From Branchiostoma floridae (Eukaryota; Chordata; Leptocardii; Amphioxiformes; Branchiostomatidae), in NCBI RefSeq assembly GCF_000003815.2, contig NC_049996.1, positions 5,718,012 through 5,782,011 of the forward strand: a stretch of 64,000 nt of DNA, read 5' to 3'. Below are positions 1-64,000 of this stretch, piece after piece. Position numbers and translations under genes: made by a program. The notes under the pieces were generated by a model. The model was not told the origin of the DNA. It saw only the letters and a program-made list of their open reading frames with translations, and did no database searches. How positions within the stretch are numbered: the stretch's first letter is position 1; each line of letters starts with the position of its first letter.

Positions 1-850
1 ATGGTTTGCACTTAGCTGTTTTCTTTGAGTGGTCCGAGGATTTGAGGGCTTTGTTGAAGGTCCATTTTTGGTAGCCACATTTGCTCAATGCACTTCGGAG
101 ATGTCTATGTTCCTCTGTTTTGGCTTTGTCAGAGGAAGCAATGCTGTCTGCCCGGTGATAAAGGGTTTTTATCACTGCCAGTTTGTGTTCCAAAGGGTGG
201 TGAGAGTCAAAGGCCAGATATTGGTCAGTGTGCGTCGGTTTCCTGTACACTTCAAACTGAAGGCTGCCGTCCTTCTCTATGATAGTTTTGGTATCTAGGA
301 AGGGGAGCATGTTGTCATGACTTGAATCCTGTGTGAACTTGATGTTCTTATCTACTTGGTTGATGTGGTCAAAGAAATCATCAGCTACTCTCTGTTTTAG
401 CTTGCAATAAGTGTCATCTACATAGCGGAACCAGTTGAGTTGGGGAGTGTCCTTGAAAGTACTGATAGCCTTCTTTTCAAACTTCTCCATGTAGAGGTTT
501 ACAACAATGGGCGACACTGGTGATCCCATAGCACAGCCATGTAGTTGTTGGTAGAACTGTCCTTTGAAAGTGAAATAGGTACACCCTAGGCAAAGGTCTA
601 GCAGTTTGCACAGTTGGTCTGGAGATAGCTTGGTTCTGTCTGTTAGTGTGTTGTCAGCCTCCAGGGCTTCCTTGACTACCGAGACTGCGTCCTTAGGAGG
701 TATGCAAGTGAAAAGCGAACAGACATCGTAGGAAGTGATGACTTCATCTTCTTCTACCCGGAGATCTTTGATTTTGTCAACAAAGTCTGCACTATTCTGG
801 ACATGATGTTGAGACTTCCCCACTAAAGGTCCCAGGATCTCAGCTGGGTC
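1..850 (-). CDS. Penelope-like element reverse transcriptase, 5'-truncated and running off the left edge
   Basis: Read on the minus strand, the frame is open from 850 to the window edge, with a stop codon directly upstream at 851-853. It begins DPAEILGPLVGKSQHH and contains CAMGSPVSPIVVNLYMEKFE (around 480-540) and the catalytic YVDDT box at 410-424, followed by FLDTK and EVYRKPTHTDQYL. That motif set is typical of Penelope-like (PLE) reverse transcriptases, which copy element RNA at nicked or telomeric DNA. The N-terminal fingers are missing, as expected of a 5'-truncated insertion, and the C-terminal part (a GIY-YIG endonuclease in canonical PLEs) would lie left of the window. No frameshift was seen in the retained part. 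A more distant relative in the same RT clade is possible, but a LINE or LTR element is unlikely. Confidence 0.85.
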
Positions 851-1140
851 TTAGCCTTGCTATCCTTTGAAATCCAAATTGTCTTCAGCTTGACTTTGCC
901 TTACCTTTGTTTTCTTTGGAATCCAAATTGTCTTCAAGTCTGAATTGTCTTACAACGTTTCCTATTGGACATCTGAAATTGTCTTCATTTATAGTTAGAG
1001 TATAAAAGACCTGTTTCTTGCAGATCACTTCAGTGTCACTGACGAAGGATAGTGGATTCTATCCGAAACGTCTGACCGTTTCAAAACCATATCCAGTTGC
1101 TTGAGTAACTATTTTTTGGTGTATAACCTTCTTGGCGAAG
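851..1140. mobile_element. PLE terminal segment, probably inverted relative to the RT
   Basis: This segment joins the truncated RT to a hammerhead-like motif that reads on the plus strand, opposite to the RT. PLE insertions often carry partial or inverted terminal repeats (pLTRs) at the truncated end, and PLE terminal repeats are known to contain hammerhead ribozymes. The assignment rests on that juxtaposition. The right boundary near 1140 is set by the start of an unrelated interspersed repeat ending in CTTGGCGAAGGTAAT. Confidence 0.55.
1035..1076 (+). ncRNA. Hammerhead ribozyme motif (type I, short palindromic stem III)
   Basis: All core elements are present in order: stem I strand GTCA (1035-1038), CTGACGA (1039-1045), an unpaired A, stem II GGATAG/CTATCC (1047-1052 and 1059-1064) with loop TGGATT, GAA (1065-1067), a four-base ACGT stem III (1068-1071), cleavage residue C (1072) and stem I return TGAC (1073-1076). 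A self-complementary ACGT stem III matches PLE and retrozyme hammerheads proposed to cleave as dimers. Activity is inferred, not shown. Confidence 0.75.
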
Positions 1141-1640
1141 GTAATGATTGGAATTTATAAATCAACTGTATCCTATGATAGGACCCTAAAACTGGTCACA
1201 TATTCAACTGAGAACGAGAGGCATGTTGATAGATACCAATTATGCAAATGAAGACCTCTTTAGCATAATCAATGAGACAACACTATAATCCAATAGTGGT
1301 AAATGATGGGATTGTTAAACATGCAGCATTATATTGCTAGGGGAAAGTCAGCACAATTAGACATAAACTATGCACAAATTCTGTAACATTCATATCATTT
1401 ATTAGGAAACTATATATCTGTAATTGTCTTCATTGCTAAGATGGGGCTTTCATACACTGAATAACTAATGCTATTTTGGGCTGAGAAGATGATGATCTTA
1501 GACAATTCATACAGATGAGGACCTTTTTGCATAATTAAAAAAACAATATGTCACTAAAGAACGTTAATATCATTTGGCGAAGGTATAAGGTGGTAGAACT
1601 CTAGTTGATGTTTTGGATCCAGACTAAGGTATGATGATGC
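1115..1640. repeat. Fragment of a dispersed repeat family (called R1 here)
   Basis: Phrases such as 'atgataggac', 'gtcacatatt' and 'aattatgcaaatga' recur in the same order at 7190-8346, 22362-23462 and, inverted, at 59830-61013. This copy is diverged and lacks the R1 start. R1 has no visible coding region. Confidence 0.6.
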
Positions 1641-1689
1641 CTGGACTTGTTATGTCAGAATGCTAACACAAGTCGCTGCCTCTTCACAG

Positions 1690-1838
1690 ATTTGAGAAGG
1701 ATTCCATGTGCGATATGGCGTTTCTATGTCATCAGGGCCATAACTGTCGCTTGTGCAGTTTTTATAGTGATGTCTTCTGGGGTTCTTACTGCTATGTATC
1801 TCAACGTCACACCAGGAAACAAAATAGAGCTCCACCCG
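1690..1838 (+). CDS. Gene A exon: transmembrane segment
   Basis: Acceptor ctcttcacag precedes 1690 and donor gtcagt follows 1838 (phases 1 and 0). The translation has a basic juxtamembrane stretch (LRRIPCAIWRFYVIR), a hydrophobic span AITVACAVFIVMSSGVLTAM, and an NVT sequon just outside. The orientation (positive side first) suggests a type II protein. A chance ORF is possible, but the splice sites and downstream phase support it. Confidence 0.55.
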
Positions 1839-4800
1839 GTCAGTTCATACCTTTATCGTGTATAGAACGTCACTATTCATCTTTACTTTTATCTCTTTAT
1901 ACGGAATTTTTTCATCCAGCATAACAAAACGTCATGTTCCTTTATCATTTGACTCAAATGCTGCATTAGCAGCCACGAAAAGTCTAGATACATGACCAAC
2001 ACTGCAGCTTAAGTTATTGGGTGCATGTGTGCACAGGGTAATAACAAATTGCATCTAACAAGTGGAAGTCCTTCAACAACGTTTTAGGTAACAAAACTGA
2101 GATATTGATACAAGACTTTTAAGTCTTATACTTTACAACATTTGGTAAGTATATTATCAACATCAAAATGTTGATAATATACTTACCATATGTTGTAAAC
2201 TCAGGACTGGACAAGCAGAATCTTAAGTTACCTCTGATTCACATGCATAGATCACCAACCGTGTTCTGACAACAACATCTCCACCGGCTAATGTGACAAC
2301 CACAGCGCCAGTCTTGACAGCCACACTATCAAATGCGACAACCACACTGCCACGAATTACAACACCTGGTGCCACATAAAATGACACTGATGAAATATCG
2401 GGCAATGTAAGTCCTTGACTGAGTATAATGATCCCTAACATTTCAATAATCATCTAGATTTGTGCAGATTTTTATCATATAAGATGATTCCAAATTATAA
2501 ATATCATAGATGCAAATCATAAACCGTATTGAAGGTATTCGGATCCCTGACATATGTTATATATATTTATATATAGGTTTCCAATAAATATTCACAATAT
2601 CGAAGTAAAAGTTTTGTCAGACAACAGCCGAGTTTACTCAGTGTAACTTGGACTGCGAAAATAGAGCTATTTCTAGGGCTTTTGGGCCCTGCATAGTTCA
2701 TATAGTTATACATATAGTTGTGCATATGAATGTTCTAGCTCCTTTTGGAATTTTTGTAGCAGTGTTGTTTTTTGTTTCTTTGGTGTGTTGGCGTTGGTAT
2801 TTGTGTCTGTGTGCTTATTTTCATTCATGGTCCTCTTGGCTGCGTTCTTTGTTACAGCATAATTTTCGTATGCTATGGCCCTAAACTTGACAGTGAACAG
2901 CCTTGGAGCATTAACATGTGGTCTATCTATTTCTTATTCAATAGCAGCTTGTTTGGATTTGCAGTCGGCGTTTATGTTTGAATTTCTAAACAAGATAACC
3001 TAGCAATGGCTTCATATTGATACAGATTTTAGGCATGTAGTTATTTAGGTGTTTATTATCGTTATAGATTTTCACAATTCAACCACAAGTTTTTGCAATA
3101 GAACTCTGAGCACAAACATATATAAGTTAAGAGCAATTATAATGAGTAAAAATTTGGTTATGGAATGCCAAATTTAAATAGTAAATGCCAAATATTACAA
3201 AGTAACAAATTAAATTTACATAACTTATAAGGTACAAGCTATATTAAACAGTGCCTTTTCATCTAATCAACGAGAAAATTTTACGAGAAAATTTCTAAGA
3301 GTGGAACCTTTACACTTAGAATTTATTTGTATATGGATGAAGAAATCATCAATAGACATACAATTTTGGAAATGAGAACCGCTAATGAGAAAATGTGCCT
3401 AATTAGTTTTTCATGGTTGAACTCTATTACTTTCTATTGACGCTTCATTCAATTTTTATTGCCCCAAAGAAGGAGGAAAACACTTGTGTGTGTGTTTGTG
3501 ATTTTACATTTATTTGTCAGTGTTATTAAAAAAATGTTGATTGAATCCAGTTAATCGGTTTTTTTTAAATCTTCTGGACATGCAACGGTCTGATTTTCTC
3601 AGGTTTTGTTACCAATGGATGATATAACCCAGAGGTGGAAGACAGTGAAGACTGAAAAGCAAGTCACGTCAGTTACCAGAAAAGGTGAGGTCCAGAGAAC
3701 CATTGTACAATAGTAATTTTGGTTTACGATCGATTCTCTATTCTTCAGCTTAGATAAAATGAGTCACCTGTCTTTTATAGTTGCACATTATCGGTGAAGG
3801 GATAATGGCCACTGGTATAAAAATATGTACGATTTGATAATCCAAGTTCATTGGTGGTATCTACTGGCGTGATGCGCTGTTGTAAACAAACTTTGTCTAA
3901 ACCTGTTTACTGTTACGCTTTCCGGCCATTTTCACGCCATCTGACACTGCACCTTACCCAGATGGGTGCCCTTTGAACGGACCAGAGTTTTTTTACGGTT
4001 TTTACGAATTCAGAGGTAGGCGGAAACCATCATGCTAAATGGCTACAATTTCCGATGAACTTCGGTTGTCTAGTCGTCTCTTTGATTTTGGCAGAATACG
4101 TATATAATGTTATTTTTGTACACTTTTGGATCAAAGCTGCTTACAAAAACGAATTTCCCTGGATAGCCGATAGTACTTTATTTTTGTGGAAAAAAATTAT
4201 TCGATATTTTTTTCAAACTTCCGATGACGCTAATTCATTAAAAATGCATAAAAACGTTATTTGGGTCAATGAAATACACAGGCTTTTCAAGAAATAACAG
4301 CTATGACGATCACTAAGCAATAGATGATCAACCGGTAACCAATTCTGGCCTATTCACGCACACTTCTGATATGTCAGGTCAGATCTAAACTCCGACCCAG
4401 AACCTTCTGTTTGACTGTATTAAATTCCATGACAAACCATATATATATGATAACACCTAAAAAGTACCAAACACATGGCTGCTTGCTTTGAGGAGGCTCA
4501 GTAAAACTCCTTTCCACGATCCTCTACTGCAATATTTGAGGTGCCTTGTCATTTCTGCTCAATTATTGCAGCTGACAGCTCCAGCTGCCAAGTCGGCTAC
4601 ATATTCATCGAAAGGACGTGCGTACGGCTCGGTTTTGAAGAGACATCTTTTCATCAGGCGAAACAGACCTGCGAAAAGGAGGGAGCGACACTGGCCATGC
4701 CTAAGACAAAAGAACTGGACGTCGCTCTAAGAAACCTTGTCCACATGGAGAGCCAAAATCTTAATCATTGGATCGGCTTGAAGAAAAAGAAGGGAATCAG

Positions 4801-6207
4801 GCTTAGTAATAAACGGTGGCAATGGGTGGATGGATCTGCGTTACGCAACTACAAGGTAAAATAATGTTGGTAAAAGAAGCACCTAAATAACAACGTGCTC
4901 TTAACACCAATGACATCAACATTTTTCAAAATCCCTGAAATTACATTTGACCATAATGATATTGCTTTATATTGTCTGACATAGACATGTGCAGTAAATA
5001 TACATCCTTCTGATGTTATTTTATTGAACATAGAACTATCAGAAAACCATATTTCCAGCTCTTGATTATTCCCACGCTGTAGGTACTAAAATGTTGACCA
5101 TACCTGATTTAACGTCACAATGAACACGGCGGCCTGTTTAGAAATTTAATGTGATGCAATATATGCCATTCAATTGTATGTAATCAGAATAATAAAGCAG
5201 TGTTTGTTTGCTCATCCAGACTGAGCTTTTTTGGTATTCCCTGGACTGGTGTTGAGGGGTTAGGTTGTTGGTCAATTTCAAAACTACGATCACCAAATTT
5301 GCAGGGGGTGATATGCACGTCAAGTTTTATAATTCCTGAAATCTTGATATCATTACGACGTAATATGACGTAATTATGATTTTTTGGGCTAAAACAGGGA
5401 ATTCCCATAGCACCTAAATATTTCACACAAAAAGTTACCAGTAAGGTTTCTTATCAATATTTAAGTGTCATAAGACTTCTATTGTCAAAAACCGACTCAA
5501 CGACGTCAAAAATGACGTCAAAAAATTTCGAAAAGATCAAAACAATTCCAGATCATTTCTGTGAATCCAAATTAGTAGATAAATAAATAAATTTCATTAG
5601 TTTGGGGCTATTTAGTAACTCAGACTGCATTGTGAAGAGTCCGTAAAAGTTGAGAAGGTAAGCTGATTGTAAAATACTACTTAAAGAAAACAAAGACCTA
5701 ATGTCGTCTTGCCGATACCCAACCGAACCCAGTCTTCTTTTGGTAGGTTGCTGCTAGGAGTTTCATATATGTTAGATTTTACATCTGAGTTACACCTGGA
5801 CAGATGATGAATGTGTAGTTAACACTACATTTCTAAGTTCACGTATATCTGTATAGTTACAATATGATGTCGAAAAATATATGTCAGCACCTGACGCCCC
5901 TTAATTTTCCATAGGAAGATTTTTGTGTTGGAACCAACTTCCTACTAACAATTATTTTGTGTGAGCATAACCGGAAACACACAAGATTTTTTTGCGCGAC
6001 CTAAGTTAGAGGCACAATGTGACGTTTAGTTGTTTTGCTGTTTTTCAGGGATGGAATCCAGGAACGCCCAACAACTGGAAAGGGATCCTTGGACGTAATA
6101 TGCTTTGTGTGTATTACTGGTCACGCCCTACTGGCTATCCTATGTGGAACGATACGTTCTGTAAAAAGCAATACAGATTTATCTGCCAAGCTCCTCCGGC
6201 AAAATAA
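1690..6207 (+). CDS. Gene A: type II membrane C-type lectin-like protein (partial 5' end)
   Basis: Five plus-strand exons join in compatible phases: 1690-1838 (TM), 2251-2406 (Thr-rich stalk), 3603-3684 (linker), 4572-4855 and 6049-6207 (lectin domain, ending in TAA). The junctions are phase 0, 0, 1 and 0. The predicted product has a basic cytoplasmic tail, one membrane span, an O-glycosylatable stalk and one C-type lectin domain. The start codon exon was not found and may lie among the repeats left of 1690. In-frame TAA at 2377-2379 falls inside the stalk exon, so the gene may be a pseudogene, a null allele, or use another donor. Gene C at 23686-27470 is its paralogue. Confidence 0.65.
2132..2199. 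repeat. Near-perfect 32-bp-arm hairpin
   Basis: Arms 2132-2163 and 2168-2199 are reverse complements with one mismatch, separated by the 4-nt loop CAAA. It lies in the gene A intron. It could be a minimal palindromic transposon remnant or, if transcribed, a pre-miRNA-like stem. Nothing distinguishes the two in sequence alone. Confidence 0.75.
2251..2406 (+). CDS. Gene A exon: Thr-rich mucin-like stalk with in-frame stop
   Basis: The exon is 52 codons, phase 0 to 0, between ...catgcatag and the strong donor gtaagt. It encodes repeated T/S/P/A with N-glycosylation sites (VLTTTSPPANVTTTAP ... LSNATTTLPRITTPGAT). Codon 43 is TAA (2377-2379), after which the frame continues NDTDEISGN to the donor. 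The other two frames are closed earlier. This could be a nonsense allele, a sequencing error, or a sign that the true donor lies upstream. Confidence 0.5.
3603..3684 (+). CDS. Gene A exon: short linker, paralogous to 23686-27470 gene
   Basis: 82 nt bounded by ...ttttctcag and gtgagg, phase 0 to 1, encoding VLLPMDDITQRWKTVKTEKQ and then VTSVTRK. The equivalent exon of gene C (23686-23767) has the same length, phases and Lys/Thr-rich character, which supports both as real exons. Confidence 0.6.
4572..4855 (+). CDS. Gene A exon: C-type lectin domain, first part
   Basis: Acceptor attattgcag and donor gtaaaa, phase 1 to 0. It encodes CQVGYIFIERTCVRLG, the helix region (AKQTCEKEGATLAMPKTKEL), WIGL and RWQWVDGSALRNYK. 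These are the CTLD N-terminal cysteines, WIGL strand and W-x-W-x-DGS motif. Confidence 0.85.
6049..6207 (+). CDS. Gene A last exon: C-type lectin domain, second part
   Basis: Acceptor tgtttttcag, phase 0, ending TAA at 6205-6207. It encodes GWNPGTPNNWKG, a cysteine strand (MLCVYYW), PMWNDTFC and RFICQAPPAK. The WND calcium-site motif is kept, but the EPN/QPD sugar-selectivity triplet is replaced by TPN, so classical mannose or galactose binding is not predicted. Confidence 0.85.
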   Translation, partial: GWNPGTPNNWKGILGRNMLCVYYWSRPTGYPMWNDTFCKKQYRFICQAPPAK

Positions 6208-7189
6208 AAACAACAAGAGAAAGGCCTCATTTGCCAGCAAATGCAGCATATTGCAAACGATCTCCTTCTCTTGGTAAAAATGGACTTGTTTACATTAGCC
6301 TTTTGTATAAATTGACCACCCAAACAGCATCCCACTCAAAATTAATTCTATTTTCTAATTTAATCCCGATATATACGAATTGACATTTCCGAAACACCTG
6401 TAATTATATATTGGACTCTTCCATGTCATACCTTCACCATCTCTGGTACGAGAGCTACCCCAATACCAAATTCTAGGTCATTTGTCTCGCATAACATAGC
6501 TTAGAATACAAAAATATAGATCTAGGTCTGCAAATAGTAAACGAAAATCCCCAAATGAATATTTGCTTAGTGGAGTATGTCAAAAAAGCTAAATCAGAAG
6601 CAGTTTCGGTCTTTTTACCTCTCACGGGAGGCAAAATATACATCGTTGGTCTAAAATATGCAAATTTAACCATTCTTTTGTTATGTGCTCTACTAAAAAG
6701 GGCTTCTTCCGCGAATCAAGCAATTGTTGTCTTATAGAGTTTTTTTAAGTAAGGCTATCTGTGTTATTGGTTTATACCAAACCGTTCATAAGCCTTAACT
6801 TAATATATGCGGTCCTTCTAGCGTATATCAACATTTTTTCATCAGGGATAAATCCCTTTAATAACTTTCGTTTTTTATACACGACTTACAACTTCTAACA
6901 ATTTTTTACGGGGTTTGGTCATTGATGTATAAGCTATGCTTGAAACTTTTGTGCTTGGTTCGGTGGGGTCCAAACCGACTACATCAAATTATGCATTATA
7001 TACATTACGTAATATGAAAACAAATCTATTAAATAGGCATTCCTTTTTCTATCTAATTTTAGGCATTCTTCATCATTTATTATAGCAACACATTATAGTC
7101 ACTCAGAAAAGCAAAAAAAAACTTTTTGAACTGAATTGACTGTCTTATTGAGAAACGCGGTTTCCATCATTCTTCTTAAATTATCTTCA
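6208..7189. other. 3' flank of gene A, no gene seen
   Basis: AT-rich sequence with only short chance ORFs and no module motifs or clear repeat boundaries. The gene A 3' UTR is presumably here. Confidence 0.5.
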
Positions 7190-7241
7190 TTACCTTTGCC
7201 AGAATGGCTAAGGTTATGTTTTAGGCTTGTGAGTCTGTGTA

Positions 7242-7309
<68 letters not shown>

Positions 7310-8346
7310 TTAACAGCATAACTCGAGAAGCCTTAGATGGATCCCGATGATATTTGGTAGGTGGATAGGGGTCGGGAAAACGAAGGTCAAGTTCGATAAT
7401 GGGCCCCCTAGCGGCTTGCTAAGGTACTGCAGCAGAACCTCATTTTTTGATATCTCGTGTTCTGGACATGCTGTGGTTATGATTTTTGAGTGGTAGGTAG
7501 CCCTTTGGGCAGAGAGTGAGTACTATAAGTTTGGACCCCCTAGCGGCTTGTTTGGAACTGCAGTCGCCGATTTCCTTTCAAACTTTGGACGATAATAACT
7601 CGAGAACGTGTTGATGGATCGTCACGATTTTTGGTATGTAGATAGCCCAAGTAACAATGTACATTATTGAATACTAATTATGTAAATCAGCAACTAATTT
7701 GCATAATTAATGAGGAAAGTTTATAAATCCACTGCATTCCATGATAGGACTTTCAAACTTGTCACATATATAGATGAGAAAGAGAGAAATATCAATGCAT
7801 ATTAATTATGCAAATGACGACCTCATTTGCATAATTAATGAGTAAATATAAACGTGTTGACGGATCGTCATGATTTTTGGTATGTAGATAGCCAAAGGGA
7901 AGACTTACATGATGGAATTATAATTATGCAAATCGACAGCTAATTTGCATAATTAACGCGGAAAGTTGATAAATCCACTGCATTCCGTGATAGGACTTTC
8001 AAACTTGACACATATGGAACTGAGAAAGATGGCAGAGAGTAAGAGGTGTATGTTTGGGTCCGGTAAGGTCTTTTCTTGAACTGCAGGAGCCGGTTTAGTT
8101 TCCTACTTTGAAAGAGAATAAGTCATGAAGGGATGAAAGGATCATCATGATTTTTGGTATGCTGATAGCTTAAGTGGTGCTTGATACAATTTAATATCAG
8201 TATGTAAATAGGGATCTAATTTGTATAAGCAATAGTGAAATTTTATGAACCAACTCCGGGCATATAAAATAAAATGTAATGAGTAACATATTTATGTCTA
8301 CAGACATCATTCTACATAACAAACCTGGTTTATTTGGCAAAGGTAT
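7190..8346 (+). repeat. R1 dispersed repeat, full-length-like copy
   Basis: It starts TACCTTTGCCAGAATGGC and ends near TTTGGCAAAGGTATG, giving about 11 bp of terminal inverted repeat. It is closely matched by 22362-23462. The interior alternates 'CCCCCTAGCGGCTTG' blocks with AT-rich blocks dense in ATGCAAAT/ATTTGCAT. A (GT)n tract at about 7240-7312 expands a short GT run present in the other copies. There is no coding capacity, so it is probably a non-autonomous element of unknown class. Confidence 0.7.
7240..7312. repeat. (GT)n microsatellite
   Basis: Nearly uninterrupted GT dinucleotides inside the R1 copy. The 60-aa 'CVCVCV' ORF over it is an artefact. Confidence 0.95.
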
Positions 8347-10920
8347 GTTTTTATTAGAGAAAGAAATCAGATTCTCCTCCTTTTCTGCATCAATTACGAT
8401 GATAAGCATCAATAATTGACAACGAACTTGTCGAAATATTTATTCATAAACTGATGAAACAAAATGGGGTCAGTTTGGGTCCCATGCAGTAATATTCGCT
8501 GGAAAAAGAATCGGTCGATTGAGGTTAATCCTATAAGGTGGTTATTATTCTAATTGATTTCTTAAAGTAGAACTGAAATAGTCTTGTAATAAAATGTAAA
8601 TTACATATTCATTACCAGCTCATGTTTTTTTTTTGTTTCCACTAGCTATTATTATCAATCGAAAGGCCGGTTTGAATACACCGAAAATACTCTTTAAGAG
8701 AAAAAAATGACTTGAATCATTTTCTTACGTCTTGATGTTCTTACACCAATAATACTTTTCTCATTTAAAGAGGAGAGCATTTCCAAACCCGGATTTTAGG
8801 GTGCTTCCCTTTTTCACGGTCAGTTGACGAAAAAGTAGTACAAGGTAAGATAAGATATCTTAAGGGCAGATTATATAAAACATTTCATCTGACCAAACAA
8901 GAAACAAATCATGTGTGAAGACTAGAAAAGAAAGTTCTATTTATGATTTCTTAAACAGCCATGTAGGTTGCCATCTAGAAAATGCCTTTTCAATGATTGC
9001 GATGCATAAAGCTTGAACAATAGTTTCTCTCATTTTCATTGAAGCATTTCTTAGTTTACCCGCACCCTCACCTAGTTCAATCCTCGGACCAAGGTAGGGT
9101 CAGGGACCATTAGAATTAAATTTCACTAGATGTTTTTCTTGCAACTGCCTTATTTCAGCAAGGAAGCAACCAAGCCGTATAAAGAGTTACATATACACTT
9201 TCTCGTGCACATTTGTTAAACATTCTAAAAGAGCAAGAATTGCCATTTATGAAGTTTCTAGAGAAATATATTTATAGAGAAACTATATTTTATCAGGGAC
9301 TGAGTTGACTTTAGCATCAACACCGTCGGAAGTCAGACGAAAAGTACAGTACTAAGTTTAATAAACAGTACAATGAAATTTTCCCTGACCTATGCACTTA
9401 GACTGTTGCAAGAGAATGAAACTGCTTATGTATCAAAATGCCTATCTCTATTAATATCAATGAACTCCGATCAATTTTTGTTGTTATATGAAATGAAATA
9501 GTTTTATAGCGTACATCGGGTTCCTGAATAGGTGTTGTGTTGATCAATTTATTCAACATATCACGTATTCGGATATAAATTTTACTGGTTACAATAATTA
9601 ATCCTAATAGCTATACAAGAATACCTATCTGGAGTTCAGACATAAAAAACAACATGTAACTTTAAGAGGTATGTTTTACCATACAGGTGAGATTTTAGTG
9701 TTAACTAAATTACACTACAACTAGACCATGGATATGCATGTTGAAGCAAGGACGAAATATTCCGCTACATAATGTCGACAAAAAAGCACAACGTACTGGA
9801 AAAGCTATGTCAATTTGTTTACACAAGTTTTAAAAAGAGAGAAGAGACTCTGTAGACTCTGTAGATGATATGAAATGTAATCGCTTTATACCCATACTTT
9901 AGCTATACAACACAATGCATTTAGCCCATGTTGTGTAAGAATATGCAATAAAGATCATTGTCATTGTTAACAACAACTGTATGTGGCTCTTTATGGGCCC
10001 AGTCCAAGGTTTGCGTCTGACTAACTTTCATGGGTGTGGGAATCTTCGAACACAACTGGCATCATTTGGTATCTCTAATTCTACAGTATTGTGGAAATTG
10101 ACATTTTTTGGAAACTGTATAAAAACCTTACTGTAATGAGTAATTTCTGTAATGCTGTGAAAAGATTATTTTGCTGTATTTCTGTTGTTGTTATAAAGTT
10201 AAACAATTGTAATCTTAAATGTAGTCCATTTTTTGTAATCATTAAAGACAAAGGTTTATAATTGTGATATTAGGGAGTAAGAGAATGCGTAAATTTATGA
10301 TTAAGTGATTCCTTGAGTCTGTACTTGCAAATGTGCGTCGCACGTAAGTCCGACCGCTAGGGAAACCTTGCAAAGGTATCGCAAACAGGCGAGGCCACGT
10401 CAAATACTCGCTTAACCTATGCTATGTTTCTGCAAGGATGCTACAGTTGTGAGGTGGACTGGATGTAGACCTATCACTAAACATTCTCCTGTTGGTTCTG
10501 ATTTATACTGGACGAACGATTTATTGGAAAGGAAGCAAATAAAACCTAGAGTCAATAATTTGAGTCGTGGCTTTTCTTTGATTTACAAAAGTCTTCTTTT
10601 TCCCTGAGCAAGTGGTTGCGAGTCATGACTATACCGTAACATAAAATAAATACACAAGAAAACAGTATCTGTTGGACCAACAACCATATATCTATTATTA
10701 AGTGGTATCTTCACAGAAACCAGACCGGCGCTCTAATGTTACAGATATACTTTACCTATAGAATCACCAAATGAAAGAGACATATCATTTTGTTACATTT
10801 TGGATAAACGATTTTCCTAATAAATGCAAACATGTACTCCTGTAGTAGACATTCGTCGGTCTCGTAAAACCATGAATAGTACAGAATTCTATTAGCCATG
10901 CTGCTACTTTAATAACAAAT
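8347..10920. other. Intergenic stretch without a recognised gene
   Basis: AT-rich, no module motifs and no long ORF. Around 9900-9975 'atgcaataaagatcattgtcattgtt' style sequence resembles the 3' tail of a LINE or SINE, but no body was identified. Confidence 0.5.
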
Positions 10921-10924
10921 AGCG

Positions 10925-11035
10925 TACTTGTTGTTACCCTCGCCAACAAGGTTATATTTGTGGCATTTGTGTGTATGTGGGGTGTGAGTTTGTAGAAGAC
11001 CAGCATAACTCAAGAATGCCTGGATGCTCATTTGT
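10925..11035 (+). repeat. R1-related fragment
   Basis: 'CGCCAACAAGGTTATATTTG' followed by 'agcataactcaagaatgcctggatg' matches the start region of R1 copies. Confidence 0.5.
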
Positions 11036-11114
11036 TAAAAAGTAATGATTGAAAATCACGAAAGGCGAGGGAGAAAACATAAAAAATTGATTGAGAATTT
11101 GCTTTTCCCAGTTA

Positions 11115-11922
11115 GGCCATGTTGATTTGATTATATGGATGACATCCTCCGGGAACTCCAAAACTGATGCGAGCGAGCGAATAAAAAAGTGGTCAGGAAG
11201 GTTGAACAGGACTTAACACACATAGTATGGTATACCAACAGTTAGTTGTAGGGACCAGTACATCATACGGGTGCAAAACATTTTTTTTCTTCTTGGACCA
11301 ATCCGAAAAAAACAGACCTGAAAAAAAAACAGAGGAACAGGTTTCGCCAATTACAAAATGGACACACTATATCGTCAGCCATTTGGGGTCTAACCGGGGG
11401 GCCAAGAAGACAACAAGAGCGAAGTCAAGTAGAGTTTAAGTTTCTACAGTCAAAGGTACAGAGACAGTTAGCCTTTATTACATGGTGATGGGATTTTAAA
11501 TTGCAGTGGGAGTCCAATAATCCACCAAACAGATTCCTTTGTAGCAAAATTGACCAATTACCATTGTTTTGAGTATTGCCAGTTCTCAAGTTTCCACAGA
11601 AAATCAGGTCCAGGTTCATGTCTAGACCTGGAAATGATCCTCTGGACCTAAATTTTCTGTACTGGTACCTCCCCAACCAACAATAGATTTTTCTTTCTTT
11701 CTGTCCTTTCACATCTTATTCTTTGACTTTAGATTCATTTTGGCACTCTATGGCATTAGTTATCTGTTTTCTGATACTTTTTTTCAATCAACGGAATATT
11801 TGTGCCCATTTTAAAGCTGCTTTGCACAATTTATTGTGTGGTCGATAACTTTTTTTTTTTTGGAAATGGCCGAAAATTGGTGCGAGCGCGGATGTCATCC
11901 ATATAATCAAATCAACGTAGCC
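11115..11922. mobile_element. TIR element (GGCCATGTTGATT family) with a nested insertion
   Basis: Left end GGCCATGTTGATTTGATTAT and right end are reverse complements over about 35 bp (ATATGGATGACATCC shared). Related ends occur at 44807-44944, 30220-30260 and 51690-51770. A second element of the GGTACC-rich family (about 11226-11685, compare 41023-41449) lies inside, so this is a nested insertion. Confidence 0.65.
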
Positions 11923-12499
11923 TTAGGAAAGGCCCCCCACACGTATAATGGTACAGTCGGCCTCGTGCCCAGCCCCTCGTGCCCGGCCTATTGTGCCCAT
12001 ATGGCTGGCACCGGGAGCGCTCCTTTCCCAGATGTTTCTGTTCGAGGAGTTTCAGTATAGAATTCATGTGATAAATGTAACGTACACTTTGTAATCTTCA
12101 TGATGTATGAAACTTAAGAATCTGCAGTGAAAACTCTGAAAAAAGCGTGGCAATTAAAACTATTGCCATGGCGACGGTTTTCTTGTTTATAAGTATCAAT
12201 GATTGTTGTTGTAGGTGTGTTCTAGTCTTCGTTTTCTGGCTGTAACGTCATGTATGGAAATTGTTTTGCACTATGGATTTTTGTATGTCATTGCTGTCAA
12301 CAAAGAAGACTCTCTTGTGGGTGACAAGTGGCCTTTTCATTGATTATACATTTTCCAGATAAATCATATTAGTAATCTTTTCTACTTTTTACTAGCGAAT
12401 TCTAATTGCACCCAAGCACCCACGATCTAGTATCACTAAACAGAACCAGAACAGCAAAGGGAAAAACAGAAGCATTGTGCACAAGAATGAAATACCCTT

Positions 12500-12760
12500 T
12501 CAAAATCATGCAATTATATCAATTTCTCATTGAATATGCAAATTAGGTAATGATTTGCATACTTGATATTTCTGTCTTTATCAGTTATATGTCATATGTT
12601 TGGGTGTCCTAACATCGTGGATATATAAAATGTCCTCATTAATTTTGCAAATTGGCCACTGATTTACATGATTACTATTGAATTATGTAAGGTATCTCCA
12701 AAGCTATGTACATTCTAAATATCATGACCATCCGTCAACCCCTTCCCTTCCCGATTTACT
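12500..12760 (-). repeat. R1-related fragment, inverted
   Basis: Contains 'aatatgcaaattaggtaatg', 'tttgcaaattggccactg' and 'atcatgaccatccgtcaacc', the R1 order read on the minus strand. Confidence 0.55.
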
Positions 12761-12916
12761 CCCCACAAAAGGATGATGCAACTACGCAGAAGCGTATACT
12801 ATACAGACAGGCTAGCCCTTGGGGCGTCGCCAAAAATGCACTCCATTATTTGATACAGTTACGGATTTTGAGGGCCATCTAATATAGTCTGGTGGCAGAC
12901 ACCGATAAGCGTCCAA

Positions 12917-15900
12917 TGCGGTTCATACAAAGTTTTTTTGCTGTTTCTATATCTCTGAGGTGTGCTCTATCAGAATCTGGATGATGCCACTCTGTCATCC
13001 TTGGGCAATTCGCACAATATGCAAATTAAGGCGGCCATTAAGGAAAATCTTGTTTTTGTCAATATTTCAGTAACCATACAGGATATCAAATTGATTTTGG
13101 TGTCTATTCCCATGTTTTGAGGGGTATAGAATCAGATTAAGTCATTTCAGTAAAGATCACACCACTATTTTGTACTGAATATGCATATAATATGCAAATT
13201 AAGGCGGATATGACGGAAATTCTCACTTTTGTCAATATCTCAGCAACCATACATGCTATAAAAATATTTTTGCTGTCTATCCCCATGTTTTGAGGGGTTA
13301 AGAATTAGAATAAGTCATTTCAGTAATGTTCACACCACTATTTCATACTGAATAGGCATATAATATGCAAATTAAGGCGGTTATTACGAAAGTCTTGCTT
13401 GTGTCAATATCTCAGCAACCACACATGGTATCAAATTCACTTTGTGGAATAGTCTTTCCCCATGTTTTGAGGGGTATAGAATCAGATTAAGCCATTTCAG
13501 TAAAGATCACACCAATATTTGTAATGCTAAGTAGGCATACAATATGCAAATAAGGCGGTCATTACGGAAAATCTTGTTTTCGTCAATGTCTTAGTAACTG
13601 CACATGGTATCAAAATAAATTTGGTGTCTATCCCCATGTTTTGAGGGGTTATGGATTAGATTAAGCCATGTCAGTATTGATCACATAAATACTTTTTTGT
13701 TAATGTTAAGAAATTAGCTTAAGTGTATATCCTAGTCATTGCATACACTATAATTATGCTTATATATGTTGCCATTACTGGTTTGACTCAGTCCTCCAAC
13801 AAGTCACAAACATTGTCACAGACATGAACCTGTGTGGTGTGCTCATTCTGGCAGTCAGTGCTTCTCTGTGATATCCACAAAAATGTACATGGCAAGTGAG
13901 GTGTATGGCATCCACGCATTGCTATCAAGGTGTATCCGTAGGACAACCACACTACTGGGGTACAGACTGAGAGAACAGACACTACTGGCCCAGGGGTAAC
14001 TGACAACAGAGGGGGTACAAACACTTCTGGGCTTACGGGCACAACTGGTGGTACATACGTCTACATCAGGTATGGCCTCTACTACACAGTATGAATGGAC
14101 ATTACGGGAGATACGGGCACTACTAGGGGTGCGGATATATATCGATGCTACAGGGGGAACGGACAATAAGTTTCAAAAAAAGTCGGACCTGAAAAACATC
14201 AATTTGGCCCGATTAGAAAATGAACACACTATATCGGAAGATATTCACATGTGTTGGGGCATAGCAGTACAGGAAAATAACAAGAGTGGAGTGGAGTGGA
14301 GTGGAGGTTTCTAATAAGTTAGACTTTCTACATTCAAACGTGCAGAGGCAGTTACTGGGGGTATGGGCGCTACTGGGGGGTACGGACTACAGATATGGAA
14401 ACTACTGGGGATACAGACACTACCAGGAGTACCAACACTACAGGAGATACAGACACTACAGTGGGTACAGACACTACAGTGGGTACAGACAATACAGTGG
14501 AGACCGACACTACAGTGGGTACAGACACCACACCTGGGTACTGACACTACATTGTACAGAAACTATACTTGGGGTAGCGGACATTCCTGGGGGTATGGAC
14601 ACTACTGGTGTTATTGACACTACTGGGAGTATGGACACTACTTGGGGTATGAACACTACTGGGGGTACGGACACTACTGGGGGTACGGACACTACTGGGG
14701 GTACGGACACTACTGGGGGTACAGATACTACTGGGGGTACAGAATCTACAGTCCCCACACTTGGGTACTGACACTACATTGTACAAAAACTATACTTGGG
14801 GTACGGACATGACTGGCGGTACGGACACTACTGGGACAATGGACACTACTGGGGGTACGGAAACTACTTGGGGTATGGACAATACTGGGGGTACGGACAC
14901 TACTGGGGGTATGGACACTACTGGGGGGGGGGGGTACGGACATTACTGGGGGCATGGGCACTACTGGGGGTATGGCCACTACTGGGGGTACGGACGCTAC
15001 TGGGGGTACGGACACTACTGCGGGTACTGACACTACTGCGGGTACTGACAAGTTACTCGGGGTACCAACACTACTGGGGGTACGGACACTACTGGGGGTA
15101 CGGACACTACTGGGGGTACGGACAAGTTACTGGGGGTATGGACACTACTGGGGGTACGGACACTACTGGGGGTACGGACACTACTGGGGATACGGACACT
15201 ACTGGGGGTACGGACACTACTGGGGGTACGGACAAGTTACTGGGGGTATGGACACTACTGGGGGTACGGACACTACTGGGGGTACGGACACTACTGGTGT
15301 ACGGACACTACTGGGAGACGGACACTACTGGGGGTACGGACACTACAATATACACTATTTGGGATATGGACACTATTTGGGGTTCGGAAAAAAACTGGGG
15401 TACAGGCACTACTGGGGGTACGGCCAATACTGGGAATATGGACACTACTGGGGTATAACACTACACTACTGACCAAGGGAGCATTTGGTACTACTGGGGG
15501 TATGGACACTGCTGGGGAAGGGGGGATTGACACTACGGGGGAACGGATACTTAACGACTCGGATATGCACTGAAGTTGATTTTTGTATATTTTCAATAAA
15601 AACGTGGATAGACACCAAAATTATTTTCATAGCATGTGTGGTTACTGAGATATTGACAAAGGCAAGATTTTCCATAATGACCGCCTTAATTTGCATATTA
15701 TATGCCTATTCAGTATAGAATAGTGGTGTGATCTTTACTGAAATGACTTAATCTGATTCTTCACCCCTCAAAACATGGGGATAGACACCAAAGTGAATTT
15801 GATACCATGTGTGGTTGTTGAGATATTGATAAAAGCAAGACTTTCTGTAATAACCGCCTTAATTTGCATATTATATGCCTATTTAGCACAAAATAGTGGT

Positions 15901-16321
15901 GTGATCATTACTGAAATGGCTTAATCTGATTCTTTAACCCCTCAAAACATGGGAATAGATAGCAAAATTATTTTTATAGCATGTGTGGTTACTGAGATAT
16001 TGACAATGCAGGATTTTCCGTAATAACCGCCTTAATTTGCATATTATATGCATATTCAGTACAAAATAGTGGTGTGATCTTTACTGAAATGACTTAATCT
16101 GATTCTTTACCCTTCAAAACATGGGGATAGACACCAAAATCAATTTCATAACATGTGTGGCTACTGAGATATTGACGAAAACAAGATATTCCTTAATGGC
16201 CGCCTTAATTTGCATATTGTGCGGATTGCCCAATGATGACAGAGTGGCATCATCCAGATTCTGATAGAGCACACCTCAGAGGTATAGAAACAGCAAAAAA
16301 ACTTTGTATAAACCGCATTGC
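12917..16321. mobile_element. 3.4 kb fold-back element with tandem-repeat arms
   Basis: The left arm (12917-13690) and right arm (15590-16321) are long inverted copies. Each arm contains about four tandem units of 173-179 bp marked by ATGCAAATTAAGGCGG (13021, 13194, 13367, 13546 on the left; 15681, 15854, 16027, 16200 inverted on the right). The outermost match is GCAATGCGGTTTATACAAAG or its complement. The centre holds a diverged segment and an 18-bp minisatellite. There is no transposase ORF, so this looks like a fold-back (FB-like) non-autonomous DNA element. Confidence 0.75.
14370..15530. repeat. 18-bp minisatellite at the fold-back centre
   Basis: The unit is approximately CTGGGGGTACGGACACTA. 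Because 18 is divisible by 3, several frames on both strands stay open, giving hexapeptide repeats (TGGTDT, YWGYGH, LLGVRT). Degenerate units extend left to about 13930. The ORFs follow from the unit length and are not evidence of a protein. Confidence 0.9.
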
Positions 16322-16361
16322 AAGGTTGTCCCAAAAAATGGGGTTTGGCAACCGGACTATG

Positions 16362-18085
16362 AGCATCTCTAGAAAAGAACCACGCACATGACCAATAATA
16401 TATAGCCAAATCTGTACAGGTGACCACTTCTACATAAGGGCCACATGGTCATCGATATACAGTCAGACCTTTGTTAGTGACCACATCTACATGAAGACCA
16501 CCCTGACATTGATATACAGTCAAAACTGTAGTAGTGACAACCTCTACATAAGGACCACCTTGACATTGATATACAGTCAAACCTGTAAAGTGACAACTTC
16601 TACATGAGGACCACCCTGACATTGATATACAGTCAAACCTGTAAAGTGACAACTTCTACATGAGGACCACCCTGACATTGATATACAGTCAAACCTGTAA
16701 AGTGACAACTTCTACATGAGGACCACCCTGACATTGATATACAGTCAAAACTGTAAAGTGACAACTTCTACATGAGGACCACCTTGACATTGATATACAG
16801 TGAAACCTGTAAAGTGACAACTTCTACATAAGGACCACCCTGACATTGATATACAGTCAAACCCGTACAAGTGACCACCTCTACATAAGGACCACCTTGA
16901 CATTGATATACAGTCAAACCTGTAAAGTGACAACTTCTACATGAGGACCACCCTGACATTGATATACAGTCAAACCTGTAAAGTGACAACTTCTACATGA
17001 GGACCACCCTGACATTGATATACAGTCAAACCTGTAAAGTGACAACTTCTACATGAGGACCACCCTGACATTGATATACAGTCAAACCTGTAAAGTGACA
17101 ACTTCTACATGAGGACCACCCTGACATTGATATACAGTCAAACCTGTAAAGTGACAACTTCTACATGAGGACCACCCTGACATTGATATACAGTCAAACC
17201 TGTAAAGTGACAACTTCTACATGAGGACCACCCTGACATTGATATACAGTCAAACCTGTAAAGTGACAACTTCTACATGAGGACCACCCTGACATTGATA
17301 TACAGTCAAACCTGTAAAGTGACAACTTCTACATGAGGACCACCCTGACATTGATATACAGTCAAACCTGTAAAGTGACAACTTCTACATGAGGACCACC
17401 CTGACATTGATATACAGTCAAACCTGTAAAGTGACAACTTCTACATGAGGACCACCCTGACATTGATATACAGTCAAAACTGTAAAGTGACAACTTCTAC
17501 ATGAGGACCACCTTGACATTGATATACAGTGAAACCTGTAAAGTGACAACTTCTACATAAGGACCACCCTGACATTGATATACAGTCAAACCCGTACAAG
17601 TGACCACCTCTACATAAGGACCACCCTGACATTGATATACAGTCAAACCTGTAAAGTGACAACTTCTACATGAGGACCACCCTGACATTGATATACAGTC
17701 AAACCTGTAAAGTGACAACTTCTACATGAGGACCACCCTGACATTGATATACAGTCAAACCTGTAAAGTGACAACTTCTACATGAGGACCACCCTGACAT
17801 TGATATACAGTCAAAACTGTAAAGTGACAACTTCTACATGAGGACCACCTTGACATTGATATACAGTCAGACCTGTATTAGTGACCACCTGTACATAAGG
17901 ACCACCTGGCTACTGATATAAGGTCACCACCTCTACATATAGACTTACAGTTTGATATAAATTGATATACAGTCAACTGCCTAGCTCTACAGAAGGGCCA
18001 ACCTGCCACTGATATACAGAAACCTGTGAGCATCTCTTCAAAAGAACCACGCACATGGCCAATAACATATGGCCAAATCTGTACA
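16362..18085. repeat. Direct repeats flanking the 56-bp array
   Basis: 'gagcatctctagaaaagaac' with 'ccacgcacatgaccaataa' at 16362-16420 recurs nearly identically at 18025-18085. The array either expanded inside, or was duplicated together with, a larger unit. Confidence 0.7.
16430..17930. repeat. 56-bp minisatellite with a 13-unit higher-order repeat
   Basis: About 26 head-to-tail copies of a 56-bp unit containing 'cattgatatacagtcaaacc'. The variant pattern at 16741-16990 recurs at 17472-17718, 729-731 bp later (13 units), so a block was duplicated recently. Minus-strand ORFs over it are repeat artefacts. Confidence 0.9.
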
Positions 18086-18430
18086 CCTCTACATAAGAAC
18101 CACCCCTGCATAAGAACCACCTGGGCATTGATATACAGTCCAAACTGTGCTACTACTAGTGAGCACCTCTACGTACATAAGGACCACCTGGCCATTGACA
18201 TACAAAACAAAACAAATCAAACAAGATAATAAGTTCCCCAAAGATTCAGATGCTTCATTCATCATTGACAAAGGGAAACCCCAATTTTCAATGAGTATCA
18301 ACTCTGAAGACAAGTAGAACTAGTTCTCGTCTCACTGGTACAAGTAGTGGGTAAAATAAAATGTATTATGAGTATCAGGAAAGAGTTTTAGAAGCTGAGT
18401 GTTAGAAACTACTTTTGCCCTTGGAGAGCA

Positions 18431-19347
18431 TCAAGGAAACAACACGTGGCGTGGAAAGATAGTTACGGTAGTGCCAACTGTGTTAGCCACCACCAATTGT
18501 CCATCCGGGCCTATAGCGATGTACGACGGGTTCGTCGTGTTCACGACAGTACGGACAAAATCCCCTTGGCTTGTGAACATGTCTACTCTGTTTTTGGAAC
18601 AGTTTGACAAGATGATGCGACCCGAGGAGTCCACGAAGATACCTCGAGGGGGGAAAACATTATCCGGGGTTCCCACAAATTCTAATATCATGTCTCCGAA
18701 GTGATTGTACACCTGAACGTGCCCACGCCAGTCGACAAGCACGACATTTCCCTTGCTGTCTGATGCAACTCCGTGGATTGGAATGGCTTGCATGTCCTTT
18801 GGTACATGTACTTGAAAACCCTCAACGAGGGAGCCATTTGGCTGGTAAATTCTAATTGTATCTACATCTCCAAGGATAACTTTGTTGTTGCACACGTCTA
18901 TCGCAATTGCAGGAAAAGTAAATAAATCGACGTGAATGTCAAACGTCTTTAGAGGCAGACCTTTCATATTGTACTGTACGACTTGTCCAGTAGGTACACT
19001 TCCCCGTACCCATTTGTTCTTACCCGCTACCCACAGTTTGTCAGGCTCCACGCCAATGGCAACAGTGTGCGGGGATATCTTCCGATGTTCACCCGGCACA
19101 TCCGTTGGGAAGAGTCGCAGATAGGTCCCATTTATGCTGGAAACCTGGACTCGTTTGTTGCTAACATCAGCGATAAATATCTCATTGTCAGCAGACACAG
19201 CCATCCCGAGATTCAAATCAAATTGTCCAGGTTCTTTTCCTCTGTCCCCAAAAGTGATCTTCTGCATCTTTCTGTTACTACTAAATTTTCCAGGTTCTCT
19301 TCCCCACTCATCAATGGTGATCGTCTCCAACCTTTTTTCATAGTTTT
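18431..19347 (-). CDS. Gene B last exon: NHL-repeat propeller
   Basis: The acceptor (ttgcag) is at 19348-19350, and the frame is open for 304 codons. Blade signatures: FGDRGKEPGQFDLNLGMAVS, FIADVSNKRVQVSSINGTY, PHTVAIG...LWVAG, GVASDSKGNVVLVDW, RGIFVDSSGRIILSNCSKNR and YIAIGPDGQLVVANTVG. Each is the NHL pattern G-V/I-A-V-D-x-x-G-x-I-x-V-x-D. Several N-glycosylation sites (NGT, NGS, NCS, NTT) fit an extracellular location. Confidence 0.9.
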
Positions 19348-20230
19348 CTGCAAGAAGTAATAAAACCAGTAGAAGCAGTATGCTTGATAAATTTGCAACA
19401 ATTAATTACTCAACCCTTACTTCATTGCTCTTTTACTTTCTGTCATTTTATGTTCATACAAAGCCACCCTGGTGAGCTTCTAAAACGATTACATAAGTGT
19501 CATAAAGCCACAAATTTCCGGTTAAATCCTGCATACCAACACTCCGGACGAAGTTTCGAGCTAGTCTCACCTTTGAGCTGTGAGCTGTTGGACACTGACG
19601 GAGGTGTGGGGAAATACCTGCTGCGGCCAGTTGAGCTGGAGGTTAAGGTAGAAGCCACAGTCGTTGTCAGCTGTGGATAGCTTTCTGCAATGGACGATAG
19701 AATCGTACCAGGAATGAAGATGATGGCTGTATATTAAAAAGTGTCATTGTGACGCGGCGATCAATGAGAAGATTTATTCACAGGAACCAAGAATATTCAC
19801 ATTCTAAACACCATCTGCTTCACTCTTGTGAAGTTGTGGATTTGACAACAAAAGATTTTGTGAGTTTATTGCAAGAACCTCTTCAGAGAGTGTTTTGATG
19901 CATTGACCAGGGATTTGATCGATTATTTTCATGTAACCAGAATGCATTTTTAACACACAAAAATGAAACAGATATCAAGCTAAAGCAAATGATATGAAAG
20001 ACATTCTGACGTACGCAACGCGTCAAAGGTCAGTTGAACCAGCTTTCAGAAATAATGTTCAGTCTAACAGTTCAATATCTTGACAATATCTAATGACACA
20101 GAGGGACACTGTCCAAGTTTAACCCATCATACTAACACAAGCAGATGTGAAGTCTCACCTGTACTCTGTGAGCTGTTGGATACTGCCGATGGTGTTGGGA
20201 CAGAACTGTAGAATCCAGTAGACTGTGGTA
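18431..20230 (-). CDS. Gene B: NHL beta-propeller protein with Ser/Thr-rich linker (5' end not found)
   Basis: Three minus-strand exons: 20159-20230, 19571-19684 and 18431-19347. All join in phase 1, and the last ends in a stop at 18431-18433. The first two encode short S/T/P-rich linkers that resemble each other, and the last encodes an NHL propeller. NHL repeats form ligand-binding blades in TRIM-NHL and extracellular proteins. There is no RING, B-box or filamin motif here, so a membrane or secreted receptor is more likely than a TRIM protein. A TM or signal exon was not recognised upstream. The pseudogene at 47392-48234 is related. Confidence 0.8.
19571..19684 (-). CDS. Gene B exon: Ser/Thr-rich linker 2
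   Basis: 38 codons, phase 1 to 1, with acceptor ctttctgcag-like and donor gtgaga. It encodes ESYPQLTTTVASTLTSSSTG, then RSRYFPTPPSVSNSSQLK. It shares TP-P/S-x-V-SNSSQ with the next upstream exon, so the two arose by exon duplication. Confidence 0.75.
20159..20230 (-). CDS. Gene B exon: Ser/Thr-rich linker 1
   Basis: 24 codons, phase 1 to 1, preceded by tttgagtgcag and followed by gtgaga. It encodes PQSTGFYSSVPTPSAVSNSS, matching the linker exon at 19571-19684. Confidence 0.7.
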
Positions 20231-20329
20231 CTGCACTCAAATAAGCAACTCATTATATTTCAGCCATACCATAGGTATGGTGAAATAAATTGTATTCGTA
20301 ATGTTTCTTCTTACTTTCTTTCTTCTTTC

Positions 20330-20930
20330 TCCTGTCAGATTTTCAAAGTGATTCATCTCCGCTGTTCCTGGACCGAATGACTTGAAGTTTGGCACAGGGG
20401 TAGAGTGGGCCAATACCCTGGTGCTTTTTTTTTAATTTTGTTTCATATCTGTCTCTAAAATGATTTTATTAATGTATATTTTGGCACCTGTACCCTGGTA
20501 TCATATCCAAATGAGCTGAAATTTGGCACAGATGTGCCTTGATAATTCTCCAATATAAATCCAATATTACTTTCGGTGTACAGTAGAAAGAAATGCTTAT
20601 TTTTGCGATTTTTTGTGATTTTTTAACCAAAAAAGGACACCTTTGGCTTCTGTACCCTGGTTGTAGAACCCGATGACCTGAAGTTTAGTATGGGAGTGCC
20701 TTAGACATCTGCGCACATGGATTCATTAACACTTGAGGCATACAGTACAACAAAATGCTTAATTTTGCGATTATTTAGGCATTTTATGACCAAAAACGTA
20801 CATTTTGGCTCCTGTACTCTGGTTTTAAAACCAAATGACTTGAATTTTGGAAAAGGGGTGCACTAGATATGTATTCAAATGAAAATTGCATAATTTTGGG
20901 CATAAACCACTTCTTTATTTGGGAATTTTT
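20330..20930. repeat. Degenerate tandem repeat, about 150-180 bp
   Basis: Four diverged units built around 'tgtaccctggt' followed by 'ccaaatgacttgaaatttgg' (near 20370, 20485, 20655 and 20812). Confidence 0.6.
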
Positions 20931-21059
20931 TTGGGTCATTTACCAGTAGTCAGAGGGGTCAATGACCTTAGGGTCGTTGACCCTACCTGCAGATTGCACC
21001 TACTGGCCTGTATGTCTATTAAATCTGATTAGAAAGGTAACCAATCATTTAGCCTGAAT

Positions 21060-21850
21060 CTATATCCTAAAGGGGGTGGGGGTGGCAGCCAATCAGCGTG
21101 CCCGGTGTTATCTGGAAGAGTCCTTTCTTACACGGAGGGGTTCATTTTTTTTAATTCATCATTGGATTAATGAAGTCTTTCAGTGGGTGTATTTTTGGAC
21201 TGGTCTATTTTGCAATTTTACAGAAGGTGTGTTGGAAGAGTCCATTCTCGCGCGGAGGGGGGATTTTTTCAAATTCATTTTTGGACTTAGCTGACTACCA
21301 GTTTGTAAAAGTCTTTCAGTAGGGTTATTTTTGGACTGGTCTAATGTGCAATTTTACATGGGTGTGCTGGAAGAGTCCATTCTTGCATGGAGGTAGGTTT
21401 TTTTTAATCTATTTTTTGGACTTTAGTGATTATGCCAAGGTCCTATTTTAACGGATGTATTTTTTGACTGACTCTACTTGGAATAGTCCATTTTTGCACA
21501 CGGAAGTTTTTTTTTCAAGTTCAGTTTTGGACGGGTGATGATTCAAAATTCAATTTCTAGACTGTGTTTTTAGACTGGTCTATTATACCTTTTCATGCAC
21601 TGGGACATTTTTTATTGCCAAATTCAATTCTGGATTCAGTTTCTTATTCAAAAGGCCAAGGTTTCAGTGGGAGTATTTCTGGACTGGTCTATTGTGCAAA
21701 TTCACATAGGGTGCACTGGAGTCCATTCTTGAACGGGGGAATTTGGTAAGATTCATTTTTGGGTTAAACCGTCATTAGTAAAAGTGATTTTTCAAATGGG
21801 TGATTTTGAAATAGTCTATTGTTGCATGGGGAGGGAGATGGCTGAAATAT
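21060..21850. repeat. Degenerate tandem repeat, about 110-140 bp
   Basis: Repeated 'tggaagagtccattcttgc...cggagggg' and 'tttttggactggtctattttgc' phrases. ORFs such as 21076-21294 fall within it and are repeat-derived. Confidence 0.65.
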
Positions 21851-22095
21851 GCTGTATTTGCTCTCAAGCAAATGTCGGCCTTTCTAGTGAGGAACTTATT
21901 TCCATAATTTATGTAGAAATTGCAAAACCGCTTCATGATTAATAATGGGAATTTTATAATTGTGACATGTGTACGTTAGTCAATGATGAACAACACCATG
22001 CATAAATTATGTTAATGTGTTAGTCAATTGCATGAAATTTACAAAAGCTCTGAATTTTCATGGAGGTATAAGGTCGCCGAACTCTAGTTTGTGAT
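21840..22095 (+). repeat. R1-type fragment
   Basis: Ends 'aattttcatggaggtataag' then 'gtcgccgaactctagtttg', the same terminus as the copy at 53571-54636. Confidence 0.7.
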
Positions 22096-22361
22096 ATATT
22101 TTGTGTGTATATGCGGGTGTTGGTAATAAGGAGGTAAGTTCTATGATGATGGTCGCCTTACCTACTGCTGTCATCACATCTATCCAATAAGCTAACTAAA
22201 ATTGGCACAAAAAGGTTGAAACTTTGGTTGATCATATTTCCGTTATTTCTACATCAATTACGTTAGTACTCCAAACTTTTAATGTCGAGTTTATTGGACT
22301 GTTGGACACCACAGACGACCTGGCAACCTAAATTCTACTCCTTTTTCAGTTTTGTTTTATT

Positions 22362-23462
22362 ACCTTTGCCAGAATGGCTAAAGTTATGTTTTGGGCTTGT
22401 GGGTCTGTCTGTCTGTGTGTGTGTTAACAGTATAACTCAAGAAGCCTTGGATGGATCCCGATAATATTTGGTAGGTGGGTAGGTGTCGGGAAAACGAAGG
22501 TCAAGTTCGATTATGGGCCCCCTAGCGGCTTGCTAAGGTACTGCAGCAGAATCTCAATTTTTGATATCTCGTCTTCTGGACATGCTGTGGTTATGATTTT
22601 TGAGAGGTAGATAGCCCTTGGGGCAGAGAGTAAGTGCTGTAAGTTTGGACCCCCTAGCGGCTTGTTTGGAACTGCAGTCGCCGATTTCCTTTCAAACTTT
22701 GGACGAGAGTAACTCGAGAACGTGTAGATGGATCGTCATGATTTTTGGTATGCAGATAGCCCAAGTAACAATGTACAAAATAGAATACTAATTATGCAAA
22801 TCAGTAACTAATTTGCATAATTAATGAGGAAAGTTTATAAATCCACTGTATTTCATGATAGGACTTTCAAACTTGTCACATTTGTAGCTGAGAAAGAAAG
22901 AAATATCAATACATATTAATTATGCATATGATGATCTCATTTGCATAATTAATAGAAAATATGAACGTGTTGACGGAGCGTCATGATTTTTGGTATGTAG
23001 ATAGCCTAAGTAAAAAATTACATAATGAGATACTAGTTATGCAAATTAACAGCTAATTTGCATAATTAATGAGGAAAGTTGGTAAATCCACTGCATTCCG
23101 TGATAGCACTTTTAAACTTGTCACATATGTAACTGAGAAAGATGGCAGAGAGACATGTTTGGGTCCGCTAAACGTCTTTTCTTGAACTGCAGGAGCCGGT
23201 TTAGTTTCCTACTTTGAAAGAGAATAAGTCAAGAAGGGATGAAAGGATCATCATGATTTTTGGTAGCTTAACAGGTTAAGTTATGCTTGATACAATTTAA
23301 TATTACTAATTATTAGTATGTAAATAGGGATCGGATTTGTATAAGCAATGGCGAAATGTTATGAACCAACTCCAGGCATATAAAATAAAACGTAATGAGT
23401 AACACATTTCTGTCTACAGACATCATTCTACATAACAAACCTGGTTTATTTGACAAAGGTAT
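22362..23462 (+). repeat. R1 dispersed repeat, full-length-like copy
   Basis: Collinear with 7190-8346 from TACCTTTGCCAGAATGGC to TTTGACAAAGGTATG, without the GT expansion. It lies directly upstream of gene C. Confidence 0.75.
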
Positions 23463-23685
23463 GTGTTCGTGGAACTCTAGTTCTTGATGTTTCAATCAGT
23501 GATATGGCGGTCACTCTAGAAAGTTTTCTTTGTTCTTTCATCATGCGCGGTGCATGATGCATTTGGCTAGACCTGATGGCCTTGTTTCTCTTTAAGTGGT
23601 TAGTAGGTCTTCATATATACGAACCGAAGTTTTACTTTTCTGTTAAGGGAACTTTGAATATACATATCGTTTTTATTACCTTCAG

Positions 23686-23767
23686 TTTTCGCCAACTGCA
23701 ACCTGCATGAACAGACGGAAAACGACAAACAACCCTAAAAAGGAAGACACGCTAATGACCAAGAAAG
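23686..23767 (+). CDS. Gene C exon: short linker
   Basis: 82 nt between attaccttcag and gtgaga, phase 0 to 1, encoding FSPTATCMNRRKTTNNPKKE then DTLMTKK. The length and phases are identical to gene A 3603-3684. Confidence 0.55.
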
Positions 23768-26700
23768 GTGAGAGATAATAATCTATACAATAATGTCGCA
23801 GGGAAAACTAGAAGCTATTAGACATGTTCACAAATAGGCTCATGACATTATTTTTTCTTCAGCGAAAAAATGTTGATATACGTCTGGGGCCTAAACGGGA
23901 CCTTCATTGTCGCATGTTTAAAATGTCGTTTTGGCGTACTTATGGAGATAATATCGTTTCCAGTTCAAAATTTGGTCTAAAAAGTGTGGCAATAAAAAAA
24001 CACGGTACGCGAAATATGACATGATTTCCATGCCAAAAATATGGAGCAAGATACGAAATGTTGCCTTTTAATTGACGTCACGCGTATCAAAAAGTGAAAT
24101 TCGACGTACCACGTATATGTCACACTTTAATGTACCATGGCACTGTTGGCTATTTTCTGTGTACACTCGGGTTCCTCGCTTCGATGGAGATGGCTAACGA
24201 TACTGCGTACTCTTCCCCAGGTGTATGGTTGGCACAGGATTCGTCATGGGTAACTCCACCGGTATACCGTGGGTCAACAACGGAGTAATATATGATGTTT
24301 CAAAGGCCTTTGATGGAGACACTAGAACCCACTGGAACCCAGGTGAAGTAGGTCGGTACTACAATAACTGGTACATCGTACTGGACCTCGCAGCGTCCAC
24401 AACTCTCACCCGCATTGCAGTCAACAACTACGGAGATATCGAGCATGACATCGCAAACTTCACGTTACAAAAGTCGCAGGTTGGGAGTCCGTACAGCTGG
24501 GAGGATGTCGTGACCGTTACTACCGTGCAGGCAGGGACGAACCGGCACCAGGAGTTCGGCGGGTTCCAGGGAACAGCGCGATATTGGAGGTTCGTGGTCA
24601 CTGGGACCCACTCGGGCTGGCAGCCATGGCTCGCAGAACTAAATCTCTACACAATCTCCGAGTCTTCAGGTAAGGGACATCATTCGTATTTTGTAACTTA
24701 TACACGCATCAACTACCGATGCGAAAATTACGCAGGAGTCCACATGATGCATTAAAGTGCGAAGCGTTGGTTCTAGATCAAAAGTCACGTATTGAAGGTC
24801 ACACCCATCGTCTTATCATTAAACAAAAATGGATCGGGCATGCCGAATCGCATAAATCATGTGATCATTAATCTCCAAGCAGATCCTACGGTAGCACAAC
24901 ATGGTGTGAAAAGCTGGCAAAGGTGTGTATCCGACCTAGGTGTGTGCATTGACTACCGGATGCACACTCCTAGACCGGCTACGCTCCTTTGCCAGCTTTT
25001 CACACCATGTTATGCTACCGTAGGATTTGCTTGGAGTGGAGATTAGTGGTCACCAATTCATAACGCCGATGCGCATTAGACCGCTGTAACATGTTCGACA
25101 TGGTTCCCCTGTTATAAATACGGGCGCAAAATATGCTAAAGTTTTCCCATGCGTTTCTGTATTATGCTGCATCATATTGTTTACCGAAGATTTCCATGCT
25201 AAAAAGTCCGATTTTAGAATATTATTTAATGATCGTACTTTTAAGTCTACAATACGGGAGTGCATAAATTACCATAGTCCTGTCCGCCCTATCCAGCTTG
25301 CGCGCCTCACGTGGTATGCTTGCTACCCAGCGTTACCCTACGGTTGTCGTCGAAACACTCGCCACATTCATAACGTGATTATGTCACCCTTGAAATCCAC
25401 TACAGTAACGTCTTTTAATAACTCTTTTTGTTAAATTTCGTCAACTAGCAAATTGCCAAGTTGGAGTTGGGGCCTCCTACCGAGGAACAGTCTCTGTAAC
25501 CAAAACAGGCAAGACTTGTCAGCGCTGGGACAGTCAGAAACCATATGGACACGACAAGACACCTACCAACCGCCCTTTATCCGGACTGGAGCAAAACTAC
25601 TGCCGGAATCCTGACGGCGAACCAAACGGAGTTTGGTGTTACACCATGGACCCCGGCACGAGATGGGAGTATTGTGACGTACCGATATGTGGTAAGCTAT
25701 GATTATGTAACTTTTAGTATTATAATAGATAAGGACTAATGTTTGTAATCTGTGTGTGTTAATTAATGATCTGCTTTAATCTGTATGAACTACAACGTCT
25801 GCTCCTCTGCATTTCAATGGTTTATACATACCAATCAATAACTTTTGATGACCAGATAACGCTATCTAGAATCCCAAGCGGAACATAACCATGTTAGATT
25901 GGGAAAGGGTTACGAAGACACGGCGTATGGTGGCGAATTCGGGCTCAGAATATCCAAAAGATAACCTTCTTGGTAATAAACGGATTGGGATTACAGTAAA
26001 TGGTCAGGTGTAGTGAACCGCCGACTCACTTTCGACCAATTGCTGACGTCACGTATCCGCAAGATCACGTGTTGATAAGATCACGTGTCTGTGATTGGTC
26101 ATCAGTATTGATCCTGAAGAAGGCAGTGGTCATAGAAAATCTAATCCGTGTATAAATTTGTTTTAGAAGAACGTTTAGCATTGTACTAATATTACTACCA
26201 CCACAGATGAGCTTCCATGAATGCAGCTTTATTTTGAATGAAAATCAGTTTTGGGGTTTCCAGAGGATGTTATCCTTACCATCGAATCAGCATGGCTCAA
26301 ACAAATGTATTTATGACCCCAAATTCATAAAGTATTTGCTACGTTTTATTAATAGTTTTTAAAAGAAATTCCGATTGTGTTGTTGTTACGTACTGTATGC
26401 AAATGTGAAGTCTATCCATTTGATGTACCACTGATATAGTCTATGTTCCACTGTATAATGTATGTATGTTTGATGGCACCCAACATCGGTATTGCTGTCT
26501 GGCATGCCCTCCGTATTGCCTTCTTGGAATTTCAATTAAATAGAATAAATAAAATAATGACCATGACATTTGTTTCTCCTTCGCCATTGCAGCTGCTATG
26601 AGAGGCGACTGCCGAGTCGGATACAACCTTCTTGCCAGGACCTGCTTTTGGCTCGGTTCCCGAGAAATGTCCTACGATGACGCAAGCAAGGCCTGTGGGA

Positions 26701-27470
26701 AGGAGGGAGCGAAACTGGCCATGCCTAAAACCAAAGAACTAGACGTCGCTTTAAGGAACCTGATCCGCTCAAAAGACCCCAGGCAGGAGTATTGGATCGG
26801 GTTGAGGGACAAGGCTGGATTGCTTCTTCATAAGAGACACTGGATTTGGGAAGATGGGTCTACTTTGGGCAAATACCAAGTAAGTTTTCATGACAAGCCT
26901 TATTCTTAATTCTCTTTCCTCTCTCTAAATACATCCATACGAAAAATAAGATTAGTATTACATCTAATCTATATCGATATCAACATTATAGTAACAATCT
27001 AAAGAATGTAATTACTTTTATTTATCTATTTCTCAAATCCTTTTTCATCATCAGTTGCTGTTGCACGGTTTTTGTTATTACATTTTCTATTTAATGCTAT
27101 TGATATTATGATTATTTCATGATGGATATTTTATGATAGATCCTTTTTTCTGACCACTTCTCATTCTGAACACTTTGAGCAAGTCCGGCAGCGTAGTTTT
27201 TGTAAAAGGTACAGTGAATGGATATGACAGGGTGATTTGAAGAAGAGGCAAATCCAGTTACTCTCAGTGATGTCTTGTATTTTGGTTTTAAATTGTTCCT
27301 TTTCGTTCGCACAGAGATGGAACCCAGGAACTCCGGATAACAGCAGGTGGAACCATTGGATAAAATTCTGTGTGCAGTACTGGTCAGGGCCCACCGGTTA
27401 TCCCATGTGGAATGACCGCGACTGTTCAAAAAAGCACAGGTTTATCTGCCAAGCGCCCCTGATGACATGA
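23686..27470 (+). CDS. Gene C: F5/8C - kringle - C-type lectin protein (partial 5' end)
   Basis: Plus-strand exons: 23686-23767 (linker), about 24221/24238-24669 (F5/8 type C), 25449-25691 (kringle), 26593-26879 and 27315-27470 (C-type lectin, TGA stop). All junctions from the F5/8C donor onward agree (phase 1, 1, 0). The linker and lectin exons match gene A in length and phase, so genes A and C are duplicates and the F5/8C and kringle exons are inserted between them. F5/8C and kringle domains bind lipid, glycan or protein ligands. The protein is probably an extracellular adhesion or recognition molecule. The start exon was not identified. Confidence 0.8.
24221..24669 (+). CDS. Gene C exon: F5/8 type C (discoidin) domain
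   Basis: Signature segments: KAFDGDTRTHWNPG, WYIVLDLAASTTLTRIAVNN, FTLQKSQVGSPYSWEDV, FGGFQGTARYWRFVV and WQPWLAELNLY. Donor cag/gtaagg at 24669/24670 is phase 1. The 5' boundary is uncertain: ccccag at 24220 gives phase 2, whereas the linker exon ends in phase 1. The weaker cag at 24237 would fit phase 1. A signal-like stretch (TVGYFLCTLGFLAS) lies just upstream in another frame at about 24145-24185. Confidence 0.8.
24876..25035. mobile_element. Short palindromic MITE in a gene C intron
   Basis: Arms CCAAGCAGATCCTACGGTAG onward are inverted nearly perfectly over about 52 bp (24876-24928 and 24983-25035), separated by about 55 bp. Confidence 0.8.
25449..25691 (+). CDS. Gene C exon: kringle domain
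   Basis: Phase 1 to 1 single-exon kringle with all six cysteines: CQVGVGASYRGTVSVT, TCQRWDSQKPYGHD, GLEQNYCRNPDGEPNGVWCY, TRWEYCDVPIC. Conserved YRGT, CQxWD and NYCRNPDG are intact. It ends one codon base before gtaagc. About 81 residues is the normal kringle length. Confidence 0.95.
25692..26592. other. Gene C intron, nothing recognised
   Basis: AT-rich intron. Repeated 'gatcacgtgt' and 'atcacgtgtt' E-box-like palindromes occur at about 26060-26090. No exon or mobile element boundary was seen. Confidence 0.4.
26593..26879 (+). CDS. Gene C exon: C-type lectin domain, first part
   Basis: Acceptor gccattgcag, donor gtaagt, phase 1 to 0. It encodes CRVGYNLLARTCFWLG, SKACGKEGAKLAMPKTKELD, YWIGLRDKAG and WIWEDGSTLGKYQ. 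MPKTKELDVALRNL is shared with gene A. Confidence 0.9.
27315..27470 (+). CDS. Gene C last exon: C-type lectin domain, second part
   Basis: Acceptor ttcgcacag, phase 0, stop TGA at 27468-27470. It encodes RWNPGTPDNSRW, FCVQYWSGPTGYPMWNDRDC and HRFICQAPLMT. WND is present; the position of EPN/QPD is TPD. Confidence 0.9.
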   Translation, partial: RWNPGTPDNSRWNHWIKFCVQYWSGPTGYPMWNDRDCSKKHRFICQAPLMT

Positions 27471-27778
27471 ATGCAAAAAAGGCCCAAGTAAACAGCCTGG
27501 CTTATCCTGAGTGTTGTCTTCTCAGTTAAGCTTGTAACGACGCCGAATATGTGCAAGTTAGACATTTTGAAAAAAAACTGTTCTCTCTGTTAAAATCTTC
27601 AAAATGGACTGAATTGCACCTGTATGATATGTATCATAGTGACTAGATCTTCATCTTATTGTATTATAATGACTACAACTTAGTACCATCTAGTCCCATC
27701 TTTATTATTGGTCCATTAGTTAGATGTCTTTCTATATCTTAGAAATATATCTATCACCAATATATGTACATATACATA

Positions 27779-28747
27779 ACGGGAGGTGCCCTAACATGGA
27801 AGGCGCCCTATCATGACACGGAGTTTTGCTGATTTTGATGTGCATAATTACGCCGTCTTTGTTGCCAATGACTGTAAAGCTGTAAAATGTAAATAATGTA
27901 AATAACCAAGTTCATGCACACAGCTGTCATTTGTATCAAAAATGTATTACATATTAATTTCTTTTGTTTGGAAAACAGAATTTTAACAATAATTTTGGTA
28001 CCGCCGAATCACTGCGGTCACCGGTCACTGCGTATTGAGTACACACAATCACAATATTACCGTTAAAAGGAAGCTAAATTAAATGTACAATGCACCATTC
28101 TTATTTCGTTTTACTTAATTCTTGATCAGCCAACTTCTAAGTTAGGCACACTGTCTAGCGTAGCACAAAATCAGGAGGTACGTTCACAAAAACGTCTCAC
28201 TGCATTTGCTGTTTGTAACAAGGAGCGTGAATCGCTCATGGGCAGTATGAATGCATTCCTTATTCAAGGAGGTTCTCTGGGAAAAATTCTCCCTTTTGGG
28301 AGATTTTGAGTAATTAGCAACAACTAAAAGAGACTTAGTTCGGCCCCCTGGGTCATGTCATTGGACATCACGTGATGTCCGTCTCCGTCCATTTTGTCCC
28401 TGTCTGCAAGGGAGCGAGGTCGTCCTGTGTTAGTCAGTTCGTTTTAACGCCGCCACCCCAGCGCCTCCTTTAGTTTATGAAAACTTTAGTAAACAAGGTT
28501 TTGGGGGCATTATTTTGAAGGTATATGATTTACATGAAGGCGTTTGTTCGGAAAAGTAAAATTGGACTAAGACTTTTCCCATTCTTGGCCAAACCTGCCT
28601 CGTTGTCTTTGATTGTTAAATAATTTGCAAGAATTTTGTAAAGATTCATTCATCAAAGCTTTGGACTAACACTCGCTGACAACTAGCGATGGAGCGCCGT
28701 GAGTCCGAGCGCGTGAAAAAACGTGTCATGTTAGGGCACCTCCCGAT
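27779..28747. mobile_element. TIR element, about 0.97 kb
   Basis: Ends GGGAGGTGCCCTAACATG and its complement CATGTTAGGGCACCTCCC, extended by ACACG. In the left end a near-repeat (GGCGCCCTATCATG) is inserted before ACACG, a local partial duplication. No coding region. The interior is more GC-rich than its surroundings. Confidence 0.75.
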
Positions 28748-29906
28748 ATAAATGCACTCACTGTGCTGGAGTCTTGAACAATGGGTCTTTACGTTGTTGT
28801 TGGTATTGGTACTGGTATTGTTCTTGTGTAATGGTTTCATGATAGTATGTAATATTTCTTCGATTAAATGACGTGGTAACATTGCACTTGCCCCAGTCTA
28901 CTTTTAACAAGTGAATATATTAGTAAAATAGTTTCATTCTACATATTATATACTACACCGCTAACACCTGTAGAGCTCACTCCTCGTTAGCTTTTTATGA
29001 AAGAATGTTAAGAATCATGTTTGTTGTTTTCAGTGCTGTATAAGTCGAATTTTGAAATATATTAAGCAATGTTGCATATATAGCATTTTCCAATAAAATC
29101 TGAAAACACCAATGCTTTGTATTCGGTTTTGTGTTGTTGATATCATGGGCACACTGGGTAGAAGACTTCTCTTCTTAGGACGGTTTTGGGTCAATAAATA
29201 TGTAAACGCAATGACTGCTGAGCGATGATTTATACGTTTACTTATATACTTCGCCTGTAGGCTGATTTGAGCTTCTCATGAATGAATAAAGGTTCAAGCA
29301 AACCGTATATCTTCAATCTGATCAAATTATGAACTAAATAGTATCTTACTCATGTGATTCGTAATCGTTTAGGTACTACTAGGTATAAATGCTGAATAAC
29401 CACCATACCCAATTCAGAATTCTACAGATTTTTTTTACACATTCAAAAAAAATTATATATGAATTTTCATTCAGATCTATTGACCCCCCCCCCCCAAAAA
29501 AAAAATTTATTCATTTTATATTTTTACATAGGACGAACCTACCATACCACAATTTGGTGACATTTTCAGAGCAAAAGATCCGTCCAGGGATTATTTTTCG
29601 AACTGCATGTTTTGCTGTGAAAGAAATTCCGTGTGGTCAGTGATTGTGGGAACCACAGACGGGTCACCACAAACGATCAGCGGTATGTCCTTGGGGCTAA
29701 ACACTACTTATCTCTCCTTAATGCAGAAAACCACATATGTCACTTTTTTTGTTAAGGTCTCTGTGAAAATTGGTATCGAAAAAAGTTGGGAAATTCGCTC
29801 CGGTACCATTCATGATCTCTCGTGGAACAAACTGGGGGCGTAAGGTAGCAGAATATATTTCATTTATCTTCAATGTTCCGAAAATAATGTAGGATATTGG
29901 AGTTTT
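28748..29906. other. Region between convergent genes C and D, no gene seen
   Basis: AT-rich, with homopolymer C and A tracts at 29485-29505. Only chance ORFs were seen (for example 29389-29643). Confidence 0.5.
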
Positions 29907-30090
29907 TTACACAACCAGCGTCACTCTTTCGGCAGCCCGCTTGCAGATGAAGGATCTGGTGTCTCTGTCATCGCAGGCCACGTCGTACCACTGGTCTGTT
30001 CCCCAGACGTTCTTCATCACTATGGCAACGCAGAAGTTGATCTTGGCGCCGTCCGGTTGCGGGTGCCCAGTTCTGAGATCCATGGGTGAC
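29907..30090 (-). CDS. Gene D last exon: C-type lectin C-terminal part with QPD motif
   Basis: Phase 2 start after cacctcag. It encodes SPMDLRTGHPQPDGAKINFC, VWGTDQWYDVACDD and RSFICKRAAERVTLVV, then TAA at 29907-29909. QPD is the galactose-type selectivity triplet. WYD replaces the usual WND, so calcium-dependent binding is possible but uncertain. Confidence 0.9.
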
Positions 30091-33000
30091 CTGAGGTGCA
30101 GGTGGTTTGAAGAATGTTAGAAGTATTGGAACAACATTCCCGCGCCATCTAACAATTGATACACGTTTTGTATGTATGTACGGATGCCAAAATATACCCA
30201 GATGCCTGACTTGAATCGACGTAAGTCACTTATGTTGTCTGGCCACAGCAAGTAAATTTTATGGATGACATCAGCGTGCTCATTAATTTTCACCTGATTT
30301 AAAAAAGGACCCCCCCGAGATATGGTCAATATGACAAAGGGGCAAAAATATTGTGCTGTAGCCTACGGGTTTTACTTGTAGAATGGACACTAGCGTCGTA
30401 GCTATGGATGTGGTCTGCAAGGATTCATAAAATTTCCTTGCTGTAATCTATGTTGCTAATATTGAAAAAAATGATCAAATAAAAACTTAACATACTAATA
30501 GTTCATAATTTCAGTCTTTGTTTCCTTCCTCATATGCAATTATATGTTAGTTTATGTTCGCTATTTTGACGTTCGGTGTGTGGTTGTGATTTGTTTTAAT
30601 TGGCCTTAGCAATAACCTTTTTGTAAGAAAGGAAAGTTTGTAAGTTTATGAGAAAAGTCTAGATTGTGACAGATATACCAAAGGTACGTTTAAAATTGAA
30701 ACTTAATCTGTGTTGGAAATTGAGCTGTCATTTCTTGACAAACATTGGAGTTGGACAGTCGAAACGTTTTTTTTTTCAATTTTGTGGCAATTTATAAATT
30801 TTGATTCAGAAAAATATTTTGCCAGTTTACTATTTGGACTGGCTGGAAACTACTCACCAGTCCGTGAAGGTGACAGGAATGCCGTCCGTCCAGACAAAGG
30901 TTCGGTCTCGGGAGATGTCGTACAGACCTTGGGGAAAAGAGTACAGATAAAATCTATGGATGTCTCACAGCTTTAAAACTTAGATACATCCGTAGTCATG
31001 CCGTATGCACGCTTTGTATAATCTCCGCAATAATCTCCAAATAGAACGAGTTTTCTATCCGTTTGATGATTTGATCGTTGTGAAAGTGAAAGGGATCTCG
31101 ATTCAGTTGAGCCCATTGGCCGCGACAGAGAAGATACTATGATGATGATGATGATGATGACAGGTTTATTCGTTCAAAACAATAAAAAGTACAAGCTTCT
31201 GATGGCAGCCCAATGGCTGAATTGGCGGGCTTGTTAACAGTTACAAATGGATTAAAAACAGTTCAAACTATATACATATGTACAAATATAATCTCATCAT
31301 TAAGCAGACTTATTTATACTATGTACAGTATTTACATGTACAGGTTCATTGTACTTGGAACCTTCAATCAATCTTCCTGTAGCTCTTTCCTAAAAGCACA
31401 ATCAGCAGTGGACCACGGCTTCCAATAGCGTGCATGTCGGGTGGGCGACACAGCCGGGATTCGAACTCACGACTTCTAGTTCCAGAGGTAGGGTCGCTAA
31501 CCTCTCTTCCTCTTCCTTTTGAGATACTGGAGTGACGCTAATAACTCTACCAGAACATTACCCGTTGAAAGGTCCACTTATCTAAATACGGTGTGAATAT
31601 TTTAAATCAATCAATTTCAAACCAAATTAACAAGACACCAAGGTCCCGGGTTCAAATGTCACCGATCTTGTACCCCTGGGAAAGGCACATTGCAGGACCT
31701 TTTTCACTCAGTCCAGGTGTGACAACTAGTACCTGGCTTCGGTTGGGGAGGTGCAAGGCGTTGGAATAACTGGGTTTTGCCCCGCTTTCCAATACCTTGC
31801 CCGACAGTAAGTGGATAACACCTAGCCTCCATAGCAGGCTCTCTGGGGCCTTTTTTGGGCTCGTAATACACTTTGCTGGCCATTTCTATTTGTGCTGGTC
31901 GCTGATTGCTGGCCTTTTCTGACTGCCGGTGTGACAGTGATTTCGCCCCCCCCCCCCCCGGGAGGGGCGAGATCACTAGTGTTTTCGCCCCCCCTTTAGC
32001 GTTTTCGCCCCCCCCCACACACCCACCAGTGTTTTCGTCACCCTTAAGGACATTGCTTCTCGGAGGGTTCTCAAGAGCAACTACATATTAGGCTCGCTAC
32101 CTGGTACTATGCTGCACCTGGGGAGTAACGTATATGGTGTGTTACCTGGTACCTATATGGCACCTCTTTACCTGAAGATGTTATACCTCGAAAGTCGATA
32201 CTATATGGTTCGATGCAAACAAGCCATTGAAATAAAAAAGACACTTTTTTTAGGAAAAAGACAGAGCTATCGCTAAGGGAAAAATCAACACCATCTACGG
32301 TACGGAATAAGTCAGCTACATGTTTTTAATTTGTCACAGTATTTTCTATTTGTGCAGGAAACATTTCCAAAGCACTAACAAAAACACAAGTGAATAATAG
32401 TTTCTTAGTATAAACGCTAACTACGCGCAAGTTCATATACCTGTTGCGAAATGCTACAAAAACACTGGTAAAGTACCAGTCTTAAGAAACACGGGTAAAA
32501 CACCTGATAGAGTTTCTAAATACTAGAAAAACAGTCATATTGGAGGTGAAGATACCCATAGGCTAGGTGCATATAACAAAATGTGCGATATTCTAATGAA
32601 TACCTTATCTACATAACTGATAAAGGTATTTTTACTTTTTTTCTGGTCAATTCAAGGTAAAGGCTTCATATTGGAGATTTATACATGTAGGTTGCTTGAG
32701 GACAGGTGAATACAATGAAATAAATCTTATGTCGAGAATCAAGTATATGCAATAATGGGAATACAAGGACCCAACCCTCCTTGTCCGAAACAACTTCAAC
32801 TGTCTTATCAACTGTCACAACTTCAACTGTCAAATCATGTAATTACGTTAATATTTATACTATGGATGGAGATATGTATCAGACTCGTGTACTTATATCA
32901 TTCTGAAAATGCATTTTGTGATTTATACCAATCAACTTCTAAAATGTTATGTAAACCCGTTTTTGGGGGGGGGGGCGAAATCGCTAAAGGGGGGCGAGAT

Positions 33001-34328
33001 AGGGGGCGAGATCACTAGCCGGGGAGGGCGAGATCGCTAGTGATTTCGCCCCAGGGGGGGGCGAGATCACGGGGGGGGGGGGGGGCGAGATCGCTGTCAC
33101 ACCGGCCCCCATCTGTGGGGATAACACCCCACTGCCCTTACAGCTTCAAAGGGCCCTCTACCTTCTACCTTTCCTTTGTATGTAGCACTGTTACAATAAC
33201 TTACTGACTTGTTCTCGTCTGTCTTGAAGCAAAACAAAAAACATTTCTAACCGATAAACAACTTTGGATCAGCGATGCGTTTGACGACCACGTTAGTCAC
33301 TACCAGCAGGTGGAGAAACTCCATCTCCTGCAGATCCGCGATGCTGGTTAAGTTGGCGCCATATTGTCGGCAGATGACGTCAGACTCCCACCAGTTCACG
33401 GGGACGTTTTCTTGGAACGTCTGATAGCAGTTTCGGCGGAACAAATGCCAGCCGCATGGGCAAATGTAACCTGAAAAGACATGGCGTTAAATAAAGAGAT
33501 TTTCAATCATTATCATCTAGCTTGATCTTTAAGTAAAAGTCAATTAAATTCTAGAAGGTGATAACCATTTCTTTGTACAACTACGTAAATGTGTCAATCA
33601 ACATTTAGAACCAGTAGTGTAAAATTCAACTAGTGTTATACTCAACATGCTGATATTTCCTTATACCTGTTTGTTACTCCATTTGTGTCCACTTATTTAC
33701 ATGTATGTAACGTTATGTGTATGTAGAAAAAGCTATATGTATGTAGAAAACCTGGCGAAAGTCGCTGTGATTACTATTAGTAATCTGTCAGGAATGAGTA
33801 AAGCCACTGCCTTAGTTGCGCGCATGCGTGATACTAACAATGTCTACACTTGCAAAAGTAACGCCATTTTACCTGCATCGTCAGGAAGACTGTCCACCCT
33901 TCGGCTCGCGCGGAATGTGCTGATGTTGAATGTAGCCATAAACCCGCGACTCTCGCCAAAATCAGCTTCATGGCTCGTCGCCAACATGGCCAGTCTCATC
34001 TCATTGGAGCTGGAAACAAATCGCTTTTGTTCGACCTCGCCACGACACAGCCCGTGGATCGTGTGCCACTCTACCGTCAGGAACCTGTCCCTGACCTGCA
34101 GCACACGGCTGGTGCAGGCACCTCCCGAGTAGCCGGGCAAATCAACGTCCAGCAGCAGAAGAGTAACGTAGCTCCCAGGAGGACCGTCGATGGTCCACAG
34201 GCAGATGACTGAAGAAGGGAAGGCGTGTGGGTACCCGGGGGAGTAGATCAGGCCACAGCGGTATTGGTCAGGGATGCCACATCGTACATACCCACAGGAC
34301 GTCTTACTTGCCATGCAATCATCGCACA
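29907..34328 (-). CDS. Gene D: CUB - C-type lectin protein (5' end not found)
   Basis: Minus-strand exons 33873-34328 (CUB), 33252-33470, 30858-30927 and 29907-30090 (C-type lectin, ending TAA). The junction phases are 1, 1 and 2 and agree throughout. CUB domains bind protein or glycan ligands, and the lectin domain carries a QPD triplet. The first exon (phase 1 start) needs an upstream donor. None was recognised before the stop of gene E at 36616, so gene D may be partial or may be used as an alternative 3' cassette of gene E, whose LDLa exons also end in phase 1. Confidence 0.8.
30858..30927 (-). CDS. Gene D exon: C-type lectin middle part
   Basis: 70 nt, phase 1 to 2, acceptor ttccccaag, donor gtgagt. 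It encodes LYDISRDRTFVWTDGIPVTF and TDW, completing WIGL-like (FIGLYD) and W-T-DG motifs across the junctions. Confidence 0.85.
31139..31500 (-). mobile_element. tRNA-derived SINE
   Basis: On the minus strand a tRNA-like head with box B GAGTTCGAATCCCGG (about 31445-31475) is followed by a body and a (CAT)n tail adjoining AATAAACCTG at 31140-31165. It is a SINE, not a functional tRNA gene. Confidence 0.6.
31640..31920 (+). mobile_element. SINE fragment
   Basis: 'CCCGGGTTCAAATGTCACCG' followed by 'atcttgtacccctgggaaag' matches the box B plus conserved central part of the SINE at 41645-42060. Confidence 0.6.
31927..33104. mobile_element. TIR element with G/C-run subterminal repeats
   Basis: Ends GCCGGTGTGACAGTGATTTC and the complementary GCGATCTCGCCCC...CACCGGC. 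Subterminal blocks repeat GGGGCGAGATCACTAG separated by homopolymer runs of 9-16 G or C. The interior is AT-rich and non-coding. Unclassified non-autonomous DNA element. Confidence 0.7.
33252..33470 (-). CDS. Gene D exon: C-type lectin N-terminal part
   Basis: Phase 1 to 1, acceptor tcttttcag, donor gttaga. It starts YICPCGWHLFRRNCYQTF, the canonical C-P-x-GW-x-x-F-x-x-x-CY lectin opening, then WWESDVICRQYGANLTSIAD and ends KLFIG. Confidence 0.9.
33873..34328 (-). CDS. Gene D exon: CUB domain
   Basis: Phase 1 to 1, with acceptor gattttcag and donor gtaaaa. CUB hallmarks: CGLIYSPGYPHAFPSSVICL followed by WTI, a beta strand YVTLLLLDVDLPG, and FGESRGFMATFNIS. A Cys-rich lead (CDDCMASKTSCGYVRCGIPD) precedes the fold. 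Confidence 0.85.
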
Positions 34329-34741
34329 CTGAAAATCAAACAATGAGTCATTTGGCCATCGTGCAACAAGAAAAGAAGACAAGAAAATAGGATTGAGGAC
34401 GCACACTCCAGTCTATTTTGTGTTTAAGTCGGAGGCGGCACACACTCAAGTCTGGCGACCGTCTCTTCCAGGGAATTATCCTGAAGCAGAATAACAATGA
34501 TGGGAGGTGAGAGGATATCCCTTCAGCAACAAGAACAAATGAATTGTCTTTCTTCAACTTCTCTAATCTTGATAAATTAGAGAGAAAATACATTATTTTT
34601 CTCCAATATAATGCGCGAAATTGGGCATGATTGCTTCGGATAAAACGACTCATGTCAGAAATAGAAAAATATTTTGTGTAAGCGAGCAGATTATAAAGAA
34701 AATTCTAGTTCTGCAGTTTGCGGGGCTTAATGCCGTGTCTC

Positions 34742-34926
34742 TAGCCTCTACCAGGCTTCGTGGATCGGCGGTCTAATTGTAGAAATTGGACAAATAGAGT
34801 CAATAGTACGCTAGGGGAGTCGGCCTGCCAGTAAAAACATTTCCCATGGACTGCTAGCGTACTATTGACTGTATTTGACCAATTTCTACAATTAGACCAC
34901 CGATCCACGAAGCCTGGTAGAGGCTA
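34742..34926. mobile_element. Palindromic MITE, 185 bp
   Basis: Arms of about 73 bp starting TAGCCTCTACCAGGCTTCGT are inverted with only a few mismatches. The centre is about 40 bp. Confidence 0.85.
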
Positions 34927-35240
34927 CCCTGTCTCAGCTTTACGGCTGTACCCCTGGTTGTCTTACAGTTCGTAGACAGCCTTAGGGCGCTTTTGTTTCA
35001 TCATGCATTGCGCAATGTTTCTACGGGATAGTTGGCGAGGAAGGAACCGCGTTCCATGCAGTCTGACGTTGAACATAAATTTACAACAGCATCTAAATGC
35101 GTGGGCAGTCATTGTTTGTCATCATTTGGGCACGTTTCTGGAAGTTGTGGAACAACACCAGGGCTGGTTTTCAATCTGTATCTGTACAGAACTACAGCCG
35201 CTCATCTCGTCGGCGATGTCATTTCTGTTATGCTTTATCC

Positions 35241-35404
<164 letters not shown>

Positions 35405-35918
35405 GGACCCTCGAAATCCTTTCGTCACTTTTTTTGCCGCTCACAAACATGGAGGAAGACAAGTTGGGGCGTGCACCGTCAATGCCCCTTCTGACGGAGG
35501 TTAATGAGCGCATAGATTCAGAATCAACTAAAAGAAGAAACTGGAAACTTCTGCACCAACACATTTGAGACAAATGAGAGGTACAATGTAGTACGTGTCT
35601 GTTGGACATTACCGACTGATGTATTACTGAAAAGTGTATGTTACACGCCTGTCATGTCCGGAATGTATGTGTTGAGCTCATCTGAGCCAGCTTCTGCCAA
35701 GTCAGCATAGGTACAGTTTTCGGTGGTACGGAGATCGTCTCCATGTGATGACGGCTCTATATAATCAAAAAGAACCAATTCAAGTGTGAACACTGATGAT
35801 GATGGAGCCAAAAATGTTATGTTTCGGTTATTGCACTGAAAAAAGGGTCGGTAGGTAGGGATTATTTCTTTTTTCGCCTTTTTAAAACTTTTTTTTAATA
35901 TTTTTTTAAATGTAGAGT

Positions 35919-36327
35919 TAGCCTGGTTACCAAAGCCCAGCCCGATCTCAAGTATCTATCGTGCAAGGGTCTGGCCGGATGGGATAGGCAGCCTTTTCAA
36001 TTTTGCCCCTTGTAGTGGGCAAAAAACTCCACCAATAGAACAGCAGCAGGATCAGCAGGAGGTACTATACCCCTGCCATGATTGGTTTAAGACCCCCAAC
36101 TGTATTTTTTGAATCCATAACAGTGACCACTAAGTACCTGATTCGCTAATGTGATAGCCTGCTGACCAACTGTGGTGTGTTTTAGCTGGCTACCTGGGGT
36201 GTGAGTGGTCATCAATCCTAGGTTCTCCTCCCTCTGATCAAGGGCCTTCGAGAACGTTTCTACGGCCATCCTGCCAGACCCCAACACAAAAGATATTTTT
36301 GAGGTTGGGGTATGGTATCCAGGCTAA
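35919..36327. mobile_element. MITE with TIR and target duplication
   Basis: Ends AGCCTGGTTACCAAAGCCC and (inverted) AGCCTGGATACCATACCCC. The flanks share AATGTAGAGTT on both sides, giving a target duplication of 7-11 bp depending on where the TIR is set. That would suit an hAT- or MULE-type donor. Confidence 0.75.
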
Positions 36328-36615
36328 TGTAGAGTTTGACAATGAAAAAATAAAATGCATCAGGATATTGGTATTTTGACCATGATATCATACAATTATG
36401 CGGAGAGTCAACATAAATCGACCTATGCTCGGTGGCTCCCTTTGTATCACCTTTTTATGACCTAAAATAAGGAGAACATTTTGGCCGGGCCTCAATTTGG
36501 GGATGTGACCGTAGCGTTAGTTTTGGTCATCAAACATCTAGGGGCCTAACCAGTGGAAGCACTACTGTCTGGTCAGGCTATTATGCACTTGAAATACGCC
36601 TGACTGAATAACTAC

Positions 36616-36677
36616 TCAACCTTTCTCACAGATGAATTCTTTTTCGACTAAGCTGCAAGGTTGAAGAGTCCAAGGAC
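36616..36677 (-). CDS. Gene E last exon: C-type lectin C-terminus
   Basis: Acceptor cgactgttgcag, phase 1, encoding PWTLQPCSLVEKEFICEKG and TGA at 36616-36618. PCS...EFICEK is the canonical end of a C-type lectin domain. Confidence 0.8.
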
Positions 36678-39600
36678 CTGCAACAGTCGGGAAGACAATG
36701 CTTACATTTAGGGAGAAACAAGGCTCACATTTTAACATATGATTCTTATAGACACACACATTGCTTTTATATTCGTTTTTATGTTGGTAGACTTCAGTCA
36801 TAATCATTCATTATGTTGTAATTTCAAGCATAAAATGAAATTAAAACAAAATTGGTGGCAGAACAGCACCAGCACCACTGTCAAGATATGGGCAATCCGG
36901 TGCTTCTGTGACGTCACATTATGCATATAGACACGTGAATCACGTGTGCATATCATTACAGACGTGCCCACAGAAGTAGTGGGTTACCCACACATGACAT
37001 TAGCATGGTTTGCATTCCAATTCAAGTCGGAAACCGATGACATTAAGATGAGCATACTATCTATGAAAGGGCATTTGTATGGTGATGACACACCGTGGCG
37101 CTCCAGAAATGCACAGAAAGGATCGTTGAGTCTCCAAATATATTCCCGGAAGCCGGTATATGAAATGTTCTGTTCCCGGAAGGCGTTCCCGACCGGACTT
37201 CCATCGCTCCAAGTAAAATCAACCATTTTCTAAAGAAAGAATGGAAAACGAGTAACGAAGAATTTTCGATTTTTTTCTCTGCGTAAAAAGTTTCATCAAG
37301 TTGGTACGTCACTGAATAAAGTAAAGATACTCTTTTTACACAACCATTGCTTTATTTCAGCCGACCTTTCGGTGACCGTCTGTCAGTAGTTCACTATTCA
37401 TATAAAATCTGCATAAAGCAGTCTATACATATGTAAATACTTTACGTTTATAAGCGCATCTGTAAACTGTAATCGACACTTATAATTACTGCCGCAGTAT
37501 AATGTGAACCAGTCAGATTTGCCCTGAGGAAAGTCGGTCACGTCGGCGCAAATAAAGCATTGTTGTGTATATGGTCTCTTTAATCAAGAACAATAATCGA
37601 AAACCAACACACTAGCGGTACTCTGTGATAACAGTCGACTGTTTTATAGAATCCAAATCAACCAGATATGTATGAAGTGCTGCGCATCCAAGCTCGTGTT
37701 TGGTTTCAGGTACGGATGCATGTCCATGGCATATGTGTACTAGAAATGCTTACTTTTCGGTTCCATGTAAAATTGCAAGTTGCCGTAGATTTGACAAAAA
37801 AATGTGAAAACTATACATGACAATTTACATATTTATAAAGTTCTTCTATATAGTCAGTAGTAAAAAAGATTCTCAGTTATAATACATGTTTTAGTTTTTC
37901 CGGCGCATATTTAACCTCTATGTAAGGTTTTCGATACCCAGCACTAGATACATGAAATGATTTCTAATGCCCAACTAGTAAGGCAACAAATTTCGGAAAA
38001 CGCAGGATGCTTTCCTCCCATTAATTGGCACAGCAAAAGAAGATGAAAGCTCTTCTGCAATCCTAGATACACAAAAAATGACAATTCAATGCAGTGATTT
38101 GAACAGGAGATATGCCACATCCAACGAGCGGGATTGGACTACTTTTACACTACGATTTTTGAGATCTTAATATTCCCTGTGGTATTTACCTATTTTCACA
38201 CTAGAAGGACTGTCTTCTCATAGACTATAATTAAATCTACGGTGAGGGGATTTTTCTTTTCAATCCAAGCTGATCTGAATATATCTATGTTAAGATTAAT
38301 CAAGATGACAAGATGACATTAAGATGACAGCACCAAGCTTCATTCCTATCCATCCAGTTTCAAAGGAAATGCGGAGAAACTTGTTTTCCTGCAGTGTGTT
38401 GACGGCCGCCAGGTGGCCACCCAGAGCTTGGCAGTACCTCTCTGCAGCCCACCAGACGAGTGGAGAGGGGAACTTCTGGTAACAGCGCTCTTCAAACATC
38501 CTCCAGCCCTTGCCACAGGAAAGGTCCTTAGCGCGTTGTTCTGAAATTGTGTAAGAAGTCTGAAATATAGCGGCCTGTTTGCCCTATTTTGTCGCTTACC
38601 AAAATGACAGTTGTGTGTTTGCTGCAAGAAGAAGTGGGTGTGCTTTGCGCAAAAGTGAGTGATCTTTGTCGCATCAACAATAGCATACTGCATATGAACC
38701 TCAAGCAAAGTCAAGGATCTTGCCAACATAAAAAAGAACGGGTATAATTTTTAACCATTTGGCCAACATTTGTTGGAACCAAGGTAATGAAGATACCCTG
38801 TGTAAGTATCACATATCATACACAAGAAGATATATCACATACGTTTACAGAGAATGTAAACGATGTACAAGATAAAATACGTGCCGCATGCCGTACCCTT
38901 TATTGGGCATCCCAGCAGTCCTATGTCCATTGCTGCAGTTCCCACCCGCGAGTGCGGTGTAAGCCTCACCACCTTGGCGTGCACTGCTATGGCCAGGTGA
39001 AGCACCTCTCGTCCAGAACGATCAAATGTTGCTTGGAACATCTTAGAAATTTGAATACGGAAGGATATGCATTGAATGTCAACATCCTAAAGTTAGAACC
39101 ATGACTTCTTTACCTCTAAGGTTTGTAAAGCCACCGCTGTTACAAGACGCTAACAATGTTGAATCATAAAACATAAGGGCTATTCCTAGGATGACTGATT
39201 GTCTATTTTATTCAAAAGACGGATAAAAGAGACGCTTAAAGAATTCAAAGATAGGAAAGAATGATCAGTGAACAGTTTCATCGGGTCGTTGCGTCACTGA
39301 ATAAAGAGACTCTTTTTACACAAACAACTATTGATTTATCCACACCGACGTTTCGGTGAACGTCTGTGACTGTCCTGTACTGCAGCCCTAGGTGTCGCTG
39401 CTTACAGTGAACAGATGCGGTCACAAACATGTACAGAAACTGCTTTGTGCGAATATTTAACATACGATACCCAATGTAGAGGAGTGTAATCACTGTGATA
39501 TATAGGAGTGTGATTTTCAACAATAAAAATGACCTCGTGAATAAAGCAATGGTTTTGCAAAAAAAGACTCTTTATTCAGCGAATAATGATGTAAATCAAA

Positions 39601-42600
39601 ACGCTAGTGGAAACAAAGGAAAATTCAACACACCTTCCTTTCGTCCCCTTCCGTATATGCTGTCATGCAGGCGGTCCCCAGCCCATATTCCAATGCAAAG
39701 GTGTGTGTATGTGCTGATTTTACACCAGAGACAACAACTCCGGCCAGCTGTATGGGGCTTGCCAGGGTTATTTGTAGCCAGTCGTCATCACCTTCCACCA
39801 CCCAGTGCGTCAGGAACAGCCCACGGTTTCTGCGACTTAGGTAGCTACTGGTACTGCCTATACCTTCATCAATGGAATATCCCTCCAGAAGTAAGGGCAC
39901 TGGTACAAAACAAGCCCCAATCCCTATGGAGAACACACGATGATCGGCACAAAGTCATCTTTGTGACGCGTGTTATTGATTATAAGACCAACTGAAACTG
40001 AATGAATCTCACGTCAAAACTTATAAACGATGTGATATATGTCCAGCCTGGAAGGTTCCGGGTCAAAGTTGAAATCTGAGGGATGGGCAAGGGCGCGTGG
40101 TTTTCTCCTTAACGTTTGGTCCCTGTTGCTTAGTGACCGTTAAAGTTAAGCAGAGATTTTTTTCTGATATCTTGAAAAGCCTTTGGGTTTTAGTATTTTG
40201 GCCGTGGAGCAGTTGGTCGGCCCTCGAAACCTTTTTTGGGGGGTATTCGTCTGCTACAACGGTGATGCGTTTTTTCCGCCCGATGACCGAAATAGCATCG
40301 TTTTTCATACATTCTAAATGAATTTGCGTCATCGCCAGAGATTTTGAAAAGGTATCACATGTACTTTTTTTTTATTTTCACAGACATGAAGTACTTCTCT
40401 CGCATGTAAGCTACTATCATGTGAGAATTATTTTTCGATCAGCTTCTTTTTTTTAAAAAAAGGTACACAATATACATTTTACTGGAGATTCTAACCCAAA
40501 AAAGAGACAACGGACTATACTAACAAGACCATCGGAAATCAGCAGAAAAGGGTTTTTCACCGTTGTGGTTTCATGATGTAATTATGCTCACCAATGCAGG
40601 CATCTTCGTCTGAAGCGTCAGAGCAGTCCGGTATGCCATCACAAAGATTGTTCGATGAAAAGAACCGATTGGTCTGGATGCATGGTAGTCTGTCTCTGAA
40701 CATAGCTAAGCACAGACAAGAAAAAGTTGTATGAAGTACATTTCATCGTGCACATCTTTGTGTAAGTTACCGGCATACCAACTATCATGGAAATCCGCTG
40801 TTCCGTTGGCCTAATCCTCCCTAAAAGATTCTCATAGAGTTACCCCCAGGAGTTCCAGCGCAAGGTGCTAGGGGGCCCAAATCTACACTATATCCTTGTA
40901 GCATGTCCAGGACAAAAGATACAAAAAAATGGACGGTCTGCTGCATTATCAATGTCGGACACCAGGGGGCCAGAGTCGATATTGTCCACCGTATTCCCAA
41001 CAACTATCTACATAACAAATACTAGGGGTGGTACCGGTACAGAAACTTCAGGTACAGGTACGGACCTGGACCTAATTGTCTGTGAACTTATCATGCTCAA
41101 AACAACGGTCCATTTCACTAACAAAGCATTATGTTAGGTAGAGTATCCGACGTACTTTGGTGTTTTAAAATCTTATCATCGTGTGAAAAACACTAACTGC
41201 CTCTGTTTTAGACCATGTTTGACTATGGAAACTTGGTAAAATGAGATATCATCTCTCCTCTACTTCGCTCTTGCTATTTGCTTTGACATGTAAGCCGCAA
41301 AACACGTAAACGCCTGTCGGTATATATTTGTTCATTTTCGAATCGGTCCAACATCCGGTCCATTGATTTTTTTAGGTCCGATTTTTTCGGACCGGTCCAA
41401 CAAGAAAAAACGGTTTTGTACCAGTACACTGTACCGGTACCCACCCCTACCAACTACCATCACAATACGGAAACACATAAAGACAGACAACACACAGACG
41501 GATAAAAAAACAATACCTCCATTTGTCATGTAGGTAACAACATGTGTATATGATTTCATAATATCAAGATAGTACGTTGACAATGCTAAAATGTCGCTGT
41601 GAATGCGTTCTCGGAATGGCGAATGGCCTTCTTCACATCAGTACTTGAGATCGCGTGGCGCAGCGTGTTTGCCTCGGGAACGAGAGGTCTCGAGTTCGAA
41701 CCCGACTGCCATGTCACCGATCTTGTGCCCTTGGGAAAGGCACTTTACACGACTTTCCTCACTCTACTCAGGTGAAAATGAGTACTTAGCTTAGCTAGAT
41801 AGGACGTTAAATGGAGGTCCCGTGTCTGGGGAGAGCCATACCCCAGGTACGTTAAAGAACCCGCCACATGTGCGATGGTGCGGCGTGAGTGGTTCAAAAC
41901 CTACAGTCCCTTGGCCGCACCTGGGGCAATTACTGTCGTATTGAGGTCACCTGAGTGGCACCGAATGGCAGCTCGCTCCAGACCCTTGCGATTTAGCCCC
42001 GCCTATTGTAAGCTCCTCGCAATTCAGCCCCTGCCTGCCAAGAGAGAGTAGCGGCCCACCCAATAACCATAAAATACTTCGAAACACTTCAAACACTTTA
42101 CACGGAAACAACATTATACTGCCTTCATTATACTGCCTTCGTTAACTTAACATAAATTTACCACATCTCCTTGGACTCTCGTCCACACCAGTCCTACAGT
42201 CCTCTCGACCGTCGCAATACTGTGAAAAGCTGATTTCCTTGTATGTTGATCGGCCTATCAACGTATCCATGCATTTAGTTGTGGCTGGTTTTGGAAAGAA
42301 AACAGTACAGAAATAAACAAGTTTTAGTTCAGGATACCTGTGAACAGCATTTCAGCATATTTTACTGTAATTGTAATTGTACTGCCGCAATATCACCATG
42401 TCCTGTACTTAGGTCGCAAGAGCATACATGTACAATAAAGATTTTTCAAGTTTCATTCATTCATTCATTCGTTCATTTCTTCCTTACTGGTTCACTCATT
42501 TATTCATTCATTCCTTCACTCACGGTAATTTGATTACATCATTGCCATTAGTCACAGCGGACTAATATGTTCTGAAACTAACCAAGATATAAGGAGTGCA

Positions 42601-44200
42601 TAAAATTTTGGTGTATGATTATACTTTAATTTAATTTACATAAAGTAATTTATCAATGCCCACCAAATTTCAAATCATTACCTGACAAACGACACCTGGG
42701 TAACGTTAGGTGAGGTAGAAGAAAGGGTCATCGATCTGAGGTGTTCAAAGTTATGATCAGCTGGTCAAAGTCAATTTGCTCTGCTGAAAATCAGATACCC
42801 CCTTCTTTCTGGTTGAAGTACGAGGGGAATTCTCAGCAAACATTTGTACAAGATTTCGTGGCATGAGGAACACAGCTCTAACATCACAGTTCACCCTTGT
42901 TTTCCTCGTCACTTACCTTCTGATTTTCAAAAAGACGTCGACCACAATGATTTGAAATTTGGTGGAAATTGGTAAAATACTCCATGCTATATAGTTATGA
43001 CCATAAATTCGAGTTGTGCACCTTGGTGAGGAGCAGAACTTACTGATCACCCCTCGTAAGGCTTATTAGAGGTTATATATATATATTTATATATATTACC
43101 TACCACAGTTTGTCTCTTCTGAAGAATCTAGACAGTGCGGCACCCCATCGCATGGGTGATCCTCATTTGGGCACTTCCGTGTCGCCTCGCACGTTTCGAA
43201 ATGACAGTTTACTTCCTCTGAAGAAAGAAACTTCATCACTTATCACATTTATTTGTTTTTCGTTTGTTTGTTTGCATACCAGGTAAACCGTAATTTTTGG
43301 AAACGGGTGAAAAGTGGTGCACGTGCAGATGTCACCTACATATTCAGATCAACATCAGCCAAAAGAGTTTTATCAAACGGCTATAAACGATATTTGTGTC
43401 GCGCAGATCTAGACTGTTGCATGGTACAGATGACTATGTGCCAGGAACATGTACATCCTCTCTTGTTCAGCAGAGCTGAAGACTTACGCCTCTTGTTTTG
43501 TCTTCGTTTCTTCAAATTGGAAGATTTCGACTTTCCCTTTGGTATTTGCGGATTAGTCAGAATACTTGTCCCAAAGGCCTTATGTCAGAAACTCACCTAG
43601 CAGTAATTTTATAAGTGTTGAAAATGTAGGACAAGTACAGACTTTGATCATGATTAGAGCCAGTAGCAAGGGAAAGAAGAAGAAAAAATTATGACAATCT
43701 GTTACTTTAGCTGATGGCTAATGCAATACTAGCAGCTAGTGGTAGTGCAATGCGGCTTCGCTACAGCTCGCGTTTTGACCTAGCACACCGGGCCACTCCT
43801 ACTCTTCTCGGTATGTGTTGGGATTAGTGTGCAGAGGCTTTAAGGCTATAAATGATGCATGGAGATCCCGCATACGTACAGGGGCCGCTGACGTCACGAT
43901 CGAAATGACGAATGCGACCCCTTACAACATAGCTGAGTCAACGCTAGCATCAAACTCCGGCGCAGGGATCACGGAATTTGATCCAAATGGCCAAGCAGCG
44001 GGATTACGTTACAACTTGGGCCACGGGGGAGGGGGCAAATGATCTACGCAAGCCTGGCCTAGTCTTGTGTTCTCTCGCGAGATCGAGACTAGGTTATTCT
44101 CCGTGATCAAGATGTGCTGTCAGGCATCGAAAATTTGGAGGTATGTACTTAACCTTTAAAACAGTCACTGTTGGAAGAATATTGGTAGTAACCGGAAAAT

Positions 44201-44267
<67 letters not shown>

Positions 44268-47200
44268 TGAATTTAAATAATGACTCTAGTTCACCTTTAT
44301 CTGTGAGGTAACCTATATCCGTTGTTTTTCACAGCAGCTCGTTTAGGGGTATCAAGTCAAAAGACGGTGGTTTCAAATTGTAAAATTCAAAATATAGCAT
44401 TTTGAACTCACATTTCGTCGGCATGATAGCCCTAAATACCCTGCTTTTAAAAACAACGGATATAGGCTACCCCACGAATAAAGGTGAACTGGCATTATAA
44501 GAATGTAAACAGATTTACCACAATTTTGTTCGTCCTCCCAGTTACCACAGATATTGACATCGTCACACAGGTAGATCCAAGAAGGACATGTTCCCAAACC
44601 GCAAGTGTAGTTGTGGTGGTAGGAATGTTCATAACCAATAAATACCTTAGCTATCTCGTGCGAAGCCCACTGTCCAATGCAGCTATCTGTAACGACACGA
44701 ATACCTTGTCATATACGTCATCTTGGATATGTCGCAAGAAACAAAGCTTTTTGTTAGATTGCCTAACATATGGGCAGTAGGGTAAAGAGTAAAGACCGTT
44801 GTCATTAGCCAGATCATGTTGATACGATTATATGGATGACATCCACATGAGAAACTTTTTTTCGCAAATTATTTTATTAGCACATTCGAATCAGTTTTGG
44901 GGTTCTAGCGGATGCCATCCATATAATACAATCAATATGGCCTTTCAGTTCTCACCAAGTGGTATTTATATTCAGTGTCAGAATAACACAAGCAGCGGTC
45001 CTTGTCAAAAGTTATATATCGGTGAAACAGAACGTTCCACGAAACGTGTACAAGTATCTAAAAACATTTAAATTGAGTGTCAAGAACGCTCCGTTTCACT
45101 AGACCCTTTCTCGCTAAACGACATCGAAGCACAGGTCACTTTATAGAGAGTTCAGAAACCTCTATGACGTCATAATATTCATTAACAGAGAAGGCAGAGG
45201 GGGCAAGGACTTCCAATGACCTTTGACCTGCTGCCTACGTCACACTTACATTTCACGTCAGCAAACCGGCCCCTGAGTTATCTTGAAAAAGACCAGGGCA
45301 CTGATAAAAACTTTAGCGAAATTTCTGTTTGGAGTAAAGTTAAATGAGTCCTAAACTCAAGAAGTGGCTAATAATTTCCAATAGAAATATCAAGTATCAA
45401 TGAATGCACGTATATAATCACGCGATTCTTTAGGTATTTCCCTTGTGGTGAATTTCCCGACGTGTCTTTGTAAAACCGTCCCGTATGTTAGAAACAAAAG
45501 ACTGAAGCAATCCTTCGTGCATTGCACCAATAGGTTTTATTAAAGGGTTAATGCCCCGGCCCGAGGTGTATACGGTGAGATAATCCCTGGTCAGGTGCGA
45601 TAACCACCGAATAAACCACCGAGTGAGCGAGCTCACTCGNNNNNNNNNNNNNNNNNNNNNNNNNNNNNNNNNNNNNNNNNNNNNNNNNNNNNNNNNNNNN
45701 NNNNNNNNNNNNNNNNNNNNNNNNNNNNNNNNNNNNNNNAGGTGGTTATCGCACCTGACCAGGGATTATCTCACCATATACACCGAGGATAAGGCAGGGC
45801 ATTAACGTTATTATCATATAGCCTACACAAACTGACCCATTTAAGCAACAAATTCCTTTATAATACATACATCCCTTATTCAAGACTTCCAAGGCTTGAC
45901 ATAATGACAAATTCCCTTCTGCTGGGACACGTGTGCTGCTATTCAATCCTAAATTATAGTTGTACATATTCAATAAATTTGAAGGAATGTGAACAGTAAT
46001 AATGTTTGGATCAAGGTCGTTTTCAAGGCTTTAAATACTAACAAAGATGTCGATTCATTATGTTACTTGTTAAATGGAACTGGACCATTACAATGGTCTT
46101 GGTCCCCATGTAACTCTAACATGGACTGCACACTGTACACCGGCACCGGTGTCGATTTGCATCGACACTGGTGCCGGTGTCGATTCATTCTGACCAATCA
46201 GGGGAGCGATAACCACCTGCCTGGCCTGAATCTACGTGTTACGGCGTCATAACCAACGTGGAACGGGGCCTTCTGATTGGTCCGCGGCGCCTGGCTATAT
46301 GATAATAAAGCCATAGAGACCCTACCCATGTATAGACACTAGTACTTCCTTCCTCGTGAATATGCATAATACGATGTCAAAACAAACACATTACAAGTCT
46401 TTCTTATCGCTCCTGAAAGCGTTTTTTTATATTCATTGCATTTTAACTAAACAGAAATAACAGAGATGATTACATAATGACAATAGAGATGGAGACAATA
46501 ACTGAGACAAAACATAAACATAAAACACGGATCCAAAAATATTAACAGTACTACAGCGGGAAGAAAATTGGAAGTATTTTTGCAATCTAGTTGTAACTAA
46601 ATGTAAGGCCTTGTCAGGCACATTATATAGGCTGCGATTGATTAGGGCACGCGTGGGACTAGTGGATACTTAATCATACACTGGAAAGAATTCTGCATTT
46701 CTGATTTCCTAGAATCATCTATTGGAGAAATAACACCCCTCTTGTAGTTTAGGACTCGTTTGAATAATTCTTTATATGATAAAAATCTTACCACAACTCA
46801 GTTCATCTGGTGGAGGAATGTACCCTCCGTAGCGATAAAAACTACAGTCAGGATGTCCATCACATACACGGTGCTGTTCTTTGCATTCATTCGTATCTCC
46901 ACAGAAAAAGCCACCAATGTCATTACAATACCCTTCTGTGATATTGAAAGAGAACAAGAAACATTACGTCATCATCATACATCATGCAATACAGAATGCC
47001 AACTTGGAGTTCCATTGTATGCAACCAAATGCTTTATTCCAACGACCTTTATGTTACCGCCGTTTGTTTGTTTGTTTGTTTGTTTGAACCTTTATTTATT
47101 AATGAAAGCCCAACTCGGCCTACATGCCACTTTTCATGGAGGTCATGAGGGAAGAGGCAAGGGCCAGACAAAGTATATAACAGAGATACAGTTTACATCG

Positions 47201-50200
47201 TTTAGAGTCCTTATAAGTCATATAAGTCTATATACACAATTTTACATACATACAAAATACATGATAGAAAGAAACTGCTACATGATTCAAGTCCGTTCAT
47301 TTTGACCGTTACCATTACTTTAAGAGTCTCTTAAAGGAAGTCAGACTTGAGGCTGTCACCTTCCTCAGGGAAATTCTGACTGGTTCACATTGCGACTGAT
47401 CGTCTCAACGAACGTGTCCAAGTCTTAAGCCTGAACGGAACCTTTCTCCGGCTGTTGCCAACGGTCGTGCCCGGAGGGACACGTATCAGGCCTCATGACG
47501 TCACCATAGACAGAAAAGGTCGTCTGTGGGTTGTAGGACTTGACATTTTTGGACAAGGCCCCTTTTTTCATGTCCTGCGGTACAACCTTGAAGGCCGATC
47601 AGTGTCAACGTTTAAGACGTCAGTCATGAGAGGTCGTGCTACCATTACCACGGACCCGCGCAATAACAACGTCATCGTGGCGAAACAAAGGAACTTGTTT
47701 ATCTTCCACCCAAACGGCACGCGCTGCGGAGGGTTCAGTTTGCGAGGGTCATGACGTACAGAGATCGTTCAGCCCCACATACATCGCAGTAGACGACAAA
47801 GGAAACTTTTTTGAAACCTCTCCTCACCGCAGTGTCCATGTGTATTCTAGCGAGGGACATTTCTTGTACGAATTTGGAGCGTGTCGTAACAAGACGGCAA
47901 AGCTGTGCTATCCGAAAGACATTTGCATTGACGCTTTAGGGCGAGTCCTGGTGGCGCAGAGAATATTTGGTGGACAAGTGGACATATTCACCCGCGATGG
48001 GGACTTCGAACCATCGTTAATAGTTCAGACGCTATTCGAGGGCCAAGTATGATATTCTCTCCCCTTGCACATTCTGTTGTTTTCTTTAATTTGCTGTATT
48101 TATGATTGTTTTTAAAGTGCAAAATAAAATCAATCAATCAATCAAGTAGCCTTGCACTGGCACCGGGAGGACAGTTGGTAGTTACACACGGGAACCTCGT
48201 AAGCATCTTCCCGTGCCAAACGGTATATCTATAGTAACACACCAAATGTTAGTGATCCCCGAATGGCATATCCGTAGGGATTTCTGGCAAATGGCATATC
48301 CGCAGTGACTTTCTTCTCTTTACTCAGGTGACAAATGAGTACCAAGCTTCGGCTAGGGCCGTCCCTCGGATAGGACGTTAAGTGCTCAGGGAGAGCCTCA
48401 TCTCGAGCACGTTAAAGTAATCCGAAATTACCAAAAAGAGTAGGGGTCCTTCCCGGTGTGAGTGGATCAAACCTTACAGTCTTGTCGCCGGTTGACATCT
48501 TGCAAAGATGATGGCCACGTGTTATGTCAGTCCTTCCATACATGTGGTAAAACTGAATAAAAAGATAAACTACGACCCCGAGTTCCACGACCCCATATTC
48601 GCCGAATAATTCAATCCTTTACAACTGCTGTAATAATTCTGTTTGTTATTAATTATGCAAATAAGGTCCTCAGTTGCATAAAAGGCTTAATCTCATTTTC
48701 TGATAATTTATGCAAATGAGGACCTCATTTACATGATTGATGTTCAACGATCTTTATCTGTATGAAGTTCCCGTCATTTACCACAATGAGATTATAGCAT
48801 TTTCTCAATAGGTCTTTATTTTGCATAATATATATCTTTAACTAGAGTTCGGCGACCTCATACCTCCATGAAATATTTAGAGCTTTTTTAAATATTATGC
48901 AAATGACTTACAATTTACATAATGTATGCCTGGTGATGTTCATCATTGACTAACATGTATAAAATTCCCATCATTAATCATTAAGCGGATTTGCAATTTT
49001 TATGTATATTATGCAAATCAGTTCCTCATTTGTATATTTGGTATCTGCTTATATTTTACCAATCATAACTCACATTTGTTACATTTACTGAAGTCCAGTT
49101 ATTGAAAACAATGGAATTATACAATTTCCATATTAAATATGCAAATTAAATCCTCATTTGCATAAAATGTATATCATTATGAACATCTTTGCTAAAGCTA
49201 CCTACAAATGTACATGCCTAAAATGGTGGCAATCCGTCATTCCTTTCTGCAGTTATCCTCCTTTGAATGTCTTGACAAAAACTCCCCTGCAGTTCTAAAA
49301 TTATATGTTAGGGGGCTGAAACTTGCCCCAATTTGTCATGATGCTAAAAGCTCTCTACCACCTAAATATCAAAACCATATCATGTCCGGGAGAAGAGATA
49401 CATAGAAAAAACTGCTATGATAGAATATTCTCATTATTTATGCAAATGTAATCCTATTTTGCATAATTAGTATTTTATCTTGTACAACATTGTCTAAGGT
49501 ACCTACATACCAAAAATCATGAAAAATCGTTCTTTCCTTCTTGAGTTATCCTCTTGAGAAGTTTTTGACAAAAATACCCCTGCTATCCCAAAACTAGCCA
49601 CTAGGGGGCCCAAGCTTATGTCACTTATTTCTGAGCACAAGAGCTATCTAACAATCAAAAATCGTGACCATAGCGTGTTCAGAACATGAGATAGCAAAAC
49701 CGAAAGTTGCGCTGAAGTACCAATGGAAGCCGCTAGGGGGCACAAAATCTAATCATTCTCACCTTTTATCACACCCTACCAACACACCAAGTATGAAACC
49801 AATCCACCCAGCCGTTCTTGAGTTATCTTGTTTACATACACACACACACAGAGACAGACAGACAAAGGCAGGGTAAACTAGAGTTCGGCGACCTTATACC
49901 TCCATGAAATATTTAGAGCTTTAAATTTCATGCAATTGACTAACACATTAACATGATTTATGCATGGTGTTGTAATCATTGACTAACGTACACATATCAC
50001 AATTATAAGATTCCCATCATTAATCATAAAGCGGTTTTGCAATTTTTACATGAAGTATGCAAATAGGTTCCTCATTGCCATATTTGGTATCTAATTATAT
50101 TCCACCGATCATAGTTAACAAGTGTTACATTTATTGAAGTCCAGTTATTGCAAACAATAGAATTATACAATTTCCTCACTAATTATGAAAATTAAGTCCT

Positions 50201-53200
50201 CATTTGCATAACATGCATATCATTATGAACATTTTTCTCATTTACAAGTGTCACATGTTGTAATTGTCCTATATTTGAACTGAGTGTGCTTAGACGATTT
50301 CCTAATAATTATGCAAATTAGATCCTAATTTACATAATTAATATGTAATTATATTAAGCATTACTTAAGCTATCTACATACCAAAAATCATGACAATCCG
50401 TCAACCCCTTCTTGAGTTATTCCCTTTCAAAGTCTGACACTAAACCTGCCCTGCAGTTCCAAAACAAGCCGCTAGGGGGCCCAAACCTATACCACTTACT
50501 CCCGGTCCCACAAGATATCTACCACATAAAATCATGACCACAGCATGTCCAGAACTCGAGATATCCAACCCGAAAGTTCCGCTGCACCGTAACAAGCCTC
50601 TAGCGGGCCCAAAATCTAATCGTTTCCAGGTGTTAGCAAGATCTACCCTCATACCAAATATCAATACAATCCATCCAGGTGTTCTCCAGTTATGCCGGTT
50701 TCTACATACATACATACATACATACATACATACATACATACATACAAACGCTACCCAAAATATAACCTTAAGCTTCTTGGCGAAGGTCAGGCGAAGGTAA
50801 TAACTATTGCTTCCATCAGACATAAATCAATGCAAAGCTCTGGTGTACCCTGTTCACCAATGTCTCACATATTTGTTTGTCTGTATACAATTACCTAATT
50901 CCTCACATACATATTTCTCTTTTGTCATCGTAGCTTGATTTCGGGATGTCTAAATCAATTGTTATTCTGTGATTTGTCAACAACTACTCAAGCTATTTAC
51001 ATACCGAAAATCACCCGTAAGAGTCTAAAACATTCTCGGCCCCAGTTGTTAAAAAATCCGTTAGGTCCCACACCTATGCCTTTATCTACCACTCAAAGAT
51101 CGCGACCACTGCAACTCCAGAGGTGGAGATGGCAAAAGAGGAATTTCCACCGCAGTACCTTAGAAAGCCGCTAGGGAGAAACTGTGTATCTTGATATTCG
51201 TTATTCAAGCCCATACCCAGATGCCAGATATCATAAGGATAAGTTGTGTTTATCGGTACAGGCCATTCAGGTACAGGTTCAGTTCTAAAGGACTATGCCC
51301 AGGTCCGAGCCTAAACCTGGGCCTGATTGTGTGTGAATGATATTGACCTTGTCAATGATAGATACTCAAAACAACGGTCCATTACGCTATACAGGAACTG
51401 TTTGGTAGAGTATTCGACTCACACAGACGCACCAAAAATATACCCTTCTTGGCGAAGGTAATAAAGGGCACAATACCGCAATTTTCCTCGTCGTCCGCAC
51501 AATCGTAAGGAGAGCCCGGAGCATAGCACATCCGTAGGCCATCGCAACGGTCCTTGGGCAGGTGGCATTTCGTCAGCCGGCCACACTTGCACCTCGACCC
51601 TCCAATGGAGTCGCAGAATTCGTCTGTTTTCACGAGACAATATCTGACACATCAGGAGGCTTGCACGCTTGTTTGTTTGAAATATTCCATTCCCCGCTAA
51701 GGCCACGATGATTTGTGTATATGGATGACATCCGCATGCATGCATCAATTTTCATCCGTTTCCAAAAAAAATCGACTATACTGTAAATCGTACGAAGCAG
51801 CAGTAAAATGAATGTCATGTATGCCTAACTACAAAGAAATATCGGAAAACAGACACTTATGGGAGCTATTCACATTTCTCGAATCCAGTACAGTAGATTT
51901 CAAGAGACTCGATGCTACAGACAGATTTGTATATATCTTTCGATGCCACAACTCCCATAATGCAAAGATAGGTAAATATAGCAAAGACTGCTTTGCTATT
52001 AGAAAGAATACTGAAACCCATGATTAGCCCAACTCGATTGTAACACTATATCAAAGACTTGTGTTAGCCCTTCTTGTTATGTTAATTAGGATGTTAAGTC
52101 TTAATTTTATACACCTATTTTGTACTTTGTGTAATAGTCGTTGCCATACATTGTACCATGTGCTTATAAGTTCTTATAATGCAATGTCAAACCGGAACTT
52201 ACCACAGTGTTTCTCATCCTCACCATTGGCACATTGGATTAGAGTATTACAGACGCTTTTGTCTCCACTTAAACAGGTGTTCTCTCCAGGACACTGCCAA
52301 TCATGGGTACCAAAACAGGGGTATGGCAATCCTAGAAGAACAGAGATGTGGAATCCAGGTTATACATTAAGGCACAGTTGAAGTTTATAGCAATTTCCTG
52401 AATACTCTATATCTAACCAATTATAAGAAGCCGAATAAGGGCACAACAAGAAGAAAAGAATGTAGGATAGGAAAATGAAGACCACAGAATAAAAAGAACA
52501 GTAGTTATCGTACACAACTGAAGATTTTAGATGGATGAATAGAATGCGACACGTAAAGCTAAGGGCACAACTCGCCATAAGTGCAATTTGTCCGTACGTT
52601 TTTTGGGGAGGCCACGTCCGCCACGTATTTCTGAAAACGTTCAGGCTGTACAGGGCAGGCGCGTCGCCCGTACATGGCACGTACGGGGGGCGAATCCGCA
52701 GCCGGCAGAATTTTGCCGGCACGTTCTACGACATGTCTGCGTGCTCCAAAATCCGTCGGATTCCCTACCAGTTCGTACGGAGGCGGCCGGTACTTACCAC
52801 TTACGGATCCCAAAAGATTGCCCACGTTTTGGCACGTAGACAGCACGTATTTGCACGTACGGCGGGTTGTGCCCTAAGCTTAAGTGCGTACCTTGCGTGC
52901 AGTCCATCTCGTCATGTGTTCCTTCGATTAGCCCATTGCAGATGTTTTCTGACGGAATGCAAAAGGCGTGTTGCATCCCTGTACCGTCAGTTGGAAGGCC
53001 AGTTTCAAAATTCAGGTCTACCACGTCAAAGGCAGAGATCGCGTGAGGTCCGCAGAAATCTTTGAAAATGTGAACAAATTATTAGGCCGAATCTGTGTCA
53101 AAATCTTTTAAGAAACGTTGGCAACGGTAATATCGAGTGAAAGTCTGAGGGACTTTTCCGTACCAATGCTGCTATTGACATCGATAAACATCAAGCAAGA

Positions 53201-56200
53201 TAGCAGCATCCCTACCGCCAAGATTTAGATACAACTGGGCTTGCTTATGCCAACTTGTATTCAGGGGAGACGGAACCGTTAGAATTTTCCCCAGTAATAC
53301 ATGCAATCCAATGGGAGAGTTGAGGAAAGAAATATGCAATTATCTCAAGAATAAAAAGTTCAAGCCATACAAACTTACCCTCAAACGATAGCCTACTATG
53401 TCCAGTCTCATCGAATTCATTTGCAAGAATTTCTATACGGCTAGTCTCGAGATAGACCCCCCAATCAGAGCCCTTGGATGGATCCTTTTGGCTAAAAGCA
53501 GCATCCAGGGGATGATATCATTACCTCATGGGTGTGCCAAAACCCCCCAACTGGTTAAAGGTCATTATTACCTCCATGAAATGTCATGGAGGTTATATTT
53601 TACCCAGCGTTTGTCTGTGTGTCTGTCTGTGTGTGTGTAAACAAGATAACTCAAGAACGGCTGGATGGATTGGTTTCATACTTGGTGTGTTGGTAGGGTG
53701 TGATGAAAGCTAGAAATGATTAGATTTTGGGCCCCCTAGCGGCTCCCCTTTGTACTGCAGCGCAACTTCCGGTTTTGCTATCTCGTGTTCTGAAGAAGCT
53801 ATGGTCACGATTTTAAGTGTTAGATAGCTCTTGTGCTCAGGATTAAGTGACATGAGTTTGGGCCCCCTAGCGGCTAGTTTTGGGATGGCAGGGGTATTTT
53901 TGTCAAAAACTTCTGAAGACAATAACTCAAGAAGGGAACAACGGATTTTCATGATTTTTGGTATGTAGGTACATTAGACAATGTTGTACAAAATTAAATA
54001 CTAATTATGCAAAATAGGAGCACATTTGCATAATTAATGAGAATATTCTATCATAGCGGTTTTTTCTATGTATCTCTTGTCCCGGACATGATATGGTCAT
54101 GGCATTTGGGTGGTAGATAGCTTTCAGTGTCATGACAAAGTGGGGCAAGTTTCAGCTCCCTAACATTTAATTGTAGAACTGCAGGGGCGTTTTTGTCAAG
54201 ACATTCCAAAGGGGATAACTGCAGAAAGGATTGACGGATTGGCATCATATTAGGCATGCAGGTACCTTAGGCAAAGATGTTCATAATGATATACATGTTA
54301 TGCAAATGAGGACTTAATTTGCATAATTAATGAGGAAATAGTATAATTCCATTGTTTTCAATAACTGGACTTCAATAAATGTAACACATGTAATTATGAT
54401 AGGTGGAATATAAGCAGATACCAAATACGGTAATGAGGAACTTATTTGCATAATTTATGTAAAAATTGCAAAACCGCTTTATGATTAATAATGGGAATTT
54501 TATAATTGTGACATGTGTACGTTAGTCAATGATGAACAACACCATGCATAAATTATGTTAATGTGTTAGTCAATTGCATGAAATTTACGAAAGCTCTAAA
54601 TTTTCATGGAGGTATGAGGTCGCCGAACTCTAGTTTATAACTGATTCAACACGTTTAGGGTCTTTCCTACCGCTGCCACCCCCAAAATGCTCAGATTTAA
54701 CATAAAATCCCACCAAGAAAGGCTTTTCAATGGTTTAAAGCCTTGCAGGCGCTAATTGTGGTGTCTCCTCTTGTAAGTTTAATATCATTCTGGATCCAAG
54801 CATAACTATAATTTCCAAGACAAATACTGGACTAACCCAAAGGTTCGGCAGTCCGACCTCAGTCTTTTTCAATCAATAAGCAATCCACTGCTTCTGTGAC
54901 GTCACGTTATACTGATAGAACATGTGACTCGGTACGCAGTGGATTATAAGTTTCAGAAAGTCTATGCCGCCCCCGTGTCTGCTGATGGATTGTTGTAAAG
55001 ACCAGATGCAAATAGCTTTTATTCCCTTCGCAAAAAAGTCTGATTCTGTGTCCAAGATTCTTGCTTTTTCCAGTGAGACAGAGTGCATAACGTGACGTCA
55101 CAGAAACGGTGTGTTGCTCATGACATTGTCATTCAAGACGGGAGTTCGACAGTCAAACATTTTGGTAATTTCAATTCTTGAGTTGGAAATTAAAGTTAAA
55201 CTTTGATCCAGAATGTCTTCTACTATCACCAACGAACTTTCGAGCTAAAATATTGTTTGCCATTACCACAGCCGATTTCATCTGAGAAGTCCACGCAGTC
55301 CACTATCAGATTGCACCTATCCTGTTGATTGATGCACTTTGGAAAGGGCGGGACCGATGATTGACAGATCCAGTAGCCAATAGAGTGACAGGACTCCTCT
55401 TGAGTTTAAAGAAAAGGAAATATGATTTAGTGCGTCTGAATCACACGTGTGGGTATATCCAAGTCCGTTTGAGTTGCGTATTGACATTATTTCGGCTTAG
55501 GTAAACCGTAAGGTTTGTGGCCGAAGAAGCAATTTTTAAATGGATAACCAGGCTGGATAACAGTGGGTCATGATCAAATTATAAAATAACTTCTTCCGAC
55601 ACAAAAAAATGTCAGTACGGAACTAGAATATAAGAACGGGGCCTAAAATTTACCACTGTAAACATGTGCAATTGTGCATCATGTTTGGCATGTGCATCAT
55701 GTGTGACATATGCATCATGTTTGACATGTGCATCATGTTTGACATGTGCATCATGTTTGACATGTGCATCATGTTTGACATGTGCATCATGTTTGACATG
55801 TGCATCATGTTTGACATGTGCATCATGTTTGACATGTGCATCATGTTTGACATGCGCATCATGTTTGACATGTGCATCATGTTTGACATGTGCATCATGT
55901 TTGACAATGGAGGCTACGACCACTCTGAAAACATGCATGCCTGGCCAAAATAAATCAACTAATTCCGCGACGTACGATTGACGCATTATAGAGGTTTCTA
56001 AATATCATAGAAATATGGTCATCATTTGCATCAATTATATCAGTTGATGATCTTCTCTACCCAATAACAGAAGTTGTCCAAAGAATGAAATTCTAATGAG
56101 ACAGATACACCGAAAACAATACCTCCGCGTACACGGAGGTGACAACTCACCGCAGTTCTCTTCGTCCGAGCCATCTGCGCAGTCAGCAATGCCGTTACAC

Positions 56201-59200
56201 AGGAACTCTCCTTTCACACAGCCGGGGGAATTACGGCACTTCCAGTACGCAATGTCACCAAACAAGCCATGCAGGGAGCAGAATTGTTCTTTCAAAAAAA
56301 GACAAAATATTACACTTTTTAAAATCAATTCATTGCTGGATATAGAAGAATTCTTGTACACAACCAAAATTAAACTTACTTGCTTACGTTTCGGTGTCTA
56401 TCAGGCACCTTCCTCAGAGCTTCTGACTGGAGTTCTGCTTCTCGCCGCTATATGTAGCCGATGTAGGTGGCGCTTTTGCGGCGAGAACATTATCCCAAAC
56501 GTGTCCGAGTTTATATCCCCCCTCGTCCCGGTTCATCACTGGGGTTGACTTTCTTATCCATACCGCCTCTTTAATCCACCTGAGTCGTCTGTTGTCTTCC
56601 CTGCAAAAGCGCTACCTACATCGGCTACATATAGCGGTGAGAAGCAGAACTCCAGTCAGAAGCTCTGAGGAAGGTGTCTGATAGACACCGAAACGTAAGC
56701 AAGTAAGTTTAATTTTGGGTTGTGTACAAGAATTCTTCTATATCCTATATTCTACCAACCTGATGAAATTATTTTCTGTAATTCATAGCTGTTAAGAATA
56801 CGTTTACCGTGCAAACCATGGGCTGCCCTGGGGACGCATAACCTCCGTTGCACGGATAACCTCCGTTGTACTTGTACGACGTATTGCCTCTCTAACTCCA
56901 CGTTCGAACCAGCGGGGTTCGCTGTCTATAGATCAAGCCTTAGGGCATTATATATTCCTTGAATAGAGTAATCGTCTGTCGGTGGTCTTCTTACCACAAC
57001 CGGTCTCATCCGATCCGTCAGAGCAGTCTAGGCCACCGTCACAGACGTTTAACATGTGGACACAGCCTTCCAAATCACGGCACTGGATCAAGGCCCGTTT
57101 CAGAGTTTCGTATCGGTGATAAAAGTTGGAACAGCTATCTGCAAGACGGTTGTGTTGGGTTGAATAGGGGTTGTGTCACTCTCCTCCCATTGTATCTTTG
57201 TCATCTATTTACATCGTATCAAATAGTATCCATCTACCTATCTATATTTTCTATATGTACTATTTCCATCTCCTTCTGTATCTATCTAGCAGTCTAGTTA
57301 GACAGCTATTCATTTCTATATACTAGTAATCTATATAACCACCTCTATCTATTCATATCTATCCTATCTATCTATTAAGCGTAGAGAATTACGGTTGATA
57401 AAGATGGCCATAAAACTTTATGGTGCATAGATGTAGGACGTCCTACGATTTTGGTGTGGTAGATTTTTCAGGCACACTACCTTATAACCAAACGCATCAA
57501 GACAGAATTTTCCGTAACAAGACACATGCATATCACACAAATGCATTCAGCTTGATCGTACAATTATGGTGCGATGTGTCTGACCGGGCCTGTACTTTGT
57601 ACAGTCACGATTTCAAAGAAACCATTCAGGAGTTATTCGTACCTAAACAGTTCCATTTGTCCACCTTGCTCTCTCCACAGTTCCATTCCCCGTCGCACAC
57701 ACGGCTGGGGCTGTAGCAGCCTAGTTCTCCGTCACACATGCGCCTGTGTTTCTCAGGGCATGCAGCAATCCCTGGAAACAAAAATAAGCGAGGCAATCAT
57801 ATGCTTTGGTCATGATTGGAAAATGGAGTCCCGCTGGGTAGTTTAAAGGCTGTTTTCGGTATGAACGATACGTGGCCTCTGTCGTACCTTTGTTTCCTAT
57901 TGGACTACTAGAAAATGTTCTCATCGTTTCATATCAATTCATAGTTCGGATACAAAACCTGCTCTCCAACAAGATCTCAAGATTGGTTGTGTCATCTTCT
58001 CCCCCAACCCCAAAACAAGCGCAATATACAAGTACAACCCCTACGTACTGATTTAGCCATATTTGTTTCAGTTTGTTTCAAAAGCTAAGGCCCCCTTTCC
58101 ACTAGGACGGCGATCGTACTGCGCTCTCACTGCGACCTACATAGGATATGTGTAACCCTCGATTTCATACTGGATATATCATACAAAACGTAAAAGTGTG
58201 ATTGAAAAGACAACAAAATGCACAAAGTGTGGATATGTGTAACCCTCAATTTCATACTGGATATATCAAACAAAACGTAAAAGTGTGATTGAAAAGACAA
58301 CAAAATGCACAAAGTGTAACAAGATTCATTTCCTTTCGATATAATTCGTTGAGCGATAAGTCCAATTTTAGGTCGCAGAGAGAGCGCGGTGAGAGCGCCT
58401 TCCTAGTGGAAACGCTATGAAAAACAAGCTATGAAAAACGTTACTGCCATGGCGACGATTGTGGGGAACATAAGACAACTCAAACCGGCAATCGACCGGA
58501 AGTTCCTGTCATGAAGATTTTCCTTGCTGGTTCCGCAGCCTAGTCATAAAGATTCTTAGCTGGTAATTGAACGATACTAACCGTGCTGTCCTGTCCAGTA
58601 TTGACATCTAAGAAAAGATATTTAACGTTACATGTTACATGTGTACTATGTACATTCAAGTTGACTCTCTACCATGGACTTGCTACCTTTGTCTGGCATT
58701 TCTGACCGACTAGTTTTCTCGGACGAATGCTTGCATGGAGCCTGCATGACCTATAGTACAGTACTATACCATTGGGGCTCGCCCCTGAGGCGTCATCAAA
58801 AACTTACAACAGTTTCTTTCGTCGTTGTCGTCACCGTCTCCACAATCTACAACTTCGTCACAAACGCTACATTCTGGAATGCAGTTGTCGCTGTGAGGAC
58901 AAATGATCTCGTCCTCTGCGCAGAGACGTTTTTCTATAACAAAAATACATTTTTCTTAATACGTTTTATATAACTGCCCTTCAAATTTCGCATAGTTACA
59001 CTTTATAATTCAGACTCTCTAAAGTGAATAGGAAAACAACAAACCATTTCACAATGTGTGCAGTCGTAATGCATTGTGACACAATTTTAAGGTCCCTACC
59101 TTGTAAACAATTCTTGGTCTAAACAATTTTTGTTGACATGTTTGCAACGTTTCCGCGTGGCTGTGGGGCAAAGGTCTGTAATACACGGATTCTAAGCATA

Positions 59201-62200
59201 TTTTAGGCTTGTAACGTTAGAAGCCTTTTTATGACAGTGTAAGATAACTTGCCCCCCAACGACCTGGAGTTCAAGGGACTAGGTAGGTAAGTAGGTAAGA
59301 TAATTACGCAGACATTATACAGAATTACCTCTTTGGACAGCATTGCACATAGAACGACCTTTCAGGCCCACCTGGCACACCTCCCCGTTGACAGATCTTG
59401 GTAGAACTTTGACGTACGCTCTGTGGGAGGATTCAACACCCCAAACAACCCCGTCCCCCACAGCGACTTGCTGCAGGGTTACCCCCGGCACATGGACCCA
59501 TGCTTCGCCCCGGGACGTTTCGTTGAAAAATGTTCCAACTCTGTGATAGACTTCCCCTTCGTAGTCGACTATCCATATTCCAGCACGGCCCACCGACACA
59601 GATACTGCACAGCTGTCCATGGCTTCCCAGTCACTTTTAACTACATGTAAACAACATATATCCATGAAATATCTGAACTATGGAAATATTTCTACAGCTA
59701 CATAAACTATGCATTGTTGTATGTTACACGGTTAACCAGCAGGAGCACATCACAATGTCACAATGTTGTCATTCCTATCTTTTTATACAATGAAATTCCA
59801 TGTAGTTTAGCTTGGACACAATGTTTGCAACAAGAGTTCGTTGACCTCAGGCCTGCATGAAATATATTAGGTGTCTGTAGACCTATTGTGTATTTTTTTT
59901 CCTTTTTGTCTCCGGTACGTGGTTGGAAAAGTGAGATTTTTACCGTGTTGGTGAGCGGACCCAAACATACACCTCTTACTCTCTTCCATCTTTCTCAGTA
60001 CATATGTGACAAATTTGTGTCATATCACGGAATGCAGTGGATTTATCAACTTTCCTCATTAATTATGCAAATTAGCTGTTAATTTGCACACTTAGTATAT
60101 CATTACGTACGTTTTTACTTAGGCTATCTACATACTAAAAATCATGACGATCCGTCAACACGTTCATATTTTGCCATTAATTATGCAAATGAGGTCATCA
60201 TCTGCATAATCAATATGTATTGATATTTCTTTCTTTCTCAGCTACAAATGTGACAAGTTTGAAAGTCCTATAAAGGAATACAGTGGATTTACAAACTTTC
60301 CTCTTTAATTATGCAAATTAGCTGTCGATTTGCATAATTAGAATTCCATCATGTAAGTCTTCCCCTTGGCTATCTACATACCAAAAATCATGACGATCCG
60401 TCAACACGTTTATGTTTTCTTATTGATTATGCAAATAAGCCCGTCATTTGCATAATCAATTTGCCTTCATATTTCTCTCTTTCTCATCTATATATATGAC
60501 AAGTTTGAAAGTCCTATCATGGAATGCAGTGGATTTATAAACTTTCCTCATTAATTATGCAAATTAGCTGCTGATTTGCATAATTAGTATTCCATTATGA
60601 ACATTCATTTGTTACTTGGGCTATCTACATACCAAAAATCATGACGATCCATCAACACGTTCTCTAGTTATTCTCGTCCAAAGTTTGAAAGGAAATCGGC
60701 GACTGCAGTTCCAAAGAAGCCGCTAGGGGGTCCAAACTTACAGCACTTACTCTCTGCCCCAAGGGCTATCTACCACTCAAAAATCACAACCAAAGCATGT
60801 GCAGAACACTAGATATTAAAGATTGAGGTTCTGCTGCAGTACCTTAGCAAGCCGCTAGGGGACCCATTATCGAACTTGACCTTCGTTTTCCCGACCCCTG
60901 TCCACCTACCAAATATCATTGGGATCCATCCAAGGCTTCTCGAGTTATGCTGTTAACACGCAGACACACAGACCCACAAGCCCAAAACATAACCTTAGCC
61001 ATTCTGGCAAAGGTGACCAATTCAGCACCGATATATCATCTGGCAGCAGCAGCATCTGGCACAAACAGGGGATACAAAGTAACCCAATACATTGAAGGTG
61101 ACCTACATGTAGGCCCCTGCAAACCAGATGACGATTACACAAGTAAAGACCTATCAATCAGCCCAAACCCTGGAAAATCACCTGTTTTCACAACCAAGCA
61201 GATGTTAGTGGACCTGAACCCCAACCAAGAAAAAAACAGCATCATGCCTACAGTGTCAAGTTCATGCACTAGGAAGCCCAAAATCAAACCTGACCACCAG
61301 GACATCAGCACAAACCCATGTACCAAATAGCAAGACAATGGCACCTTGCGTTCCGGATATACAGCGCATGCCCCGTGCCCGCACAAAAGGTAACCTGGAA
61401 TGTCAAGTTCAAGCACCAAGGGCGCCAAAATCAAATTTGAGAATTATTCAGCCACCGCCGACACATGTGCCAAATATCATCGCGCCCGCACCAACCGTTC
61501 AGAAGATATAACTCCGGAAATACCCCTCCCGAACACAAAATTCGACCTGCCGTGTCAAGTTCAAACGCGACTAGGCCCAAAGTCAATCCTAGGCAACAGG
61601 CAACAACTCCCCACCCATGCACCAAAAATCGTCGCTATGGCGCGTATCGTTCCGGGCACACAGCGCCAAAAGTGCCCCCAAAACACAAAAAATGCCATCT
61701 TCAATGTCAAGGTCAAGCACCAGGAAGCCCAAAATCACACCTGAGTGTCAAGCTACCACCCCCAACCCACGTAATAAAAATCGTTGTGCTCGCACCATCC
61801 GTTCTCGAGATACAGCGCCCTACATCCCCAGCTACCAAAAATTCCCACGCCCATGAAAACCATACCTGCATACATGCAGGTAATTAGTACTTGCGTTACC
61901 ACTCAGCATCCGCCATAAGCAGCTTTATGTGGGTGTACTGGCTGACCGATTTGTTCGTGTTCCGAGAACTCTTTGATGAATTCACCACAGACGTTCTAGG
62001 AATCGAATATTAGGTCTGCATTGAAATTTTTCTCCGAGAATACCAGAATATCGAAATTGTTCTTGTACTTGTTCAATAAAGTCTATCTGTACTGAACTTG
62101 TTTCGTCTTTTGAGAATTCAATAATAGAATTTTTTGCAAGTTCATGCCCGAGGGCTAATTGCAAGTACATGGTATAAACATAGTAGATATACAAGTGACA

Positions 62201-63696
62201 ATGGACAGTTATGAACAATATTCTACTCTAATACTAGTGTTGGCTAATTCTAAACAGGTTGGGTTTGACTTCTTTTTTGGAAGCAGAGGGAGAGGAAAAG
62301 CCCCACCCTTTCTAAAATTTGTGGGTTCTGTGATTTCAAGAGAAAAGTGGCTAAGTGATTCTTTCGGCTTGGTTGAATGAACATTTGGAAATAAAATGTG
62401 TTTCAATGAAGACTAAAAGTGTCGTCGTACCAGATATTTCACAGTAGAAAGGTGACCGCCACACTTTTCCGCCAACTTCGACCGCCCACAGCTGACCGGT
62501 TCTGGAGCTGACGCTGACTTCTTTCATATTTGTTGCTCCTACAACTTGCCATGATTTTCCTTCAGGTGTTTTCGAGTTGATACCTTTTAAGATGAAGCAG
62601 AGATGTCAGCATTCTCAGAAAAAGAATTGATTAATTGGCTAAGATGACATAGAAACATCGGAGGGGTGATCAATAAGGATATACACCAAATGTCCAGTCG
62701 ACGTCTTTTTGAAAATCAGTAGGTAAGTGGCGAGAAAAACAAGGGTGAACTGTGATCAGAGCTGTGTGTGTCGTGTGTTCCTCTTGGCATCAAAATCTTA
62801 AAAGACATTGTTAAAATCTAATGAGTATTTCCTACATTTCCTTCTTATTTCGACTGGCAGGAGGTAGGTATCAAAAGCCGTGTAAGAGCCAAACATCTAA
62901 TGTCAACTTCATGTTTGTTAACTTTTCCTTCTCCCCCACCTAACGTTACTGGGTATCGCCTGTAATGTAGTGATGGCAATAATTTGAATTTTGGTAGACA
63001 TCCGTAAAAGGCTTTATACTTAATAATGATACCTCAAGATTTAAGTTGCACATTATGTCTTACTTACTGAACACGCAGTTTTACCATTGAAATAAGGATT
63101 AGAAAGGGCTTTAACGGTATATTGTTTTCTATAACGGAGCAAATTTGCATGTTAACGTTTTGAATCCAGCTTTTCGTTGGGTATGTTGGTATAGACTTGG
63201 AGTGGGGCTGGCTATTATTTTATGGGGGCGCTGTTGGCTAGAATCAAAGTTGGCTATGGTTCTAAACTGGGAAAGGGAGTTTTCTGTGGGAGGGAGTTTG
63301 CCTGGAAATGCAGTTTGCCGTGGAAGGAGTTTCGCTCCGTCCCGGGGTATAGAGAGAACCATAGCCAACTTTGAAACTAGCCATTCAGCGCCCCCCCCCC
63401 CCTCATAAACTAAGAGGCAGCCCCGCTTCGTCTGCGAAGGAGGGTTATGTCGGTATATACATCTACATAACATTATCAACCCAAATATACAAGCACCTTT
63501 CCTGACTATGGTGTATCCATGGTTGAAATATGGGAAACTTCCGATGACCCAAACTAAGTCTTTCCCCGAATGTATCCAGTCGATGTCGTGGCCAGTCCAG
63601 TCATAATTCACTAGATGTGTTTCAAAGTTGAAAAGACTGAAATCTGCAGTACTGATATCGACTGCCTTCCACGAGGTTCCTGTCGCCATCTTGTTT
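36616..63696 (-). CDS. Gene E: tectonin - 12x LDLa - F5/8C - C-type lectin protein (5' end beyond window)
   Basis: Minus-strand exons in order: tectonin 63497-63696, 62431-62583, 59329-59640; LDLa 58808-58933, 57643-57771, 56995-57138, 56151-56288, 55267-55398, 52892-53059, 52203-52331, 51477-51623, 46792-46935, 44519-44686, 43104-43217, 40592-40705; F5/8C 39634-39899 and 38897-39041; lectin about 38329-38540, 37094-37229, 36616-36677. Every LDLa exon is phase 1 to 1, and the assembled frame is open for roughly 1,045 codons. One junction is doubtful (38329/37229). A secreted or membrane multi-ligand recognition protein is inferred. The first tectonin exon begins in phase 2, so more exons lie right of the window. 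Confidence 0.85.
36893..36975. repeat. Small palindromic element with CRE-like TGACGTCA
   Basis: 'CTTCTGTGACGTCACATTAT' and an inverted partial match downstream, around the core ACACGTGAATCACGTGT. Related to 54886-55118. Confidence 0.5.
37094..37229 (-). CDS. Gene E exon: C-type lectin middle part
   Basis: Acceptor ttctttctttag, donor gtgtgt, phase 0 to 1, encoding KMVDFTWSDGSPVGNAF, a stretch without the EPN/QPD motif, and NDPFCAFLERHG. The phase 0 start does not match the best donor of the preceding exon. Confidence 0.7.
37310..37585. mobile_element. Inverted-repeat element related to PLE termini
   Basis: Arms around ACACAACCATTGCTTTATTT (37340) and its inverse (37555) enclose 'GCCGACCTTTCGGTGACCG' and 'CCCTGAGGAAAGTCGGTCAC'. 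CTGAGGA is present, but GAAAC is altered, so the hammerhead-like core is degenerate. Confidence 0.6.
38329..38540 (-). CDS. Gene E exon: C-type lectin N-terminal part
   Basis: Acceptor aatttcag, phase 1. It encodes CGKGWRMFEERCYQKF, WWAAERYCQALGGHLAAVNT and ETGWIGMKLGA. Donor choice is uncertain: gtcatc after 38329 keeps the frame, and gtgctg after 38334 breaks it. The donor side overlaps an 'aagatgaca' tandem repeat (38295-38330) that may have altered the original site. Confidence 0.75.
38897..39041 (-). CDS. Gene E exon: F5/8C domain, second part
   Basis: Acceptor atttctaag, donor gtacgg, phase 0 to 1. It encodes MFQATFDRSGREVLHLAIAV, then HAKVVRLTPHSRVG and MDIGLLGCP. A-x-x-V-R-L-x-P and the closing LLGC are discoidin signatures. 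Confidence 0.85.
39285..39590. mobile_element. Related inverted-repeat element, degenerate
   Basis: 'CACTGAATAAAGAGACTC' at the left and its inverse (gactctttattcagcg) at 39565-39585. It contains ACCGACGTTTCGGTGAACGT, whose complement has GAAACGTC but no intact CTGANGA. It ends about 45 bp from the F5/8C exon. Confidence 0.55.
39634..39899 (-). CDS. Gene E exon: F5/8C domain, first part
   Basis: Acceptor ttttgtaccag, donor gtgtgt, phase 1 to 0. It encodes PLLLEGYSIDEG, HWVVEGDDDWLQITLASPIQ, LAGVVVSGVKS and MTAYTEGDERK. The pattern PL-x-LE-x-G-x-I and D-W-L-Q-I-x-L is discoidin-like. The usual N-terminal cysteine is supplied by the preceding exon. Confidence 0.85.
40592..40705 (-). CDS. Gene E exon: LDLa-like module 12 (degenerate)
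   Basis: Phase 1 to 1, 38 codons: LPCIQTNRFFSSNNLCDGIP followed by DCSDASDEDAC. The calcium-binding CDGxxDCxDxSDE cage is intact, but only four of six cysteines are present. Confidence 0.85.
40790..41010 (-). repeat. R1-related fragment
   Basis: Contains 'gctagggggcccaaatctac' and 'gtagcatgtccaggac', as in the copies at 49,000-50,800. Confidence 0.6.
41023..41449. mobile_element. MITE of the TAGGGGTGGTACCGGTAC family
   Basis: Terminal inverted repeats TAGGGGTGGTACCGGTACA and its complement. The interior has mirrored 'gtccgatttttt'/'ggaccggtcc' blocks. Fragments of the same family lie at 11226-11685, 14165-14345 and 51250-51420. Possible TA target site. Confidence 0.75.
41645..42060 (+). mobile_element. 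tRNA-derived SINE
   Basis: Box A TGGCGCAGCGTG (about 41655) and box B GAGTTCGAACCC (about 41693) are followed by a long body. The last part recurs inverted at 63818-64000, and body parts recur at 31640-31920 and 48300-48490. Confidence 0.75.
42590..43050. repeat. Interspersed repeat, inverted copy at 62660-63010
   Basis: 'tctgattttcaaaaagacgtcgac', 'ttcacccttgtttttc' and 'acctaacgtta' blocks occur in reverse order and complement near 62690-62960. Confidence 0.65.
43104..43217 (-). CDS. Gene E exon: LDLa module 11
   Basis: 38 codons, phase 1 to 1, acceptor ctttcttcag, donor gtaggt: NCHFETCEATRKCPNEDHPC then DGVPHCLDSSEETNC. The cysteine spacing is kept, and SSEE replaces the usual SDE. Confidence 0.85.
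43815..44042 (+). other. Unassigned 75-codon ORF
   Basis: More GC-rich than its surroundings, ending in YNLGHGGGGK. I do not recognise the sequence. It lies antisense in a gene E intron and is followed by a small palindrome (44060-44095). It could be an exon remnant or transposon-derived. Confidence 0.2.
44201..44262. repeat. (TA)n microsatellite
   Basis: Uninterrupted TA dinucleotides. Confidence 0.97.
44288..44490. mobile_element. MITE, about 200 bp
   Basis: Inverted ends AGTTCACCTTTATCTGTGAG and beyond, matching over about 42 bp to GTTGTTTTT. The right end is 29 bp from the LDLa exon at 44519. Confidence 0.8.
44519..44686 (-). CDS. Gene E exon: LDLa module 10
   Basis: 56 codons, phase 1 to 1, acceptor gtcgttacag, donor gtaaat: SCIGQWASHEIAKVF ... 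YTCGLGTCPSWIYLCDDVNI then CGNWEDEQNC. The aspartate cage is partly replaced (CGNWEDE), so calcium binding may be weakened. Confidence 0.8.
44807..44944. mobile_element. MITE of the GGCCATGTTGATT family
   Basis: Ends 'atgttgatacgattatatgg' and 'ccatataatacaatcaatat' are inverted copies. Same family as 11115-11922. Confidence 0.65.
45546..45807. mobile_element. Palindromic element interrupted by the assembly gap
   Basis: Left arm (ending TGCGATAACCACC at about 45610) and right arm (starting AGGTGGTTATCGCA at 45740) are inverted copies over about 60 bp on either side of the gap. Confidence 0.75.
45640..45739. other. Assembly gap (100 N)
   Basis: Exactly 100 N, the usual placeholder for a gap of unknown size. 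It falls in the gene E intron between LDLa modules 9 and 10, so a missing exon cannot be excluded. Confidence 0.99.
46138..46183. repeat. GC-rich perfect hairpin
   Basis: ACCGGCACCGGTGTCGAT and its near-perfect inverse are separated by TTGC. Confidence 0.8.
46792..46935 (-). CDS. Gene E exon: LDLa module 9
   Basis: 48 codons, phase 1 to 1, acceptor atatcacag, donor gtaaga: YCNDIGGFFCGDTNECKEQH, RVCDGHPDC, then a 14-residue insertion (SFYRYGGYIPPPDE) before LSC in place of SDE. Confidence 0.85.
47055..47290 (-). mobile_element. Retroposon 3' end with (CAAA)n tail
   Basis: On the minus strand a body ends TTAATAAATAAAGGTTC followed by (AAAC)n (47055-47088 on plus, gttt repeats). It resembles a LINE/SINE 3' end; the class is not determined. 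Confidence 0.5.
47330..47391. mobile_element. Single arm of the PLE-terminus-like element
   Basis: 'accttcctcagggaaattct' then 'gactggttcac' matches the arm at 37510-37540 (inverted). It abuts the truncated start of the NHL pseudogene. Confidence 0.55.
47392..48234 (+). pseudogene. NHL propeller pseudogene, truncated, frameshifted and interrupted
   Basis: Translation RLNERVQVLSLNGTFLRLLP parallels gene B (NKRVQVSSINGTYLRLFP) and continues collinearly through DVTIDRKGRLWVVG, YIAVDDKGNFFETS and DICIDALGRVLVAQ. There is a frameshift at about 47750. A stop at 48050-48052 coincides with a roughly 95-bp insertion, after which the frame resumes ALAPGGQLVVTHGNLVSIFP to TAG at 48232-48234. The 5' part is lost at the junction with another element. 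It lies antisense in a gene E intron. Confidence 0.85.
48049..48147 (+). mobile_element. Short retroposon inserted in the NHL pseudogene
   Basis: A roughly 95-bp segment ending AAAATAAAATCAATCAATCA lies between NHL codons, flanked by AAGT/CAAGT on both sides (probable target duplication). A (AATC)n tail suggests a LINE 3' end or SINE. Confidence 0.65.
48300..48490 (+). mobile_element. SINE body fragment
   Basis: 'actcaggtgacaaatgagta', 'ggataggacgttaagtg' and 'gtgtgagtggatcaaacctt' match the SINE at 41645-42060 after its tRNA head. Confidence 0.65.
48590..50800 (-). repeat. Two adjacent R1-type copies plus a fragment
   Basis: Termini 'actagagttcggcgacctca' and 'tacctccatgaaatatttag' occur at 48841 and again at 49873. 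The copies end with (CA)n at 49848 and (CATA)n at 50705-50748. Read minus, they match 53571-54636. Confidence 0.75.
51250..51465. repeat. Fragments of the GGTACC MITE and of R1
   Basis: 'caaaacaacggtccatt' matches 41098-41115, and 'atacccttcttggcgaaggt' is an R1 terminus. The R1 piece ends about 12 bp before the LDLa donor. Confidence 0.6.
51477..51623 (-). CDS. Gene E exon: LDLa module 8
   Basis: 49 codons, phase 1 to 1, acceptor gtgaaaacag, donor gtattg (weak): FCDSIGGSRCKCGRLTKCHL, DRCDGLRMCYAPGSPYDCAD and DEENC. It has eight cysteines and a small insertion, and is therefore an atypical LDLa. Confidence 0.85.
52203..52331 (-). CDS. Gene E exon: LDLa module 7
   Basis: 43 codons, phase 1 to 1, acceptor tgttcttctag, donor gtaagt: PCFGTHDWQCPGENTCLSGD, SVCNTLIQCANGEDEKHC. 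All six cysteines are present. Confidence 0.85.
52560..52877. mobile_element. GC-rich MITE beside an LDLa donor
   Basis: Ends TAAGGGCACAACTCGCC and inverted TAGGGCACAACCCGCC. Internal 'ACGTACGG' motifs and a GC-rich palindrome (GCCGGCAGAATTTTGCCGGC). The right end is about 14 bp from the donor at 52892. ORFs across it are not real. Confidence 0.8.
52892..53059 (-). CDS. Gene E exon: LDLa-like module 6
   Basis: 56 codons, phase 1 to 1, acceptor attttcaaag, donor gtacgc: FCGPHAISAFDVVDL ... HAFCIPSENICNGLIEG, THDEMDC. A long first loop and HDE in place of SDE. Confidence 0.8.
53571..54636 (+). repeat. R1-type repeat copy
   Basis: It starts with the small hairpin ACCTCCATGAAATGTCATGG and ends TTTTCATGGAGGTATGAGG followed by GTCGCCGAACTC. 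The ends are inverted with respect to each other. The interior has GCCCCCTAGCGGCT blocks and ATGCAAAT-rich blocks. Confidence 0.75.
54886..55118. mobile_element. MITE with TGACGTCA-containing TIRs
   Basis: Ends CCACTGCTTCTGTGACGTCA and inverted ACCGTTTCTGTGACGTCACG, each extending to ACGTTAT. Every end carries a CREB/ATF-type octamer. Confidence 0.75.
55267..55398 (-). CDS. Gene E exon: LDLa module 5
   Basis: 44 codons, phase 1 to 1, acceptor ttaaactcaag, donor gtaatg: SCHSIGYWICQSSVPPFPKC, DRCNLIVDCVDFSDEIGC. Six cysteines and SDE kept. Confidence 0.9.
55672..55905. repeat. 18-bp minisatellite
   Basis: About 13 units of CATCATGTTTGACATGTG. ORFs on both strands (for example repeated HVKHDA or CASCLT) are artefacts of an 18-bp unit. 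Confidence 0.95.
56151..56288 (-). CDS. Gene E exon: LDLa module 4
   Basis: 46 codons, phase 1 to 1, acceptor tttttgaaag, donor gtgagt: FCSLHGLFGDIAYWKCRNSP, GCVKGEFLCNGIADCADGSD, EENC. A well-conserved LDLa with the full acidic cage. Confidence 0.95.
56380..56425 (-). ncRNA. Hammerhead ribozyme motif, left arm
   Basis: Minus-strand CTGAGGA, stem II GGTG/CACC, GAA, ACGT, A and AGC. It is the same as the right-arm copy, except that one change shortens stem II by two pairs. Confidence 0.6.
56658..56703 (+). ncRNA. Hammerhead ribozyme motif, right arm
   Basis: CTGAGGA (56665-56671), stem II GGTGTC/GACACC (56673-56678 and 56684-56689), GAA (56690-56692), ACGT stem III (56693-56696), cleavage residue A (56697), and stem I GCT/AGC. 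Confidence 0.7.
56995..57138 (-). CDS. Gene E exon: LDLa module 3
   Basis: 48 codons, phase 1 to 1, acceptor tcttgcag, donor gtaaga: SCSNFYHRYETLKRALIQCR, GCVHMLNVCDGGLDCSDGSD, ETGC. CDGxxDCSDGSDE cage intact. Confidence 0.95.
57225..57380. repeat. Degenerate (CTAT)n tract
   Basis: Imperfect tetranucleotide repeat with interruptions. Confidence 0.7.
57643..57771 (-). CDS. Gene E exon: LDLa-like module 2
   Basis: 43 codons, phase 1 to 1, acceptor gtttccag, donor gtacga: ACPEKHRRMCDGELGCYSPS, RVCDGEWNCGESKVDKWNC. The cysteine order is right, but the C-terminal acidic cage is lost. Confidence 0.85.
58090..58414. mobile_element. MITE with an internal 87-bp tandem duplication
   Basis: Ends TTTCCACTAGGACGGCGATC and inverted TTTCCACTAGGAAGGCGCTC, reaching CTGCGACCT. 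Between them an 87-bp unit is present twice (58144-58230 and 58231-58317) with about two differences. Confidence 0.8.
58808..58933 (-). CDS. Gene E exon: LDLa-like module 1
   Basis: 42 codons, phase 1 to 1, acceptor gttatag, donor gtaagt: LCAEDEIICPHSDNCIPECS, VCDEVVDCGDGDDNDERNC. Rich in acidic residues, with one extra cysteine pair. Confidence 0.85.
59329..59640 (-). CDS. Gene E exon: tectonin repeats
   Basis: 104 codons, phase 1 to 1, acceptor ttacatgtag, donor gtaatt. AVSVSVGRAGIWIVDYEGEV, YHRVGTFF, EAWVHVPGVTLQQVAVGDGV and VWGVESSHRAYVK show the tectonin pattern I-x-VG-x-x-G-x-W-x-V and W-x-x-V-x-G. Tectonin propellers bind lipopolysaccharide and glycans in several animals; ligands here are unknown. 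Confidence 0.85.
59830..61013 (-). repeat. R1 dispersed repeat, inverted copy
   Basis: Collinear on the minus strand with 22362-23462 from GCCAGAATGGCTAAGGTTAT. It holds three ATGCAAATTAGCTG-type blocks. Confidence 0.75.
61240..61860. repeat. Degenerate tandem repeat, about 125-130 bp
   Basis: Recurring 'tgtcaagttcaagcacca' then 'gcccaaaatcaaacctga' and 'cacccatgcaccaaaaatcg' in about five units. ORFs on both strands here are repeat-derived. Confidence 0.65.
62431..62583 (-). CDS. Gene E exon: tectonin repeat
   Basis: 51 codons, phase 1 to 1, acceptor ccttttaaaag-like, donor gtacga: EGKSWQVVGATNMKEVSVSS, RTGQLWAVEVGGKVWRSPF. A W-x-x-V-x-G and VSVSSRTGQLWAV tectonin unit. Confidence 0.8.
62660..63010. 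repeat. Inverted copy of the repeat at 42590-43050
   Basis: 'gtcgacgtctttttgaaaat' and 'aacaagggtgaactgtgatc' are reverse complements of sequence at 42885-42955. Confidence 0.65.
63222..63402. mobile_element. Palindromic MITE
   Basis: Ends GGGGGCGCTGTTGGCTAGAA and its inverse (to a C-run) match over about 40 bp, including AAGTTGGCTATGGTTCT. Confidence 0.8.
63497..63696 (-). CDS. Gene E exon: tectonin-like repeat (first in window)
   Basis: 66 full codons, phase 2 to 1, acceptor aattttcacag, donor gtgctt: GTSWKAVDISTADFSLFNFE, DWIHSGKDLVWVIGSFPYFN. GTSW is the common start of a tectonin blade. ATG within NKMATGTSW could be a start, but the open frame to the acceptor favours an internal exon. 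Confidence 0.7.
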
Positions 63697-63817
63697 CTGT
63701 GAAAATTCGTTGTATATTCATTGAAAAATGCCATTCAATGATAGCACAATAAGCCTACATGTCTGTGCGTGTGTGTGGCTCCGCAACATGTGTGTGTTTC
63801 GGGAAAATGTACTATAC

Positions 63818-64000
63818 TATTGGGTGGGCCGACTACTCACTCTTTGCAGCCAGGGGCTGAATTGCGAGGAGCTTACAATAGGCGGGGTTGAAATCGCAAG
63901 GGTCTGGAGCGAGCTGCCATTCGGCGCCACTCAGGTGACCTCAATACGACTGTCGCAAGTGTCTGGAGCGAGCTGCCATTCGGCGCCACTCAGGTGACCT
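63818..64000 (-). mobile_element. SINE copy running off the right edge
   Basis: Reverse complement of the SINE at about 41920-42055. 'gtctggagcgagctgccatt' with 'cggcgccactcaggtgacct' appears twice (63903 and 63961), a small tandem duplication. Confidence 0.75.

Follow-up and report, generated by a model that had tools for sequence, protein, structure and literature searches.

Tectonins, tachylectin-1 and the fish egg lectins (including FEL, the egg lectin of the carp) consist of a propeller alone. SCO-spondin carries tandem LDLa modules followed by an F5/8C domain, together with TSP1 repeats, VWD and CTCK. Passages of the respective papers describe horseshoe-crab TL-1 and carp FEL as six-bladed tectonin lectins for LPS/LTA and GlcNAc (PMC3269628), report LPS and M-ficolin as ligands of a human tectonin protein (PMC2707011), and mention a tachylectin-related homolog with antibacterial activity in B. 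belcheri (cited in PMC2880987). In attractin, CUB, beta-propeller and CTLD occur in one large protein (passage of PMC8636034), and in lancelets the share of 1-1 phase exons differs from that of other species (P<1e-16; passage of PMC4284660).

Here, we analysed a stretch of 64,000 nucleotides of Branchiostoma floridae (the window, G000:C18:5718012-5782011 (+)), to which a preliminary description had ascribed a gene combining tectonin, LDLa, F5/8C and C-type lectin modules. That these modules belong to one gene is strongly supported, the order of the probed exons being kept in 19/19 loci of the genome; the architecture first given was incomplete, as it lacked a likely signal peptide, the four CUB modules, the Sushi module, two of the tectonin repeats and the second C-type lectin domain (CTLD2). 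The predicted module order is as follows: likely signal peptide-CUB-Sushi-CUB-CUB-six tectonin repeats-13 LDLa-like-F5/8C-CTLD1-linker-CUB-CTLD2. The protein is of a well-known kind, the lancelet exon-shuffled extracellular protein, mosaic extracellular proteins being common in lancelets.

By inspection, the propeller seems to have six repeats, the number of the six-bladed tectonin lectins, and it differs from these lectins in being embedded in a 36-exon mosaic. With attractin the gene shares the union of CUB, propeller and CTLD in a large protein, but attractin has a kelch propeller and EGF repeats, and membership is ruled out by the tectonin propeller and the absence of EGF over the Pfam cut-off in the scanned pieces (LA9 matches EGF_CA at 0.044 only); to our knowledge, attractin is also without LDLa, F5/8C and Sushi. 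With SCO-spondin it shares an LDLa array next to F5/8C, but membership is ruled out by the absence of TSP1, VWD and CTCK from the 35/36 exons scanned with Pfam (all but the first). The best matches of CTLD2 belong to the mannose receptor family (yolk sac IgY receptor, phospholipase A2 receptor, lymphocyte antigen 75, mannose receptor 1 and 2), from which the present gene differs by its two CTLDs instead of an array, by the absence of FN2 and ricin in the scanned pieces, and by having no clear transmembrane segment. Passages of PMC4284660, on exon-shuffled lancelet proteins, name no such architecture, and the mosaic described here is old enough for 19 diverged copies. Such an architecture was not found in the open-access literature searched either (one library; titles, abstract openings and passages); papers retrieved there on tectonin and Branchiostoma did not, by their passages, concern a gene of this kind. 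RefSeq gene models for the locus probably exist.

Modules of the predicted protein and their proposed function

The full model comprises 36 exons, which translate on the minus strand into 1,987 residues in one frame with a single stop (G000:C18:5747917-5791205 (-), i.e. window position 29906 to extended coordinate 73194; Table 1). Its exons between 63696 and 36616 were rebuilt with simple home-made splice-site scores and then joined, and since phase partly guided the choice of splice sites, phase agreement alone is not independent evidence. Thirty of the 35 introns are in phase 1 and the remaining five all lie within domains, so that each domain border is a phase 1 intron. Introns are long (e.g. 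4.5 kb separating LA8 from LA9), and the weak splice sites are the CTL1a donor (-7.5), the CTL1c donor (-3.5), the LA8 donor (-2.6), the CUB2i acceptor (-2.5) and the GC donor of the linker.

Table 1. Exons and modules of the gene from 5' to 3'. Plain positions are those of the window; "extended" coordinates continue the window numbering past 64000. Percentages are identities with the fetched paralogs.
Feature	Position	Strand	Evidence and remarks
In-window gene part	29906..64000	-	26/36 exons; rest upstream to extended 73194
Signal-peptide-like first exon	extended 73194-73119	-	begins MLWSLKVLLLTTSVW
CUB1, two exons	extended 71822-71610, 70392-70288	-	Pfam 9.4e-22
Sushi	extended 69118-68918	-	Pfam 2.8e-9
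CUB2, three exons	extended 67780-67678, 67214-67096, 66386-66240	-	Pfam 5.5e-19
CUB3	extended 65767-65405	-	Pfam 9.5e-19
Tectonin exons Ta, Tb	extended 64853-64695, 64320-64206	-	upstream of the window
T1, tectonin repeat	63497..63696	-	phase 2 join from Tb; 43-57% in 5/5 paralogs
T2, tectonin repeat	62431..62583	-	present in 4/5 paralogs
T3, two tectonin repeats	59329..59640	-	Pfam Tectonin/Hyd_WA; 64-68% in 5/5 paralogs
LA1, LDLa-like, seven Cys	58808..58933	-	Pfam 3.1e-4, below cut-off; 76-82% in 5/5 paralogs
LA2, LDLa-like, six Cys	57643..57771	-	no Pfam match alone; 68-75% in 5/5 paralogs
LA3, LDLa	56995..57138	-	Pfam 2.1e-10
LA4, LDLa	56151..56288	-	Pfam 1.7e-10; 73-82% in 5/5 paralogs
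LA5, LDLa	55267..55398	-	Pfam 2.7e-5, just above cut-off
LA6, degenerate LDLa-like, four Cys	52892..53059	-	no Pfam match; 27-37% in 4/5 paralogs
LA7, LDLa-like	52203..52331	-	Pfam 0.0019, below cut-off
LA8, LDLa-like with insert, eight Cys	51477..51623	-	no Pfam match; 40-48% in 5/5 paralogs; donor -2.6
LA9, LDLa-like	46792..46935	-	Pfam 0.007, below cut-off
LA10, LDLa-like	44519..44686	-	Pfam 5.5e-5, just below cut-off
LA11, LDLa-like	43104..43217	-	Pfam 0.011, below cut-off
LA12, LDLa-like, four Cys	42162..42284	-	Pfam 4.2e-4, below cut-off
LA13, LDLa-like, four Cys	40592..40705	-	Pfam 1.3e-4, below cut-off; 70-78% in 5/5 paralogs
F5/8C (discoidin), first exon	39634..39923	-	Pfam (below cut-off) and profile match
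F5/8C, second exon	38897..39086	-	phase 0 join; Pfam (below cut-off) and profile match
CTLD1 exon a (CTL1a)	38329..38540	-	native 3' end and donor not found here; frame kept only by a donor of -7.5
CTLD1 exon b (CTL1b)	37094..37229	-	joined frame; exon comparison with paralogs
CTLD1 exon c (CTL1c)	36621..36677	-	3' end at the GT of gttgag
Linker exon, no known family	35649..35756	-	no Pfam match; 44-51% in 4/4 paralogs with sequence; GC donor
CUB4	33873..34328	-	Pfam CUB 1.7e-10; 79-83% in 4/4 paralogs with sequence
CTLD2 exon a	33252..33470	-	joined CTLD2 domain, Pfam Lectin_C 3.2e-14
CTLD2 exon b	30858..30927	-	joined frame
CTLD2 exon c	29906..30090	-	QPD and W-Y-D; stop codon

The tectonin region was recognised from the window exons alone (Pfam Tectonin 3.2e-14, 53.3 bits for a cut-off of 30), and the upstream exons raise the match to 72.1 bits (Pfam Tectonin 5.8e-20, Hyd_WA 1.7e-21). 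The six repeats were counted in Ta, Tb, T1, T2 and T3, of which Hyd_WA marks four significant stretches, and tectonin 2 (5fsb) was the sole match in a PDB search (1.1e-5).

As for the array that follows, the LDLa type proposed at first was borne out by Pfam in several modules, and its number was not, the LDLa-like exons being 13 instead of twelve. When scanned singly, 3/13 pass the Pfam cut-off (LA3, LA4 and LA5), 7/13 match below it (E 5.5e-5 to 0.011) and 3/13 have no Pfam LDLa match (LA2, LA6 and LA8). Six or more cysteines occur in ten of the exons, and only four in the other three.

The F5/8C domain is indeed split over two exons, as first described. Its Pfam match in the window copy (1.9e-4, 22.0 bits) is below the cut-off of 28.2; Pfam matched the domain in 5/5 copies (four as matched pieces; E up to 0.01, best 3.3e-5), and a profile of the five copies finds in the PDB a factor V-like venom protein (1e-13), factor V (1.9e-9) and lactadherin (8e-8). 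The cysteines near each end, C5 and C157, are invariant in the five aligned copies.

Both C-type lectin domains score over the Lectin_C cut-off of 22.6 bits, namely CTLD1, which was the one described at first, with 50.6 bits (3.6e-13), and CTLD2 with 54 bits. The EPN or QPD and the WND-type residues are marks of the calcium-dependent sugar-binding C-type lectins. They are absent from CTLD1, which consequently may not bind sugar, whereas the QPD and W-Y-D of CTLD2 are kept in 5/5 copies with sequence and presumably point to a calcium-dependent binding of galactose-type sugars.

The CUB domains number four, with 41.6 to 77.9 bits for a Pfam cut-off of 21.4. Of the five fetched paralog stretches, a single one matches the signal-peptide-like exon (40% over 25 residues). 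When hydropathy was scanned in 19-residue segments along all 1,987 residues, a single segment exceeded 1.6 (1.63, at the LA13-F5/8C border), hence no clear transmembrane segment, and from this and the likely signal peptide the protein seems to be secreted.

Among the ligands of F5/8C domains there are often phospholipid or glycans, those of LDLa modules are proteins, bound with calcium, and CUB and Sushi serve as interaction modules. From the kinds of modules present (tectonin, CTLD2, F5/8C, LDLa, CUB and Sushi), we propose that the gene most likely encodes a soluble multivalent recognition protein; we give a probability of about 0.6 to the reading as a secreted multivalent lectin, its presumed function included. 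A multivalent recognition or scavenger molecule is our best guess from the module types, and calcium binding, sugar binding and an immune role are predictions of the same order. The protein would act as a soluble lectin with several binding heads on one secreted chain, in which the tectonin propeller and the second CTLD would have glycans of microbes or of the host as ligands, F5/8C and LDLa would contribute lipid or protein ligands with calcium, and CUB and Sushi would connect to other proteins (oligomers, proteases or complement-like factors), so that microbes or debris could be tagged and cleared.

The same secreted mosaic could have a non-immune role, i.e. in the egg coat or gamete recognition, in the extracellular matrix, or in the mucus of the feeding or gill apparatus. 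The gene has no immunity-specific feature, and the carp has a tectonin lectin too (FEL, in a passage of PMC3269628). However, the 19 diverged copies and the microbe-binding module types fit, if weakly, the recognition of varied ligands, and we consider a non-immune role to be rather unlikely.

The paralog family and the first C-type lectin domain

The assembly (513,431,437 bases, 431 contigs) was searched with the tectonin part of the gene, which retrieved the window gene and 18 loci at 54-67% exon T3 identity, clearly apart from weaker tectonin loci. The 19 copies are defined here as the loci with at least 54% exon T3 identity, the weaker tectonin loci being outside this count. Separate genome searches with CUB4-CTLD2, F5/8C-CTLD1 and the LDLa modules match the same loci. 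Further tectonin matches lie at C5 28.1-28.9 Mb, C13 3.7-4.7 Mb, C4 3.0 Mb and elsewhere (at least 119 tectonin matches in all, from the 150 of 164 candidates that were scored).

Besides T3, the exons Ta, LA1, LA4, LA13, F58a, CTL1a, CTL1b, CUB4 and CTL2c were probed in all 19 copies and CUB3 was located by eye, the comparison of the remaining exons being confined to the five fetched copies (C14a, C14b, C14c, C11 and C16). LA1, F5/8C, CTLD1b, CUB4 and CTLD2c lie on one strand and in the same order in 19/19 loci, with CUB3 upstream of them in each (counted by eye). Ta and CTLD1a were each detected in 18 loci, LA13 in 17 and LA4 in 16, and 13/19 loci have all nine probes. In the copy at C14:1.08 Mb there is no CTLD1a match between F5/8C and CTLD1b; the exon may be missing there, or a gap may account for it.

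Support beyond chance for the model comes from paralog C14a, in which 36/36 exons are collinear, and from the 157 best exon matches (E<=0.001, five paralogs), which contain no stop. The other fetched paralogs have 32 (C14c), 31 (C11), 30 (C14b) and 26 (C16) collinear exons; the absent exons mostly lie beyond the fetched stretch, and the three tectonin exons of C14b fall in a stretch with 1,566 N.

The copies are dispersed over nine large contigs (C2, C5, C7, C10, C11, C14, C16, C18 and C19) and a small one. Of the 18 large-contig copies, thirteen are less than 3 Mb away from a contig end, where 5.05 would be expected, copies on the same contig, such as the six on C14, not being independent. 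In a tree of exon T3, the window copy, C11 and two C10 copies form a group (support 100/97) separate from the 15 remaining copies, the inner branches being mostly weak (2/16 starred). Downstream of the C19 12.96 Mb copy there is a second CTLD2-like exon pair (C19:12983578-12985013 (+)), perhaps a partial tandem duplication.

Selection was assessed by the Nei-Gojobori method in six pairs, with at most nine module groups each (52 comparisons, five with saturated dS). The dN/dS ratios are below 1 in 47/47 finite comparisons (0.05 to 0.80), and are rough because most pairs have a high dS and the comparison, made on matched stretches only, leaves out the most diverged parts. They indicate purifying selection. 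CTLD1 has the lowest ratio in 4/6 pairs (0.05-0.16 over the six) and F5/8C the highest finite one in 5/6 (0.37-0.65); LA6-11 have the lowest amino-acid identity in 4/6 pairs (46-66%). At fourfold sites, the window copy matches the three C14 copies at 0.65-0.68 in CUB4 and CTLD2 (34328-29906), 0.57-0.59 in F5/8C and 0.38-0.49 in the other modules, CTLD1 included, although this copy groups with C11 by its exon T3; its 3' end may have undergone gene conversion, but not as one unbroken tract.

The window copy deviates from the others in its CTLD1. In the 4/4 readable paralogs (the fifth reads N), CTL1a is longer by about eight codons and its donor is gta or gtt (scores 2.0, 1.1, -0.7 and -4.6, the last being C16), and the window sequence departs from the paralogs after GCTGTC. 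A tiny extra exon between CTL1a and CTL1b is unneeded, because the former ends and the latter begins in phase 0 in the four readable paralogs. CTLD1 may be broken in the window copy. By extension, this copy might be decaying as a whole, the loss of the CTL1a 3' end breaking CTLD1 or truncating the protein while the other copies work: the phase 0 exon end shared by the four readable paralogs is missing, only the -7.5 donor keeps the frame, and the exon, if unspliced, stops nine codons after WIGMKLGAV. We doubt that it is so, however, from the following lines of evidence. First, the other 35 exons are all open. Second, the dN/dS ratios of the window copy against C11, C14a and C14c are 0.05-0.47 where finite. 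Third, the modules past the defect (CUB4 and CTLD2) are conserved too. Fourth, the C16 donor is itself poor.

Within the window, the 15-mer catcttaatgtcatc is limited to two places on the minus strand, 38326, at the diverged end of CTL1a, and 37050, in the intron after CTL1b. It is perhaps the trace of a rearrangement that removed the end of CTL1a.

Extent and unity of the gene

Between 63696 and 36616, the preliminary description had counted 20 minus-strand exons with matching phases; the frame is open without stops as proposed, and the exons number 21. Eighteen of the 20 introns in this part are in phase 1, and the two in phase 0 lie inside F5/8C and CTLD1. There are no stop codons at the junctions, the exons from 63689 to 36616 being open until the last codon.

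Both ends of the gene lie elsewhere than first placed. The ATG at 63689 is internal to T1, since the tectonin exon Tb joins T1, whose start is at 63696, in matching phase 2, and the 39.5 kb upstream of the window carry further minus-strand exons in the same phase system. Similarly, the TGA at 36616-36618 is read as intronic, because in the 4/4 paralogs reaching past CTLD1 the exon ending in "ICEK" has a gtgcg or gtaca donor and no stop (donor scores 3.5, 3.5, 3.5 and 0.7, versus -3.5 for the gttgag of the window copy, which has the TGA within the donor). The gene runs on to 29906 through the linker, CUB4 and CTLD2, which are kept in the 4/4 paralogs with sequence there. A reading confined to the window thus mis-sets the gene ends, a convincing-looking start and stop being both wrong.

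Further candidate exons were left out of the model or judged unlikely. The open frame 52045-51869 (-), which has a hydrophobic stretch and lies between LA7 and LA8, has no collinear counterpart in the paralogs; its single match (6.3e-12, 63% over 41 residues) is at 1139 in the C16 region, upstream of the CUB2ii exon, and the frame was consequently taken as a dispersed repeat, which it probably is, rather than an exon. The open frame 53517-53248 has exon-like splice sites and its best match in the five paralog regions is at E 0.84; it was omitted from the model. An exon hidden in the 100-N gap at 45640-45739 is unlikely, since in C14a some 0.6 kb, devoid of probe matches, separates LA9 from LA10.

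It is very improbable that the exons belong to two or more adjacent genes. The long introns (the LA8-LA9 one among them), the TGA after CTLD1 and the derivation of the model from genomic sequence would speak for such a division; but the probed exons keep their order and strand across all 19 loci, the TGA is absent in 4/4 paralogs, and the stray hydrophobic frame lacks a collinear counterpart. As to the protein exactly as first proposed, from ATG 63689 to TGA 36616, its frame is open over the 21 exons, but we can hardly credit it, as its start is not hydrophobic and falls inside a tectonin repeat continued by upstream exons, and its stop is intronic when compared with the paralogs. The 36-exon structure itself we regard as highly probable, and its exons are presumably expressed as one transcript.

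Other features were noted around the gene. The window contains a 324-aa open frame with NHL repeats (18434-19405 (-), 4.5e-10), an open frame with a reverse transcriptase domain at the window edge (2-850 (-), RVT_1, 4.8e-8) and two tandem arrays, at 16398-17906 (56-base unit, 26.8 copies, 94% matches) and 14397-15453 (18-base unit, 58.8 copies, 76% matches). Upstream of the gene, a 680-aa open frame (extended 83705-85744 (-)) looks like that of a leucine-rich-repeat protein and would include a transmembrane stretch. Rfam gave no match on the window at the gathering score.

Meaning of the family

What should surprise the specialist is the scale and the steadiness of the family, i.e. 19 dispersed copies with one long module order. 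We tentatively suggest that the copies form a germline repertoire of 19 dispersed secreted multi-lectin receptors, often near contig ends, in which the conserved C-terminal modules CTLD1, CUB4 and CTLD2 would be the common framework and the LDLa and F5/8C middle the diversifying part; they might then make up an undescribed soluble recognition family of cephalochordates. A very large mosaic that was assembled, kept exon by exon and spread to 19 places offers a good test case of whether shuffled proteins turn into functional receptor families. Should they bind microbes, the proteins would constitute a soluble-lectin system of a chordate in which a single chain combines six module types.
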